This document shows positions 1-64,000 of a stretch of 64,000 nt of DNA, in pieces (the stretch's first letter is position 1; each line of letters opens with the position of its first letter). Both the position numbers and the translations under genes were made by a program. This stretch comes from Tetracentron sinense (Eukaryota; Streptophyta; Magnoliopsida; Trochodendrales; Trochodendraceae), in NCBI GenBank assembly GCA_015143295.1, contig CM026559.1, positions 20,102,826 through 20,166,825 of the forward strand. The letters are read 5' to 3'. The notes under the pieces were generated by a model. It was given only the letters and a program-made list of their open reading frames with translations. It ran no database searches and was not told the origin of the DNA.

Positions 1-3000
1 GCCCTGAAAGAGACGTTAGACTAACACAGTTTCCAATATTTAGATTTAGGAGAGAGCTCAACCCTTGAAACACCTCCTCCGCCAAAGACACTAGAGCATG
101 ACAACTGCTAATCTTTAAGGATTTGAGAGAGGTGAGGTTTGGAAATCCTTGTGACCAAGAAACCAACTCCTTACAGTGAATAATTTCCAATGATGTTAGT
201 GCAGTAAGATTTTCAAGCTCCCTTGGCAGAGTCTTAAGCTTGGGGAGGAATCTCAAAATCAGAGATTGAAGAGCCGTAAGGGTTCCTAGTACCCCTTCTG
301 GGAAATATATCAGCTCACTAAATCCACCAGCATCAAGGGAAGAAAGAGAAGTTAAGTTTTTCAATGATCTTAGTATTACTTTATTACCAAACCACACTTC
401 CAAATGTTCCAGCGCAGGTATCAATGGGAAGCTTATTAGTTTGGGGCATCTTCCTATGAGCAACCCCCTAAGGCAATGGAATACTTCTCCCACTTCCTCG
501 TTCGACCACTCCACCAAATTTTCCATACCCTGGATGGAGAGCTTCTCTAGTGAGGGAAATCCCTTCACCACGCCTTCCCCGTAGAACTCATTCCCAATGT
601 GTGTTACACAATTCCATTCACTTACATAGAGATCCTTAAGGTGGGGTAATTTCCCAAGTGGCGGGAGGAGTTCACATTTTTTCCAGTTGATGAATTGTAT
701 TTTTACCAAATTCGAAAGCGACGGAGCTCCCATCCAACTAGGAGACGTCAAACCGCCGTATCCGCTTATCGTCAACTTTCTTATACTCTGGTGAGGTTGA
801 AGTCCTTCTAGTACCTCTTCGTTGTTCTCCCCATCAAATTCCCAATATAATCCCAATGAGGACAGGTTTTGCTTTCTTATCAACTTGGCTTCTTTAGCTT
901 CTACTGAATTTTTCACATGCTCAAGTCCTTTTATCTCTAGTTCTCCTCTAAGCTGGTTCAAATCTTGCAAGTTGAAGATATGGCACCCACTCTTCTGGCC
1001 TACAATGAAGTTGCTCAATGTCCGGAGGTTATTCAATTGTCCCATCCCAATTGGCATGTAAGTTAAATTGTCACACCCATGAATGTCTAGGTGTCTGAGG
1101 CTACTCATGTTCTTCATGTCTTTTGGCAACTTTTGAAGCTGACCACATCCCCCCAGTTTCAATGTTTGCAAATATCTTAGGCTAGTAAAAGATTCAGGTA
1201 ATACAGTAATCTCAGTGTGGGAGAGGTTGATGTGTCTCAGATGTTTCAATTTACCTATTGAAATGGGTAGATTATTAATAACAGAGTGACTAAGATCCAA
1301 CACTCGGAGGTATCTAAGGTTTGAGGAAGAGGAATGAAGAGCCTTGATTATTTCCAAAGAAGGATATTTTAAAAGGAGTGTACGTATGGGCTGCGATATA
1401 AGTAGAGACTCAAGAGGGGTTGACCATGTTTCTAAATTAGAAATCAATGACAAATGTCGAATCCTTGTGTGAATATCCTTTACCTTTCTGACCTCAATGA
1501 TAGAACATTTCTCCTCCATAAGTGAACATGCGAGATCATGGACAAGGTCATGCATCTTACATCTTTCTATATTGTCATCCTCATCCTTTTCTATTTCTTG
1601 GAAGAAAGACCTCCATAGCAAGTCATTGAAAATCTTATTTCCAACATCTTCTAGCTCCATTGTTCCTTCAGGTTGAATAAAACCATTAGCAATCCATAAA
1701 TAAATCAGTTCTTCCTTTTTCATTGAATAATCTTTCGGAAATACAGAACAATAAGAAAAACATTGCCTCGAATGTGGGGATAGATGGTTGTAGCTCAATC
1801 TTAGGGCTGGCAAAATGGTATTTTCTTCATCTTCTGGTAGACCCCAAATTTCACTCTCTCTCACTTGCAACCATTCGATCTCGTCACTTTTGGTGCTCAT
1901 TAAGCTTCCTAATGCCTTTGCAGCTAGAGGTATGCCCCCACACTTTTTCACAATCTCCTTCCCAATCTCTACTAATTTTGGATTCTTCAGGCTGCCCATG
2001 CTAAAAGCGCGTTGCTTGAACAAAGACCAACAATCTTCTTCAGACAAAGGTGACAAGTGATATGCAGAAAGTGTACCCATTATTAATGCTATTCTTTCCA
2101 TACGAGTAGTTACAACAATTGAACTTCCTTTAGCTCCACATGCCAATGAATATTTCAATGTATCCCACTTGTTATGATCTTCATTCCATACATCATCTAA
2201 CACAAGGAGGAATCTCTTACCACTCAGTATGTCTCCCAAAATCTGTTGTAGTGGACCCAAGTCTACTAGATCGCATGTCTTCCGGCTCACATATTCTATA
2301 GTAGATTTTAAAATTCTTTTTACATCAAAAGGTTCAGATACACAAACCCAAATCCTGACATCAAAATGACTCACCATCCTCTCATCATTATAAGCCAATT
2401 GGGCGAGTGTTGTCTTTCCAAGACCACCCATCCCAAGTATGGGATAGGTGGAAAGGACTTCGGGATTGCTCACATTTTTTAGCAATTGCTGTACTATATT
2501 TTCTTTGTCCCCGTCTCTCCCATAAACTTCAAGTTCAGTTATAAGGGAGCTACTTTCTCGTTCTGTGATTCCAATTCCCCTATCTACAAATCCCTGTCTC
2601 AAATGAAACTTTAGCCTTTCTGTGGCAATTTCATCTAGTCTCTCTCTAATCTCATTTATTCTTTGCCCCATTTTATAACGATATAGAATTCGTTCAAAAT
2701 TGAAACAAGATAAGAAAGAGTTGCTTACTAGCTTGGTGCAACTCTCATTTGTGCTCGTCGCTTCTGGTTGTAGAGCTTCGATAGCATGCTCATCCAAGAT
2801 GTCGTCTGCATCATAAGCCGCATCCTTAAGTTTCTTGAGCCAATGTCTAATCGGCTTATCCTTCAGTTGCTTCACCTCTGCATCTTCGAGGACATCACGA
2901 ATTGTTAATAAAGTATGAGAAAGCTTTTTCATTTCCTTGTCTAAACCCCATATCAAACCAAACTCCTTAAGGATGAGGGAATTGAGATTGTCTAAGATGA

Positions 3001-3022
3001 CTCCAAGCAGTGGATCAGCCAT
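1..3022 (-). CDS. CC-NB-LRR (CNL) disease-resistance receptor, RGA-like, 3' part outside window
   Basis: Intracellular immune receptor that senses pathogen effectors and triggers defence, acting as an ATP/ADP switch. One uninterrupted frame of 1007 codons starts with MADPLLGVILDN at 3022 and runs off the left edge, so the C-terminus is missing. Visible in order: an Rx-type coiled coil with the DADDILDE form of the EDVID motif (residues 71-78), P-loop GMGGLGKTT (197-205), kinase-2 FLLVLDDVW (271-279), RNBS-B GSSIVVTTR (299-307), GLPL motif as GGIPLA (362-367), RNBS-D CFSYCSVFPKD (from 421) and MHD (490-492). Many leucine-rich repeats follow from about residue 530. All switch motifs are intact and no intron is needed over 3 kb, as usual for RGA-type genes. 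Family placement is firm; pathogen specificity cannot be read. The upstream DNA is duplicated and holds a MITE about 210 bp before the start codon. Confidence 0.95.
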   Translation of the reverse strand, partial: MADPLLGVILDNLNSLILKEFGLIWGLDKEMKKLSHTLLTIRDVLEDAEVKQLKDKPIRHWLKKLKDAAYDADDILDEHAIEALQPEATSTNESCTKLVSNSFLSCFNFERILYRYKMGQRINEIRERLDEIATERLKFHLRQGFVDRGIGITERESSSLITELEVYGRDGDKENIVQQLLKNVSNPEVLSTYPILGMGGLGKTTLAQLAYNDERMVSHFDVRIWVCVSEPFDVKRILKSTIEYVSRKTCDLVDLGPLQQILGDILSGKRFLLVLDDVWNEDHNKWDTLKYSLACGAKGSSIVVTTRMERIALIMGTLSAYHLSPLSEEDCWSLFKQRAFSMGSLKNPKLVEIGKEIVKKCGGIPLAAKALGSLMSTKSDEIEWLQVRESEIWGLPEDEENTILPALRLSYNHLSPHSRQCFSYCSVFPKDYSMKKEELIYLWIANGFIQPEGTMELEDVGNKIFNDLLWRSFFQEIEKDEDDNIERCKMHDLVHDLACSLMEEKCSIIEVRKVKDIHTRIRHLSLISNLETWSTPLESLLISQPIRTLLLKYPSLEIIKALHSSSSNLRYLRVLDLSHSVINNLPISIGKLKHLRHINLSHTEITVLPESFTSLRYLQTLKLGGCGQLQKLPKDMKNMSSLRHLDIHGCDNLTYMPIGMGQLNNLRTLSNFIVGQKSGCHIFNLQDLNQLRGELEIKGLEHVKNSVEAKEAKLIRKQNLSSLGLYWEFDGENNEEVLEGLQPHQSIRKLTISGYGGLTSPSWMGAPSLSNLVKIQFINWKKCELLPPLGKLPHLKDLYVSEWNCVTHIGNEFYGEGVVKGFPSLEKLSIQGMENLVEWSNEEVGEVFHCLRGLLIGRCPKLISFPLIPALEHLEVWFGNKVILRSLKNLTSLSSLDAGGFSELIYFPEGVLGTLTALQSLILRFLPKLKTLPRELENLTALTSLEIIHCKELVSWSQGFPNLTSLKSLKISSCHALVSLAEEVFQGLSSLLNLNIGNCVSLTSLSG

Positions 3023-3232
3023 ATTTCTTGATATCTGAATTTTGAGTGGTGAAATTGCTAGTGGATCTCTCTTGCAAGTATAGCAGAAGGCTCAATTGGG
3101 TGCATTAATCTTGGATAATTGAATGCTTTATTTGTAGACACCTTATGTGGTTCAAGTTGCTTGGTAGTATAAATGTTGCTTTTTCTTTTATCCCCATTTA
3201 GGCATAGTGAAACTAGGCAACAATTTCCTGTG

Positions 3233-3440
3233 GACTTAGGATCGTCTCTCGCTATAGCAAGAGACGATCTCTATGGTTGTAATACCAGTATGCCATATTT
3301 CTCATAACTGTCAAATTTGAAAGTAATTAACATAAGAAAACAAGATAAACGGTTAACTTGGATAATTATGGGACACATGGCATACTAGCATTGTAGCCAT
3401 AAAGATCGTCTCTTGCTATAGCCAGAGACGATCCTAAGTC
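3233..3440. mobile_element. Mutator-like foldback MITE in the NLR promoter (copy 1)
   Basis: The ends are inverted repeats of about 60 bp (GACTTAGGATCGTCTCT at the left, its complement at the right). The flanking 9-bp direct repeats TTTCCTGTG and TTTCCTATG differ at one base, the size expected for a Mutator-type insertion. The outer 30 bp of each arm can also fold on itself (GATCGTCTC, CTATAGC, GAGACGATC). There is no coding capacity. Confidence 0.75.
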
Positions 3441-4051
3441 TTTCCTATGTAGGTGAGGGCTATAAAGAACAAAATTGTGCTATTTTTTCTTGGAAAATGA
3501 TTAAAAACTCTTGAAACTGAACCTTTGGATTAAACATCTAATGGTGCCATGTCGGAACATGCTTAAAATGACGGCCGACTTAATGCTTTACAACATTAGA
3601 ATTTCAATCCAACCGTCCTACTCTCTATAGTAACCGTCATACGTGAGTTTTAAATCACTTGCCTTTTTTCTTTGTTTTGCTTGGTGGGACTCACAACTCT
3701 AAATTATTGCTCTATTTTTCTTTGTTCCCACTTGAGTGGACGATGAGAAGTTGACAGTTCAAATTGTTTGGTGGGACCCATAGCTCTAAATTATTGTGCT
3801 GTTTTTCTTTGTTTCCCACTTGATCAAGTGGGAGATTCGATCCAATCAATTGCGATTGAACTAAATTATTGAGCTACTTTTCTTTGTTTCCCACTTGACT
3901 GGGAGATTAGATTCAGTCAATTGCAATTGAAGACTTCCTGATCTCACTCACACCAACGGGTCAACAAGTGTCTCTTTTAACCTTTATTATTTGTGGTTAA
4001 GATTTACTATAACCTTGGTTTTAGGAAAATAATACTAGCCCTATCTCTCTA

Positions 4052-4313
4052 GAGTTCAATCACACCCACAGGTCAAGATGTGTCTTTTTTGCCATTTTTT
4101 AATTGTGGAGATTCACCAACTTAGGATTCAAAATATAACTTTTGGTTTTATAAAAAAATATTAAACTCGGGAAAGAATTTTTAACCCTTTAGGGTTAATA
4201 TTTTTTTTAAAAAAGTAAGGTTATATGGTTGAATCCCGAGGGTTAGTGAATCTTAACCATAGTTAATTGGGATTAAAAGGGACATGTGTCGACTTGTGGG
4301 TGCGATTGAACTC
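4052..4313. repeat. Foldback repeat with GAGTTCAATCRCACCC ends
   Basis: Imperfect palindrome of 262 bp: GAGTTCAATCACACCCAC at the left is matched by its complement GTGGGTGCGATTGAACTC at the right. The arms run over about 100 bp with an AT-rich centre. It looks like a non-coding foldback element; target-site duplications are not clear. Confidence 0.65.
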
Positions 4314-4372
4314 AGGGAGAGTTCAATCGCCATTGACTGTGATCTGATCTCCTTGATTGGACGTTGTGAAGC

Positions 4373-4444
4373 TTAGATTAATCCTCTATTCAAAGGAGAT
4401 TGGATCACAGCCAATTGCGATTGAACTTTGAGTGGATCAGCCAT
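4373..4444 (-). CDS. Decoy 23-codon ORF made by the duplicated NLR start codon
   Basis: The duplication copied the NLR start codon and its next four codons (MADPL). At the junction the frame leaves the NLR and reads KVQSQLAVIQSPLNRGLI before a TAA. A transcript started in the distal promoter copy would meet this short upstream ORF before the true start 1.4 kb further on. It is a by-product of the duplication and need not be translated. Confidence 0.6.
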   Translation of the reverse strand: MADPLKVQSQLAVIQSPLNRGLI

Positions 4445-4654
4445 ATTTCTTGATATCTGAATTTTGAGTGGTGAAATTGCTAGTGGATCTCTCTTGCAAG
4501 TATAGCAGAAGGCTCAATGGGGTGCATTAATCTTGGATAATTGAATGCTTTATTTGTAGACACCTTATGTGGTTCAAGTTGCTTGGTAGTTTAAATGTTG
4601 CTTTTTCTTTGATCTCCATTTAGGCATAGTGAAACTTGGCAACAATTTCCTGAG

Positions 4655-4862
4655 GACTTAGGATCGTCTCTCACTATAGTAAGAGACGATCTCTATGGTT
4701 GTAATGCCAATATGCCATATTTCTTATAACTGTCAAATTTGAAAGTAATTAACGTAAGAAAACAAGAGAAACGGTTAACTTGGATAATTATGGGACACAT
4801 GGCATACTAGCATTGTAGCCATAAAGATCGTCTCTTGCTATAGCCAGAGACGATCCTAAGTC
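4655..4862. mobile_element. Same Mutator-like MITE, duplicated copy 2
   Basis: Duplicate of the MITE at 3233-3440, carried along in the tandem duplication. It has the same termini and the flanks TTTCCTGAG and TTTCCTATG. Confidence 0.75.
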
Positions 4863-5458
4863 TTTCCTATGTAGGTGAGGGCTATATAGAACAAAAATTG
4901 TGCTATTTTTTCTTGTGGATTAAACATCTAATGGTGCCATGTTGGAACAGGCTTAAAATGACGGCCGACTTAATGCTTTACAACATTGGAATTTCAATCC
5001 AACCGTCCTACTCTCTATAGTAACCGTCTTACTCTCTATAGTAGGTAAAATCGTGACTTTTAAATCACTTGTCTTTTTTCTTTGTTTTGCTTGGTGGGAC
5101 TCACAACTCTAAATTATCTATTTTTCTTTGTTTCCCACTTGAGTGGACGATGAGAAGTTGACAGTTCAAATTGTTTGGTGGGACCCATAGCTCTAAATTA
5201 TTGTGCTGTTTTTCTTTGTTTCCCACTTGATCAAGTGGGAGATTCGATCCAGTCAATTGCGATTGAACTAAATTATTGAGCTATTTTTCTTTGTTTCCCA
5301 CTTGATTGGGAGATTAGATTCAGTCAATTGCATTTGAAGACTTCCTGATTTCACTCACACCAACGGGTCAACAAGTGTCTCTTTTAACCTTTATTATTTG
5401 TGGTTAAGATTTACTATAACCTTGGTTTTAGGAAAATAATACTAGCCCTAACTCTCCA

Positions 5459-5719
5459 GAGTTCAATCACACCCACAGGTCAAGATGTGTCTCTTTTGAC
5501 ATTTTTTAATTGTGGAGATTCACCAACTTAGGATTCAAAATATAACTTTTGGTTTTATAAAAAAATATAAAACTCGGGAAAGAATTTTTAACCCTTTAGG
5601 GTTAATATTTTTTTTTAAAAGTAAGGTAATATGGTTGAATCCCGAGGGTTAGTGAATCTTAACCATAGTTAATTGGGATTAAAAGGGACATGTGTTGACT
5701 TGTGGGTGTGATTGAACTC
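5459..5719. repeat. Foldback repeat, duplicated copy
   Basis: Copy of the 4052-4313 foldback in the distal duplication unit, with the same terminal inverted repeats. Confidence 0.65.
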
Positions 5720-5841
5720 GGGGAGAGTTCAATCGCCATTGACTGTGTGATCTGATCTCCTTGATTGGACGTTGAGAAGCTTAGATTAATGCTCTATTCA
5801 AGGGAGATTGGATCACAGCCAATTGCGATTGAACTTGGGCC

Positions 5842-6126
5842 GAGTTCAATCACACCCACAGGTCAACACGTGCCCCTTTAATCCCTATAAATTATGGTTA
5901 AGATTCACTAACCCTTGGGGTTCAACAGTAGAACCTTGGTTTTTCAAAAAATATATTAAAAAACTATTAGCCCTAAGGGTTAAAATCTTAACCAGAGTTA
6001 AATATTTTTTATTTTATTTTCTAAAAACCAAGGTTATATTGCTGAATCTTAAGGGTTAATGAATCGCAACCACAATTAATAAAGGTTAAAGGAGACATGT
6101 GTTGACCTATGGGTACGATTGAACTT
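5842..6126. repeat. Third foldback repeat of the same family
   Basis: An independent, more diverged member just beyond the tandem duplication. It starts GAGTTCAATCACACCCAC and ends with the complement-like GGGTACGATTGAAC. Arms of about 100 bp surround an AT-rich centre. Confidence 0.6.
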
Positions 6127-6224
6127 GAGGAGACATTGGTACTCACAATTGATTGTGATCTGATCTCTATTCAAGGGATCTATCTCTCTTCCCGCCCGTG
6201 AAAAACATCACAGTCAATTGAGAT

Positions 6225-6435
6225 TGAACTCTCCCCAATTTTGATTGCATAAGCAGGTTAACACGTGTCGCTTTTAACCCGTAGTTAAGATTCACTAATC
6301 CTTGAAGTTCAACAATATAACCTTGGTTTTTAAGAAAAAAATATTTAACTATAGTTATAAAAAATTAACCCATAGGGTTAATATTTTTTTCCTCAAAACC
6401 AAAGTTATATTGTTGAAACCCAAGGGTTAAAAAAA
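6225..6435. repeat. Partial foldback repeat
   Basis: One arm plus the centre of the same foldback family: a GGTTAACACGTGTC-type arm, AT-rich middle and the beginning of the opposite arm. The far end is missing or decayed. Confidence 0.4.
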
Positions 6436-6439
6436 TAGG

Positions 6440-6596
6440 ATTATTTGCATAGAATCATTTTTCTATTAGAAATCGATTCTATACAGTGTGAACCAAACAG
6501 TATTGTGATATTTTAACAATTGATTTCTGCACAATCAATTCTTATCACAATTGATTTTGCATATAGAATCCAATCCAAAAGGGCCCTAAGCATATT
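6440..6596. mobile_element. Decayed MITE-like AT-rich segment
   Basis: GCATAGAATC near the left is mirrored by GATTCTATATGC-type sequence toward the right. The right end (GATTGGATTC on the reverse strand) resembles the end of the foldback MITE at 22716-22953, so it may be a decayed relative. Confidence 0.35.
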
Positions 6597-6770
6597 TCCA
6601 CAATTCAAAAAGTCCCCATACTCTCCCCTCTTTTGATAGTAAAACATATTTTTGTGTGTCAACCAACTTATGGGACCACACAATCATTTATTTTATTATC
6701 TACAAAGAGAGAGTATGGAAATGCTGGATATGCTTAGCATTCCTCATTTACAAGATATGTAGTGGACATT

Positions 6771-6960
6771 ATGGGTGTAAATGGGTCGGGCTGGCTTGTG
6801 GCCCGGCCTGGTTTGAGCCCGCCCAAACTATTTTATCATGACCTGTTTATTATTTGGATCAGGTTGGCCCATTTATTTATAGGACCAGGCTTGGACCTTT
6901 TGTCTAAAACATGCCAGGCTTATAGGTATACTTCTAATCGGGTCAGTCCGACCCGTTTAT
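6771..6960. repeat. GC-biased GGGTCGGGCTGG-type repeat
   Basis: Low-complexity sequence dominated by GGGTCGGG, GGCCCGGCC and GCCCGCCC words. It resembles the filler of the hAT-like MITE at 39485-39995. The open frames crossing it follow from composition. Confidence 0.4.
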
Positions 6961-6964
6961 ATAT

Positions 6965-7087
6965 AGGGGTGGCAATCAATCCAAGTTTGGGCTTCAAAGC
7001 CTTTGTAAATGTACAAGGTTTCAAGTTGGGCCTATTAAAAAATCACCAAATTAAATTCAAGCCCAAACCTGACCCATTGCCACCCCT
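6965..7087. mobile_element. Small hAT-like MITE
   Basis: A 123-bp segment bounded by AGGGGTGGCAAT and its inverted complement ATTGCCACCCCT, the terminus typical of small plant hAT-type MITEs. Both flanks are TATAT-rich, so the exact target-site duplication is ambiguous. A similar half-end (AGGGGTGTCAATGG) lies at 7788. Confidence 0.55.
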
Positions 7088-7992
7088 AGTTATATATATT
7101 CTCTTTAAATATAAAATATTATGAAATTACTTCTATGCCCCCTCAAAGTAACTTAATGTGAAGGGTGTTTAAGTAACTGTATTATAACCCCCCCCCCCAA
7201 CCCCACAATCCAAGCCCCCCAACCCCACAATCCAAGCCCCACTTTCCCCCCAATAATGCACTAACCAACTAACCCCATTCCCCATCTTCTACTCTCTCTC
7301 TCACTCCTCATATTTATAATCTAAAGAGATCCTCAATTGAGGACATTAATTTGAGTATGAGACTCAGACAAAAAGATCCTCTATCCCGTATATGCCTTAA
7401 TCATTGTTAAGGTACATAAGTAAAGAATAAAACTCTAGGAAAAGTCAAATAGGAGAAAAAAAAAAGAGAGTCTAAAACAAACATTTCCCATTTATTATTT
7501 GCATATGGTTGTTTTATATTTTTTGCAGAAGTAAACTTCACAGCAAGTTATAATAACAGGGAAATTCCGGAGCTTTAATGCAAGTCTTTTGGCCAAAAAA
7601 TAAACAATGACAAATTCTGATCTAATTAAATCGAATGTTGTACCAAACAATATGAGAAAAGTCTTACAAAGGGCAGTGGATATGTGGCTTATATCATACT
7701 TGAGGGCTCCAACTATTGAAAGAAAATAAAGAAAGAACTATGGCAACCACGGAAAAATTACACATTGATTATAGGAATGAAAAGTAGGGGTGTCAATGGA
7801 CGGGGCTTGGGCTTAAATTTTGGTGATTTTTTAATAGGGCCGCCCGAGTCCAATGCATTTAATGAAAATTAGACTCATGGTTCTTTTAATTCTTGCTAAA
7901 TTTTCAAGAGTTCTTTGATTCCCAAGGATATGACAGTTAAGGATTATTTGAATTCCAAGCAGTACTTCTAAATGAAAGTATGCCTTTTTTTA
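7088..7992. other. No recognisable gene
   Basis: AT-rich DNA with a poly-C run near 7188-7199, a short CCCCACAATCCAAG duplication just after it and a CT-rich patch near 7290. I see no coding signature and no bounded element. Confidence 0.6.
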
Positions 7993-10193
7993 TGTTAGAA
8001 AAACAGTTCTTGAGGTGCATACATCGAATCCCAAGATCTGACTAAGATTCTAATTGATTTTATTCAACGAGAGTAAAAATCACAGTTACCTTTGCGATTT
8101 AGAAATAGATAAGTCAAATTCACGAGAGAATGATAGATAGAAAAATCCAAGATAGAATAAAAGACCAATAAAACTTCACAAGCGTCAAGTCTCCTTCGCA
8201 ATCCACACAAACCTTCTTTTTCTTTAAAACTTTCTCTAATGGAAGCTAATAGTCCTTCCATATTTCCAGCTCTAGGATCTTGAAATAAATATCCAATCTT
8301 TATTGATCAAGAACCTTTCTTGATTAACAAGATCCTTAATCTTCTTCTTCTTGATTATTCAAAACTTAGAACTCAAGAGAATAAGAAAATGGTAGAAGAG
8401 GACTGACCGTACACCTCAAAGGGAGAGGAGTGGGCGTGAGATAATAAGGGATGAGAGGAATTTCCAAATCTGGAAAATAATAAATCATCCACATGCTTGG
8501 ACATCCACCTCTATTTAAAGGTTTTTCTTGGGTTGCTTGCAACCCAAGTCTCCTAATCCTTATCCAATAAGGATTCCTCAATTCTTTTTATTCTTGATTT
8601 CTCCTAATCCAATTAGGATTAATCATTAATAGATACTAACCTTATCCATTAGTGTCCAACTAATCTTATCTTTATCCTAATCCAATTAGGATTTCTTGAT
8701 TAGCAAGAAACTAATAGAATCTTTATCCAACAAGGAATCTTTAATTAATAACTAACTCTAATTAACTAACTAACTTTATCCAATAAGGATATTAGTTATT
8801 AGAAACTAATTAAATAATAACATTTATTATTTCCTCCTTGAAGTGGGCGTCCCACCCTAGGTGGGCCCCACTCTACACGCCCAAAGGGTTTCCAAAACCC
8901 TCTTGGTCACTTGAATTATTCTTTTATGATAATTCTCAATAGGTCCTACCCATTTGGTTTTTCACATCTAATGTGATTCCACATTTTAGAGCTTCACTAT
9001 ATCATACAGTAATTACTTAGAGAAATTAATTAATTTAATTAATAATTAAATTAAACATTTTAAGAAGGTCCTCGTGTGTGGGATCTAAAGAGATCTCCTA
9101 TTTCCGGTTGTGGGACTAAGTACTCAACCTTTTGGTTAAAGCATTGTTACTAGGAAACACCTTTCCTACACTCCATTAGGATTATAGAATTTTATCTATA
9201 TCTCTAGACTTCCACCAATCACAATTAATGTCCATTAACACAATGTGAATAACCTCCAGAAAATAGAGAATTACTTGCAGGTATTTCTATCTCAAGATTT
9301 ATTTACAAACAAATCCTTCCACATTCCAATATCACTTGTAAGCTTCCGGGATTGGAACAATTCCACTGTCTAGTTCCTAGCTTATGAATAGAACCCTTTC
9401 TCATTTCATTGAACTGAACCTCCAAAACACTTTTGAAGAAACATTAGAAAAGAACTGACACACACACACACACACATATATATATATTTCCATATTAAAA
9501 ATATCAACTTCGATAAAGACTATTTTACCGAAAAGCACCAGTACTGGATTTAACAGTTCAGTTCAAAAAGTATCACATTGATATCATTATCTCCAATTAA
9601 GGAGTTGTGGATTCCTTATTGAGTGTTTACACACTTCTCCAAACATTGTGTACATGACCCAACATACCTGGAGTTAGTCATGTGTATTGGACATTGTCGA
9701 TTGGCACATCAAAGCCATATAGACAGATGTCTGAGAAGATGTTAACCTCTCAGGTCTAAGGACAATTTGTCAAATGGATAACCCTAATACAATCTAACAG
9801 TGTATTTCATAGGGTATCCACTAGTGACCCCGTTCAGTATTATGTACTTGCTACAAATACTCACATGTTAGTTAAGAGTCACCACTCTCTATAAATGAGA
9901 TTCATCATACTATCTCATAGAACTACACATGTGCAAGCCATGATGAAGTACGGTGCCCAACCAGTACTCTAGAGGCTTCGAACAATATTAGGTTTACAAG
10001 GAACTGGAAAATCATATCTCCTTACAACCTTTGCATGATTTTCCTACAATGTTACCTATGGAACTTTATGTCATCATCAAATGAGACAGTAATTAATATA
10101 AATATCATTTATAGTTGGTTGCATGGATATGATGCTTGTTTAATCAACATAGAAAAGTTTCTTATTGGCTTTTGAGAGCATATATGTCCAACA
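7993..10193 (-). repeat. Probable solo LTR of a retrotransposon (2.2 kb)
   Basis: Read on the minus strand it begins TGTTGGACATATATG and ends TTTTTCTAACA, the TG...CA ends of an LTR. A TTTAAATAG box lies near 8510, followed by a leader-like stretch, as in a U3-R-U5 arrangement. The unit is long for an LTR and carries no pol domains. I see no 5-bp target-site duplication, so the boundaries and the solo-LTR reading are moderate. A CA/TA microsatellite sits inside it. Confidence 0.45.
9458..9487. repeat. (CA)n(TA)n microsatellite
   Basis: About nine CA units run directly into about six TA units. Confidence 0.9.
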
Positions 10194-10368
10194 CTAAATT
10201 CATTGAAAAATGAACATTGTATGTAAGCATTACCCATGTCGGTGAGCTTAGCTAGTTCCTTTAGAGGGTTGTGCAGCAGCTACAAAATGGGAGTTCGATG
10301 GAATCTGGTCGTGGAACCGTTCGAGAGAAAATTAGCATCATGGAAAGAGGGTACTTCTCTAAAGGTGG
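10194..10368 (+). pseudogene. LINE reverse-transcriptase fragment, left part
   Basis: Translation gives a degenerate match to the conserved L1 stretch that ends in WKRGYFSKGGRL: here MERGYFSKGG is readable just before the junction at 10368. The frame stops at the LTR of the Tat element and resumes after 21257, so this is the left piece of a LINE cut by that insertion. It is strongly truncated at its own 5' side, next to the solo LTR. Confidence 0.6.
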
Positions 10369-11070
10369 TGTAACTGGGTAAATTTTCTAACTTGATCACA
10401 GGTCAATCTAAACTACAGAGGGCTATTCTGACCTATGGCAAAAGGGGAAAATGGCAAAGGAAATAAGATCGAGGACACACCAAGAATTATGATAGTACCA
10501 AGGATTGGCCGCCCTTGGCCTTATCGTAAATGACTCATAGTGTGTTGTTGTCGTGATGTCCCTTTTTGGTTGATAACCTTTCCTATTTATAGGATTTTGA
10601 CTTGGGACAGAATGATTGTCATTCTTTGTAACAGACACATTAAATATTTGTAATGCTTTTAGGTATTTAATATAATAACGCCTTTGCATTTATTATAAAA
10701 AAACGTTTTTGCATTTATTTGTGCTAAAACAATCACACTTATTCCTCGGGTGCCTTAAAGCGACTTGTTACTCGTCAAAAGTTCTAAGTAGATTGGTGAA
10801 GGTGGCTCCGCTTTACACATGATGACACACTCTTCGACCAATGAACCTCTCACCCTCCAATCCTTAAGTCTCTTTTTTACCCTTTTATTATACTCAAACG
10901 TTATGGTAAAAGCACATAAGTTCATAGTTAAAGGCGTTAAAACTAAAATATGGACAGCGCAATTACCACTACAGGTTAAAGGTGCCTTGGAATGTATTGA
11001 GGGCGCAAAAGAATATTTTCTCATGGATCTATTGGTCCACGTGTCTTTCTTGAAAAATCACCCATCAACA
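10369..11070 (-). repeat. 3' LTR of the Tat-lineage element
   Basis: A 702-bp direct repeat of 20581-21257. It carries a short extra AT-rich insertion, the main length difference between the LTRs. On the minus strand it starts TGTTGATGGG and ends GTTACA. The polypurine stretch CAGGGGGCTAA abuts its inner edge at about 11071-11082. Confidence 0.9.
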
Positions 11071-11441
11071 TTAGCCCCCTGTCTGAGATAGCATTATAAT
11101 GTTTTCAAAGACACGTCTTCGCTTTCATGCTTGAAAATTTTCAAAATGAAATTTTCGCCTTTTAAATGAAGCATTTAATGCATGCGCTTTTTGAGGTTTG
11201 ACTCATGTCAATTTATGACATTTGATTTGCCAACTTCATTGAATGCACATGACCATTGGTCATGATGACTGACGACGCATCAGTCACCAAACACTTTTCG
11301 TATTCCGACGTTTCGTCTCCCGCCTTTTGCCTATTTATTTTGGGTTTTAGGCTCATTTTCATTCACCTCTTCTCATTTACTTTTCCTCTCTTTCTTAATC
11401 TCTCCCATCTTTTAAGGACTTTTCCCTTTTATTCCACTTCG

Positions 11442-14400
11442 ATGGCGCCGCACGGGAGATTGGGAGATATTGGAGACTCATTTTTTATAGATGCTCAGCA
11501 GATACACTCAGACTCAAGCACCCCTCCTGATGGATGGTGCTTATTACGGGAAGAACTTTCTGATTACACTACGAGCCCTCCTTCAACCATAGGTGTTCCT
11601 CGGTTCAAAGTGTCTAGAGGCGACTTTCTCCCTATGAAACCTATTTTTCGATCTCACTCAGGGCCTTCTGGAGATTGGGAAGGATGGGTACATGATATGT
11701 TGAGTGATGATGAATTCGTCGAGCTCCTCAAGGATGCCGGAGTGAAAGAGGCAGTTGAAATGACTTCTTCATTCCAAATAAGGAGAGATCAAGACGCCTT
11801 GAAGCAACTCATTTATAGGTGGAACAATTCCACACATACTTTCATCACACCCTGGGGTGAAATTGCACCTTCATTGGAAGATTTAGCAGCATTGCTGCAG
11901 TTGGAAGTTTTTGAAGAACATGTCATAGCCGCCATCAACTACAATGATCCAACTATGATGGAGTGTACAGAAGCATTGACATCCGCATTAAAGGCGTCTA
12001 CTAAAAAGTCGATGAAGAGAGCTAACTTCAACGGTTGGGTTCGTTATTTTTGGAGAGAACAAACCTCTAAGAAGAAGGGAGTTGTGACTTCACAACCATC
12101 AGTCTTTGGGGCAGGGATGCACAGTCCTTTCAGGCGAGAAGCTTTAATTGCTATGTGGTTATCAAGGTATATCTTCCCAGCCTACCCATATGAGAAGATC
12201 CAAGAACGCCTCTTTGGGTGCGCCTCCAGAATTGCTAATGGCACAAGATATTCTTTAGCTTCTCTATTCTCAGGTAATCTCTACCATAACCTTGATTTGT
12301 TTCATAGAGACTTGGTCAAGTCCAAGGGAGAATGCCCCATCGAGACCTTTGCGTGTGCATCCTTCCTTCAGATGTGGTTATGGGAAAGGGTTCCAGGGTA
12401 TGCGCCTTCGCCTTCATCTTTGGTTCAACTTTCCATAAAGAAAGGGAGCCCAGAAAAATTATTCCCCAGAGGTCTCCGGTGGTCGAATGTCAAACCAAAG
12501 AAAAATGTCAAGCTTTTTCATTCCCTTGATAAGGGATTTTTTACTTTCCGCCCATACACTCAGACCCCAGAAGGCGCAATCCTCTGGATTTCTACATACC
12601 AGAGGATTCTTTCGAGCAAATTGAATTTTCAGGTCATATCACACCACAAGACCTTAACTTCTTTGCCATTACTACTGATAGTGTCTTGATGGTTATAAAT
12701 GAGTCGGATTTCACATCGGTCACTTACAATCCAAGCCGCTTTTAGAGGCAGTTTGGTTTTGACCAGGGAGTCCCTTTGTTGAACGTTCGTATTTATCCTC
12801 CGTCGGCCGCAGGCAGAATGTATTTGACAAGTCGATGGCACGAGAATTTGTGTCCTCACTTAGAGTCTTTCCTCATGACCCATGCTAACCGAGAAGGGAG
12901 ATATACTCCAGCTATGAAGGAGTATTGGGCCAAATCAATTGCGTCTTTTCAAGACTTTATTAATTCTCCTTCTTCTATCGAGGCTTTGCTTGAGGAGCCT
13001 AGTCCGCCGTTAAAGGGGCAAAAGAAGACAGGAAAGGGAACTCCGAAGAAGACTACTGTTGGAAGTCCTAAGAGAAAATTAATACCAGTTTCCAGGAAGG
13101 TGGCTCCTCCAGCAAAGAGGAGTAAGAAAGTAAAACTCTACGCCTTTAACTTCCATTCCTTTATGCCTTTGACTCGAAATCCCTCTTACTTCATTTTTAT
13201 CTTCTCAAACAAATGCGAGAAACTTTGGAAGAAAAAACAGAAGATTTCTTAACATCATCTTCTAAGGAAGTTGAAGAAAATACTGATGAAGAGGAAGAGA
13301 CTGAAGCAATATATATAAGTAAAAATGAAGGGGATAATGAATCATCTTCCTCAACTGGGGAAGAGTCAGAGGCGTCAAAGGGATCTTTTATCATGCGCCC
13401 TCAAAAGAAGGCCCCTAGTACTCCTGTTCACGTAGGGTCAGAGACGAGAGAAGAAGCCCCCAGAACTCCCATTCATGACATCACCCGTATCTCGGCTTTC
13501 TTTGATGGGATTCCCAGTCACTCCCTTAATGGGGTTTTGAGAAATGATCCGGAGCTTCACAGCGGAGCTGAGGTGATTGGCCAGCCCTTGTGTATTCCCA
13601 TTGATTCTCTCTCCAGGATCGTGGGTGAAAATATCACTGGTCTTGAAGAAGATATAGCCATACTGAGAAGTGAATTTGGTGATTTCAAAGAATCTACTCA
13701 GGCAGCGCCTTCTACAAGTGACCCGCTTTTGATTATAGTGTCTTTATCGCCTTTTTAGTCAAGTGTTCATGCGCCTTTACCTTCAGTACTATCGATTGTT
13801 GTGCCCCAGATACCTTCAGTAGCCTCTTCACCTTTAGTAGCTTCTTGTCTTCCTCCTTCAAGACCTCTTTTAGTACATTAGGGTTCAACTTCGGCAGCTG
13901 TTCAAAGAGGTGAATGGAGCTCGGCTACCCCTTCTACTACAGCTTTGATTAGGGATTATAAAGTCAAGACAAAGTTAGCGCCTTTTGGTCAGTTGATTTT
14001 TGATAATTATGACGACATCCTCGATGGCTGTTCTGTCCAGGCGCATTACTTCTGTTCTATCTTCTTGAAATCCATTTGCAAGGTTCTCCTATCCATGCAT
14101 CAGAAATCTTTGACTGAAATTTCTCCAGTCAATCTGAGGCATTGGAGAATAATTTTAGAAGATGCTTATGCTATAGCCGTGGAAATTGAGTGGTTGCTGG
14201 TGCGCTTTGATGAACTTTTCATTGCCTAAGAGTTCCGAGGAAGGTTAATAGCAGCTGAGCAGGAAGAAAAGGAGCATATGACAACATTGGGAATACTGGT
14301 AGAGACTGAGAACGATGTTACTCAGAGAATAAAACAAGCTGAAATAGAGTTGAAAGCGGCTCAGGCTAAACTCTATTCTTTGGAAGAAGAACAACAAATT

Positions 14401-14535
14401 CTGGCTAAGAATCATGAGGAGTTGGAAGAAGTAATAGTAAAGGCGCAAGAAAAATTGGCGCCTCTTCAAGAAGAAGGTAAGGCAATTGAGCATTTTCTCG
14501 CCGGTGGACTCATAAATGACTTGTTCAAAAAATAG
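11442..14535 (+). pseudogene. Plant mobile domain (PMD) gene carried antisense in the Tat element
   Basis: The frame beginning MAPHGRLGDIGDSFF, at a start codon with G at +4, encodes a plant mobile domain. Readable landmarks include TFITPWGEIAPSLEDLAALL, which matches the family's conserved core, then the W-rich NGWVRYFWRE region. Downstream lie a basic, proline/lysine-rich stretch, an acidic serine-rich stretch and a C-terminal coiled coil (about 14280-14535, rich in E, K, Q, L). A TATA-like CTATTTATT near 11328 could serve as promoter. PMD proteins are linked to transposon silencing in plants, and PMD frames also occur inside retroelements. It runs opposite to gag-pol. The PMD part is open; the rest is interrupted or spliced, so it is treated here as part of a fossil. 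Confidence 0.75.
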
Positions 14536-14649
14536 CATTATGTATCTCTTCCTTTTTTTTTTTGAACAACTACTTGTAAATGACAACATTTTGAGAAATG
14601 CAAAGAAGATCTTTTTTTCTTTTTTTATGGATTATACAATTTTAGCCAT

Positions 14650-15650
14650 TTCTCATTAATAAGATCATACAAAATAGTATCATCAGGCTTCTCAAGTCTA
14701 TAATATCCGCTTTCCATTGCTTCTCGAATAATATAGGGTCATTCCCAATTTGGTACAAACTTAGAGGTAGATATTCCATTTCTAATATGTAAAGCTGCAC
14801 GAATAACAAAGTCGCCTTCGTTGAATAGTCGAAGTCGGACCATCTTATCATACGCCTTCGTTATTCGCCTTTGGTAGTTGGTCATCTGTTCCTTCGCTTT
14901 CATGCGCCTTTCCTCAACGACTTCTACTTCATTTACCTTAGGTATTATGTTGCTCTCAATTTCTGATTCATCATTGAGTATCAATCTTGCTGAAGGGATA
15001 GCTATCTCGACTGGTAGGGTTGCCTCTACTCTATAGACTAAAGAGTATGGTGATACTCCTGTTGCTGTTCGATGTGATGTTCGATAAGCCCATAATGTCA
15101 TCATAAATTTTTGTGACCATTTCTTATGTTCGCCTTCCACCATTGTTTTCAATATTTTGAGCAAAGTTTTATTTGTAACTTCTGCTTGTCCATTTCCCTT
15201 CGGATAATATGGTGTGGATCTAACATGCTTTATATGATATTTTTTCAGTAACTCTCGAACATTACTATTAACAAAAGGTGTACCATTATCTGTTATTACC
15301 CTGTTTGGAATTCCAAACCGACAAATAATGTTTTCTTTAATGAAATTAGCTACTGCGCCTCCAGTAGCCTGCTTCATGGGTACAGCCTCTACCCATTTGG
15401 TGTAATACTCAGTAGCTGCAATAATCCATATGTTTTTCTCTGAAGGCGGACTTATGGATCTTATAAGATCAAGTCCCCATGTGTGGAAAGGCCATAGTGT
15501 ACTGATCTATTGAAGTGTTAATGCTGGAACATGAATAAGATCGCCTTGAATTTGACATTGATGGCAAGTTTGTACAAACCTAGCTGAATCCGACTCCATG
15601 GTGGGCCAATAATATCCGAGTGGATGTATAACTTCTTTTGTCCTTAATGA
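14650..15650 (-). pseudogene. Integrase region of the Tat element
   Basis: Rve-type integrase core. Readable landmarks are GIPNRVITDNGTPF, YYPKGNGQAEVTNKTLL and a downstream WAYRTSHRTATGVSPYSLVY block, all standard for Ty3/gypsy integrases. It inserts element cDNA into the genome. Part of the broken element. Confidence 0.85.
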
Positions 15651-15849
15651 CTTCCACATCCGCCACCATGGACTTCGAAAAGCACTGTTTCAACTTCTTG
15701 TTGGCTTAAACATCTTAACAGAGTGCCTTCTATCCCTTTTCTAAAAAGATCATCCTGTTGTAGGAAGAACCTCTGTGCCTTTCTCTGCAGTCGAGATGCA
15801 TCTTTTTTGTTCAGTGGCAATTCTCCATTTTTTATGTATTCGATATAAG

Positions 15850-16670
15850 GTTATCTCCAATCCCCCCCATCTTTTATGAGATGACATTCAATAGGATCAG
15901 GAAGCGACTGACACCTAGGACAATCTCTTTGTAAATTGTTAGAATCAGCAATCATATTTGGCCAATAAAGTCCAAATATCTGCAATCGTCTAAAGAGTGG
16001 CACTGAAAGATCTTGACCACAAACCTTGTCGTGTATTTCTTTCAGTTGTCTTTTTGCTTCTTCTATTCCTATACATCTCATGAGGATTCCATCTGATGAG
16101 CGATAATACAACGTGTCATCCAAACGTAAGAAGCTTTTCAATGTTATTAGAGATTCAATCGAGCCGTCATTATCAAGTTGGGTTTCTATCTCTTTTCGCC
16201 AATCATTATCTTCAATAGGCTGAGGGCGCAATATTTCATTCCAGGTAACTGGGACTGTTCTTTTCATGACACTGATATCCTCGAAAACTAGTTTCGAGGT
16301 AAGGGTGGCTAAATCATCAACATGTTTATTACCGGAATGTCCTGTATGTTCGAATGTAATTTTTTCGAAACATTTTTCAAGTCGTTGCGCCGTTGCTCTA
16401 TACAAAGCAAGACCATGATCTTTGAGCGTGAAATCGTCATTCATCTGACCGATGACTAAATTGGAGTCGCCTTTGACTTTCAATTTTTGAACCCCTATTT
16501 CTTTGGCCATTGTTAACCTAATAAGAAATGCTTCATATTCCGCGGTGTTGTTTGAGAAATTAAAGTCTAGTTTGAAAGATAATGAGGTAATTTCATCGTC
16601 TGGTGTTTGCAAAACTATTCCGGCCCCACCACCTTTGCTAGTTCTGGAGCCATCGAAGAACATAGTTCTT
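15850..16670 (-). pseudogene. Second RNase H-like domain and integrase zinc-binding region
   Basis: The frame reads MFFDGSRTSKGGGAGIVL, NNTAEYEAFL and KGDSNLVIGQM, the D-E-D pattern of an RNase H distinct from the one attached to reverse transcriptase. Its C-terminal part has CPRCQ after a GLYWPNM stretch, like the HHCC zinc finger before integrase. An additional RNase H is characteristic of Tat elements. Confidence 0.75.
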
Positions 16671-16739
16671 TCTTCTTCTAAATTGTTAATGAGAGCGACC
16701 TCAGGTAAAATTCTGGGGATTTCTTCTGTAACTTCCAGA

Positions 16740-18350
16740 TTATCTTACCCGGGAAAACCAGCTAGAAGATCTGCTACTGCCTGTCTTTTTATGGCTTGTA
16801 ACGTTTCACATTTTATATCAAATTCTGATAACATAAGGAGCCATTTGGTTGCTCGCCTTAATAGCACTGACTTTGTTAACAGGATTCTAATTGGATCTGA
16901 TTTAGTAAAACAATTACCTTGTGTGACAGGAGATAATGTCGAAACTTCTATGCGGCGTAAATGAGTAATAGACACATCTTTTCAATCCGCGGGTACTTTA
17001 GCTCTATGTTCCTCAATGCACGACTGATATAGTATATCAGTTGTTCCTTCCCTTCGTCATCGTCTTGAGCTAGTAATACGTTAATTGCATGATCTGTTGC
17101 TGCTAAATAAAGCTTTAATGTTTTTCCTGAATTAGGAGCGATCATTGTAACTGTTGAAGACAGAACTTGTTTGACCTTTTCAAAAGCTTCGTAGCACGCA
17201 GTCGTCCATTCATTTTTGGCTTCCTTTTTCAACAATTTTGAAAAAGGTTTTGTGATTTCTGCCAATCCGGGTATAAACCTTCGGATATAAGATATTCTTC
17301 CAAGAAAAATTTTGAGTTCCTTCAAGTTCCATGGTGGTGCTATCGTGAGTATCGCTTTTGTTTTTTCTAGGTCAACATTGATACCATGACGATGACCACT
17401 GAAACCAAGAAATTTTCCTGCTGATACTCCGAAGGCGCACCTCAAAGGATTCATTTTGAGTTGGTACTTTCGACACCTTTCAAACACTTTTTTCAAAATG
17501 GCCTCATGGTCGTTTCTTCTTTTTGATTTCACCACTAGGTCATCAACACAATCTTCTACTTCTTTATGAAACATATCGTGGAAGATTACAGTCATTGCCC
17601 TTTGATATGTTGCTCCACCATTCTTCAATCCAAACGGCATGACAGTATAATAGAAGTTTTCGAAAGGAGTTCGGAAAGCCGTTTTCTCCGCATCATTTGG
17701 TGACATCTTGATTTGGTTATATCCACTATAACCGTCCATAAAGGAGAATAACTCATGTCCTGCAGTTGCATCAATGAGCAAGTCCATATTTGGGAGGGGG
17801 AAGTCATCTTTTGGACATGCTTTATTCAGATCCTTGAAATCCACACAACACCGTATTTGGCCGTTTTTCTTCTTAATAGGGACTATGTTTGCGAGCCACG
17901 TCGGGTGTTGAATTTATTTAATGAAACCTGCTTCTAGTAATTTCTCAATCTCAACTTTGATTTGTTGCTCTATTTCTGGACGGGAATTTCATGGTGCTTG
18001 TTTGACTAGTATTGCATTTGGGTCGACATTAAGCTCATGCATTATTGGCACTTAAGCCAGGCATCTCATGATACGACCAAGCAAAACATCTTTATTATCA
18101 GCAAGAAGATTACATAATGATTTCTTTTCTTCAGGAGATAGTTTTGAGCTCAAAAACACGGGATGTTGGTCATCTTCATCTCCTAAGTTGATTTTTTCTA
18201 GATCTTCTTGGACTGCTTTCATGCCGTCTTGCATGCATTTTGGGGCATTAGAGACTTTAGTTATTTTTTCTTTCCATGTTCCACTAATAGCATCATTAGA
18301 AATTTCAGTTTTACTATTGGTGGTTGTGACCGTCATAATCGGTACGCCAT
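16740..18350 (-). pseudogene. Reverse transcriptase and RNase H region of the Tat element
   Basis: Landmarks: DFKDLNKACPKDDFPLPN, SFMDGYSGYNQIKM, FGLKNGGATYQRAM and a VDDLVVKS catalytic block, followed by the RNase H region with YLAATDHAINVLLAQ. These are diagnostic of Ty3/gypsy pol. Confidence 0.9.
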
Positions 18351-18499
18351 TCTCCCATCAGGCAACCTTACAGGGATCCACCTGCTTCGATTTGTTGATT
18401 TGTGATGATTGTTGGTGTATGTCCTTCCCGCGAGGATTCTTCGTGATCGCTTCATCCTCGGATCTTCGTTTACCAGTAGGTGTGAGGGGAATGCCTTAG

Positions 18500-19260
18500 G
18501 GAACAGATAGTGCCGTTTCACCTTCTGGTGCTAGCTCATCATAAACAGCGGCATCAGTGATATGAGCTTTAGATCTATCAAAAGGGACCATAGTGGCGGT
18601 AACTCGGTGTTCTTTTCCTCCCCAAATCCATTTGAGACATTGATGATAACTGGAGGGGAATACTTGGTGATGATGCAACTAAGGTCGGCCCAGAAGACAA
18701 TGATAATTCACCGATGCATCAAGCACATGAAAGCGAGTAGCACACCGTATAGCGCCCACCTAAAGGTCAATGTTAACATAACCCATTGTGCGCTGGCTGT
18801 GATTGCTAAAACCTGAAACATCAATAGATTGAGGAGTAATATGGTTTATAGGAAGGTTAATAGCTTTCACAGTAGAGAGGAGAAGTAAATTGATGGAGGA
18901 TCCAGAATCGATAAATACTCGTCGAATCGTAGTTCCATTCAGTGTAGCAATGACATACAATGGACGGTTGTGATCTGATCGAGGGGCCATCATATCAGCG
19001 TTGGTAAATGTAATGAAGGGCATAGGTGGGGTGGTTTTGGGATTTGAAGGTTTGCGGACAACACTATCAGCTTTAAAACATTCCTCACCATGTCGATCAA
19101 CAATTTTGGTAAAAGCATGAGCGAGATCATGGCGAGCTATGTCCGAAAAAGCCATATGATACATAAAATTTTGGACCGTAGGAAGAAGTAAGAAAGCGGC
19201 TTCTGCTGAAGGCGCAATAGTCTCATCCGTGTCGGCAGAATGTTCAACCATGGCTACCCG
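18500..19260 (-). pseudogene. Aspartic protease region of the Tat element
   Basis: The stretch RVFIDSGSSINLLLL has the D-S-G active site of a retropepsin, preceded by a LYVIATLNG-type strand. It would process the Gag-Pol polyprotein. Confidence 0.8.
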
Positions 19261-19269
19261 TTCGTTAGG

Positions 19270-20550
19270 TTTGTGAGTGGGTAAAGGATCAGTATGGACT
19301 GAGGAATTGCCATCAAGTAACTGTACTTCACCGGAGGTGACCTTCCTGTGAAAGAATCGTCGTAATGTCCAGCAATTACTAGTGGAGTGACTAGTGTTGC
19401 GATGGTAGATACAATAATTGAGACTCTTTTTATCCTCTGGGGTCGGGCGGCGTAACGGAGTGGGAGGGCAAATGACGCCATCTCAAAGCCATTCGTAAAA
19501 AATATCTTTAATGAATTCGATGTCAACGGGAAAACGGGGAGGTTCATCGACCTCCGAGGGAGCAACTTTGGATTTCCTTGGTGGTACAGCAGTAGATCTG
19601 GACCCTTTTTTGTCAGGATTAGCATCCGCCACCATTGATTGCGCCTTTGGAGGACAAGGTTCCCGACACCAAGTCCGTTCTTGCGACTTTACTGATTCAC
19701 TGGTGCGTCGAGTGGCTTGTTGAAGGCGGGAGAAATTTGTTATTCCGAGATTCTCTAAGTGAACTCGAAACTTCTTAAGCATGCCACTGATGCAAGTTTG
19801 AACCAAGGAATCCTTAGTAACAGGGTCGCGGCACTCAAAGGCGTGTTCGCGAAACCGTTTCACATAATCGATCAAACCTTCCGAAGGCTTTTGTCACTCC
19901 CGGCTAAGATTAATAAAAGAGATGCGGTCTTCAACTAGAAAAAATTTCTTAGCAAATGCCGTGACCATATCTTCCCAAGAGTGGATGGAATTGGGCACTA
20001 AATCAGTGTACCATTTATATGCACGGTCGGAGAGAAATTTGGAAAACTCTCGAAGACGTAATTCATGGTTAGAGGCGTGCATGCCTAAGGCATCGACAAA
20101 ACGTTTGATATGTTCTCTGGCGTTGCCGTCTTTGCCATTGTATTGAGAAAAGGTGGGAACCACATAGCCTTGGGGATATGGCTTTTGCAGGATATTCGTA
20201 GAGTACGGCAGGTTGGAATCAAAATGGAAATTCTCACTCACCGTTTGCTTCTGTCGTTCTAGAATGGCAGCGACATCAGCCGCAGTGACATAACTTTGCT
20301 TTGGAGTGTCACGGTTGTGTGTATCAGTCCGAGAGTTGCCACCTCGAATTTCATGGAGCAAAAGCAGCATCTGAGTTTGAGCTTCTAGAGCCTGGGCTTG
20401 GGCCTGAGCTTGGGATTGCTACAATGTTTAGAGCATAGGGGTCTTTACTGACATTAACTCGGTAGTCAAACCACCATTGGTAGGATTGGGGGTATCTTGG
20501 TTAGGGAGAGAGGAATCATTGATATTTCCTTCAGTGGATGCCATTGAATT
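19270..20550 (-). pseudogene. Gag region of the Tat element
   Basis: Contains a retrotransposon-gag motif near FSQYNGKDGNAREHIKRF and the conserved LSDRAYKWYTDLVPNSI segment, then a QTCISGM block. This is the capsid-type protein that packages element RNA. Confidence 0.8.
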
Positions 20551-20561
20551 TGCAAAATCAA

Positions 20562-20580
20562 GCCCAGTAGAGTCGCCAAA
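20562..20580 (-). other. Primer-binding site of the Tat element
   Basis: The minus strand reads TTTGGCGACTCTACTGGGC directly inside the 5' LTR. TGGCGACTC is a plausible tRNA-complementary start; I do not assign the tRNA with certainty. Confidence 0.6.
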
Positions 20581-21257
20581 TGTAACTAGATGAATTTTCT
20601 AACTTGATCACATGTCAATCTAAACCATAGAAAGCTATTCTGACCTATGGCAAAAGGGGAAAATGGCAAAGGAAATAAGGTCGAGAGCACACCAAGAATT
20701 CTGAGAGTACCGATGATTGGCCGCCCTTGGCCTTGTCGTAAATGACTCGTAGTGTGTTGTTGTCATGATGTCCCTTTTTAGTTGATAACCTTTCCTATTT
20801 ATAGGATTTTGACTTAGGACAGAATGATTGTCATTCTTTGTAACGGACACATTAAATATTTGTAACATTTTTGGGTATTTAATATAATAACGCCTTTGCA
20901 TTTATTTGTGCCAAAACAATCACACTTATTCCTCGGGTGCCTTACAGCGACTTGTTACTCATCAAAAGTTCTAGGTAAATTGGTGAAGGTGGCTCTGTTT
21001 TACACATGGTGGCACACTCTTCGACCAATGAACCTCTCACCCTCTAATCCTTAAGTCTCTTTTTTACTCTTTTATTATATGCGAACGTTATGGTAAAAGC
21101 ACATAAGTTCATAATTAAATGTATTAAAGCCAAAATATGGACAACGCAATTACCAATACAGGTTAAAGGCGCCTTGGAATGTATCGAGGGCGCGAAAGAA
21201 TATTTTCTCATGGATCTATTGGTCCATGTGTCTTTCTTGAAAAATCACCCATCAACA
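20581..21257 (-). repeat. 5' LTR of the Tat-lineage element
   Basis: A 677-bp direct repeat of 10369-11070 with matching TG...CA ends. The outer flank GGCGG pairs with GGTGG at the other end. Confidence 0.9.
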
Positions 21258-22300
21258 GGCGGTAGTTCGGAATATCATGTCAAAGCCAGCCCAAGTACTT
21301 GCTGTCAGTGTTCACAATTTTAGCAAAAATGATCTCTCAGAAAATACTACTTGGTTGACTGGAATATGATATGCATTCTAAAAGAGAGAGGTGGGATAAG
21401 AATTGGACTTATAAGATAAGAAACAAAACTATGTTAGGAGAATGGCTATGGATGTTTGGAGAAGAACAAGGTAACTTATGGAAAATCTTAATTTGTAGCA
21501 AATACATACAGAAGCCAGTATCGGGGGTTGGGATACCAAGGAAGTTTCAAATGGATGGTGGAAGCATATGGAAAGGTAGCAATCACATAAGTGTCTAAAA
21601 AGTGTGTAAAGCACCCGACTAAGTCCCTCGGGCGGTGCAGATCCCCCCTTATACTTATACTATACAACCGGGACAAATCTCAAAGGGTGGCCAACAAGGG
21701 GAAGGGACTCATAACTCAAGACCTTCTTGAGGCGTGGTCTTGGCCACTAGCCTAACCCGAGTTTGAGCGAAAATACACCATTGGTGCGAAAATACACCAT
21801 TGGTGCAAGCTTTTCTGAATATTCACGCAATGGCAACTAAGAAAGGAGCATCTGTGGGAACAGTGTTACACAACAACTTCAGATAAGGTGATTTGGATTT
21901 CCAAGTTCCAATGATCAGTGGGAAAAAGAATCCTAAGTAACCTTCTTATGGAAATCCTTGATCTGTATTCAACGAAATGTGTTTGGAAATCCCTCATCCC
22001 TTCTAAAGCGGCTTTCTTCTGTAAAATTCTCACTTATGTTTCCTCTGTAAAGCACAAGAGTAGTCTCTTCACTGTGTTTTGCACGTAGAAATCAACTGAT
22101 CAGGGGGTTCTTTTTAAGACCTTTCAGTTATGGGTCGGGGTATGAGACACCACCACTACTCATCAAATTCTTATTGGAGCTTTTGGAACTTGGCAGTTAT
22201 GTTGCACGGACTTATCTGGTTAGAGAGAATTTTCTTTTACACTCACTTTCTCCAAGATTTATATTTCTCTCTTGGTTACAGATAATTTCATCAATATTAG
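21258..22300 (+). pseudogene. LINE 3' portion, right part of the LINE split by the Tat element
   Basis: Continues the LINE reading interrupted at 10368: MSKPAQVLAVSVHNF, then NKTMLGEWLWMFGEEQG, LWKILICSKY, LNIHAMATKKGASVGTVL, VWKSLIPSKAAFFCKI and HGLIWLERIF. This is the order of the reverse-transcriptase thumb and zf-RVT C-terminal region of plant L1 elements. Several frameshifts and stops are present. A segment of about 200 bp near 21600-21800 does not match and looks inserted; it contains two copies of GCGAAAATACACCATTGGT. No poly(A) end was found. Confidence 0.7.
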
Positions 22301-22715
22301 ACTAGCTATAATTTCTACTGAAAACGAAAGTAAAATAGACATCCTCTATCGAAGGCTGGCTCTATGGGTGGTTTAGTTTTGCAAGCAATATGATAGAAGG
22401 TCGTCAGTATATCCCCAGCACTTTCAAGACAAAAGGCATTATAAATAAAAGGAAATAATGGAAAAACAGATCAGCTTTCCTATTCGGGCATCAATTCATG
22501 AACTGGTCCAAAATCTAAAGGAAATAATGAGAAAACAGATCCCTGGTTCCCCCATTTTTGTTTAAGATGCTGCTAGATCAGTGTACAATTAATAGATGGA
22601 GAAGGATACTAGGGTAACTCAGCTAAGATCTTCTAGTTCGTATATTTTAGAATTCCATGAAATTGATCATAGTTGATGCCATTAAACCTAACTCTAATGA
22701 TAACCGAACACTAAT
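22301..22715. other. No recognisable gene
   Basis: Unassigned DNA between a LINE remnant and a MITE. It contains a repeated AAAGGAAATAATG word and no coding signature. Confidence 0.5.
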
Positions 22716-22953
22716 GGGGCGTTTGGATTGGATTTTTTGGCCAAAAATCAATTCTGGTAAAATTGATTGTGTAGAAATTAGTGGTCAAATAATCATTTTT
22801 TCAAATAATAGTGTTCGAGGAATACGTAGTTGAGTCTCTCAACTTCGTATTCTCCGAACACTATTATTTGAACAATGATTATTTGATAGTGAATTTCTAC
22901 CCAATCAATTTTATCAGAATTGATTTTTGGCCAAGAAAATTCAATCCAAACAA
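22716..22953. mobile_element. Foldback MITE with near full-length inverted repeats
   Basis: GTTTGGATTGGATTTT at the left pairs with AAAATTCAATCCAAAC at the right. The two arms are about 113 bp each with roughly ten to fifteen mismatches, meeting at GAGTCTC. A transcript would fold into one long hairpin. The outer GGGGCGTTTGGATT resembles other plant MITE ends; the superfamily is uncertain because no clear target-site duplication is seen. Confidence 0.7.
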
Positions 22954-24251
22954 ATCGTGACGTAAAGACCTTTCCTTTTATTATTTTTCCTCTTCCACTT
23001 CTCTCTTTTTTATTAACTAATAATTAAGATGATCTATTGGGAAAGGGGGAAAAATGTCACAATGGCTATCACACATAAAGCAGTTTCCTATATACATGTG
23101 AGGTCTTATTAAATCATTCTTATATCCAACAAGTTGGCTAACTCATCAGGGGAAGATTGAAAGACCTAACAGGATTAAGAAGCAAGCAAGCATTATATTG
23201 ACAATTGACATCAATGTTATAGGGGCACAGTAAACATAAAATTCCTACGAGATTTCTTTTAGCAGTAGTCTCAAAGTACAGGCGTATTATCCAGTAAAAT
23301 ACATTCTTGATTGAGTGCACTTATGTTCAAGAAATATAGATCCTTGACCAAAGCATGTCCCAATCATAAAACTCCCAATGACTACCAAATTCTATTGTCT
23401 AAGTCCAAGATGACTCAGTGTTGTGAAATACTATATACGATGAAAAATATATTATCTACTAATAAATGATAACACAAGTTGGGACTCAGCTTTGTATCCG
23501 ACAAGGGACTCCTATTCAGACCGAGTCCTATCCTAATTCATATTCATCTTATCTACGCTGATGCTGCAGCATCTCATTGGAAAAATGTGCCTCACGGCTT
23601 AGCCAAATTCAATATTTAATTAGTCCAAGTATTGAAGTTCAAGAGATTGGAAGCATTGGACTAAACCCACAAGATCATAATCCATATCAAAGGGCATCAT
23701 TTTCAAGTAGTTTCAAATTTTCTTAGGAAAGGCAAGTCAATGAGTCTTAATTGTCTCAGTTTTCAGTTGTAATTTAGAGTCAAGTTAGGACTAAGAAAGC
23801 TACTTTTGAAAGGTCTGTGATTTTGGAAACTAATATTGGGTGGAATGAGGTTAATTTGGAGGAAAGATGTTCCTACTGGGTAGAGTTGTCAATGGTTACC
23901 TGACCACCCAATTGCCTGTCAGTGCCCCAAAACCGAGAGAGGAAGCGGGAATAGGAACATCAAATTTAGAAGTCCCCTAAAGTCTAGATTCTAGAGCACC
24001 CTTGGAGCGAGGTATCTACGGATGTTTGACGGACAACACTGGTGCTTAGAGCTTTTACAATTCATTGAAGAATAATTATAACAACTAATTTCTATTTAAT
24101 TGGACTGTATAATTATTTAATTTTTAGTTTGTTCATATATTGAGAACATATTAGCATCCTTTTTTATTCTACCTAATTAAATCATACTTATCATAGTTGG
24201 TCTAAACATATGATTTCCCATTTTCACTCCAGATCTATCTATCTCATATAA
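22954..24251. other. No recognisable gene
   Basis: AT-rich sequence without a coding signature or bounded element. A short higher-GC stretch at about 23880-24040 is unassigned. Confidence 0.5.
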
Positions 24252-24344
24252 GCTATCTTTAAACCTTTTTTTTTTTTTTAATAAAGCCACTCAGTAGGAG
24301 TGGGGGGTTTGGCGGACCCCTACTAGTTTATTAATAAGATCAAA

Positions 24345-24560
24345 ATTTGGGGGGGGGGGACATAAACCTTACCCCTACAAGAGAAAAAAGAGGGGAGGGG
24401 AGGGGGGACATCAAACCTTACCCCTACAAAAAACAAAAATAAAGGAAATTTGGGGGGGGAGGGGGGGGGGGGGGGGGCATAAGACCTTACCCCTACAAAA
24501 AAACGGAAATAAAAGAAAAATGGGGGGGACATAAAACCTTACCCCTACAAAGAAAAGAAA
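24345..24560 (-). repeat. C-rich tandem repeats in the LINE 3' UTR
   Basis: Four imperfect copies of a 50-65-bp unit, each with ACCTTACCCCTACAA on the plus strand and separated by runs of 7-17 G. In the LINE sense strand these are C tracts, so the G-quadruplex-prone strand is the antisense one. Open frames here reflect composition. Confidence 0.75.
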
Positions 24561-24588
24561 ATAAAGAAAGTATCTACTACCCCACAAG

Positions 24589-27500
24589 CTAATTCTGATG
24601 CTTTCGAAAATTCCCTAAACCCCATTTGTCCAACAGAAACAACACTTTAATTCTTTCTGGAACGCTCCTAGCAGAAAAAATATGATTAGAGTCCATTAGA
24701 TCACAACCAATATTAGCTAACCCATCAGTCACTGAATTAGCTTCTCGATAAACATGTTTAAAAGAAAAACTATTGCGCCAATAAAGTTTTATCTTCTTAT
24801 CCAAATACCAATTCTTCCACGAATAAGAGCTTATTCCGTTCCACCTCTCAACAAGAATTTTAGAATCAGATTCAATGTCAATGTTGTAGATACCCAAGGA
24901 GTTGCACAAAATAAGACCATCAAAAAGTGCCCGAGCTTCCGCTGAGTTATTGCTTTCAATACCATAATAGGAATAAAAACAAGCAACAAATTCACCATTA
25001 TGGTCTCTGATAACTCCTCCTCCACTAGCAATTCCAGGGTTCCCCCTGGAGGCCCCATCAACATTTAATTTCACTCTACCCCTAGGGGAAAACTCCACTT
25101 GACAAAGAGAGGGCGATTAGGAGAGGGAGTACGAAGTCTAATGCCACAAATAGACAAGTCCAAATTTTTCTGATGATGCAAGGATGCAATGTTCACAATC
25201 CTCCTATAGATGGTATCCTTTAAACTATGAATAGGGCGCCTTCTGGAATTATGTTTTCTGTTACACCTTTCGATCCAAATTTCCCAAACAATCAGAGCCG
25301 GAACAAGAAATAGTAAATCATTTTTTCTATGAGAAGCCATGCGAAACCATCGAATAAGTCTACATTTAATGTTATCTTGGATATAAGATGGAATGAAGCA
25401 GCACCCCGAGAAAAACTTTCATAACTAAATCACCATATCATTGCAAATAAGCAAGTGAGAGATATCTTCCATTCTAGCATTCTTGCAGCAGCTACATTTA
25501 CTAACCAAAGGTATAGCCAGTCTTTGAATCACTGCATCAGTTGGAACTACATTATGAAATATTTTCCAACAAAAAATCTGAATTTTAGTAGGTATAATGC
25601 GATTCCAAACAACAGAAGTCCAGACTTGATTTTGCTGTTTACTTCTTATGCAATTCCAAGCCGAATGGACTGAGAAAATTCCAGAAGTAGAAGGTTTCCA
25701 AATAAACACATCTTCACCCTCAGAAGTAGCATATCCACCAGCTCTAATATTCTCCAAAATGTTAGGGGAAAGAGATTGACTTACCTGGGAAAAATCCCAA
25801 TCCCCATTAGAATTAAGTATGGAGCTAATATTAGGACTATCCAAAGGGGGAACTGAAGCCAAGGAGATGAGCGCTTGATCGTCATGCCAGCTATCAAACC
25901 AGAAATTGATCTTAGAACCACAACCACTAAGAACAGCAGAGTTAATAAGCATAAGCTGAAATACCCCATAGATAGCTGCCCAAAACTTTGAAGACCCCCT
26001 GCTAGGAAAAGCATTCCACACATGATCCACTCTGTATTTAGCTTTGAAAAATCTAGACCAGAGGCTATCTGAAGAATAAATTTTCCAAGCCTGTTTAACT
26101 CGAAAAGCAAAATTTACCTCAGCCATTTTTCGAATACTTAACCCTCCCTCCAAATTGGGCATAGAGCATTTCTTCCAACTCACCCAATGACGTCTTTTGG
26201 AAGAATCGGAGTCATTCCAGAAAAAATCTGCCATAGCCTTATCAATAGCAATACTAATACCAACTGGAATATGAACTTCAACTAAAGTGTATGTAGGAAT
26301 CGAGGATAGAACATGCTTAATTAGAATCAATCTCCCTCCTGCAGAAAGAAGCTTACCTGTCCAACCTGAGATACATCTCTGAATTTTCTCTAGCATAGGC
26401 AAAAAATAAGAGTTTTTTTGATGACCTTTAATAAAGGAATCCCAAGATACATAAAAGGAAAATTTTTAAATGTAAATCCCGTGAAATTTGAGATAATCCT
26501 TTTTCTAGAGCTGAGGAGTTTGTCGGATCCATACAAAGAGCTTTTCCTAGTGTTAATTTTATGGCCCGAAGAAACTTCATAAATCTTTAAGAATTCAAAA
26601 ATATTCTTTAAAGTTTTAGAGTTGCCGTTGCAAAAAATCAGAGTGTCATCAGCAAAAAGAAGGTGAGTAACTGGAAAACCATTTCTCCCCACATTATAAG
26701 CAGCTGGATTAGGAGCCAAAACCTTTTTCAATCCTCTACTAAGAACTTCTTCAGCTATGATGAAAAGAGCGGGAAAAAGGGGATCACCTTGCCTTAAACC
26801 TCTTGAGCTCTGAAAAAACCATGCAGGGACCCATTTATAATAATAGAAAAACTTGGATTCTGGATACATCCTTTAATGAGGCTTATAAACTCCTCAAAAA
26901 ACCCAAACCTTTTCAAAACAGCAAAAATAAATGGCCACTCAATTCGGTCATAAGCCTTTTCCATGTCAAACTTAATAATTATATTGCCTCCAAATGCTTT
27001 CCTATCAATCTCAGTAACCATTTCTTGGGCTATCGTGATATTCTCAGTAATGTTCCGGCCTTTAACAAAAGCACTTTGTTCCTCCGAGATAATTTTGGGG
27101 AGAATTTTTCCAAGTCTGTTAGCAAGTACCCTTGAAAAAATCTTATACAGAAAGTTGCAAAGACAGATAGGGCGAAAGTCAGCAAAAGTGGAAGGGTCTT
27201 CACATTTTGCTATTAAAGCTATAGCAATGGCATTAACTGAGCTAAGCATATGATGCTCCCTGAAGAATATAGCAATAGCCTTGAATAAGTCATCCTTAAT
27301 AATATCCCAGCAAGTATGGTAGAAAACACCATTAAAACCATCTGGGCCCAGCGCACTGTCAACATCCATGCTGAAAACAACCTGTTTGACTTTGTCAATA
27401 GAGGGAGAAGCCACAAGAAATATATTGTCCTCTGAAGAGACCAATGAAGGAATAAGATCAATAGCCTGAGCATCAATAGAGCTCCCAGAAGAAGTAAGAA

Positions 27501-28717
27501 TATTTTGATAAAAAGAAACAGCTTCAGTAGCAATATCATTTGGTGAATCCAACCACTCATCCTACTCATTCTTGATTTTTAAAATACCATTATTCTTTCT
27601 TCTTTGTTTAACAATAGTATGGAAGAATTTAGTGTTGTTATCACCCTCCTTGAGGCACTTTATTCTGGATTTTTGTCATCAAAAAATTTCCTCTTGGAGA
27701 ATGACTTTTTGCAGCTCATCCTTAAGAAGGTGAGATACTCCTCTTGCCTACTGTCCCATTCATCCTAGAGCTTTGTTTCCACACAACAAATTTTATCTTC
27801 CAAGTCCTTCATCTTAGAAAAATATTCCCAAACACCTCCTTATTCCAAGTCTTGAGAGAAATTTTTAGCCTCTTAAGCTTAACAAAGAAAGCTAAAAGAG
27901 GAGGAACATTAACAGGCAGAGTCCAAGAATGATGAACTAACCTCTGAAAATCTGAATGAGTTGCCCACATTTTCTGAAAACGAAAAGAAGAAGGGTTCCG
28001 AGCAGCAGCTACTTTAAAATTTAAAATCAGAGGAACATGATCCGAATTAAGTCTAGATAAATGAGTCACTTGAGAATTTGGGAAGATTTGATTCCAAGCA
28101 GCATTAAAAAGGATCCGATCAAGTCTAGCATAGATTCTGTTTGTCCCTTTTTGATTATTCCACCAGCTATATTTATTTCCAGAGAAGCCCCCATCCATAA
28201 GCCCCAGATCATTTATGAAAGCATTAAAATCTTCAAGGGAACGCATGTTGATTTCTCGACCCCCCAGTTTCTCATCTGACAATGTAATAGCATTAAAGTC
28301 CCCAGCTATCATAAGAGGGGCCTCATATGAAGCCAGAATAAGAGTAAGATCATTCCATAATAATTGTCTTTCCTCCCTTCGGCATTTAGCATACATAAAA
28401 ACACATCTGATAACATCCAGCCCTACAACCCTAACATCAACAATAATAGCTTGGTCCAACGACGCTATGAGAGAAACAGTCAAAGAGCTTTTCCAAAAGA
28501 GCCATATCTTCGGATGGAAAAAATAATCAGACATACCCAACATTTTTCTAAGAGATTGAATCTTGTCAGTTGGTTGCATAGGCTCCATAATCGCAATCAG
28601 AGCAATATTATGTAATTCCACCAATTTTTTCAGCCGGGCTTTAGAAGCTAAATTTCCCACTCCTCTAATATTCCAAGATAGTAAGCTAGACATGGGAAAC
28701 AATGTGGTTTTCTTCAC
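24589..28717 (-). pseudogene. LINE ORF2: AP endonuclease, reverse transcriptase, RNase H
   Basis: N-terminal endonuclease: LLSWNIRGVGN, AIMEPMQP, MIAGDFNAI and LNSDHVPLIL mark its catalytic and metal-binding residues. Reverse transcriptase: FADFRPICLCNFLYKI, IIKFDMEKAYDRIEW, SRGLRQGDPL and LLFADDTLIF (FADD active site). Then zf-RVT (SCCKNARMEDISHLLIC) and an RNase H with NVDGASRGNPG, NSAEARALFDGL and ESDSKILV. Lesions: frame changes at about 27550-27810, 26800-26870, 26390-26402 and 25071-25098, and stops near 25419-25427. All domains are still recognisable, so the copy is not very old. It would nick target DNA and prime reverse transcription if intact. Confidence 0.9.
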
Positions 28718-28786
28718 AATTAGCTTGAGCCGCCGCTCTAGAGGAAACTCTTTTTTTTGTTTTTTGACTTTTTTCCCCCTCCACTT

Positions 28787-30394
28787 CTAAATTATTGATA
28801 AAAAAACCTTGGAAAGTTCCCCAATGAAAGCTTTTGACTCTGCAATGAAAGATTCTTTCGGGACAATAATAGAATCATATATGTCATTATGAAATTCAGA
28901 AGAAGCCGAGGATGACCATAACATGTCAAAAGATAATTTTTTACTTTTTGGAATACTAACCTGGGCACACTGAAGAAGAACGCTCAGTTTTGAAATAGGT
29001 GGGACTTGTAAGTCTTCCAAATCAGAATTGTTTGGTGAGATTTCACCATTTGCAGCAACTAGAGAACGAGGAGAGCAACCATGTTGTCTGCAAACCACTC
29101 CACCGGCTGGATTAGAATCTAAATAAAATTCTGGAATCAAAGAAGATTGCTCAATCTTGCTATTATCTATAGCGAGAAGACTTGTTTCGGGTATACTGGC
29201 AGCACCTTCTTCTTCAATAAAATCGCTGTTACAGTCTTCAATAATTGCAGCATCCTTCTCTTCTATCTGAATAAAAGATGTGCTCACTCTTGGCTGAACA
29301 AACCCATCTACTTTACTAGAAATCTCAGAATCTATATTTTCTTTGCCTGCCATAATGATCTCTTCTGTTTGATGCTCTTCTACTACAAGAATCTGGTGCA
29401 ACGTCTTCATAACCTCGCTGGTTTTATTATTGCTATTATTCTCTTTCATCAAGTCAGCGTCTGAAGTTTTCCCAAAAGCTTTTGCAACCCAGATGTGGGT
29501 TGGAACTGATTCCATCAAACCTTTATTACTGTTATTATGTACCATATTCTCAGATTCCATAATAGGTTTGAGAGTTTTAGAAACTGCCCCCTTTTGATAC
29601 GATTTCTTATTAAGGATCTTGCAGTGATCCTCATCATGCCCTAGCTTTTGGCACCGAGAACAAAAGAGGACATCCTTTTCATACACAACCCTCTGCCATC
29701 TGCTAGCTAACCCAATTCCTAGCCAAAAACAATGGATTTTTTCCTTACTAGCATCGATCTCTACGTAAATTCTGGCCAAACTAGGTCTAGATAAATTCCT
29801 TATAGGTCTGTCCACAAGTAAAACTCTCCCTAAAAGGTTCCCTATTGAGGAAAGATCTTTAGGGTTGAAAAAGTTTAATGGTAATCCAGGGAGATTTATC
29901 CAAACCGGCACTATTGAGGGTTCTATACCAGATCGGAATTGAGGTGACCATTTAATGAATCGAACTAGTTTACCATCAACATAGCAATAGTCTTTCATCC
30001 AAACCATTAGATAATCCTCTTCCTCTTGGAAACGAATAAGAAGATGTCTTGAATCCATCACGCCCACTGTAAAGTTCTGACTTACATGGAATTGCTCGTG
30101 TATAAAATTTTTTAAAACATCAAGCTTCGGCCTTCCCTAAGCGCATTTAGCAACTAGTGCAAATTTCAGAGGAATCGCCGATTGTTCAAGCTCTTCTACA
30201 GAGAAATATAGCGCTGGTTCACCTTGAAAGATGGCTGGTTTTTTTATATCCATAACATTTAATCGAATATCCCCATTGGCAGATTCACCTTTGCTTGATC
30301 TAGCACCAATAATCCCAGCAAAAGAAGCTTTATGATCTGGCAGCGTAGTGGAGGAACCACCTCCTACGATGGTGGCTGCTGAAGGGGTTTCCAT
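28787..30394 (-). pseudogene. LINE ORF1 (nucleic-acid-binding protein), one premature stop
   Basis: The frame starts METPSAATIVGGG only about 28 bp inside the element's 5' end and encodes 536 codons. Visible parts: an N-terminal region to LYFSVEELEQS, a DUF4283 core (FIKWSPQF, VPVWINLPGLPLNFF, GLASRWQRVVYE), a CCHC knuckle CSRCQKLGHDEDHC, then a long acidic low-complexity tail. It binds LINE RNA in the ribonucleoprotein. A TAG at 30137-30139 interrupts it after AKCA; reading resumes in the same frame as GRPKLDVLKNF, so this is a single nonsense change. ORF2 follows 70 bp downstream. Confidence 0.88.
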
Positions 30395-30435
30395 GAAACC
30401 CTAATCCCAACAAGAAAAAGATGCTATCTTACACC

Positions 30436-31460
30436 AGTTTTCTAAATTATGCTAACGTGCACCTCCAGAGCAAAACTGATTTCACTACGCCTTATCTTTA
30501 AACTTTAACGGCATCATGTATATACCACATTGGACCCCTACTTTATACCATAGTAACAAAAGTTCGCATTCAGGTGATACTAACTAATCTATTTACCAAT
30601 CTGGATAGAGTGGCATCTCTTACTATGTTAAGACACTTATCCTAATTTCTATAAATAAAAAAAACTGTATAAACAAGCAAACTCAAGGAAAAATTACATA
30701 AGGTTTAAGAAGGCCTTATTTTAAGAAAGAAGAAGAATCTAGATTAAGTGTTTGTATATGCATTTCAGATTACATAAGCAATTCAAAGATGTAAATATTC
30801 AGGAAAAAATAATAATCTGAATAGATAAAATCAGATAAGCAATATCTTAGTGTATTTTATTTGGCATAACATATTTATTTAACACAATATAGAAATAGAT
30901 CAGAATAAATAACACAAATCATCTTATTTTCTTAGTTCAGTTGATGTTCAACAAACAAATTATCATGCAAAATAATATTGATCTCTTAGTTCAGTCGGAT
31001 AGATATCAAAACCCTAAAAACATTTGCTCGAATGGAGGTTTTTCCTTCTCTCGATTGGTAACTTTGGTCAAATGAGGATTTATCATTGCGAAATAAGTCT
31101 TGGGTTATTGGTAATAACTCATTGCTAAACAGAACGCCTATTTTGCCCTCATCCTTATTTTAGAATTTCGAATAAGCCTAAATGAATAATTTTTGAGAAA
31201 TCTCCATGTGGGATTAGTTAGGAATAATTCGCAAGTTCGGGAATTATTTGGGAATTGACCAATTATTCGTCAGCTTTTAAAAAAACCACCATTTTAAACT
31301 TTAACCCTTAACAAATGAATAGATTGGGAATAATTTGGGAATTACTCGAGAACTTTGTTAGTATGTTTTATAGTTTAAACTTCATATCTCTTATGTAGTC
31401 ATGGGATGTCTCTAACATCTGTATCATCATTTAACCAAAAACCAATTCTTTGGTTCTTAA
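30436..31460. other. No recognisable gene
   Basis: AT-rich DNA between the LINE target site and the next MITE. No coding signature was seen. Confidence 0.55.
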
Positions 31461-31917
31461 GGGGCCGTTTGGCATCAATTCTTCTAAAAAAGAAATAATT
31501 CTTATAAGTTTTGATTCTATCAATTTTGTTTAGTGAATGCATTTGGTAACTATCATCATAATCAATTATGAAGAAAAGAATTAACAGAATTACGTTTGGA
31601 TGAAAAAGGAAAAAGAAATAAAAAAAATTTATGCATTAAATATGGTTATATCATCAACACATATATAAGTATCATCAAGTACCAATTTTTGTATTATGTC
31701 TCATCTATTTCGTCAATTTGATTCTTATCTCGTTCGTTTTAAGCTTGTTTCTCAAAATTGATTCTAAAAAGTGACTTTTTTTGTTCCCTAAAAATTGTGC
31801 CTAAAGCAGGACAATTCTTAAATTCGTTTCCTAAAAATGACTTGCCAAATGCGTTTAGACTGTTTCTATTCCCAGGATAAGAAAAATCGTTCTCGAGGAA
31901 TGACGCCAAACAGCCCC
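31461..31917. mobile_element. MITE with GGGGCCGTTTGGC ends
   Basis: Left end GGGGCCGTTTGGCATCAATTCTT pairs with the complement of GGAATGACGCCAAACAGCCCC at the right. The 457-bp AT-rich interior has no frame. Such ends occur in hAT and Harbinger-type plant MITEs. A target-site duplication is not clear, so the superfamily is left open. Confidence 0.6.
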
Positions 31918-32565
31918 CAAGAGAGGGAATGAACCTTGCTCTCCACTGTAGATATAGAATTAAGTAGATTGGCCCAGTTTAATGTGGTGAGATGGAACAC
32001 AATTATGCGAAATCGACATATTTTGGCCGAAACATACTGAAATTTGTCAAAATCTAAAACCATGACGGTTGACCAAGACTGTAGGATATTCAGGTATATG
32101 GAGTTTTAAAATAGCTAAGGGTAACAATGTTCTTTTATTTCTTACTTTTTGGTCTTTCTTTCTATTATCTTTTGTTTGTCTTTTGTATTGTTCATGCTTG
32201 GTGATTTCTATATTAAATTTCTGGACATTGGGTATCCATTACGGGGCTGGAGTTCAAAGGTAGGATATGTTTTTAGGCATGAACCGGATAGGACTTAGAT
32301 CCATTGAACAAAATTGGATCTGGGTATGGATATGCTGAATCCGAATTACTTCAATTAATTTTGGAATACAAAATTTGGCAAATAGGCAAATACTTGAAGG
32401 CATTCCATGAGTTAAAAGGCATTTTATGAGGGAAAATCATATATATATATATATATACTATTCAAAGTACAAGAATTTTTAAAATAAAAATATTTTTTAA
32501 TAGACTTTTATAAAACAATATAACCTTATATTATCGTTTATACTAAGCAAGATTTTGTTTTCTCA
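31918..32565. other. No recognisable gene
   Basis: AT-rich DNA with a TA microsatellite at about 32438-32458. Nothing else identified. Confidence 0.5.
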
Positions 32566-32573
32566 CCAGTCAC

Positions 32574-35256
32574 TAGGGACATCAATGAGCCGAGCTAGCT
32601 CGTGAGCCAGCTCGACTCGGCTCGAAATGAGCCGAGCTTGAACACAATGACAGAGTTCATGGAACCAAGCCGAGCAAGTAGGGTGAGCTCGTTTAATATA
32701 CGTGCCGAGCTCAAGCAAAGGGTAACTCGGCTCGGCTCGATTATTTATATTATAGCATTAGACATATATACCCTTAATATTATTAATGATTTACATTCGA
32801 AACTAGAAGAGGCTTTATAAAGTAAGACCTAAAAATGTAATTTTCTAAGTCATGATAAAATCGAAAACCTAAAAGCCGGGATAGAACAATACTTTCTAGT
32901 GTTCCATCTACATCTATCCTTTCAATCTCCTCTCTCTCTCTCTCCCTCTCTCTCCACCCTCCTTTTGGTCTTCCTTTTCACCCTCCCCACTCACTCGAAA
33001 TCTCCTTTCGGTATTTCTGCTACAGGTAAGAAAGGATTGTGAAATGAAGCAACTTCCAATGGTGGTTGTCCAGATTGCAATTTCCATGGCTCTAGCTCCT
33101 ACACCTACTAGCAAAGGTAAGTTTTCCATTTCTTCTTCCTTTTCTTTTTGTAGAACCTGGGATCTTGTTTTCATAGCCGGTGAATAGTGTTGGGAATAGT
33201 GTCTATGAATAGTGTTTTTAAGACCTAATGGTCTTCTATGTGATTTGGTGTGGTTAAATGATATGAGGGAGTTCTATGTTTTGTGTGTGTGTTATGCGTG
33301 TGCTAAGGCCAAGGTGAAAAGAGTGAAAACACTCTAAGGGTGAAGGAACAAGAGTGGAAACACTCTAAGTGGAAAAACAAGGGAAAATGGTCAAGTTCTG
33401 CAGGTGGCCGGTCGACCACCCCTATTCCCAATCGACCAACTGTATGATTTGTGGCCCAAAAACAGGACCACAGTAGTTTTTTTTTATGAAGGCCGGTCGA
33501 CTGCCCCTTCAAGCCAGTCGACCGACTATGGATTTCTAGGCTACTTTTGGCCTAGCCGACCAACTATTGCTTTATGGGATATTTTTGGAGGGCTTTTTGG
33601 GGTTTCGACAAACCCCAAATTCTATATAAACCCCCATTTCGTGGGCTAAAAGTTACCAAACCCTAAGAGCAAAATTGAAAGAGAAAATTGAGAGAGAGAA
33701 TAGAGAAAAGATAGAGAAGAAGAGGGATATTGGGAATTGTTTTGGGGTTGTTCTTGAGTTAATTTCTCAACAAAGAAGGAGTCCTCCTTGCTTCTCAATC
33801 TTTCCTAAGCAAATTAGCTCAAGGGATTGATCTAGGAAAGGTAGATACACTCTACTATCTACCCTTGTTGTTAAGAAAATCACGAATTTTCTATGTTCTT
33901 GATGGATTGAAATGATGAATTTTGGGGTATTTGTAAGCTATCACTATACTTGAATTTCTATGACTATGATTCCATGTTTCTATGTTTTCTAAGTCTATCA
34001 TGATGTTCATAAGCACTATATGCACTCTATGTCTCGCATGATTCGAAGTTCTCTCATAAGTACGGTTATCTAAAATTCATAAGAAACTCATAACCCATAA
34101 ATCTCGAGCTTAAAAGCATTGATAAAGTCAAACTCAGGGTTGGTCAAGGATTGGGCATATCCAAGGATATGTCATATCCGGCTTAAAGTAATCTCATAAG
34201 AAATTGGATAAAACCAATGGGAAGGTTGGTCAAGTATCTTGGCAGCTCACTTTTATGTATTCGATTAAGAGTATTTATATACTCGGCTCTAAGTCTTTTC
34301 ACAGGTGCTAAGGTCTGGCTCAAAGTTAGGTTCACAAGGATCTCATAAGTTCAAAAGCTCATAAGTCTCATAAGAACCTTGATTCTCGTAAGAACTCATA
34401 AGACTCTTAAGTTTTGATTTCTCGTAAGGAATTATATGCTTTGATTTCAAAGTATGCTCATAAAGTAGTTTTGGAAAACTATACATATGGTTTTTAAGAA
34501 TTTCTATGTCTCTATCTCTTTGCATGTGAAATGAAATAATTACATTGTTAGCTAGTAGCTTGTATACGCTGAGTCTTTCATGCTTAGCCGAATTGTTGAC
34601 TTCGGCAAGTTCTGTGGATGCACATGCTCCTGAGCCTTGGATAGAGGAGGAGTACTACGAGCCAAACCCTGCCATGGATCATCACCATGATGATGAAGCT
34701 CTAGATAGGTGGCCCTAACTAGACTATTGTTGAGAGTGGTGAGGGAGAGATGTGTATTTTGATAGTGGGTATGTCCACTCTACATTTATATGTTTAAATC
34801 TGTGGGTTCGTACTTGGAATACAAATCACTTATTTAGAAATTTTGCTTCTGCTATGTATGTTGCTTTCGAAATGTATATGCCATGTGTATTCTCACAGGA
34901 TGGCATGGTTTGGTTTGATATGATAATTCACGAGCTAAAGTATCCCCAACTCCTAGGGGGTATTTTGGGTTGCAACACTTTTCCCTTAGATTTGTTCTTT
35001 ACTCTTTTTTTTTCAGTATTGCAATACTCTTTTTTTAGTATTACAACCCTAAATATCAATGGATATCTCAAAAAAAAAAAAAAGTAGTGCTTATCGAGGC
35101 GAGCTCGAGCTCAATGGATTATGGACGAGCCGAGCTCGAGCTCGAGCTCGAGCTGACCTTTCTGACCTCGAGTCGAGCCTGAGCAAATGTAAAATTCTAA
35201 CGAGCCGAGACCAAGCAGTGCCCAGGTCAGCTTAACTCAGTTCGTTGACACCTCTA
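32574..35256. mobile_element. Non-autonomous hAT-type element with internal insertion
   Basis: Ends TAGGGACATCAATGAGC and GTTGACACCTCTA form imperfect terminal inverted repeats. The flanks CCAGTCAC (32566-32573) and CCGGTCAC (35257-35264) are an 8-bp target-site duplication with one change, as expected for hAT. Both subterminal regions are rich in GAGCCGAGCTCG words. No transposase is present. The interior (about 32885-35083) is unrelated: a CT-rich, exon-like stretch, an LTR-like segment and a 14-A run. Confidence 0.65.
33180..35083 (+). repeat. LTR-like segment ending in poly(A), inside the hAT element
   Basis: Shares landmarks with the long LTRs at 35265, 59873 and 62055: a cluster of GGTCGAC-type palindromes (33407-33570), a TCTATATAAAC box at 33621-33631, the GGATATGTCATATCC stretch near 34165, the GCTAGTAGCTTGT block near 34550 and CCCAACTCCTAGG near 34947. 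It ends in 14 A residues at 35070-35083, which an ordinary LTR would not have, so it may be a retroposed transcript. The start is uncertain. Confidence 0.4.
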
Positions 35257-35264
35257 CCGGTCAC

Positions 35265-36985
35265 AGCCGTTCTCATTCCTATTGTAAAATTCTAAATAGA
35301 AGAGTTTTTGGGGGTTTTGGGTTTAGACTAAACCTAAGGGAGATTTTGGAAAGAGAAGGGAGAAGAGTAGAGTTCGGAAGAGGGGTTTTGGTTGGAGATC
35401 AAATGGAGCTCAAAGCTTGGCTCCCAAGGCTTGGATCTTCTTCTTCAAGCAATGATCTTCATTCTCAATGGTGGATCTTCTCCATCAAGCTTGGGTTTCT
35501 CACTCAAGGGTTCCATCAAGCTAGGATTGAAATCTTCAAAGAGGTTAGTACACCCTTCTAGTTAGTTTAGTAATAACCTAAATCTCAAAACCTAGTTTTA
35601 ATAGTACGTATGTTGGATTGGGCATGAGTATTTCCTAATTTCTTGAATCAACCATGATACCTAAAATTTATGGATTTATGAACATGAAATGGATGTATTG
35701 GGTTAAGGAACTATGAATGTTGGAATGTATGTATGGAAATTAGGCCTATGACTATGAATGAATGCTTTAAGGTTTTTCCCCAAATTGGTAAATTGCTAAC
35801 ATGCTCTATATGTTCTAATTAAAATCTCACATGTCTATAGAAAGGTTTGAAATGCTATATGATGTTCTTTTAAGTGTTTTCCTGCCAATATGATGTTCAC
35901 AATTCACTATGTACAAGCATACATGCATGAACCGAATTTTCTAGTATAAGTATATGAAAAACAACCAAGAACAAGACAAGTGATTTACGAAACGAATGAT
36001 AAATCCGAACTTTTGGTCGGTCAAGGATAGGGTATATCCAAGGATATGCCACATCCAGCTTCAAGATAACAAGACAAGTAAGCATGATAATGCCGGATAT
36101 TGAGCCGGTCAAGGATGTTAGTGTGCCTCTTCTATTCAATGAGGGGTGTTTATACAGCCGGCTTTCAAGTTGTTTCATGTTCAATTTCGATGAAGGGTAT
36201 TCACATACCCGGCTTCAAGTAGTCTAAGGGCACTAATATCTAGCTTCAAAGAAACAAGACAAGTCCAGCATGACAAGGCAAGTAAGACAAGACCACATGA
36301 TTCAAACACAACAAGATAAGACAAGCATGATTCTCACGAGACAAGAACCAAACAAGAATGAGATTGTAAGCACAATAAGCAAGTTTTGAAAACACAAAAA
36401 AATATTTTCAAGAACAAGTTATGAATTATGTGCACGGATTTATACGGAGATTTCGTAGTTAGTCTCATGCATTTCATGGTCATTATGTTGTTTACTTTGA
36501 TAATATGAATTGATTTATGTTATTATTATTGTTAGCTAGTAGCTTGTGCTCATTGAGTATTCAATACTCAGCCGTACATATTAATGTCGGCAGGTGCACA
36601 GTTCGACATATGTGCTCCGGGTCCTTGGATCGAGGAGGACTATAGTGAGGAGGAGCCTCATATAGAGACTATATTAGGTCCTCAGGTGGAGACCAAAGAC
36701 TTAGACAGTTGGCCCTATCAGGGTGACTATTGAGAGAGAGAGAGAGAGTTTTGTATTTTGATATTTTGATAGGTGGGCATGTTCACCTTTACTATGTTAT
36801 AAGATGTATCGAACTTGGAATATTATTAATGTATAGAAAAGAAAATTTTGTCCATGCTTCTGCACTCTATCTTAAGTTTCCATTATATATATGCCTCGTA
36901 GATTTTGCAGGATGGTTTGTCAGGTTATGTTAGTCACCATTTAAAGTCTCACCTAACTCCTAGGAGGATTTTGGGGCGCGATAGC
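35265..36985 (+). repeat. Long LTR remnant, probably Ty3/gypsy (partial)
   Basis: Carries the same later landmarks as the LTR-like segment at 33180: the GAGGTTAGTACACCC block at 35541, GGATATGCCACATCC near 36040, GCTAGTAGCTTGTGC near 36535, TGTCGGCAGGTGCACAG near 36585 and CCTAACTCCTAGG near 36953. Upstream LTR sequence with the palindromes is missing, so the copy is 5'-truncated. No gag or pol. Tekay/Del-like origin is an inference from the LTR layout. Confidence 0.4.
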
Positions 36986-37480
36986 ATATCTATTAGATCA
37001 CATAACCATCTGACTCAGCCACAGTACGGATGGCATATCTATCAAAGAAATCACAACCTTCTGACTCAGCCTTGATACGGCATATCTCTCAGATAACATA
37101 ACTCAACCATCTGACCCAGTCACAGTACAAACGACATATCTACCAGAGGTATCACAACCCTCTGACTCAGCCTCAGTACGGTATATCTATAAGATAACAT
37201 AACACAACCATCTGACTCAGCCACGGTACGGATGACATATCTATCAGAGGTATCACAACCCTCTGACTCAACCTCGGTACCGCATATCTATCAGATAACA
37301 TAACCCAGTCATCTGACTCAACCACAGTACAGACGGCATATCTATTAGAGGTATCACAACCCTCTGACTCAGCCTCGGTATAGCTTCTATCAGATAACAT
37401 AACCCCCTGACTCAACCACGGTGGGGACCTCATCCTCACAGCATATCTATCAGGTGACACAACTATCGTCTCCCCTGACC
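36984..37480 (-). repeat. Tandem repeat, about 100-bp unit, five copies
   Basis: Units start near 37001, 37098, 37199, 37299 and 37398. Each is built from two related halves sharing CATATCTATCAGA and CTCTGACTCAGCC words. It lies in the 3' part of the reverse LTR, as the array at 61395-61775 lies in another LTR. Confidence 0.75.
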
Positions 37481-39305
37481 TAGTCAAAGAGAATCTATGG
37501 ATAACCTTCCACCCACTCTCGACTATCAGTCACAGAGGTACCCCGACTCTTAATAGATACTGTCTCTCCAGACCTAGTCAAAGAGGACCTCAGATAGCAT
37601 TTAACCCAGGTTACCCCAAATAGTATTTAACCCATGTTAGGTTTTCTAACCATAGGAAATTCCCAATTAACTCAAGTCTCGCTTAATTAATTGAATACGT
37701 TGGGTCTCGCGCCCGTGGATCACTTTCGAAAGTATACTGCTTTACCAGGCTGATGGATCCGTCCATCGCCTACAACATCCAAACATCACATTATATAGGG
37801 TCGTTCCTATAGGGAACATATCCAGGCCGATGAGTCCATCCATTGCCCTACAAACATTCAAATTATCATTTTTTCACCCAAGGTGACACCATAACACACA
37901 AGGAATTCAAAACCGGGCTTCTTGGAGGATCCGAGCATCATCAGGGAAAACAAAACCCCAATTTCTCTGCACTGGCAATCGATTGCCCGACCCATTCGAG
38001 CTGAAATTTCAGGCTTTACCAGCCCGAAACCGAGGCTACATCCCTCTTCTCGATTTTCCATCCCTTTCCCTTCATTTCATACATCATCCACATGGTCTCT
38101 GACCCTTTTCATCCATGCATCACACATTAACACAATTCCAAAATAATAATCGCATAAGGATCCCAAAAAATTTGACCACTTTCTATATTTTGTTATTTTA
38201 ACATAAGTTAGGATCAAAATCTGGAAAAATGTTTAACATGAACATTGAAGAGGGTTTCCAGATCTTTCCAACGTCTTAAGAATCAGTCGATTCCGAGTTC
38301 TGACCGCAAAATTACAGTCATTTAAAGTTAACTATTCATAACAGGGAAAATAGAAAAGAGGGAAAGGGTTTTTACCTCTATACACGAATATCGAGACGTC
38401 TAGGGATGAAATGAGTGCCGCCAATGCGTCGGGAGCACCGAATAATGCCAAGGGGGACCTTCTTCCGCTTTCTCTCTCTTCTTTCTCTCTCCTCTTTCTC
38501 TCTCTCTCTACTTTCTCTCTCTAGATCTCACTCGAGTAGAGCTTCACCTCTGATCTGTGCGTGAGAAAATGAGGGGGCCTTGCCCTCTTTATATAGGCAA
38601 GAGGATGGGCACATGACCTTAGTGATGTGACCTCTTTGATCGAGTCAACGGGTTGATCGTTTGACAATTTCTCCGTATTTTCTCGCATATACGGCCCCTG
38701 AAACCCTACAAGACGACATGCAACAATTACTAAATTTCAGGTGACCAAACTAAGGGTAGTCTGACACCTACTGTAAAAATTTCGAAGAAAAATACTGAGT
38801 TTTGACAGTAAAAAACAAGTCTGGAATAAAACTACAAAACCTGCTAATTTCCTGGTTTTAGACACAAAACACGTTGTCGTTTCTTCATTTGAGATGATTA
38901 ACTACCGAAATGACAGACGATCGGTCCTCACGATCGACTGGCACAATATGGTACCAGTTGCATGGATTTCTATTAGAATCCTTACAAAATATCGAGTCTC
39001 AATAGAACTTCAGAAATCTGTAAATTTCCTATTTAATTTCTTGATTTTCTTATGTACAAGGTCCTCGCGAAACGATACGCGACAGAATCGGCACGACTGG
39101 TGATCATCCCGATAACCGCCCAATACACTGTGTGCAATTTTCAACAATTTTTAATTAGCTAACGGTATAACTCGGTCCCACAAGAAAACCTGATTTTGCA
39201 ATTTTATCAACCGTTGAACCATCACACATCAATTCTAACCAAATTAAATCTAATTAAGGACTAATAAACCCCAATTTTATTATATTAAAATTTTGGGTCG
39301 TTACA
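36986..39305 (-). repeat. Long LTR remnant in reverse orientation, probably Ty3/gypsy
   Basis: The minus strand starts TGTAACGACCCAAAATTTT at 39305, a common start for long plant gypsy LTRs. A CTATATAAAGAGG box lies at about 38589-38600, a CT-rich leader follows, and the far end is a tandem array (36984-37480). CGATCG-core palindromes lie upstream of the TATA box at 38915-38940. The 3' end is not sharply defined and no target-site duplication is seen. Confidence 0.45.
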
Positions 39306-40407
39306 ACGTATCTAATTGGCAATGGTCAGTCCACTAAATTTTGGTTGAATCTTTGGCATCCCTGGGGAATTCTCATCCGGCTGGACCCTCCTTGTTGTAC
39401 TAGTTTAGAGCCACCGAAGGATGCTATTGTCGTTACTGTTCGCGGCCCGGAAGGGTGGTGCGCTCATCGCTAAAGGTGCGCTCGTAGGCCTATTAAAAAA
39501 GCCCGAGTCAAAGGGTACCCGACCATTCCAAACCCGACAAAGCCCGGCCCTTCTCCGGCCCTTGGGCTGGTTAGGGCCCAAAACCAAGAACCCCTTCTTC
39601 CATAGGGCCAGGCTGACCCCTGCCTGGCCCAGCCCAGCCCAGCCCACCCTCCCCTCTTTAGGAATACTTAATTTAAATTCTAAAATTACTAATATAATCC
39701 CTATTAATGATATTAACATGGGGGCATATTCATAAATTCACAACCCAATCCTCTTTATATACCATTTTTCTTGAAATTCATCACAAATGTTTTCACGAGT
39801 TTAATATATTGTATGATTGTATCACTCAATATATTATCTGATTTTCTCACCTATTTGATGGTTTTCTTGAACAAAATCTCGCACTATTCCAGTCCTTTGG
39901 TCTTGCCTGGCCCTAGCCCCTGAGGGTAGGGCTAGGGCTCAATCAATCCTGGCCCTGGCCCTGGCCTGGCCCTACCTTGCCCTTTGACAGCCCTATGCAC
40001 TCCTCGCCCAGCTCCTGGGACGACTTTAAATTAGTGCAAACCCTTGGTAATAATAGGGGTGATCGTATTGTTTGGAAGCCGACTTCGAACGGGTTTTTTT
40101 CACTCGAATCAGCTTATGATTTAGTTCGTGTCCAGCTTTCTCAAGTTCAGTGGGCTATCCTGGTCTGGTTTCCTGGCACGTGCCTAAGCACTCTATAGTA
40201 GCTTGGATGGCTTGCAAGCATGCTCTGCCAACCAAAGCAAAGCTTACAGAGGTCGGTACGGCTTTATTATTCACGTGATCACTTGGGTACAGCTGTGTTT
40301 GCTATGGCAGGTGGTGTTGAGAGTCCTTCTGTCATTCACACGGAGACTTTTAAAACAGTTTTTTAATTTTTTTTTTAAAATTAATATTTTTATTGAAAAA
40401 AAAAAAA
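39306..40407 (+). pseudogene. LINE 3' fragment with poly(A), interrupted by a MITE
   Basis: Translation gives YLIGNGQSTKFWLNLWHP before the MITE, then GDRIVWKPTSNGFFSLESAYDLVR and SIVAWMACKHALPTKAKL after it. These are consecutive blocks of the C-terminal region of plant L1 ORF2. The left end is cut by the reverse LTR at 39305; the right end is a 12-A run at 40396-40407. Heavily decayed. Confidence 0.7.
39485..39995. mobile_element. hAT-like MITE with GCCC-rich interior, inserted in the LINE fragment
   Basis: The right end reads, on the reverse strand, TAGGGCTGTCAAAGGGC; the left end is TAGGCCTATT followed by GTCAAAGGGTA. Flanks TGCGCTCG (39477-39484) and TGCACTCC (39996-40003) fit a decayed 8-bp hAT duplication. 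The interior is rich in GGCCC words like 6771-6960. Confidence 0.55.
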
Positions 40408-40475
40408 CCAAGGATGCGTGGATCTTGCCCACAGTGAAGGGTTGTCAAAGGAGACATGTGGCAACCTTTAGGGGT

Positions 40476-40504
40476 GATAACCGGATTTGGCAAATCCGGT
40501 TATC
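40476..40504. repeat. Perfect 14-bp palindrome with a 1-base centre
   Basis: GATAACCGGATTTG and its exact complement are separated by one G. It lies 68 bp after the LINE poly(A). Function unknown; it may be the fused ends of a very short foldback element. Confidence 0.7.
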
Positions 40505-40739
40505 GCCGTAGAGGATTTGACTCCAATCATAAATAAAACAATCGTAAGCTCTCCTAACCTATGTCTCCACCACTTGCTATAAAACTGTGAAAATGCAAAT
40601 TACTATAATAAGTAATTTGGGAACATAATGTAAAATTAATTGTAAGGTTATCAACTACATATTTAGTATAAGTAATGGGTCCACAAAAATGATTTAAACT
40701 CCTAAACACTTTTCTCTATTCCTTTTAGGAAGGGGTATC
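40505..40739. other. No recognisable gene
   Basis: AT-rich DNA between the short palindrome and the chromovirus scrap; nothing identified. Confidence 0.5.
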
Positions 40740-41100
40740 AAAAACGATTAGTGAGAACTCAGCACCTGAGTTAAAAGCAGAGTATTGCTTGTACAAATCC
40801 AGCTTCGGCTGCCAAATATCAGTTGCAGTGACCCAAATACTGTCAGATATAGGACCACTCCACTTCACCAAGAACTTCTGGTATCCTCCTCAAGTAGAAA
40901 CAATTTGCTCTCTAATATTTGTTGAATCTTCTCAATTGGCTTCTTAGGAAACTTATGACAGGTTCATTGTGGGAACTTTCAATGCATAAAGGTTTCATCG
41001 CAAAATCTTCTTATAGTGCTCAATACTTTCTGTAAACGTAATGGCTTTCTGAACTCCTCATGAACTTCCAGACGTATCTTAGATAATACACGACATCACT
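40740..41100 (-). pseudogene. Chromovirus (Ty3/gypsy) fragment with chromodomain-like sequence
   Basis: The minus strand contains GGYQKFLVKWSGPISDSIWV, which matches the chromodomain found after the integrase of chromoviruses, including the conserved aromatic and KW residues. It is an isolated, old, broken fragment with no LTR beside it. Confidence 0.55.
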
Positions 41101-41228
41101 TGTTCAACTAGTAATGGGTAAGAAATTAAACAACTTGTATATCTTGGCATAGTTTCATTAGCAATCTCGAAAATTGAGCTTCTGTAAGTCCAATCGGCAG
41201 AAATGCAAAAGACAAATTCTGCTTGAAG

Positions 41229-41374
41229 TGAGTTCGGATGGCAACAGCTCTAGCTTGTGTCCGCAAAAACGTGGGCCTACATTCAATGGGGTAGGCCCCA
41301 AACAACAGAGATGGACCCCCATGTTTTTGTAGGCACAACCGGCAACAGCTAGAGCTGTTGCCCATCCGAACTCA
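41229..41374. mobile_element. Short foldback MITE
   Basis: Inverted arms TGAGTTCGGATGGCAACAGC and the matching complement at the right, with further pairing inward (GGCCTAC, CAAAAAC). CTTGAAG (41222-41228) and CTTGGAG (41375-41381) flank it as a probable target-site duplication. It is 146 bp and non-coding; a frame crossing it is accidental. Confidence 0.65.
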
Positions 41375-41381
41375 CTTGGAG

Positions 41382-41734
41382 TAAGCCAGTAACACTAACT
41401 CCCAATTAGAAATTCTTCTTCCATTCAAACATAGCAAGAAATTTCAAACTTTTGTTAATTGCACTAGAGAATGTCAACTTAGTTCTCAATTTAATCTACA
41501 AAAATTTCATAAAGTAACTAAAAAGCATGAGGTAGAGTGGTCGGAACAATACTTTGGAAGACCATATAGGCGGAAAACCTCTTTGAAGTTTAAAAAAGAA
41601 TTGTACATGGGATGCATAATATGTCCTCTGACATGGAATAAAATGATCCATTTTCGAACATGGTTCTAAAAGTCGACAGTTGATTTCGGCCAGAATGTCT
41701 CAGCTTCCTTACGTCCTATTATAAAATTAGCATA
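41382..41734. other. No recognisable gene
   Basis: AT-rich spacer with no coding signature between a MITE and a Helitron. Confidence 0.5.
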
Positions 41735-42122
41735 TCTTTACTATTATTATAATGGGAGAGGCAACGCAGATGATTTTTTTGAAATTCCCATACTACCCTT
41801 ATATGAAATCAAAACTTTGATTTAATGTTTGCTTTAATTCCCAAACTACCCCTTGCCTTTGATTTAATTTCGAAACTACCGTTGCTCATCTATCTATTTT
41901 GAATCACATCAGGGAGAGTTAAATCACACCCGCGGGTTAACACGTGACCCTTTCAACTCCTATTAACTATGGTTAACTCCTTCCCTTCGCTCTTACATGG
42001 ATCGCACGTGCCACTAGCGAGTTCAATCGCACCCGCAGGTTAACACGTCCCTTTTAACTCCTATTAATTGTGGTTAACTCTTTCCCCTCGTTCTCACGTG
42101 CATCGCACGTGCCACCCGCTAG
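41735..42122 (+). mobile_element. Small non-autonomous Helitron
   Basis: Starts TCTTTACTATTATTATAATGGG after an A and ends CTAG before a T, the Helitron insertion pattern (A^T). Just before the end CACGTGC-ATC-GCACGTG forms a perfect 7-bp hairpin, followed by CCACC and the CTAG end. The last ~100 bp are duplicated: an earlier terminus-like GCACGTGCCACTAG lies at 42004-42017. No Rep/helicase. Confidence 0.7.
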
Positions 42123-43742
42123 TATTTATAAAACTACATGGTTTCTAAGTATTTCAGTAACTACGATTAACTTCATGTCATTTCAGTAAACTTTGATCGA
42201 AATGTCATTTCCCCCTATACAAAAAAATACTAAATGTTGGTCCAAATATTTTCAAGTTCCAACCAAAGTTTATATTCAAGGAACATTTATTTTAACAAAA
42301 TGTTTCATAAAGTGCAAAGTTTAGTGGTAATTTGGATATGATATGAGCTTTTAACCAGTTATAGTATTTTAAAAAAATCATATATCTATACTACCACTTA
42401 TATAATAATAAATTGATAATCATGTATTATCATTTTTAATTAAAAATAAAACAAATCAAAGAGCAATAGATTAATCAATGCATGTGTTTTTTAATGTATA
42501 AAGATTAAATTAAAATTTTAAAGTGACATTCCATTTAATATATTTTTTTAAAATTCCATATGAATATAATTATTGTGTATATGATGTCACTTACCTGTAG
42601 AGTAAATATTAGAAAGTACTTTAATGACTTTTAATTCGAAAACTTATATTTTAACTAAGAAATTAAAATTAGAAAACTAAAAAGTGGAGAAAAATAAGCC
42701 CAAATCGTGGAGTGTAAGCGGAAACAAGAGCGCCCAATTTAGAAATAACCTACGGTCCGGAGTGCCTCTAAAGTGTCAATCTTTATATATAACGATGATG
42801 TATTGTCCTTCTATATATTAATTCATAGAAACATAATTATATAATAACAATTTTCATTTAGCTATACTAATGAACTTTTTATTTTGCACAAGAAGCCTCC
42901 CTTTTCCTTTTTAGTTGAGTAATGATTCTTTATTAAATATACATAACTTCATGTTTTCTATTCAACCTATTTGACCCATACTTATCAAAGTTGGACTAAA
43001 ATTATGATTTACATATTCTCGCAAATAAAAGTCTTTTCTTTTTTCTATCTCATCAAATCTACATATTAATGGTCTCAAATATTACTAGATAGGATTATTT
43101 ATATATATATATATATATAAAACAAAGTTAAGTGGATAAATCTCCACTTTGCAGCTTGAAAAAGAGTTGTTATTAATCTGATCACCGTCGGAGCCAAAGT
43201 TTCTTAGAGAAAACCAAGGCAAAGCTCCTAGAAGCAACTAAAAGATTTAAAGAAAGAACTTGATTCAAGAAAAATCTAATAAGAATTCTATTGTTGTTGA
43301 TACATCTCATTTTACGTGCCTCTTTCTCTTCCCAAATAAAAAGGTAAAATTAAATGAGAAAATGATAGAATTAGATCTCATTAAAGGGAGATCTACACCT
43401 TTTGGGCTCATTCGAGAGAGTCCAACACCTCCCAAATCTCTCTTTCGAAAGAAACTCATATTCATTCATTTGTTGATTTTTCAAAATACAGGATTACAAC
43501 TTTTAAATAGACACAAAAGTAAGTTATAAAACTACCCACTACAATAAACCACTCCTAACAACTACCAATTTACACACCCACTAAACCCACTAAATAAGCA
43601 CATAACTTCTCATGACCTCATTTATCAATAAATTATAGGATCCATATATATATATATATAACGAAGTGCAGAAAATGCAAGTACAAGAAAGAAAGTAGTA
43701 GAAGGGGTCATAGGAACATGAACCCAACTACGAAAAAGAGAA
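42123..43742. other. No recognisable gene
   Basis: Strongly AT-rich, with TA microsatellites near 43094-43118 and 43646-43660. A 90-codon frame at 43260-43529 has no recognisable domain and is probably chance. Confidence 0.55.
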
Positions 43743-43747
43743 CAAAG

Positions 43748-45249
43748 TGTGGGCCAGGTAATAACCCTAAAGGGGGGGTGAATAGGATCTATGGCAGCTT
43801 TTTAAAAAATTGAACTACAAATTCAAAAGTGCGGAATAAAATTAAATATGCAACAAGCTGAACTGTAGAATATTTAAAGGAAAGAGAGAAGAGATAAGGA
43901 GAATGCAAACTCAAGATTTGTTTACGAGGTTCAGTAATTCAGCCTACTCTCCGCCTCAGCTTCCAGCTAGAGGATTCACCACGATTCCTTAATCGCACTG
44001 GCTCCTTTACTGGTGGAGTCCAAACCTTTACAATCTCTCTTACAAGTCGAGATATTACCTTACAAGCTCTCCTTTAGGCCGAGCTGAAACCTCTCAAGAG
44101 ACAACCCTCTCTTGAAATAACTGAAGCAATAGCTTCAGTGCAAGAATCCTAGATTCTTGACTACTTTCAATAAATGAGTTTTTGGATTAAAAATCCGAAG
44201 AGAAAGCTCCTTAAATGAGCTAAATAAAAGTGAAATACAAACTCTAATTAAGTCTTTCAAAGTAGGTAGGAGTCAAGTAAGCTCAAGAGAGAATTTTTGG
44301 AGATTTTCTACGTATGAGAGTAAGTGAAAATCAATAGCAGTGAATAGGTGATAGATGGGAATTATTGCTGTGATCAAGAATTGTTATATGTTCATAAATG
44401 AACTCCTTTTATACCATTTGATCCAATAGTGCCGTTGGGGTAGCATTAAATGCTTTTAGGTCCATTGCAAACTAGTTGTTGCAAAGATTTTTCAGTTTCA
44501 GACATGATTTCGTCGACGAAGTGGAGTTCCCACTTGAGTTCGTCGCCGAATTCAAAAGATGGAATTTAATTTTAAAAATTCCTGTAATAACTTCATCGCC
44601 GAAGTTAACCCAACCAAAGCTTTCGTCGCCGAAATCAAGAAATAGAACTAAATTTGAAAATTTTTGTAATGACTTCGTCGCCGAATTCAATCTACCCAGA
44701 GAATTCGTCGACGAATTCAAAGTAAAAATTTTGAATTCAGTCTTGGATCATACTGAAGGGATGAGATTGATTTCCTAGGTCAATTAGCTATACTCTTATC
44801 AAAATTTTATGATTAATTAGAGCTTTGGAGTGATCTTCAAAAATGTCCTAGGCTCCTATGGTCAATCTATGATTCTTGAGCTTTTCAACTTACCATCCTT
44901 TTGAGGACATTTTACATAAGTCCTATACATTCTCAGAATAAAAAGTAAATACATTTAAAAATGATGAGAGATGATCTTGGCTTGACTTGGATCTTGTGAT
45001 TTTGCCTTTTGTCTTCAATGGACCTGACTTGGACTAAGGTCTTATCTTGGATCTTCATCTTGTATTCAGTGAGTTGAACTTCCTCTTTGGAAATTTCCAT
45101 CCTTTTTCATGATTGGAATGCTATCAACTTATGTAATCTGAAATGTTCACGCACTTAAATGGTTTTATTAGTACCAAATATTTCATTATATTATTATGTT
45201 ATTATCAAAATTAATAGGGGTACTTATGGTTGTAACCCTGAGGCTAACA
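43748..45249 (-). repeat. 3' LTR of the Sirevirus
   Basis: A 1502-bp LTR. On the minus strand it starts TGTTAGCCTC; the outer end is TGTGGGCC on the plus strand. Six copies of TTCRTCGMCGAA lie at 44508-44715, about 100-300 bp upstream of a TATAAAAGGAG box (about 44402-44414). Confidence 0.95.
44508..44715. promoter_or_regulatory. Array of six TTCGTCGMCGAA palindromes in the LTR U3
   Basis: Motifs at 44509, 44539, 44592, 44622, 44673 and 44704; two are perfect palindromes (TTCGTCGACGAA), the others differ by one or two bases. The array is repeated in the other LTR (about 53977-54185). Placement before the TATA box suggests transcription-factor sites, by inference. Confidence 0.6.
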
Positions 45250-45298
45250 ATCTCCTCATTTTTGATGATGACATAACAATATAATAAAATGGGGTTAA

Positions 45299-45670
45299 GC
45301 TCCCCCTCACGACATGTTTTTCATAAAATCTTTGAGGTAAGCTCCCCCTACGCATATGCATTTAATCACCGTTGTTATTTAGATGCATATTTATGATGAG
45401 GTAAAGGATATATCACCCTGGTTATGTACCAACAAAAGTTCCACAGAGATAAGTTTCAATTTTAATTTCTCTTCAAAACATATTGGATCAAGACAAGAAG
45501 AGAATTGCATAAGCAAAAGACATATTATGTGTGTACTGCCAAAGATGCAAGAAAAACATCATATTTCAAATGGTTCAAATGTCATTTCATTTAAATGGTT
45601 CAAATGTCATTTCATTTATCAATCATCAAACAAATTTAAATTTTCATTACATTTCATGTTTCTCCCCCTA
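45299..45670 (-). other. Repeated polypurine motifs of the Sirevirus
   Basis: The minus strand has AGGGGGAG-type motifs at about 45299-45307, 45341-45350 and 45661-45670, besides AATGAGGAGAT adjoining the LTR. Multiple polypurine motifs before the 3' LTR are a known Sirevirus feature. Confidence 0.6.
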
Positions 45671-45689
45671 TGTCAACATTAAAAAAAAA

Positions 45690-47800
45690 TTACAGCTCAT
45701 CTGTTTTCTGCTTTTTGATGAGGTCTGCAACCTTTGAGAGGACATCTTCTGATGGCTCAGCTGGATCGGAGTGATCATGGGAGTCTGAGGAAGAGGAGGT
45801 GGAATCTGATTCTGAAGGAAGGGAGATGATAGGGGAATCAGTAGCTTGACCTCTTTTGGAGGGGGTTACCTTTATTGGTCTCTTGCCTTTGGAAGAAGAG
45901 GGGGCTTGAGAGGGAGGCTGAGAAGGAGTGACTCCACTAGCCAGACTCACCAGAAAATTATTCATTTTCTTCAACTCATCAGTGGCCCGCAAGGTAATTG
46001 AGGCAGCTATGGAGTCATGCTCTGCCATATCCAAAAGAAACTTGCCTTGAGTCTTCAACTGAAGAGTTGACGATTCTACAATTCCTTGGATTGTCTTTGT
46101 GACCTTCTCCATTCGGATACTTTCTTCGGATTGTTCTGCCCTCAATTGATGTAGAAATGAAGATATAGAGTCAACTCTATCTTTGGTGACTGAGGCATCC
46201 ATGTTAACTGTCCCTAAGACAAAGTATGTGGCATTGGCACACTCTCTAAGATCATTATGCACCAGGGCAAGAGAAGACTGGACTGCTTTGGGGATTTTGC
46301 TCATCTCAGACTCAAGAGCTGCAAAACGGGATAGAGTAGAGGAATGGATTCTGAAGAGTTTCCCTTAATTCGATTTGAATGGCAGTTAGATTTTCCCTTG
46401 TTGCTGCCATGAAGGAGAGCAGGGATGACTTTATCTCCTCTTGAAAAGCCTGCTAACTCATCCTCATTTCCAACTGAAACTGCTCCAAGCTGGAAGACAT
46501 GGAGGCAATCTGCCCTGCTATGATGTTCAGTTGCTCATCTGAAGCTACTGGCCTGTTGGGCACCTCATAGAACTGACCAGGGTCCTCAAAATGAGGAGAC
46601 ACCTGTCTACGAGAACTCTTTGGAATCTCTCCAGCATCCACGAAATCAGACCAGTCAGGCAGCTCATTTCTGGTGTGCTGCTCACCCTGAAGCTCATCTG
46701 CAGGATCCTCTTCTGCTACTGACTACTGCTCAGCCTGGGGTTCCTCCTCTGGCACTAAATCTTGCTGCTGCTCAGCCTGAAGTTCTGCTGTGGGTGCAGA
46801 TGAAGAGGAATGAATAAATGAAGAGGGAGCAGAAAAAGGTATAGATGGAGTATGAATAGGAACTGGAGTACTGGAAGGAAGGGAGGAGGACTGAGAAGTA
46901 GAGAGTTTGGGAGTCCAAACCTTCTGGGAGTCATTCCAGATATAGCCCATTCTTTGAATGGTTGCTTTGCTATAAATGGAGGAATCATCAGGGGTTACAA
47001 TATCTATTTGAGAGGCTAAAGAAACATTGAAGTGTTTAAAGATTTTAGTCAGAGCCTGACCAAAAGGGAGACACCCTGATTTTCTCTTAAATACATCATC
47101 CATACAATGGACAATGATGTAGGAGAGATCAATGGGTGTGGAGGTAAGGATGCACCACATAAGGAATACATCGAAGTAGGTGAGATACTTCCTACCACCA
47201 GCCCTGAGAACTAGGTTATAAGTGATTATGTAGTGAATCAGTCTAGCAGTGAGGGTAAGATCTTTAACCTTAGGTTGAAAATGAGAAGTGAAATCTTGGT
47301 TTATGCACATCATTTTCAGTGCTTCAACCACATCAAATCCTTCATGACTGGTCCACTGACCATTCACAAAGGTTTGAAGGGTACACTGAGGGATCTTTAG
47401 AATTGAGTGCAATTGATTTAAATGAAGAGAGATATTTTTACCTAAGACAAATGAGGTAATAAGAGATTCAGATTGATTGAAATGGAAGTGAGTGTAAAAG
47501 AGTTTGACTAACTCAGGAAACATGGGTTCATTTGATTCAAGAAATTTATCCCATTTTAGGGCAGAAAATAGAGTTTTTATGGGTTCGAGCCCATAGGCAT
47601 CAAAACTAATAAAATTAACGACTTTACCGTACAGAGGGGAACGAGATAGGAATTTTTCTTTGAATAATTTCCCGAACTTTGCTTCCTTGAACTTTACTGG
47701 GACTGGAGTTGAACTTGAGGCCGGTTCTTTTCCTTTGTCGGTTCGTGATTTCTTCTTTGGTGGCTCCACAGATGCATTCTTCATTCTACGAGGCATATTC
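45690..47800 (-). pseudogene. Extra gene region of the Sirevirus (putative plant transposon protein domain, envelope position)
   Basis: Lies between RNase H and the 3' LTR, in the sense direction. The upstream part begins MPRRMKNASVEPPKKKSR, a basic nuclear-localisation-like start, followed by a folded region with LVKLFYTHFHFN, GKNISLHLNQL and LTARLIHYIITYNLVLRAGG, resembling the plant-specific transposon protein domain seen with such elements. A Ser/Pro/Gln-rich linker and a helical, coiled-coil-like part with an acidic tail follow. This is where Sireviruses carry their so-called envelope-like gene, but no signal peptide or membrane segment is apparent. Broken. Confidence 0.65.
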
Positions 47801-48329
47801 TGAAAGATTTAGAAAGATTTGCTAGAGCTTGGAACAAAGAAGGGTGCACGAACAATGGAATAGGGACTTTGGAGGGAAGGATTAGGTTTGAAAAAGTTCG
47901 GATTTTGGGGGTTACTATTTATACACACAACTCAATTCGTCGCCGAAATGGGTTTCGTCCCTGAATTCGTCGCCAAAATTGAGTTAGGAGCCCTAATGTG
48001 TTTAATTTCGGATTGACTTCGTCGATGAAATGGATGACTCATCCAGGTTCATCGCTGAAATGGATAACTCATCTAGGTTTGTCGCCAAAATGGGTACAAA
48101 AAACATTCTGTTTTCTATATTTCTCAAAGATTCGTCGCCGAAATCATATTCTAGATTGAATTCATCGTCGAATTCAGTCCTGAATATGAAGAATTGTTCT
48201 ACCTATTTTCCTTTAAGTTAAAGATTCATCAAGACATCTAAAATAATCATAATGTATTCAAATCAATCTATTTATCAATCAAGTAAGTTATAGGCATATC
48301 AAAATCAAAGATTTCAATTTTTGATTGCT

Positions 48330-49950
48330 TTTGATTAAGTTAAATCACTTAGACAAGTCATACCTAGTTCTCTTCTCAAAGCACTAAATCTATCAGAATG
48401 TAAAGGTTTGGTGAAAATATCAGCAAGCTGATTAATTGTATCAACAAATTTCAAGATAACATTTCCATTTTGCATATGATCTCTAATAAAATGATATCTT
48501 ATTTTTATGTGCTTAGTCCTTGAGTGTTGAATAGGATTCTTAGTCATATAAATAGCACTTGTGTTATCACACTTAATAGGAATTTTAGTATAGATAAGTT
48601 TGAAATCTTCTAGCTGTTGTTTCATTTAGAGAGTTTGAGCGCAACAAAGTCCAGCTGCCATGTACTCAGCCTCAGCTGTGGATAAGGCCACTGAATTTTG
48701 TTTCTTACTAAACCATGAAACAAGAAAATGTCCTAAAAAGTGACAAGTTCCACTAGTACTTTTTCTATCTAATTTGCATCCAGCAAAGTCTGCATCTGAA
48801 TAGCTTATTAGATCTAAGTTTGTGTTCATTGGATACCATAAGCCTAGATTAATTGTTCCAAGTAAGTATCTAAAGATTCTTTTTACAGCAGTTAAGTGAG
48901 ATTCTTTTGGACAGGATTGGAATCTTGCACAAATGCAAACACTAAACATAATGTCAAGTCTGCTTGCAGTGAGATACAAAAGGCATCCAATCATGCCTCT
49001 ATAAAGTTTTTCATCAATACTTTTCCCTTTTTCATCCTTATCAAGTTTGGTTAATGGACTCATAGGAGTATCCATTATTTTAGTGTTTTCCATTCCAAAC
49101 TTTTTAAATAGTTCTTTAGTATATTTAGCTTGATTAACGAAAGTTCCTTGTTTGGTTTGTTTGATTTGAAGTCCTAAGAAGAATGTTAATTCACTCATCA
49201 TACTCATTTCAAATTCTTTTTGCATTGTTTTAACAAACATTCTACAGAGAGATTCATTTGTTGATCCAAATATGATATCATCTACATAGATTTGGATTAT
49301 TAGCATATCATTATTTTTGGTCATTATGAATAAAGTTGTGTTAATTTTACCTCTTGTGAATCCATTTTCAATTAGGAAGCTACTTAGCCTATCATACCAA
49401 GCTCTTGGAGCTTGCTTTAATCCATATAAGGCTTTAGTTAACTTAAATATATGATTAGGAAATTTATGATTTTCAAAACAAGGAAGTTGATTTACATAAA
49501 CTTCCTCATTGATATACTCATTTAGAAATGCACTTTTTACATCTATTTGATATAGTTTAAATTCTTTATGACTAGCAAATGCAAGTAACATTCTTATAGC
49601 TTCTAGTCTAGCAACCGGGGCAAATGTTTCATCATAATCTATCCATTCTTCTTGGTTGTAACCTTGAGCTACTAATCTTGCTTTATTTTTAACTACATTC
49701 CCATTTTCATCATTTTTATTCTTAAAGACTCATTTTCTTCCAATAATAGATTTGTCATTTGGTCTAGGTACTAGATCCCAAACTTGATTTCTATCAAATT
49801 GATTTAACTTTTCTTACATAGCAATGCCCCACGAGTCATCTTCAATAGCTTCTAAGGCATTTTTAGGTTCAATTTGACTTAGGAAAGCAAGATTCATTAG
49901 ATTTCTTCTTGTTCTAACCACTTGTTCCATATTACCAAATATTAGATCCT
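48330..49950 (-). pseudogene. Reverse transcriptase and RNase H region of the Sirevirus
   Basis: Landmarks: [37 protein letters not shown] and [13 protein letters not shown] (YVDD active site), then [16 protein letters not shown] and [11 protein letters not shown] of the copia RNase H, ending ADIFTKPL. Diagnostic of Ty1/copia. Confidence 0.92.
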
Positions 49951-49959
49951 TAGGGTGAT

Positions 49960-51500
49960 CTTTTATTAATTTTTAAGCTTTAGGAAGTTGATAGGATTCT
50001 TCATTTTCAATTTCTTCTTCATTATCTATTTCAATGGAGTTGTTACTTGATTTTTCTTTTTCTTGATCATTTTTATTTTCTTTGTTGATTTGTAAATTTG
50101 ATATTTCTTTTGGAAGATTATCAATTTCATCATCCATATCAGTATTGATTTTGTTAAAAGGATTTGATTCATAAAAAAATACATGAATTGATTCTTCAAC
50201 AATTAATGATTTCTTGTTAAACACTCTATAAGCTTTGCTATTAGTAGAGTATCCTAAGAAAATTCCTTCCACAGATTTAGCATCAAATTTCTTAAGATGT
50301 TATTTATCATTAAGTATGAAACATTTACATCCAAACACCTTAAAATAACTTATATTAGGGATTCTTCCATTCCAAAGCTCATAGGGAGTTTTATTTAGTT
50401 TGCTTCTTATAACAACTCTATTAATTACATAACATGATGTGTTAATAGCTTCAGCCCAAAAATAATTTGGTAATTTATTTTCATTAAGCATTGTTCTAGC
50501 CATTTCTTGAAGAGATCTATTCTTTCTTTCTACTACACCATTCTGTTGTGAAGTTCTAGGTGCTGAAAAATTATGATTAAAACTATTTTCATCACAAAAT
50601 GATTCAAGTTCTTTATTTTTAAATTCTCCTCCTCTATCACTTCTTATGTTGTTAATAGAATAACATTTTTCATTTTGAACTCCTTTACAAAAAATTTAAA
50701 AAATGGAGGGTGCTTCATTTTTATGAGAAAGAAATAGTACCCATGATTATCTTGAAAAATCATCCACTATAACAAAAGCATAAATTTTTCTAGCTAGACT
50801 ATTTACTTCATTTGGATCAAAAAGATCCATATGCAAAAGTTCTAAGGACCTAGTGATAGAAATCATTTTCTTGGTTTGAAATGAAGATTTTATTTGTTTT
50901 CCAAATTGACAAGCATCACAGATTTTGTCTTTGATAAATTTAGTTTTAGGTAATCCTTTAACTAATTCATTTTTAGAGAGTTTAGACAAAAGATCCATAC
51001 TAGTATGTCCTAGTCTCCTATGCCATAACCAGCTAGCTTCATCTATAGCAGAGAGACATATCATGTTTTGAGATTTAAGTTCATCAAAATCTAAGGTATA
51101 AACATTTTCATTTCTATGTGCTACAAACAAAGTATTTAGATTATCTTTATCCTTAATCATGCAGATATTTGACTTGAATGAAACATTCAGTCCCTTATCA
51201 CAAAGTTGACTAATACTAATGAAATTATGCTTGAGTCCATGAACAAGTAGTACATTCTCAATAAAAACGGATTTATTCTTACCAATGTTACCTATGCCAA
51301 TGATCTCCCCTTTAGCATTGTCTCCAAATGTTACATGACCGTCATCCTTTGGAATGATTGATGTAAATAGTTCCTTGTTCCCGGTCATATGCCTTGAGCA
51401 TCCACTGTCCAAGAACCATGTTGTCTTGGAAGTTCTTAATTTGAAGCATACCTACACATCAAATTCAAGTAACTCCAAGATACTTTCCCCCCGATACCCA
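49960..51500 (-). pseudogene. Protease and integrase region of the Sirevirus
   Basis: MDSGCSRHMTG is the protease active site. LWHRRLGHTSMDLL and CDACQFGKQ belong to the GAG-pre-integrase zinc-binding region. Further integrase landmarks are LNENKLPNYFWAEAI and PYELWNGRIPNISYFKVFGC. Confidence 0.88.
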
Positions 51501-51949
51501 AACAGTTTTGGATGGTACCCAAAGTGATTTGGCTTGTGGTTTGGGAGGATTAGTTCCCTTGGGAACCCATATCATTCTTGGTCCTTTGTGGTTAGATTTT
51601 AAAAGAGAAGATGTTCCTTTTGGAACCCAAACTTTTCTAATTATTTTACCATTATAAAATGAGGTGGATGGTCGAGTTTGGTGATTACTTAATTTTGTAA
51701 AGAAATTTTGATAATCTTTTTGTTTTGAAAAAGTATTATAACCAAGTCCAGCCTTGTTAAAAACACATCTTTATTGTCCTAAAAGTCTTTCTAGGTTCTT
51801 TTAACCATTTGTGAATGTGAGGACAGTATTGGTCAAGTCATTGACTTTAACTTTTAACTCATCACATTCACATGGTGAGTTATGAGGAGCATTTTCAATA
51901 TCATTTAATTTCTTACTCAATTCCCTATTCTCAATGGCTAACACACTCT

Positions 51950-53150
51950 TTTCTTTTTGTAGATTTTCACATGAATGTGAAAGAGTGTGAATTTCCTTTT
52001 AAAAGAATTTATTTAATTTAGCTATTCTACCAAATTCAAAGTAGAGTTCATCAAATGCTTCTCTTATTTCATTATATGAGAGAGAATTATTTGGGGAAGA
52101 AGTTACCTCATCCTCATTTGCCATGAGACACAAATTTGTCACTTCTTCATCACTTGAATCTTCCGACTTGCTTCCCTCCGAGTCATCCCAAGTTACCATC
52201 ATAGCCTTTTTCTTGTGCTTTTGGCTCTTCTTGAGTTGAGGGTAGTCAGTCCTTATGTGGCCTGGCTTCTTGCATTCATAACACGTGAGAGGTTCCTTCT
52301 TGTTAGCTTCAGCTTTGTTCACTTCTTTTGAGAACTCCTTATTGTATGGTCTCTTTTTGAAGTTCTTCTTATGATTGAGGAACCTTTTGAACCTTCTTGC
52401 CATCAAGGCTATATCTTCATCATCACTGCTGGTTTCCTCATCACTAATTTCAACTTGAGTAGACTTGAGAGCCAGCCCTTTCTTGGTTCTAGGTTCATCA
52501 GGCATTTGATCCTTCATTATGACTTCATGAGTCATAAGAGATCCCAGCAGCTCATCCATAGGCAGTTTGGTGAGGTCCTTAGCTTCTTGGATTGCTGTTA
52601 CTTTTGGAGTCCATTCCTTGGGCAGTGATCTTAAAATCTTTCTTACATTTTCTGCATTAGAATACACTTTACCCAGAGATTTAAGACCATTTAAAATGTT
52701 AGTAAATCTGGTGAACATATCACTGATAGATTCTTCTTTTTCCATTTTGAATAATTCATACTTGTGAACAAGCATGCTAATCTTTTCTTCTTTAACCTGA
52801 TTAGTTTCTTCATAGGCGACTTTCAGTTTATCTCATATTTCTTTAGCAGAGTTACATCCAGAAACTCTGTTAAATTCTTGGGGACTTAAGGCACAGTAGA
52901 GGTTGCTAATAGCTTTAGCATTGATTTGAATGAGCTTAATGTCAGCTTCATTCCATTCTTCCTCTACCTTAGGAATTCTGACACCATCCACTGTTTTTGT
53001 GGGGAGATGGGAGCTATTGACTATTACTCTCCAACACTCATAATCTAGAGCTTGAATCTAATACATCATCCTAGTTTTCCAATAGTTATAATTTTTTCCA
53101 TTAAACAGAGGTGGACTGTCCTTCTCCTAGGCTTGTTGCAAGAACATTGT
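51950..53150 (-). pseudogene. Gag region of the Sirevirus
   Basis: Contains a copia-type Gag segment (LVHKYELFKMEKEESI, DMFTRFTNILNGLKSLG), a CCHC knuckle CYECKKPGHIRTDYP in which the last cysteine is not seen, and the acidic C-terminal extension with NLCLMA typical of Sireviruses. Packages element RNA. Confidence 0.85.
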
Positions 53151-53199
53151 TTGTCATAATAAACTCGATTACTCAAATTGTTTAGATCTATTTAGAGTA

Positions 53200-53215
53200 T
53201 TAGGCTCTGATACCA
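53200..53215 (-). other. Primer-binding site (initiator tRNA-Met)
   Basis: The minus strand reads TGGTATCAGAGCCTAA two bases inside the 5' LTR; TGGTATCAGAGC is the standard complement of plant initiator tRNA-Met. Confidence 0.9.
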
Positions 53216-53217
53216 AT

Positions 53218-54717
53218 TGTTGGTCAGGTAATGACCCTAAAGGGGGGTGAATAGGGTCTATGATAACTTTTTAAAAAATTGAACTACAAATTCAAAAGTG
53301 CGAAATAAAATTAAATATGCAACAAGTTGAATTGTAGAATATTTAAAGGAAAGAGAGAAGAGATAAGGAGAATGCAAACTCAAGATTTGCTTACGAGGTT
53401 CAGCAATCCAGCCTACTCCCAGCCTCAGCTTCCAGCTAGAGGATTCACCACGATTCCTTAATCGCATTGACTCCTTTACAGGTGGAATCCAAACCTTTAC
53501 AATCTCTCTTACAAGTCGAGATATTACCTTACAAGCTCTCCTTTAGGCCGAGCTGAAACCTCTCAAGAGACAACCCTCTCTTGAAATAACTGAAGCAATA
53601 GCTTCAGTGCAAGAATCCTAGATTCTTGACTACTTTCAATAAATGAGTTTTTGGATTAAAAATCCGAAAAGAAAGCTCCTTAAATGAGCTGAATAAGAGT
53701 GAAATACAAACTCTAATTAAGTCTCTCAAAGTAGGTAGGAGTCAAGTAAGCTCAAGAGAGAATTTTTGGAGATTTTCTATGTATGAGAGTAAGTGAAAAT
53801 CAATAGCAGTGAATAGGTGATAGATGGGAGTTATTGCTGTGATCAAGAGTTGTTATATGTTCATAAATGAACTCCTTTTATACCATTTGATCTCATAGTG
53901 CCGTTGGGGTAGCATTAAATGCTTTTAGGTCCGTTGCAAACTAGCCGTTGCAAAGATTTTCAGTTTCAGACATGATTTCGTCGACGAAGTGGAGTTCCCA
54001 CTTGAGTTCGTCGCCGAATTCAAAAGATGGAATTTAATTTTAAAAATTCCTGTAATAACTTCATCGCCGAAGTTAACCCAACCAAAGATTTCGTCGCTGA
54101 AATCAAGAAATAGAACTGAATTTGAAAATTTCTGTAATGACTTCGTCACCGAATTCAATCTACCCAGAGAATTCGTCGACGAATTCAAAGTAAAAATTCT
54201 GAATTCAGTCTTGGATCATACTGAAGGGATGAGATTGATTTCCTAGGTCAATTAGCTATACTCTTATCAAAATTTTATGATTAATTAGAGCTTTAGAGTG
54301 ATCTTCAAAAATGTCTCAGGCTCCTATGGTCAATCTATGATTCTTGAGCTTTTCAACTTACCATCCTTTTGAGAACATTTTACATAAGTCCTATACATTC
54401 TCAGAATAAAAAGTAAATACATTTAAAAATGATGAGAGATGATCTTGGCTTGACTTGGATCTTGTGATTTTCCCTTTTGTCTTCAATGGACCTGACTTGG
54501 ACTAAGGTCTTATCTTGGATCTTCATTTTGTATTCAGTGAGTTGAACTTCCTCTTTGGTAATTTCCATCCTTTTTCATGATTGGAGTGCTATCAACTTAT
54601 GTAATCTGAAATGTTCACGCACTTAAATGGTTTTATTAGTACCAAATATTTCATTATATTATTATGTTATTATCAAAATTAATAGGGGTACTTATGGTTG
54701 TAACCCTGAGGCTAACA
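53218..54717 (-). repeat. 5' LTR of the Sirevirus
   Basis: A 1500-bp LTR, about 97% identical to 43748-45249, with the same palindrome array and TATA box. It is followed on the plus strand by the target repeat CAAAG. Confidence 0.95.
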
Positions 54718-54785
54718 CAAAGACAGAATTACAACGAACTAGTAGCGATTATCTTTTGACTGTTCTATTCCTTGAGTTATATATA

Positions 54786-55687
54786 CTAGTTAGGCCTTGC
54801 ACATGCGAGGCCCGTGCAAACCCTTTGGTCATTTGATTGTTAAATAAATTAAAAGTTATAGACAATGCTTCTTTTAATACTTCGGTTCCACATATGTATA
54901 GATACAGAGAAATCAGATTAAAGAACATATTAGAAATACAAAAAATAGATATGCAAAAGCGAAGCATATATTCAGCAAACTGCGGTTTGGCAACAATAGT
55001 GGATTGGGTAAAATAAGCAACACAGGCGTAACGACTGTACATCTTCACTGAATACTCTGAAGTACATCCAATAAGTCAACTACAATGATTTCATTTGCAC
55101 GATAGTTAGACCAAATAAATCCAGCATAAACCTGACACAATGTGGTGAGCAATTTTAGCTTAGAGTGTAGCTTATTAATATGTTAGTAGTGAAGCATTCT
55201 TCAACGAAGTAAAGGGGATTAACAAAGAGATAAATTAGGAAATTTTAAAATATATATACATAGAGAGAGAGAGAGTAGCATTATGAGTCATGTTCATTGA
55301 AGCTTGCAATGAGTGGTCATTAATAAGGTGACATGTGGCAAGTTGTTTTAGAATCTGACCATTTGATGTCAAGACGGGTTGCCCGAGAGAGATGTGGCAA
55401 AAAATTAGCTCGATTGGACATTTATAGATCGTCCAATCAAAGAAGGGAATATCAGCCATTTCTATATCGTAGGTAGGGTCTAGTGAACCCTAAGGGATTA
55501 ATGCTGTAAACTAGGGTCTAATCGAACGGTCTAAACGTGTCCAATCAGACTGATTTTTTTTTTACACGTCTCCAATGGACTCAACTTAACATCCAACAGT
55601 TAGATTCAAAAAAAAATGTCACGTGTCATCTTTTTAGAGGGACCGCTCATTAGTATCCTTACCTCTATATATATATATATATATAGA
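54786..55687 (-). mobile_element. Non-autonomous Helitron, about 0.9 kb
   Basis: On the minus strand it starts TCTATATATATATATATATA, a common plant Helitron start, and ends CTAG before a T, preceded by an imperfect GC-rich hairpin (GCACGGG...CATGTGC) and GGCCTAA. The base before the start is not the expected A, so that end is less certain. No coding domain. Confidence 0.55.
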
Positions 55688-56097
55688 AGAGACGTTGAAA
55701 TAAAGAGAAGCGATCAATACACTGTTAGCAGAATTAACTATCCACTTCTTTCTTTTCATTTAAAGATCATCATCAATTGGAAATAGGCATTCGAATCAAA
55801 AATAGATACTTCTCTAAATTGATTCCATAAGTGGAAATTCTTGTCTATCCAATAAGTCAACTAAAGTAAATCCCATGAAAAGTAATTGTTCTATAGTTTA
55901 CTCTAATGTGGTGGACTTTATCCAGTAACTTACATATATATTTGGTCATAGAAGCAAAAACAACACATCATACTCCTGTAAAATTTACTTCTTATGGCAT
56001 TGTATTAGCGGTAATTTTAGATTTTGTTGGTTCAATCAAGCAAGGAGCATGGGGCTAACCACGTAGTAGGTCTGTAATTAAATATATCTACAATGTT
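55688..56097. other. No recognisable gene
   Basis: AT-rich spacer; nothing identified. Confidence 0.5.
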
Positions 56098-56105
56098 CAC
56101 ATGGC

Positions 56106-56568
56106 TAGGGCGGTAAACGGAGCAGATTCAAAGCGGATAGTGGTATCTCCGAATTCGTATCCGATTATCTATCCGGATGTCCGAATCCAAATAAATATCC
56201 AGCAGATAGTGAAATATGATATCCGTATCCGACTCCAATTAAAATATCCGGATTCGGATAGTATCCGAATTGTCCAATTATTTTTAAAAAAATTAAAAAA
56301 ATATAAATTAATATTTAAAAAATATAAAAATATAAAAATATATATTTAAAGGTTATATTAAATTTATAAATTTAAAATATATTATTTATATATATTATAT
56401 AATTGGACGGATATTTATCGGATTGTATATACCAGTATCCAATTATAAACGGATAGTATTTTACTATCCGAATCCGCTCCACCAGATACCTTTTCGGATA
56501 ATTATCCGACTAAACGGATTCAGATAGGAACCAGATACGGATAATTTCCGCATCCATTTACAGCCATA
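56106..56568. mobile_element. hAT-like MITE
   Basis: Left end TAGGGCGGTAAACGGA and right end TCCATTTACAGCCATA are imperfect inverted repeats. Flanks CACATGGC (56098-56105) and CACACGGC (56569-56576) are an 8-bp target-site duplication with one change. The interior is rich in ATCCG/CGGAT words and a run of A/T. Confidence 0.7.
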
Positions 56569-56942
56569 CACACGGCCGATATATTGAGGTGATCGGCCAA
56601 TAAGCTCCTTTAAACTTGACTTCTTATTGGTTGTTTCTAATTTTTAGAAGCGTATGCTGAAATTGATAATAAAATATCCAAAGATCAATATTTTAAGGTT
56701 ATAGTTTATTTCCTTAATTCATAGCCAATCCAGTTAGTTATGTATGCCAAAAGAGACTAGAAAGTGAAACTCATTGAATGATGGATCCCATAGTCATACT
56801 TATGCATATCGATTATAAATCCATGAAATTTATGGATGACATGAGAAGATTTGAGTGTAACTAAAGCTAGATTTTAAGTTTTGTTGTATTTGGGGCCCAT
56901 TGTAGGTTATTTTCGTATGTTGTGATGATAGTATAAGAATTG
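56569..56942. other. No recognisable gene
   Basis: AT-rich spacer; nothing identified. Confidence 0.5.
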
Positions 56943-57660
56943 TTTTTTTTTTTTGGGCAGAGTCTAGTGTTAATGGGTTAGTATCCGCTCTAGCAAAGTG
57001 TGGGGAAATCACAACACCCACCTGCACGCACCTAGAGGTCATATAGAACGGAACCTGGAGCGATAAGAATGAAAGCCCTACCCACAGCTACAACTACTAG
57101 CACTTCCCATCTGCTTCTAGAAGTGGATATGCTAAGCGATCTGTAATAACACTCTGGATCTGACATTGGTCTCTGACCAAAGGCAACTCATGAATAGCTC
57201 CTGCATCCCAGGACCTCTAAGATAGAGGAGACTTTAAGGAGATTTTGTTGAATTCTGCCAATTCCTTCCATTCATTTGGGGAGGAATAGGAAGAAAGCAA
57301 AATGAATAATCGATTGATGAAGCAGTGAACAAAGAGGTTGGAGCGAACAGTGCTTTCCTTCTCTTTTGGAGGTTGAGGGGACCAAACAATAAAAGCCTTG
57401 GTTCTCTTCAAGCTAAAGGGTAGTTCTCTCTTTGTTTCCTTTGCCGAGAAGTGCTTATCTCTTTATCGAAATCTAAGACTGTCTGTTCAATTCTTCCGCC
57501 AGATGGATCAGAGAGATGAGCGGGTGCAGATCTTGACAGCCTGACAAAATCCAGAATTGGAGAATGCGCAAAAAGGGACTCAAGCCCAAAACCTCCCTCC
57601 TAATGAGGGGACACACTACCACTGGGCTATTCCCATTGTAGAAGTGAGAGTTTTCCATAT
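56943..57660 (-). mobile_element. Composite SINE-like segment with tRNA-like head and poly(A) tail
   Basis: The minus strand has TAGCCCAGTGGTAGTGTG (A-box-like, about 57612-57629) and GGGCTTGAGTCCC (B-box-like, about 57577-57589), as in the head of tRNA-derived SINEs. The other end is a 12-A tail (plus-strand T run 56943-56954). At ~700 bp it is long for a SINE, and the middle (about 57060-57560) has a higher GC content than its neighbours and an organelle-like look. It may be a SINE interrupted by or fused to other DNA. No target-site duplication found. Confidence 0.3.
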
Positions 57661-58056
57661 CCTAATAAGATATCAAATCTACAACTTGTGAGGGCTAGCA
57701 AAAGAGGTTCCTTAATGCATGTCAAGATTGATTCAATTATCTTCATAAGTTATTCACCATACCTATTAATGTCTAACAGTTAAAACTTAGATACCATAAT
57801 CCAAGACACCTTTCATAGATTACCTTGACTAACTTGAAATATATTGTAAGAACTAAATCAAGTATATCATGCAAGTGCAATGTAATTCCGCTAATGTCCA
57901 TATCCACATACATGTGGTAAAAAAAAATCCCTCCAAGAGATATACAACCAACCTTAACTCTCTATAGAACTTGAGAATATAATGTCGAGAATATAATAGT
58001 CATTTTTAATCTATGATTAAATCGCTACCATCTTGGCTATAACCAACAGTACAAAA
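57661..58056. other. No recognisable gene
   Basis: AT-rich spacer before the CACTA terminus; nothing identified. Confidence 0.5.
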
Positions 58057-58073
58057 CACTACCAACTAGCAAC

Positions 58074-58415
58074 GGAAATTTTTCGTCTCTAATATGATTT
58101 TTCCATGTCTAATAATATTAGACACGGAAATAATAATCGTCTCTATATCGTGAGTGATGCTCTCATCATTGATGCTAATAGAGACGAAAAGAATTATCCG
58201 TTTCTAATATGGAATTAGACACGAAAATTTTTCTGTGTCTAATATCTGTTGGCAACGGAAATATTTCAGTGTCTAATATCTGTTGGACACAGAAATATTT
58301 TCATGTCTAATATATGTTCGCAACAGAAATATTTTTGTGTCTAATATCTGTTGGACATGGAAATATTTCCGTGTCTAATATATGTTGGCAACGGAAATAT
58401 TTTTGTGCCTCTTTC
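58074..58415. repeat. CACTA subterminal repeats
   Basis: Repeated units, mostly about 40 bp, of the form ACGGAAATATTTNNGTGTCTAATATNTGTTGG, in both orientations near the left end. Such arrays bind the accessory transposition protein in En/Spm elements. Confidence 0.75.
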
Positions 58416-58969
58416 AGTAACTCAAGTAACATTGTGAATGTTTTGTCGTTTCATCCATTGAGACACTTAATGTTATTTAATTAGACGATAAAAGACAGTT
58501 TACTAAAATTTTTACATTCGGGATACAAATCTTGTTCGGCATCTTCCATTAGCTTATAGAATTTTGTGGCTTCTGCGTTGGAACTCTCTCTTGTTTCACT
58601 TTGTCCCTCATCAGCTGTCACTTCGTTTGCACGATTGGGCCCAAATGTCACGTGCAACATCTCGTGCATATCATCAATTACAGAGTTATTCACGTCTCGC
58701 ACCACTTGGGCAGTTGAAGATCTAGGATGCGGTCTTTTCCCGTGGAAAATCAACGTAGCCGTGTCATAATGCTTATCGAATCCATCGCAAATCAAATGCC
58801 TGTACTCACTGTGTCGTATCCAATAATATCGATTACTACATTTTTTACACGGACACTTGATAGTACTGTCAAGTTGTGGTGACTTACTAAATACAAAATT
58901 TAAAAAATTGTTCATAGCCGTTTTATATATATCACTCCATCTGTTTGCAGAAACCCAACTTTTATCCAT
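58416..58969 (-). pseudogene. Transposase fragment, TNP2 N-terminal (Transpos_assoc) region
   Basis: The frame from MDKSWVSANRWSDIY contains the transposase-associated domain: IKCPCKKCSN with its cysteines, then HLICDGFDKHY and FHGKRP. It continues with FYKLMEDAEQDLYPECKNFS and KLSFIV, the usual start of TNP2. In-frame stops follow at 58481-58483 and near 58458, between recognisable LNNIKCLNG and NDKTFTMLLELLKEA, after which the gene runs into subterminal repeats. The catalytic region is absent. ATG at 58969 is preferred over an upstream in-frame one because the family starts MDKSW or MDRSW. Confidence 0.75.
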
Positions 58970-59046
58970 GGTGACTTTATCAGCTCTCGCAATCACTAAC
59001 AACATAAGACAATATATATATGTCATTAGTGAATGCTACTAGTTCT

Positions 59047-59872
59047 TGTTAGTCTCAAGGTTATAACTCTAAGTACCCTTAATAGTTTCGATGATAACAC
59101 AATAATATAATGGTCTTAATGATACTAATATCTCCATTTAGTATGTGAAAATTCAGAGAAAAATGATATTAAGATCATCATTCAAGTTATAAGGAATTGA
59201 AGAGCTCAACCAATCTAGGACATCAAGGTCAAAGTACAAGTGCTAGTCACTTCAAGGGAAAAAGCTTCAAGGACTCAAGCCAATTCATGATGTCTAGTCA
59301 CAACTGAAGCTCCACAAGTTCCATGTCAAGATTATCTCCATATGAAATCTAGTGTGAATGCCTAGGACCTTGTAAAATCCTCAAGACTTTTGGAAATGTT
59401 TGCTCAAAGTTTACGTAGATAGACCCGAAGGGACTTAGTATAATTTGGACATCATTCTAAGGGCCTTAAAATGATTAAAATAATGTTGGTATGATGGCCT
59501 AGGGGTCTAAGTACAATACATATCCATTTGGTCTCATTACAGATGAGTTCACAGAAATCAGTGGACTCGTCGACAAGTAGAAGAGACTCGTCAACGAGTG
59601 GGAAAACACTAAGCTCATTTTGAGTACTGTCACCCCACTCATCGACGACCCCATATTTTCTACACTCACTCGTCGATGAGTGTATGCGGGAAAAGTGTAT
59701 AACGGCTAGTTCGCATTAAATGTGCTCCCAACGGCCATATTGATTGTTCAACTATAAATAGAGCTTATTTATGAACTAAATACATGAATCTAACAATGTT
59801 CAATCATTCATACATTCCTTACAATCTTCCAGCAATCAATACTCTGTTTTTACATTGAATACCTAGAATACA
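59047..59872 (+). repeat. Sirevirus-like LTR, 5' part, inserted in the CACTA fragment
   Basis: Starts TGTTAGTCTCAAGGTTATAA and follows the start of the Sirevirus LTR above (TGTTAGCCTCAGGGTTACAA on its minus strand), including the CTAAGTACCC and ATAATATAATG blocks. It has four ACTCGTCGACGAGT-type palindromes at 59565-59682 and a CTATAAATAG box at 59752-59761. It is interrupted at 59872 by another LTR. Broken remnant of a related but different element. Confidence 0.7.
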
Positions 59873-60119
59873 TGTAGCACCCTGGAACTTTTCGTACCTA
59901 ATGAATAACGTTCCCATAACCGATTGGCCTTTCACGTAGTCTAATTAATAAATAAAGAAGAATTGAAAATTTCTAAAATATTAGAAATGTTCCCCTTCGA
60001 AAGACGAATCCAACGCAAGTTGAATCATCAAAGTCTGACGAACGAGTCAAAAGTTATGGCTGAAATACCGAAGTGGGGAAAAATGAGAAAAAACAGAAAA
60101 ATTGGCAAAAACACAAGGA

Positions 60120-60254
60120 TCCGGTCGACCGAATTTGCTACCGGTCGACTGAACAGCCACTGGTCGACCGAATGCCTTTACCGGCCGACCGGTCAAGAAA
60201 AATTTTGTATGGGTTATTTTTCCAGAGAGGTCATTTTTGACCGGTCGACCGGTC
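60120..60254. promoter_or_regulatory. Cluster of ACCGGTCGACCGGT-type palindromes
   Basis: Five CCGGTCGACC-like motifs in 135 bp, among them GACCGGTCGACCGGTC at 60239-60254, a perfect 16-bp palindrome. They lie about 75-210 bp upstream of the TATA box at 60329. Confidence 0.6.
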
Positions 60255-61394
60255 ATGCGAATTTTTGCCCAGTTCGATCTGTTTTGCCGAAATTTTAAGG
60301 GTAAAATGGTCTTTGACCACCCTATTTTCTATATAAACCCAATTTTGTGGGTTTGGGGTTTCATAAACCCTCAAGCCAAGTTTTGAGAAAGGGATTGGAG
60401 AGGAAGAAGGGAGAAGTTAGGGTTTTGCTCAAGGGGTGTCGGATTTGAGGTCAAGGGAGCTCAAGCTTGAAGATTCTCAAGCAAGGATCATCCCCATCAA
60501 ACAAGGGTTCCTTAAAATCTCAAGTGGTGTTCTTCCTCAAAGTTTAGAGCATTCTCTACAAGTGAGATCACCCTCTATCAAGTTTGGGGTTTTCTAAATT
60601 AAGGGGTTTTCTCCAAGATCAAGCATTGATCTTCAGGTTAGTACACCCTACTAGCTATTTTAGTGATAACCTAGGTTTATTTTACAAAGCATGCTTGTAG
60701 ATTTCTTTAACTCATTCTTTTCTTGATTTTTTGCTTTATTAAATCTTCAAGTTAAACAAGATAAAAAAGAAATTGTGGATATGTGAATGTGTGGTTGAGG
60801 CGATGGGATGCCGTATGGATGTGATGGGTGTTATGTGATGGAAAACGTTGGATGGGCATTGTACACATAATAAATGCACATCATGTGTTTGACGAAACAT
60901 ATGAACTTAAATAACTTGAAATAATGTGGCTATGAATGTGTTGTACATTTGGTGTTTGACAAAATGCATGAATGAGAATGCCAAGAATAAAATGAGGGAA
61001 TTGGGAAGTATGATTTGTGTAGCTTTCCTTAAAAGATGATTTTAAAACAAACACTCTATATGTTTTCATTTAATTCACAATGTCTATGCAATTATAAGAA
61101 ATGTCACATTATGCTCTATTGTTTCATGTTAACATGATTATTAGAAAGAATTGAAATGCAATATGTGTTCCTGGATTCATCTTTGATAGTATGATCTTCA
61201 CAAATGCCACACACACCAAGCACGCATACATGAATTAAACTCACCAAACTTTTTAAGTATGAGCATATGAAAAGAAAAACCAAGAACAAGAAATGTAAAT
61301 TGTGAAATAAGCATGAATGTCAAGGATAGGGCATATCCCTAGGATATGTCATACCTGGCTCACAAGAAAACATGACAAGCAAGAATTAAGAAAC

Positions 61395-61775
61395 ATGGAA
61401 GGATGCTAGTATACTAAGACCAGGTACGGGCACTAACATCTGTTCCCTAACAAGTATGAGAGGATGCTGGTATACTAAAACCAGGTATGAGTACTAGCAT
61501 CTATCTCTAAGTAAAATGATGAGCATGAAATGATACTAGTGTACTAAGACCAGGTACGGGCATTAGTATTTGTTTCCAAGACATGAATAATATGAAAGTA
61601 TGCTAGTGTACTAAGACCAGGTACGGGCATTAACATCTGTTTCCAACAAGTTTGAGAGGATACTAGTATACTAAGACCAGGTAAAAGTACTAGTATCTGT
61701 CTCCAAGCAAGAATAAAGAAATATAAAATGGTGATAATGTACTAAGACCAGGTACGGGCATTATCATCTGTTCTC
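61395..61775 (+). repeat. Tandem repeat, about 60-bp unit, six to seven copies
   Basis: Each unit has the word ACTAAGACCAGGTACGGGC with variants, followed by a TAACATCTG-type word and a variable spacer. It lies in the 3' half of an LTR, like the array at 36984-37480. Confidence 0.8.
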
Positions 61776-62054
61776 ATGCAAGCAAGAAACTCACAAGCAA
61801 GTAAACTAGAAAACATGCAAGACTCTCACAAGACGAGAATAATCTCATAAGATAGGTAAGGTAACCACAAGATGCATGAGATGTATAAGGAGCTCACGAT
61901 GTAACGGAAACCACATCAGGTAAAAGCATGAATTCAAAGCATGATTAAATATAAGATGTTTCAAGATTTATTTTGTTATTTCATTCTGGCTTCTGCACTC
62001 TGATTATATACATGTGATAATTAACTGTATTATGCATGTTATGTTATTGTTATT

Positions 62055-64000
62055 TGTAGAGACCCGAATCTTTTCATGTCTTTATTACAAGTATTAGGGG
62101 TATTATAGTCCTTGTGATATTTTAATGTTTATGTATTTATATCTAATTGGTATAGTGTGATTAAGGCTTAATCAAACTTGTAAGCGAAGAGATGTCATAT
62201 CACACCCTGAACTTTAGGAAGCTCTAGTTTTGGCACCGTTTATTGGAATTGAATGATTCTTGAACCATTAGAAAGGTATTGGAACCCTCTTCGAGGTTCA
62301 TATTTAATATTTTTCCATATTTTTAGTCTAAGCTAAGTCAAAAGTGGGTTTTCTGATGTTTTGTCTGATGGAATTACAGATCAGTCAACTTTGGGGATAA
62401 TTTGGTCCATAAATGAAATAGAATTTAGAAATTCTAATACCAAAAATGTTCCTTTTCGAAAGACGAATCAAATGTAAGTTGAATCGTCGAAATCCGACCA
62501 ACGAGTCAAAAGTTATGGCCAAAACAGGAAAATGGGTCAAAAATCTGCAGAGCACCGATCGCTAGGGATCGATCGGTACAAATCCGATCGCTCGGTCAAA
62601 AGTAGCGATCGATCGGTACACAACCGATCGATCGGTAGCTATCGACTGGTTAACTTTTTTGTATGAAAATTTTTCCAGAGAATGTGTTTTTGACCGAGAG
62701 CTCAGTCAAGAATACCGGTCGATCGGTAGGCGACCGATCGCTCGATCATAACCACCGATCGCTCGGTCTTTCGTATTTTTTTTACAGGATTTCAGTAAGG
62801 TCTTTTAGGTCTTTTGGCTCTCAAACCTTGAGGCTATAAATATGGGGTCCTATTTCGAGGTATTAGAGTACTCTACCTATTTCTAACCTAATTTAGCAAA
62901 AATGGAGAGAAAACCTAGGGTTTTGAGAGAGAGATTGCTTGGAGAAGAAGGAGATAGCTTGGATATCGTTAGGAAAACTTGGAGATCGTCCTCAAAGCTT
63001 CCCCAAATCATCTTGGGAGCGATTTGGATCCAAGGGAAGGATCCCTAAGGTCGATATATTATCCTAATCAACCCTATTATAATGTTTTATGAATGTTAAT
63101 ATGATAGAAATGATAGAAATAGGAATTAAATGTGTTTTTCCTTATTTTTGTATGAAGTAAGCTATCATGGATGAAAATATGGATTAATAATGTGGATGAG
63201 ATGCATGGAGGATGAGAAATACCATGGAGGATGGGATTAATATGTGGATGTGGATTGTAATTAGGTTGTGTGGATGGATTATGGTTTGACGAAATGTTTG
63301 AAATGTGGAAAGGGAAATGGGTTCATGATCTACGTACCCAAGGTGTTTGTGAAAATGCTTGAGAGGATAAATACTAATATATTACTATAGAATTGTAAGA
63401 AATTGATTATAAATTGTGCTAAGAATCATGATAAGATATGTATACGTGATTATTTGTTAAGTATGTCTAATTACTTGCATGGAAATTGATAGTCGGGAAG
63501 GTAAGAACTTAGAGGAAAATCTCTCAAACCGGGAATTCTCTAACTATTTGGTATGGGACAATATAGTCGAGTTTCCATGGTGGGAGATTGGAATCTAAGC
63601 AATTACCAACTCGAATGTTAATTTCGACACTGAATCACAGATGCACGTGTATGTTAAGATAAGAGTCTCACAAATCACACATGTGGACCACAAGCATAAG
63701 CATGGCATGCGTATGACATTCTGAATAAGCATGAGCATGGCATGGTCCGTATCCGCCAAGAACGGCATGTCCATTTTATAATTTCTTAGGCATGGTCCGT
63801 ATCCGCCAAGAACGGCATGTCACATCACTATATGATCTGAATAAGTGCATAAGCATAAGCATAAGCATCTCACAAGCACGTGGTCTCATAAGCATAAGCA
63901 TCTCATAAGTATATCATCTTCTAAGTCCAAAGTTCTCACATGTACACGAGTCAAGATGATGATATGATATAATGAGCACTTGTTCTTCCGTACTCTGATT
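62055..64000 (+). repeat. Long LTR of the same superfamily, runs off the right edge
   Basis: Starts TGTAGAGACCCGAATC inside the previous LTR. It shares the CCTTTTCGAAAGACGAATC and AACGAGTCAAAAGTTATGGC blocks with it. CGATCG-core palindromes lie at 62553-62767 and a CTATAAATATGG box at 62834-62845. Near 63737-63822 a 32-bp word starting GCATGGTCCGTATCCGCC is present twice. The 3' end and any internal region lie outside the window. Confidence 0.5.
62553..62767. promoter_or_regulatory. Cluster of CGATCG-core palindromes
   Basis: About nine CGATCG-containing motifs, including CCGATCGATCGG, in 215 bp ending about 65 bp upstream of the TATA box at 62834. Confidence 0.6.

What the first reader, a model, noticed from the sequence alone, without database searches (positions are those of the whole stretch)
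33407..62767. CG-centred palindrome clusters upstream of the TATA box in six LTRs from at least two retrotransposon families
Seen in sequence: the Sirevirus LTRs carry six TTCGTCGMCGAA motifs (44508-44715, repeated at 53977-54185). A related LTR at 59047 carries four ACTCGTCGACGAGT-type motifs. Long gypsy-like LTRs carry CCGGTCGACCGG-type motifs (33407-33570, 60120-60254) or CGATCG-core motifs (62553-62767, 38915-38940). In most the cluster sits about 60-300 bp before a TATA box, slightly further in the reverse LTR. GTCGAC or CGATCG cores recur although the rest of the LTRs is unrelated. Within an element copies vary outside the core, as expected for selected binding sites. Inference: convergent recruitment of one host regulator, or a site tied to CG methylation or anti-silencing.
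Basis: partly seen in the sequence, partly recalled or inferred. Interest (0 to 1): 0.75.

Follow-up and report, generated by a model that had tools for sequence, protein, structure and literature searches.

The report
Phased CpG palindrome arrays in LTR promoters
Two very different kinds of plant retrotransposon in one genome carry rows of similar short CG-centred palindromes just before their promoters, spaced about every ten bases, which suggests that both rely on a protein that binds them side by side along one face of the DNA.

Summary
The arrays are real and not confined to the window. Genome-wide, TTCGTCGMCGAA gives 7,183 strand matches against 133 for the reversed pattern, and CCGGTCGACCGG 851 against 25 per strand. 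In 16 arbitrarily placed 10-kb stretches the excess is specific to TCGA-centred palindromes (32 v 7.1). The gypsy-like arrays belong to a Ty3 lineage: one D-type copy holds gag, protease, RT, integrase and a weak chromodomain match. In 30 of 30 fetched loci the array follows a shared block; 24 have TATAWA within 250 bp, median 72 bp. At this homologous place at least five box types occur, one of them the copia box; four of the five differ by single symmetric pairs. Box spacings cluster near multiples of 10 bp. Best reading: helically phased sites for a dimeric, probably host-encoded, DNA-binding protein. The factor is unidentified.

The parts
53212..54717 (-). 5' LTR of copia (Sirevirus-like) element A
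   Evidence: 96.8% identical to 43742-45249 over 1508 bp; copia-type domains between them
43742..45249 (-). 3' LTR of element A
44509..44715 (-). array of 6 TTCGKCGACGAA-type boxes in the 3' LTR, spacings 30/52/30/53/30
44408..44413 (-). TATA box of LTR A, 95 bp after the last box
   Evidence: position
53977..54183 (-). array of 6 boxes in the 5' LTR
   Evidence: 0.58 sites expected
47916..47923 (-). TATAAATA, 12 bp after the last internal box and 127 bp before the ATG
46723..47796 (-). ORF at the env-like position (ATG at 47796-47794, stop included), Pfam Transposase_32
59047..59872 (+). LTR B, related to LTR A at its start, cut off by LTR C
   Evidence: 77% identity to the start of LTR A; 94, null max 29
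59566..59680 (+). array of 4 CTCGTCGACGAG-type boxes, spacings 21/51/31
59753..59758 (+). TATA box of LTR B, 72 bp after the last box
59874..62056 (+). LTR C, gypsy-like (start TGTAGCACCC; end taken as the start of D)
   Evidence: boundaries by eye; homology to D
59948..60083 (+). conserved block next to the array of LTR C (78% identical to 62409-62542)
   Evidence: its 20-mer has 3385 exact copies genome-wide
60121..60252 (+). array of 5 CCGGTCGACCGG-type boxes, spacings 20/19/21/60
60330..60335 (+). TATA box of LTR C, 77 bp after the last box
62057..64000 (+). LTR D, gypsy-like, runs off the window (start by eye)
62555..62766 (+). array of 8-10 CCGATCGMTCGG-type boxes
62835..62840 (+). TATA box of LTR D, 68 bp after the last box
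33408..33563 (+). array of 4-5 degenerate CCGGTCGACCGG-type boxes in LTR E
   Evidence: fifth site (centre 33557) by eye
33623..33628 (+). TATA box of LTR E, 58 bp after the last site
38913..38941 (-). two weak CGATCG sites in LTR G, about 320 bp before a TATA box
   Evidence: 3 and 4 mismatches, weakest member

Best explanation
Each array is a multi-copy upstream promoter element: helically phased binding sites for a dimeric, probably host-encoded DNA-binding protein that reads inverted CGA half-sites around a central TCGA and drives, or gates, transcription from the TATA box 60-95 bp downstream in the LTR. In Sirevirus-like element A a second array 12 bp before a TATA box probably drives the env-position ORF separately. 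Shown: position, copy number, TCGA specificity, occurrence in both superfamilies, symmetric type differences, quantised spacing. Inferred: the protein, its dimeric binding, activation and the internal promoter.
For: (1) Position: 154 boxes after the block v 6 upstream and 0 downstream at 30 loci; TATAWA within 250 bp of the last box in 24 of 30, median 72 bp; in the other fetched LTRs with the A-type box 94, 151, 95 and 81 bp in L002, L003, L005, L006. (2) The copia element repeats the design at a second promoter. Among the 100 places listed, three further sets of boxes show the same LTR-internal-LTR layout, with gaps of about 3.2-3.4 and 5.9-6.1 kb. (3) Spacing: 37 spacing modes from 16 arrays concentrate at multiples of about 10 bp (20, 30, 51, 61, 70, 91): R 0.73 at period 10.2, 0 of 4000 uniform draws as high. 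(4) LTR and internal arrays of A share the 30/52 lattice although their spacers are unrelated (16 v null 15.4). (5) In the Ty3 lineage ACGATCGATCGT, GCGATCGATCGC and CCGGTCGACCGG each differ from CCGATCGATCGG by one symmetric pair over these 12 bases, as expected when one dimer reads both halves. (6) Single copies are not compensated: 189 v 188.2 matched pairs in D-type (p 0.43), 164 v 169.6 in T-type (p 0.98), so symmetry belongs to the type, not to each copy. (7) TCGA specificity.
Against: No factor, binding or expression data. The period fits 10.0-10.2 bp; for modes over 40 bp the phase-0 test fails at 10.5 (p 0.24). R is also above the uniform null at 8.0 (0.39, p 0.003) and 11.0 (0.43, p 0.003). 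The values 13, 18, 38, 48-49 and 65 do not fit. Arrays share descent and grow by tandem duplication (LTR A repeats itself at 78%), so the p-values are too small. The compensation test uses mostly dead copies. TATA is not universal: 6 of 30 block loci, all four clusters of the arbitrary stretches and L004 (400 bp) showed no TATAWA within 250 bp, and the distance varies between families (12-151 bp, weak pair about 320).
Confidence: 0.58

Rival explanations
1. The boxes act in RNA: the U3 of the 3' LTR is transcribed, the palindromes pair with one another and feed small-RNA production, as proposed for maize Sireviruses.
For: Arrays fold better than shuffles: z -5.16 (A LTR), -3.50 (A internal), -5.05 (D), -5.25 (C), -3.35 (E). 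PMC10760457 passages report that small RNAs map in excess to palindrome clusters of maize Sireviruses.
Against: Any palindrome array folds well, so z is not discriminating. Within-copy pairing is not above shuffles. Common variants break a pair: G in 4 of 6 boxes of LTR A, C in 73 of 163 D-type boxes. Spacing fits period 10.0-10.2 better than 11.
Confidence: 0.16
2. The boxes are CpG stations for silencing or anti-silencing: dense symmetric CG sites that recruit or block methylation, the exact letters being secondary.
For: CpG observed/expected 1.2-2.1 in six of seven regions v 0.29-0.78 around them; three CpGs per box in the type sequences A, B, C, D, T and G.
Against: TCGA cores are enriched; ACGT only at its null maximum (9, null max 9), GCGC and CCGG not. 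Copies decay by CpG transitions (24 of 86 D-type and 35 of 64 T-type deviations), so they are not protected. CpG changes between the two LTRs of A: 2 of 17 in the array, 4 of 13 outside, too few to tell.
Confidence: 0.14
3. Neutral tandem amplification: short palindromic units spread by slippage and recombination in U3 without a function.
For: Tandem unit structure; CGATCGATCG is microsatellite-like; LTR A repeats itself at 78%; one TTCGTCGACGAA hit lies in a 375-bp tandem repeat (L001).
Against: Same place in 30 of 30 loci, none downstream; copia and Ty3 LTRs without flanking similarity share the 12-mer; the lattice is kept where spacers are not; CCGGTCGACCGG and TTCGTCGACGAA are not microsatellites.
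Confidence: 0.12

Closest known systems
Sirevirus 'repeated motif' (RM) boxes, Bousios et al. 2010, PMC2829016 (abstract, outline, section 9 and search passages read)
   Same: Palindromic boxes, many copies, before TATA in the LTR, CpG-rich, extra copies before ENV. The listed Vitis Sirevirus RM CGGTCGACCG is the core of the C-type box here; Tnd-1 ACAATCGATTGT shares the TCGA centre.
   Different: That paper compared Ty1/copia elements, calls the RM Sirevirus-specific (absent from its 'classic' retrotransposons) and could not conclusively identify an ENV promoter. Here the boxes also sit in a Ty3 lineage, and a TATA box and ATG follow the internal array.
Maize Sirevirus palindromes and small RNAs, Bousios et al. 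2016 (not held; seen only as described in PMC10760457 and PMC5311732 passages)
   Same: Palindrome clusters in the LTR regulatory region; rapid change.
   Different: PMC10760457 passages report that maize Ty3/RLG elements generally lack an obvious structure peak; here a Ty3 lineage has arrays. Box letters differ (maize CACCGGACNNNGTCCGGTG).

Membership tests
Sirevirus RM boxes (PMC2829016), copia element A | dyad-symmetric box repeated at least eight times per element | tested here: met
   6 boxes in the 3' LTR plus 8 internal sites; 4 of 6 LTR boxes have a broken pair
Sirevirus RM boxes (PMC2829016), copia element A | CGG-CCG signature | tested here: not met
   Boxes are TTCGKCGACGAA-type; the paper's Tnd-1 also lacks it
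Sirevirus RM boxes (PMC2829016), copia element A | cluster upstream of the LTR TATA box, CpG-rich | tested here: met
   95 bp before TATA; CpG o/e 2.11 and 1.87 v 0.29; no CpG-island program was run
Sirevirus RM boxes (PMC2829016), copia element A | extra copies upstream of the ENV gene | tested here: met
   array 47936-48172 before the ORF at the env position; whether that ORF is a true ENV is untested
Sirevirus genus, element A | reverse-transcriptase phylogeny, multiple PPTs, conserved junctions | not tested
   only copia-type Pfam domains were found; hence 'Sirevirus-like'
Sirevirus RM boxes, gypsy-like LTRs | restricted to Sireviruses (Ty1/copia) | tested here: not met
   the stretch between L008 and L009 has Ty3 gag, protease, RT, RNase H, integrase
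Ty3/gypsy, D-type element | RT and RNase H before integrase; Ty3 gag | tested here: met
   L037 and L057; RVT_1 also in L040, between L019 and L020
Chromovirus | C-terminal chromodomain on integrase | tested here: inconclusive
   Chromo E 4.1e-5, 23.8 bits, below Pfam's cut-off of 25.1
Ty3/gypsy, C-, E-, T-, G-type LTRs | own Ty3 coding domains | tested here: inconclusive
   LTR homology only; stretches beside T-type L017 (L038) and C-type L036 (L039) held DUF863 and PHD matches, no Ty3 domain

The most novel reading that the evidence does not exclude
Copia and Ty3 retrotransposons of one plant genome share one exchangeable promoter cassette: phased TCGA-centred boxes read by the same dimeric host protein. 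The cassette has crossed the superfamily boundary by convergence or by array transfer.
Probability: 0.3. Interest if true: 0.85.

Novelty: new variant of a known kind. Interest (0 to 1): 0.62.

Why it matters
A motif class described as Sirevirus-specific also sits at a fixed place in the LTRs of a Ty3 lineage whose block 20-mer has 3,385 exact copies in this genome (30 of them examined). That points to one class of reader used by unrelated retrotransposons. The 12-mers are short enough for a direct DNA-binding screen, and the internal array gives a concrete candidate promoter for the open question of how Sireviruses express their ENV-position gene.

Tried and rejected
Rejected: the whole group as unrelated LTRs. 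The GAGCTCGAGCTC cluster at 35101-35167 as a further array: by eye a GAGCTC repeat in another context. The GGCAATCGATTGCC palindrome at 37974 as an array: a single site. The 38915 pair kept only as weak. Relatives elsewhere: the copia RT gave none in viral contigs, the block 20-mer none in viral or prokaryote contigs, 501 bp of LTR D none in plasmids. Pfam on 10 of 25 listed ORFs of 30.0-43.7 kb found no retrotransposon domain. Stretches beside L017 and L036 (L038, L039) held no Ty3 domains in the ORFs given. A 224-aa ORF near the 3' LTR of A matched no family. Literature: six word searches on palindromes in LTRs, one on DAP-seq and LTRs (88), one on chromovirus palindromes (104) and two exact-motif searches gave no paper, by title, listing or passages seen, on such arrays in Ty3 LTRs, 30 of 37 papers were listed and by title only PMC2829016 is relevant. 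I read passages of PMC10760457, PMC5311732, PMC10794571, PMC6911290, PMC11302176 and PMC11963269 and the parts of PMC2829016 named above; the other listed papers I saw as listings. Subscription journals are missing. Planned but did not complete: the genome-wide control CCGGACGTCCGG and the D-type count; T-, G- and B-type counts were not asked. Their genome totals are unknown, and the core control rests on 160 kb plus the window.

Corrections to my notes: note 3 says all four clusters in the 10-kb stretches lie beside the block; three of four do, L056 does not. The TATA part of the script was faulty; replace it: four of four clusters had no TATAWA within 250 bp on either side, and one was found at 351 bp in L050.

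Rows dropped or merged: the spacings were typed in; 12+18 of the internal array was entered as 30, a 10-bp spacing of D was left out, two weak E sites were put in, L004 and L005 were merged, G was left out, and values within 2 bp inside an array were pooled. The 30 block loci come from exact 20-mer matches on the first 34 Mb of one contig and include LTR pairs of the same element, so they are not 30 independent elements. The 16 stretches are arbitrary coordinates of my choice on eight contigs, not drawn by a generator. The six TTCGTCGMCGAA loci are the first six by coordinate.


Full report
What is there. The window (GC 37%) is C9:20102826-20166825 of a 1.16-Gb genome. Its right half holds nested LTRs. 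Element A (43742-54717, minus strand) is a copia element with gag, gag-pre-integrase and RVT_2 domains and an ORF with Transposase_32 at the env-like position. LTR B (59047-59872) is related to A at its start. LTRs C (from 59874), D (from 62057) and E (around 33400) are gypsy-like. With the arrays masked, the LTRs fall into two groups: A-B, and a chain of C, D, E with pieces F and G; in all ten pairs between the groups the alignment scores are at the shuffle level.

Is it more than chance? Boxes within 4 mismatches number 4-10 per array against 0.14-0.58 expected; the weak pair at 38915 has 2 against 0.06. Genome-wide, TTCGTCGMCGAA gives 3669 + 3514 strand matches against 71 + 62 for the reversed pattern, and CCGGTCGACCGG 851 against 25 per strand; the reversed patterns hold at most one CG. 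A stricter control uses 16 arbitrarily placed 10-kb stretches: perfect CG-centred palindromes of 10 bp or more are 44 v 16.2 with 4 clusters v 0, GC-centred ones 30 v 29.6 with none. AT- and TA-centred ones are also about twofold over null (168 v 80.7, 138 v 71.0) and form 8 and 7 clusters, whose sequences I did not inspect. Split by core, TCGA gives 32 v 7.1 (null max 13), ACGT 9 v 4.4 (max 9), GCGC 0 v 2.0 and CCGG 3 v 3.7. So the excess belongs mainly to TCGA, not to CpG palindromes in general.

The Ty3 lineage. A 20-mer from the block just before arrays C and D has 3,385 exact copies, reversed control 0. All 30 fetched loci carry an array directly after it, typed as 23 D (CCGATCGMTCGG), 6 T (ACGATCGATCGT) and 1 C (CCGGTCGACCGG). 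Near-perfect boxes number 154 in that segment (2-7 per locus), 6 upstream, 0 downstream; a TATAWA lies within 250 bp of the last box in 24 of 30, median 72 bp. Between the arrays of L008 and L009 lie Retrotrans_gag, Ty3_capsid, RVP_2, RVT_1, RNase H, integrase zinc domain, integrase core and a chromodomain match just under Pfam's cut-off: a Ty3/gypsy element, probably a chromovirus. L050 (block score 164) has a G-type array, GCGATCGATCGC; L004 and L005 (93, 100; null max 31) carry copia-type boxes, one exact and three degenerate each. So at least five box types occupy one homologous place. L045 has two D-type arrays 7.3 kb apart beside the block. L056 has a G-type array without a detectable block. 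None of the four clusters in the arbitrary stretches has a TATAWA within 250 bp.

Symmetry. Over 12 bases, D, T and G types differ only at the outermost pair, D and C only at the third pair from the centre; types A and B also differ by one symmetric pair. Yet inside arrays single copies are not compensated (190 of 259 v 186.9, p 0.20; 189 v 188.2 and 164 v 169.6). Symmetry is thus a property of the type. A dimer reading two like half-sites explains this; per-copy hairpins or cruciforms explain it less well. The test is limited because most copies are probably dead insertions: 24 of 86 and 35 of 64 deviations are CpG transitions. The same decay suggests that the high CpG content is not due to lack of methylation but is renewed in the transposing lineages (inference).

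Spacing. Adjacent boxes mostly lie about 19-22, 30-31, 47-54, 60-61, 69-72 or 90-92 bp apart. Over 16 representative arrays, 37 modes concentrate at period 10.0-10.2 (R 0.73; 0 of 4000 uniform draws). Restricting to modes over 40 bp leaves V 0.65 at 10.2 (0 of 4000), 0.37 at 10.4 (p 0.04) and 0.16 at 10.5 (p 0.24). R also exceeds the null, less strongly, at 8.0 and 11.0 (p 0.003 each). Misfits are 13, 18, 38, 48-49 and 65. Shared descent and tandem duplication weaken the p-values, but different arrays do use different multiples of about ten. In element A the LTR and internal arrays keep the same 30/52 lattice although the spacers have no detectable similarity (16 v 15.4, p 0.46).

A second promoter. 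The internal array of A (47936-48172, minus) ends 12 bp before TATAAATA, which is 127 bp before the in-frame ATG of the env-position ORF. The 100 places listed contain three more box sets on C1 (near 31.70, 32.78 and 33.76 Mb) with the same three-array layout (my reading of the coordinates; their sequences were not fetched). PMC2829016 describes extra boxes before ENV but says that a promoter could not be conclusively identified; here the candidate is complete in sequence. Transcription from it is untested.

How it most likely works. I commit to phased binding sites for a dimeric, probably host protein, at about 0.58. An element-encoded protein is less likely because two superfamilies share the box. 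Activator or repressor cannot be told; the presence of arrays before promoters of transposed copies favours activation (inference). RNA-level action remains open: arrays fold with z -3.35 to -5.25, as any palindromes would, and maize Sirevirus palindromes attract small RNAs (PMC10760457 passages).

What is known and what is new. The Sirevirus part is known (PMC2829016). There the boxes are called Sirevirus-specific and, Tnd-1 apart, carry a CGG-CCG signature, which A, B, D, T and G boxes here lack and C boxes have. New, as far as the searches show: the same box class, and in L004/L005 the same 12-mer, in a Ty3 lineage; the symmetric type changes at one homologous site; the roughly 10-bp lattice; and the TATA-ATG arrangement after the internal array. 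Whether copia and Ty3 elements acquired the boxes independently or by transfer is open: L003, an E-like LTR, has A-type boxes at spacing 31/51/31, and its best alignment to LTR A (score 33) covers only the array.

Noticed in passing
L001 (C1:5763-8774), 19-2624: The TTCGTCGACGAA box (at most 2 mismatches) recurs mostly every 361-375 bp, in what looks like a tandem satellite near the start of contig C1.
   Followed up: partly
window 3814-3833 and 5221-5240: The same perfect 20-bp palindrome TCCCACTTGATCAAGTGGGA occurs twice, 1407 bp apart.
   Followed up: no
window 36984-37422: Tandem repeats of about 101 bp in the reverse gypsy-like LTR region.
   Followed up: no
window 61376-61788: Six imperfect tandem copies spaced 60-71 bp (AGACCAGGTACGGGCA) inside LTR C.
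   Followed up: no
window 58191-58444: 34-bp tandem repeats beside an ORF with a Transpos_assoc domain (58481-59035), perhaps a CACTA-type transposon end (the CACTA link is recalled).
   Followed up: no
window 25425-30136: LINE-like pieces: DUF4283, Exo_endo_phos, RVT_1, zf-RVT on the minus strand ('LINE-like' is recalled).
   Followed up: no
window 35101-35167: GAGCTC repeat giving long CTCGAG palindromes beside a broken gypsy-like LTR.
   Followed up: partly
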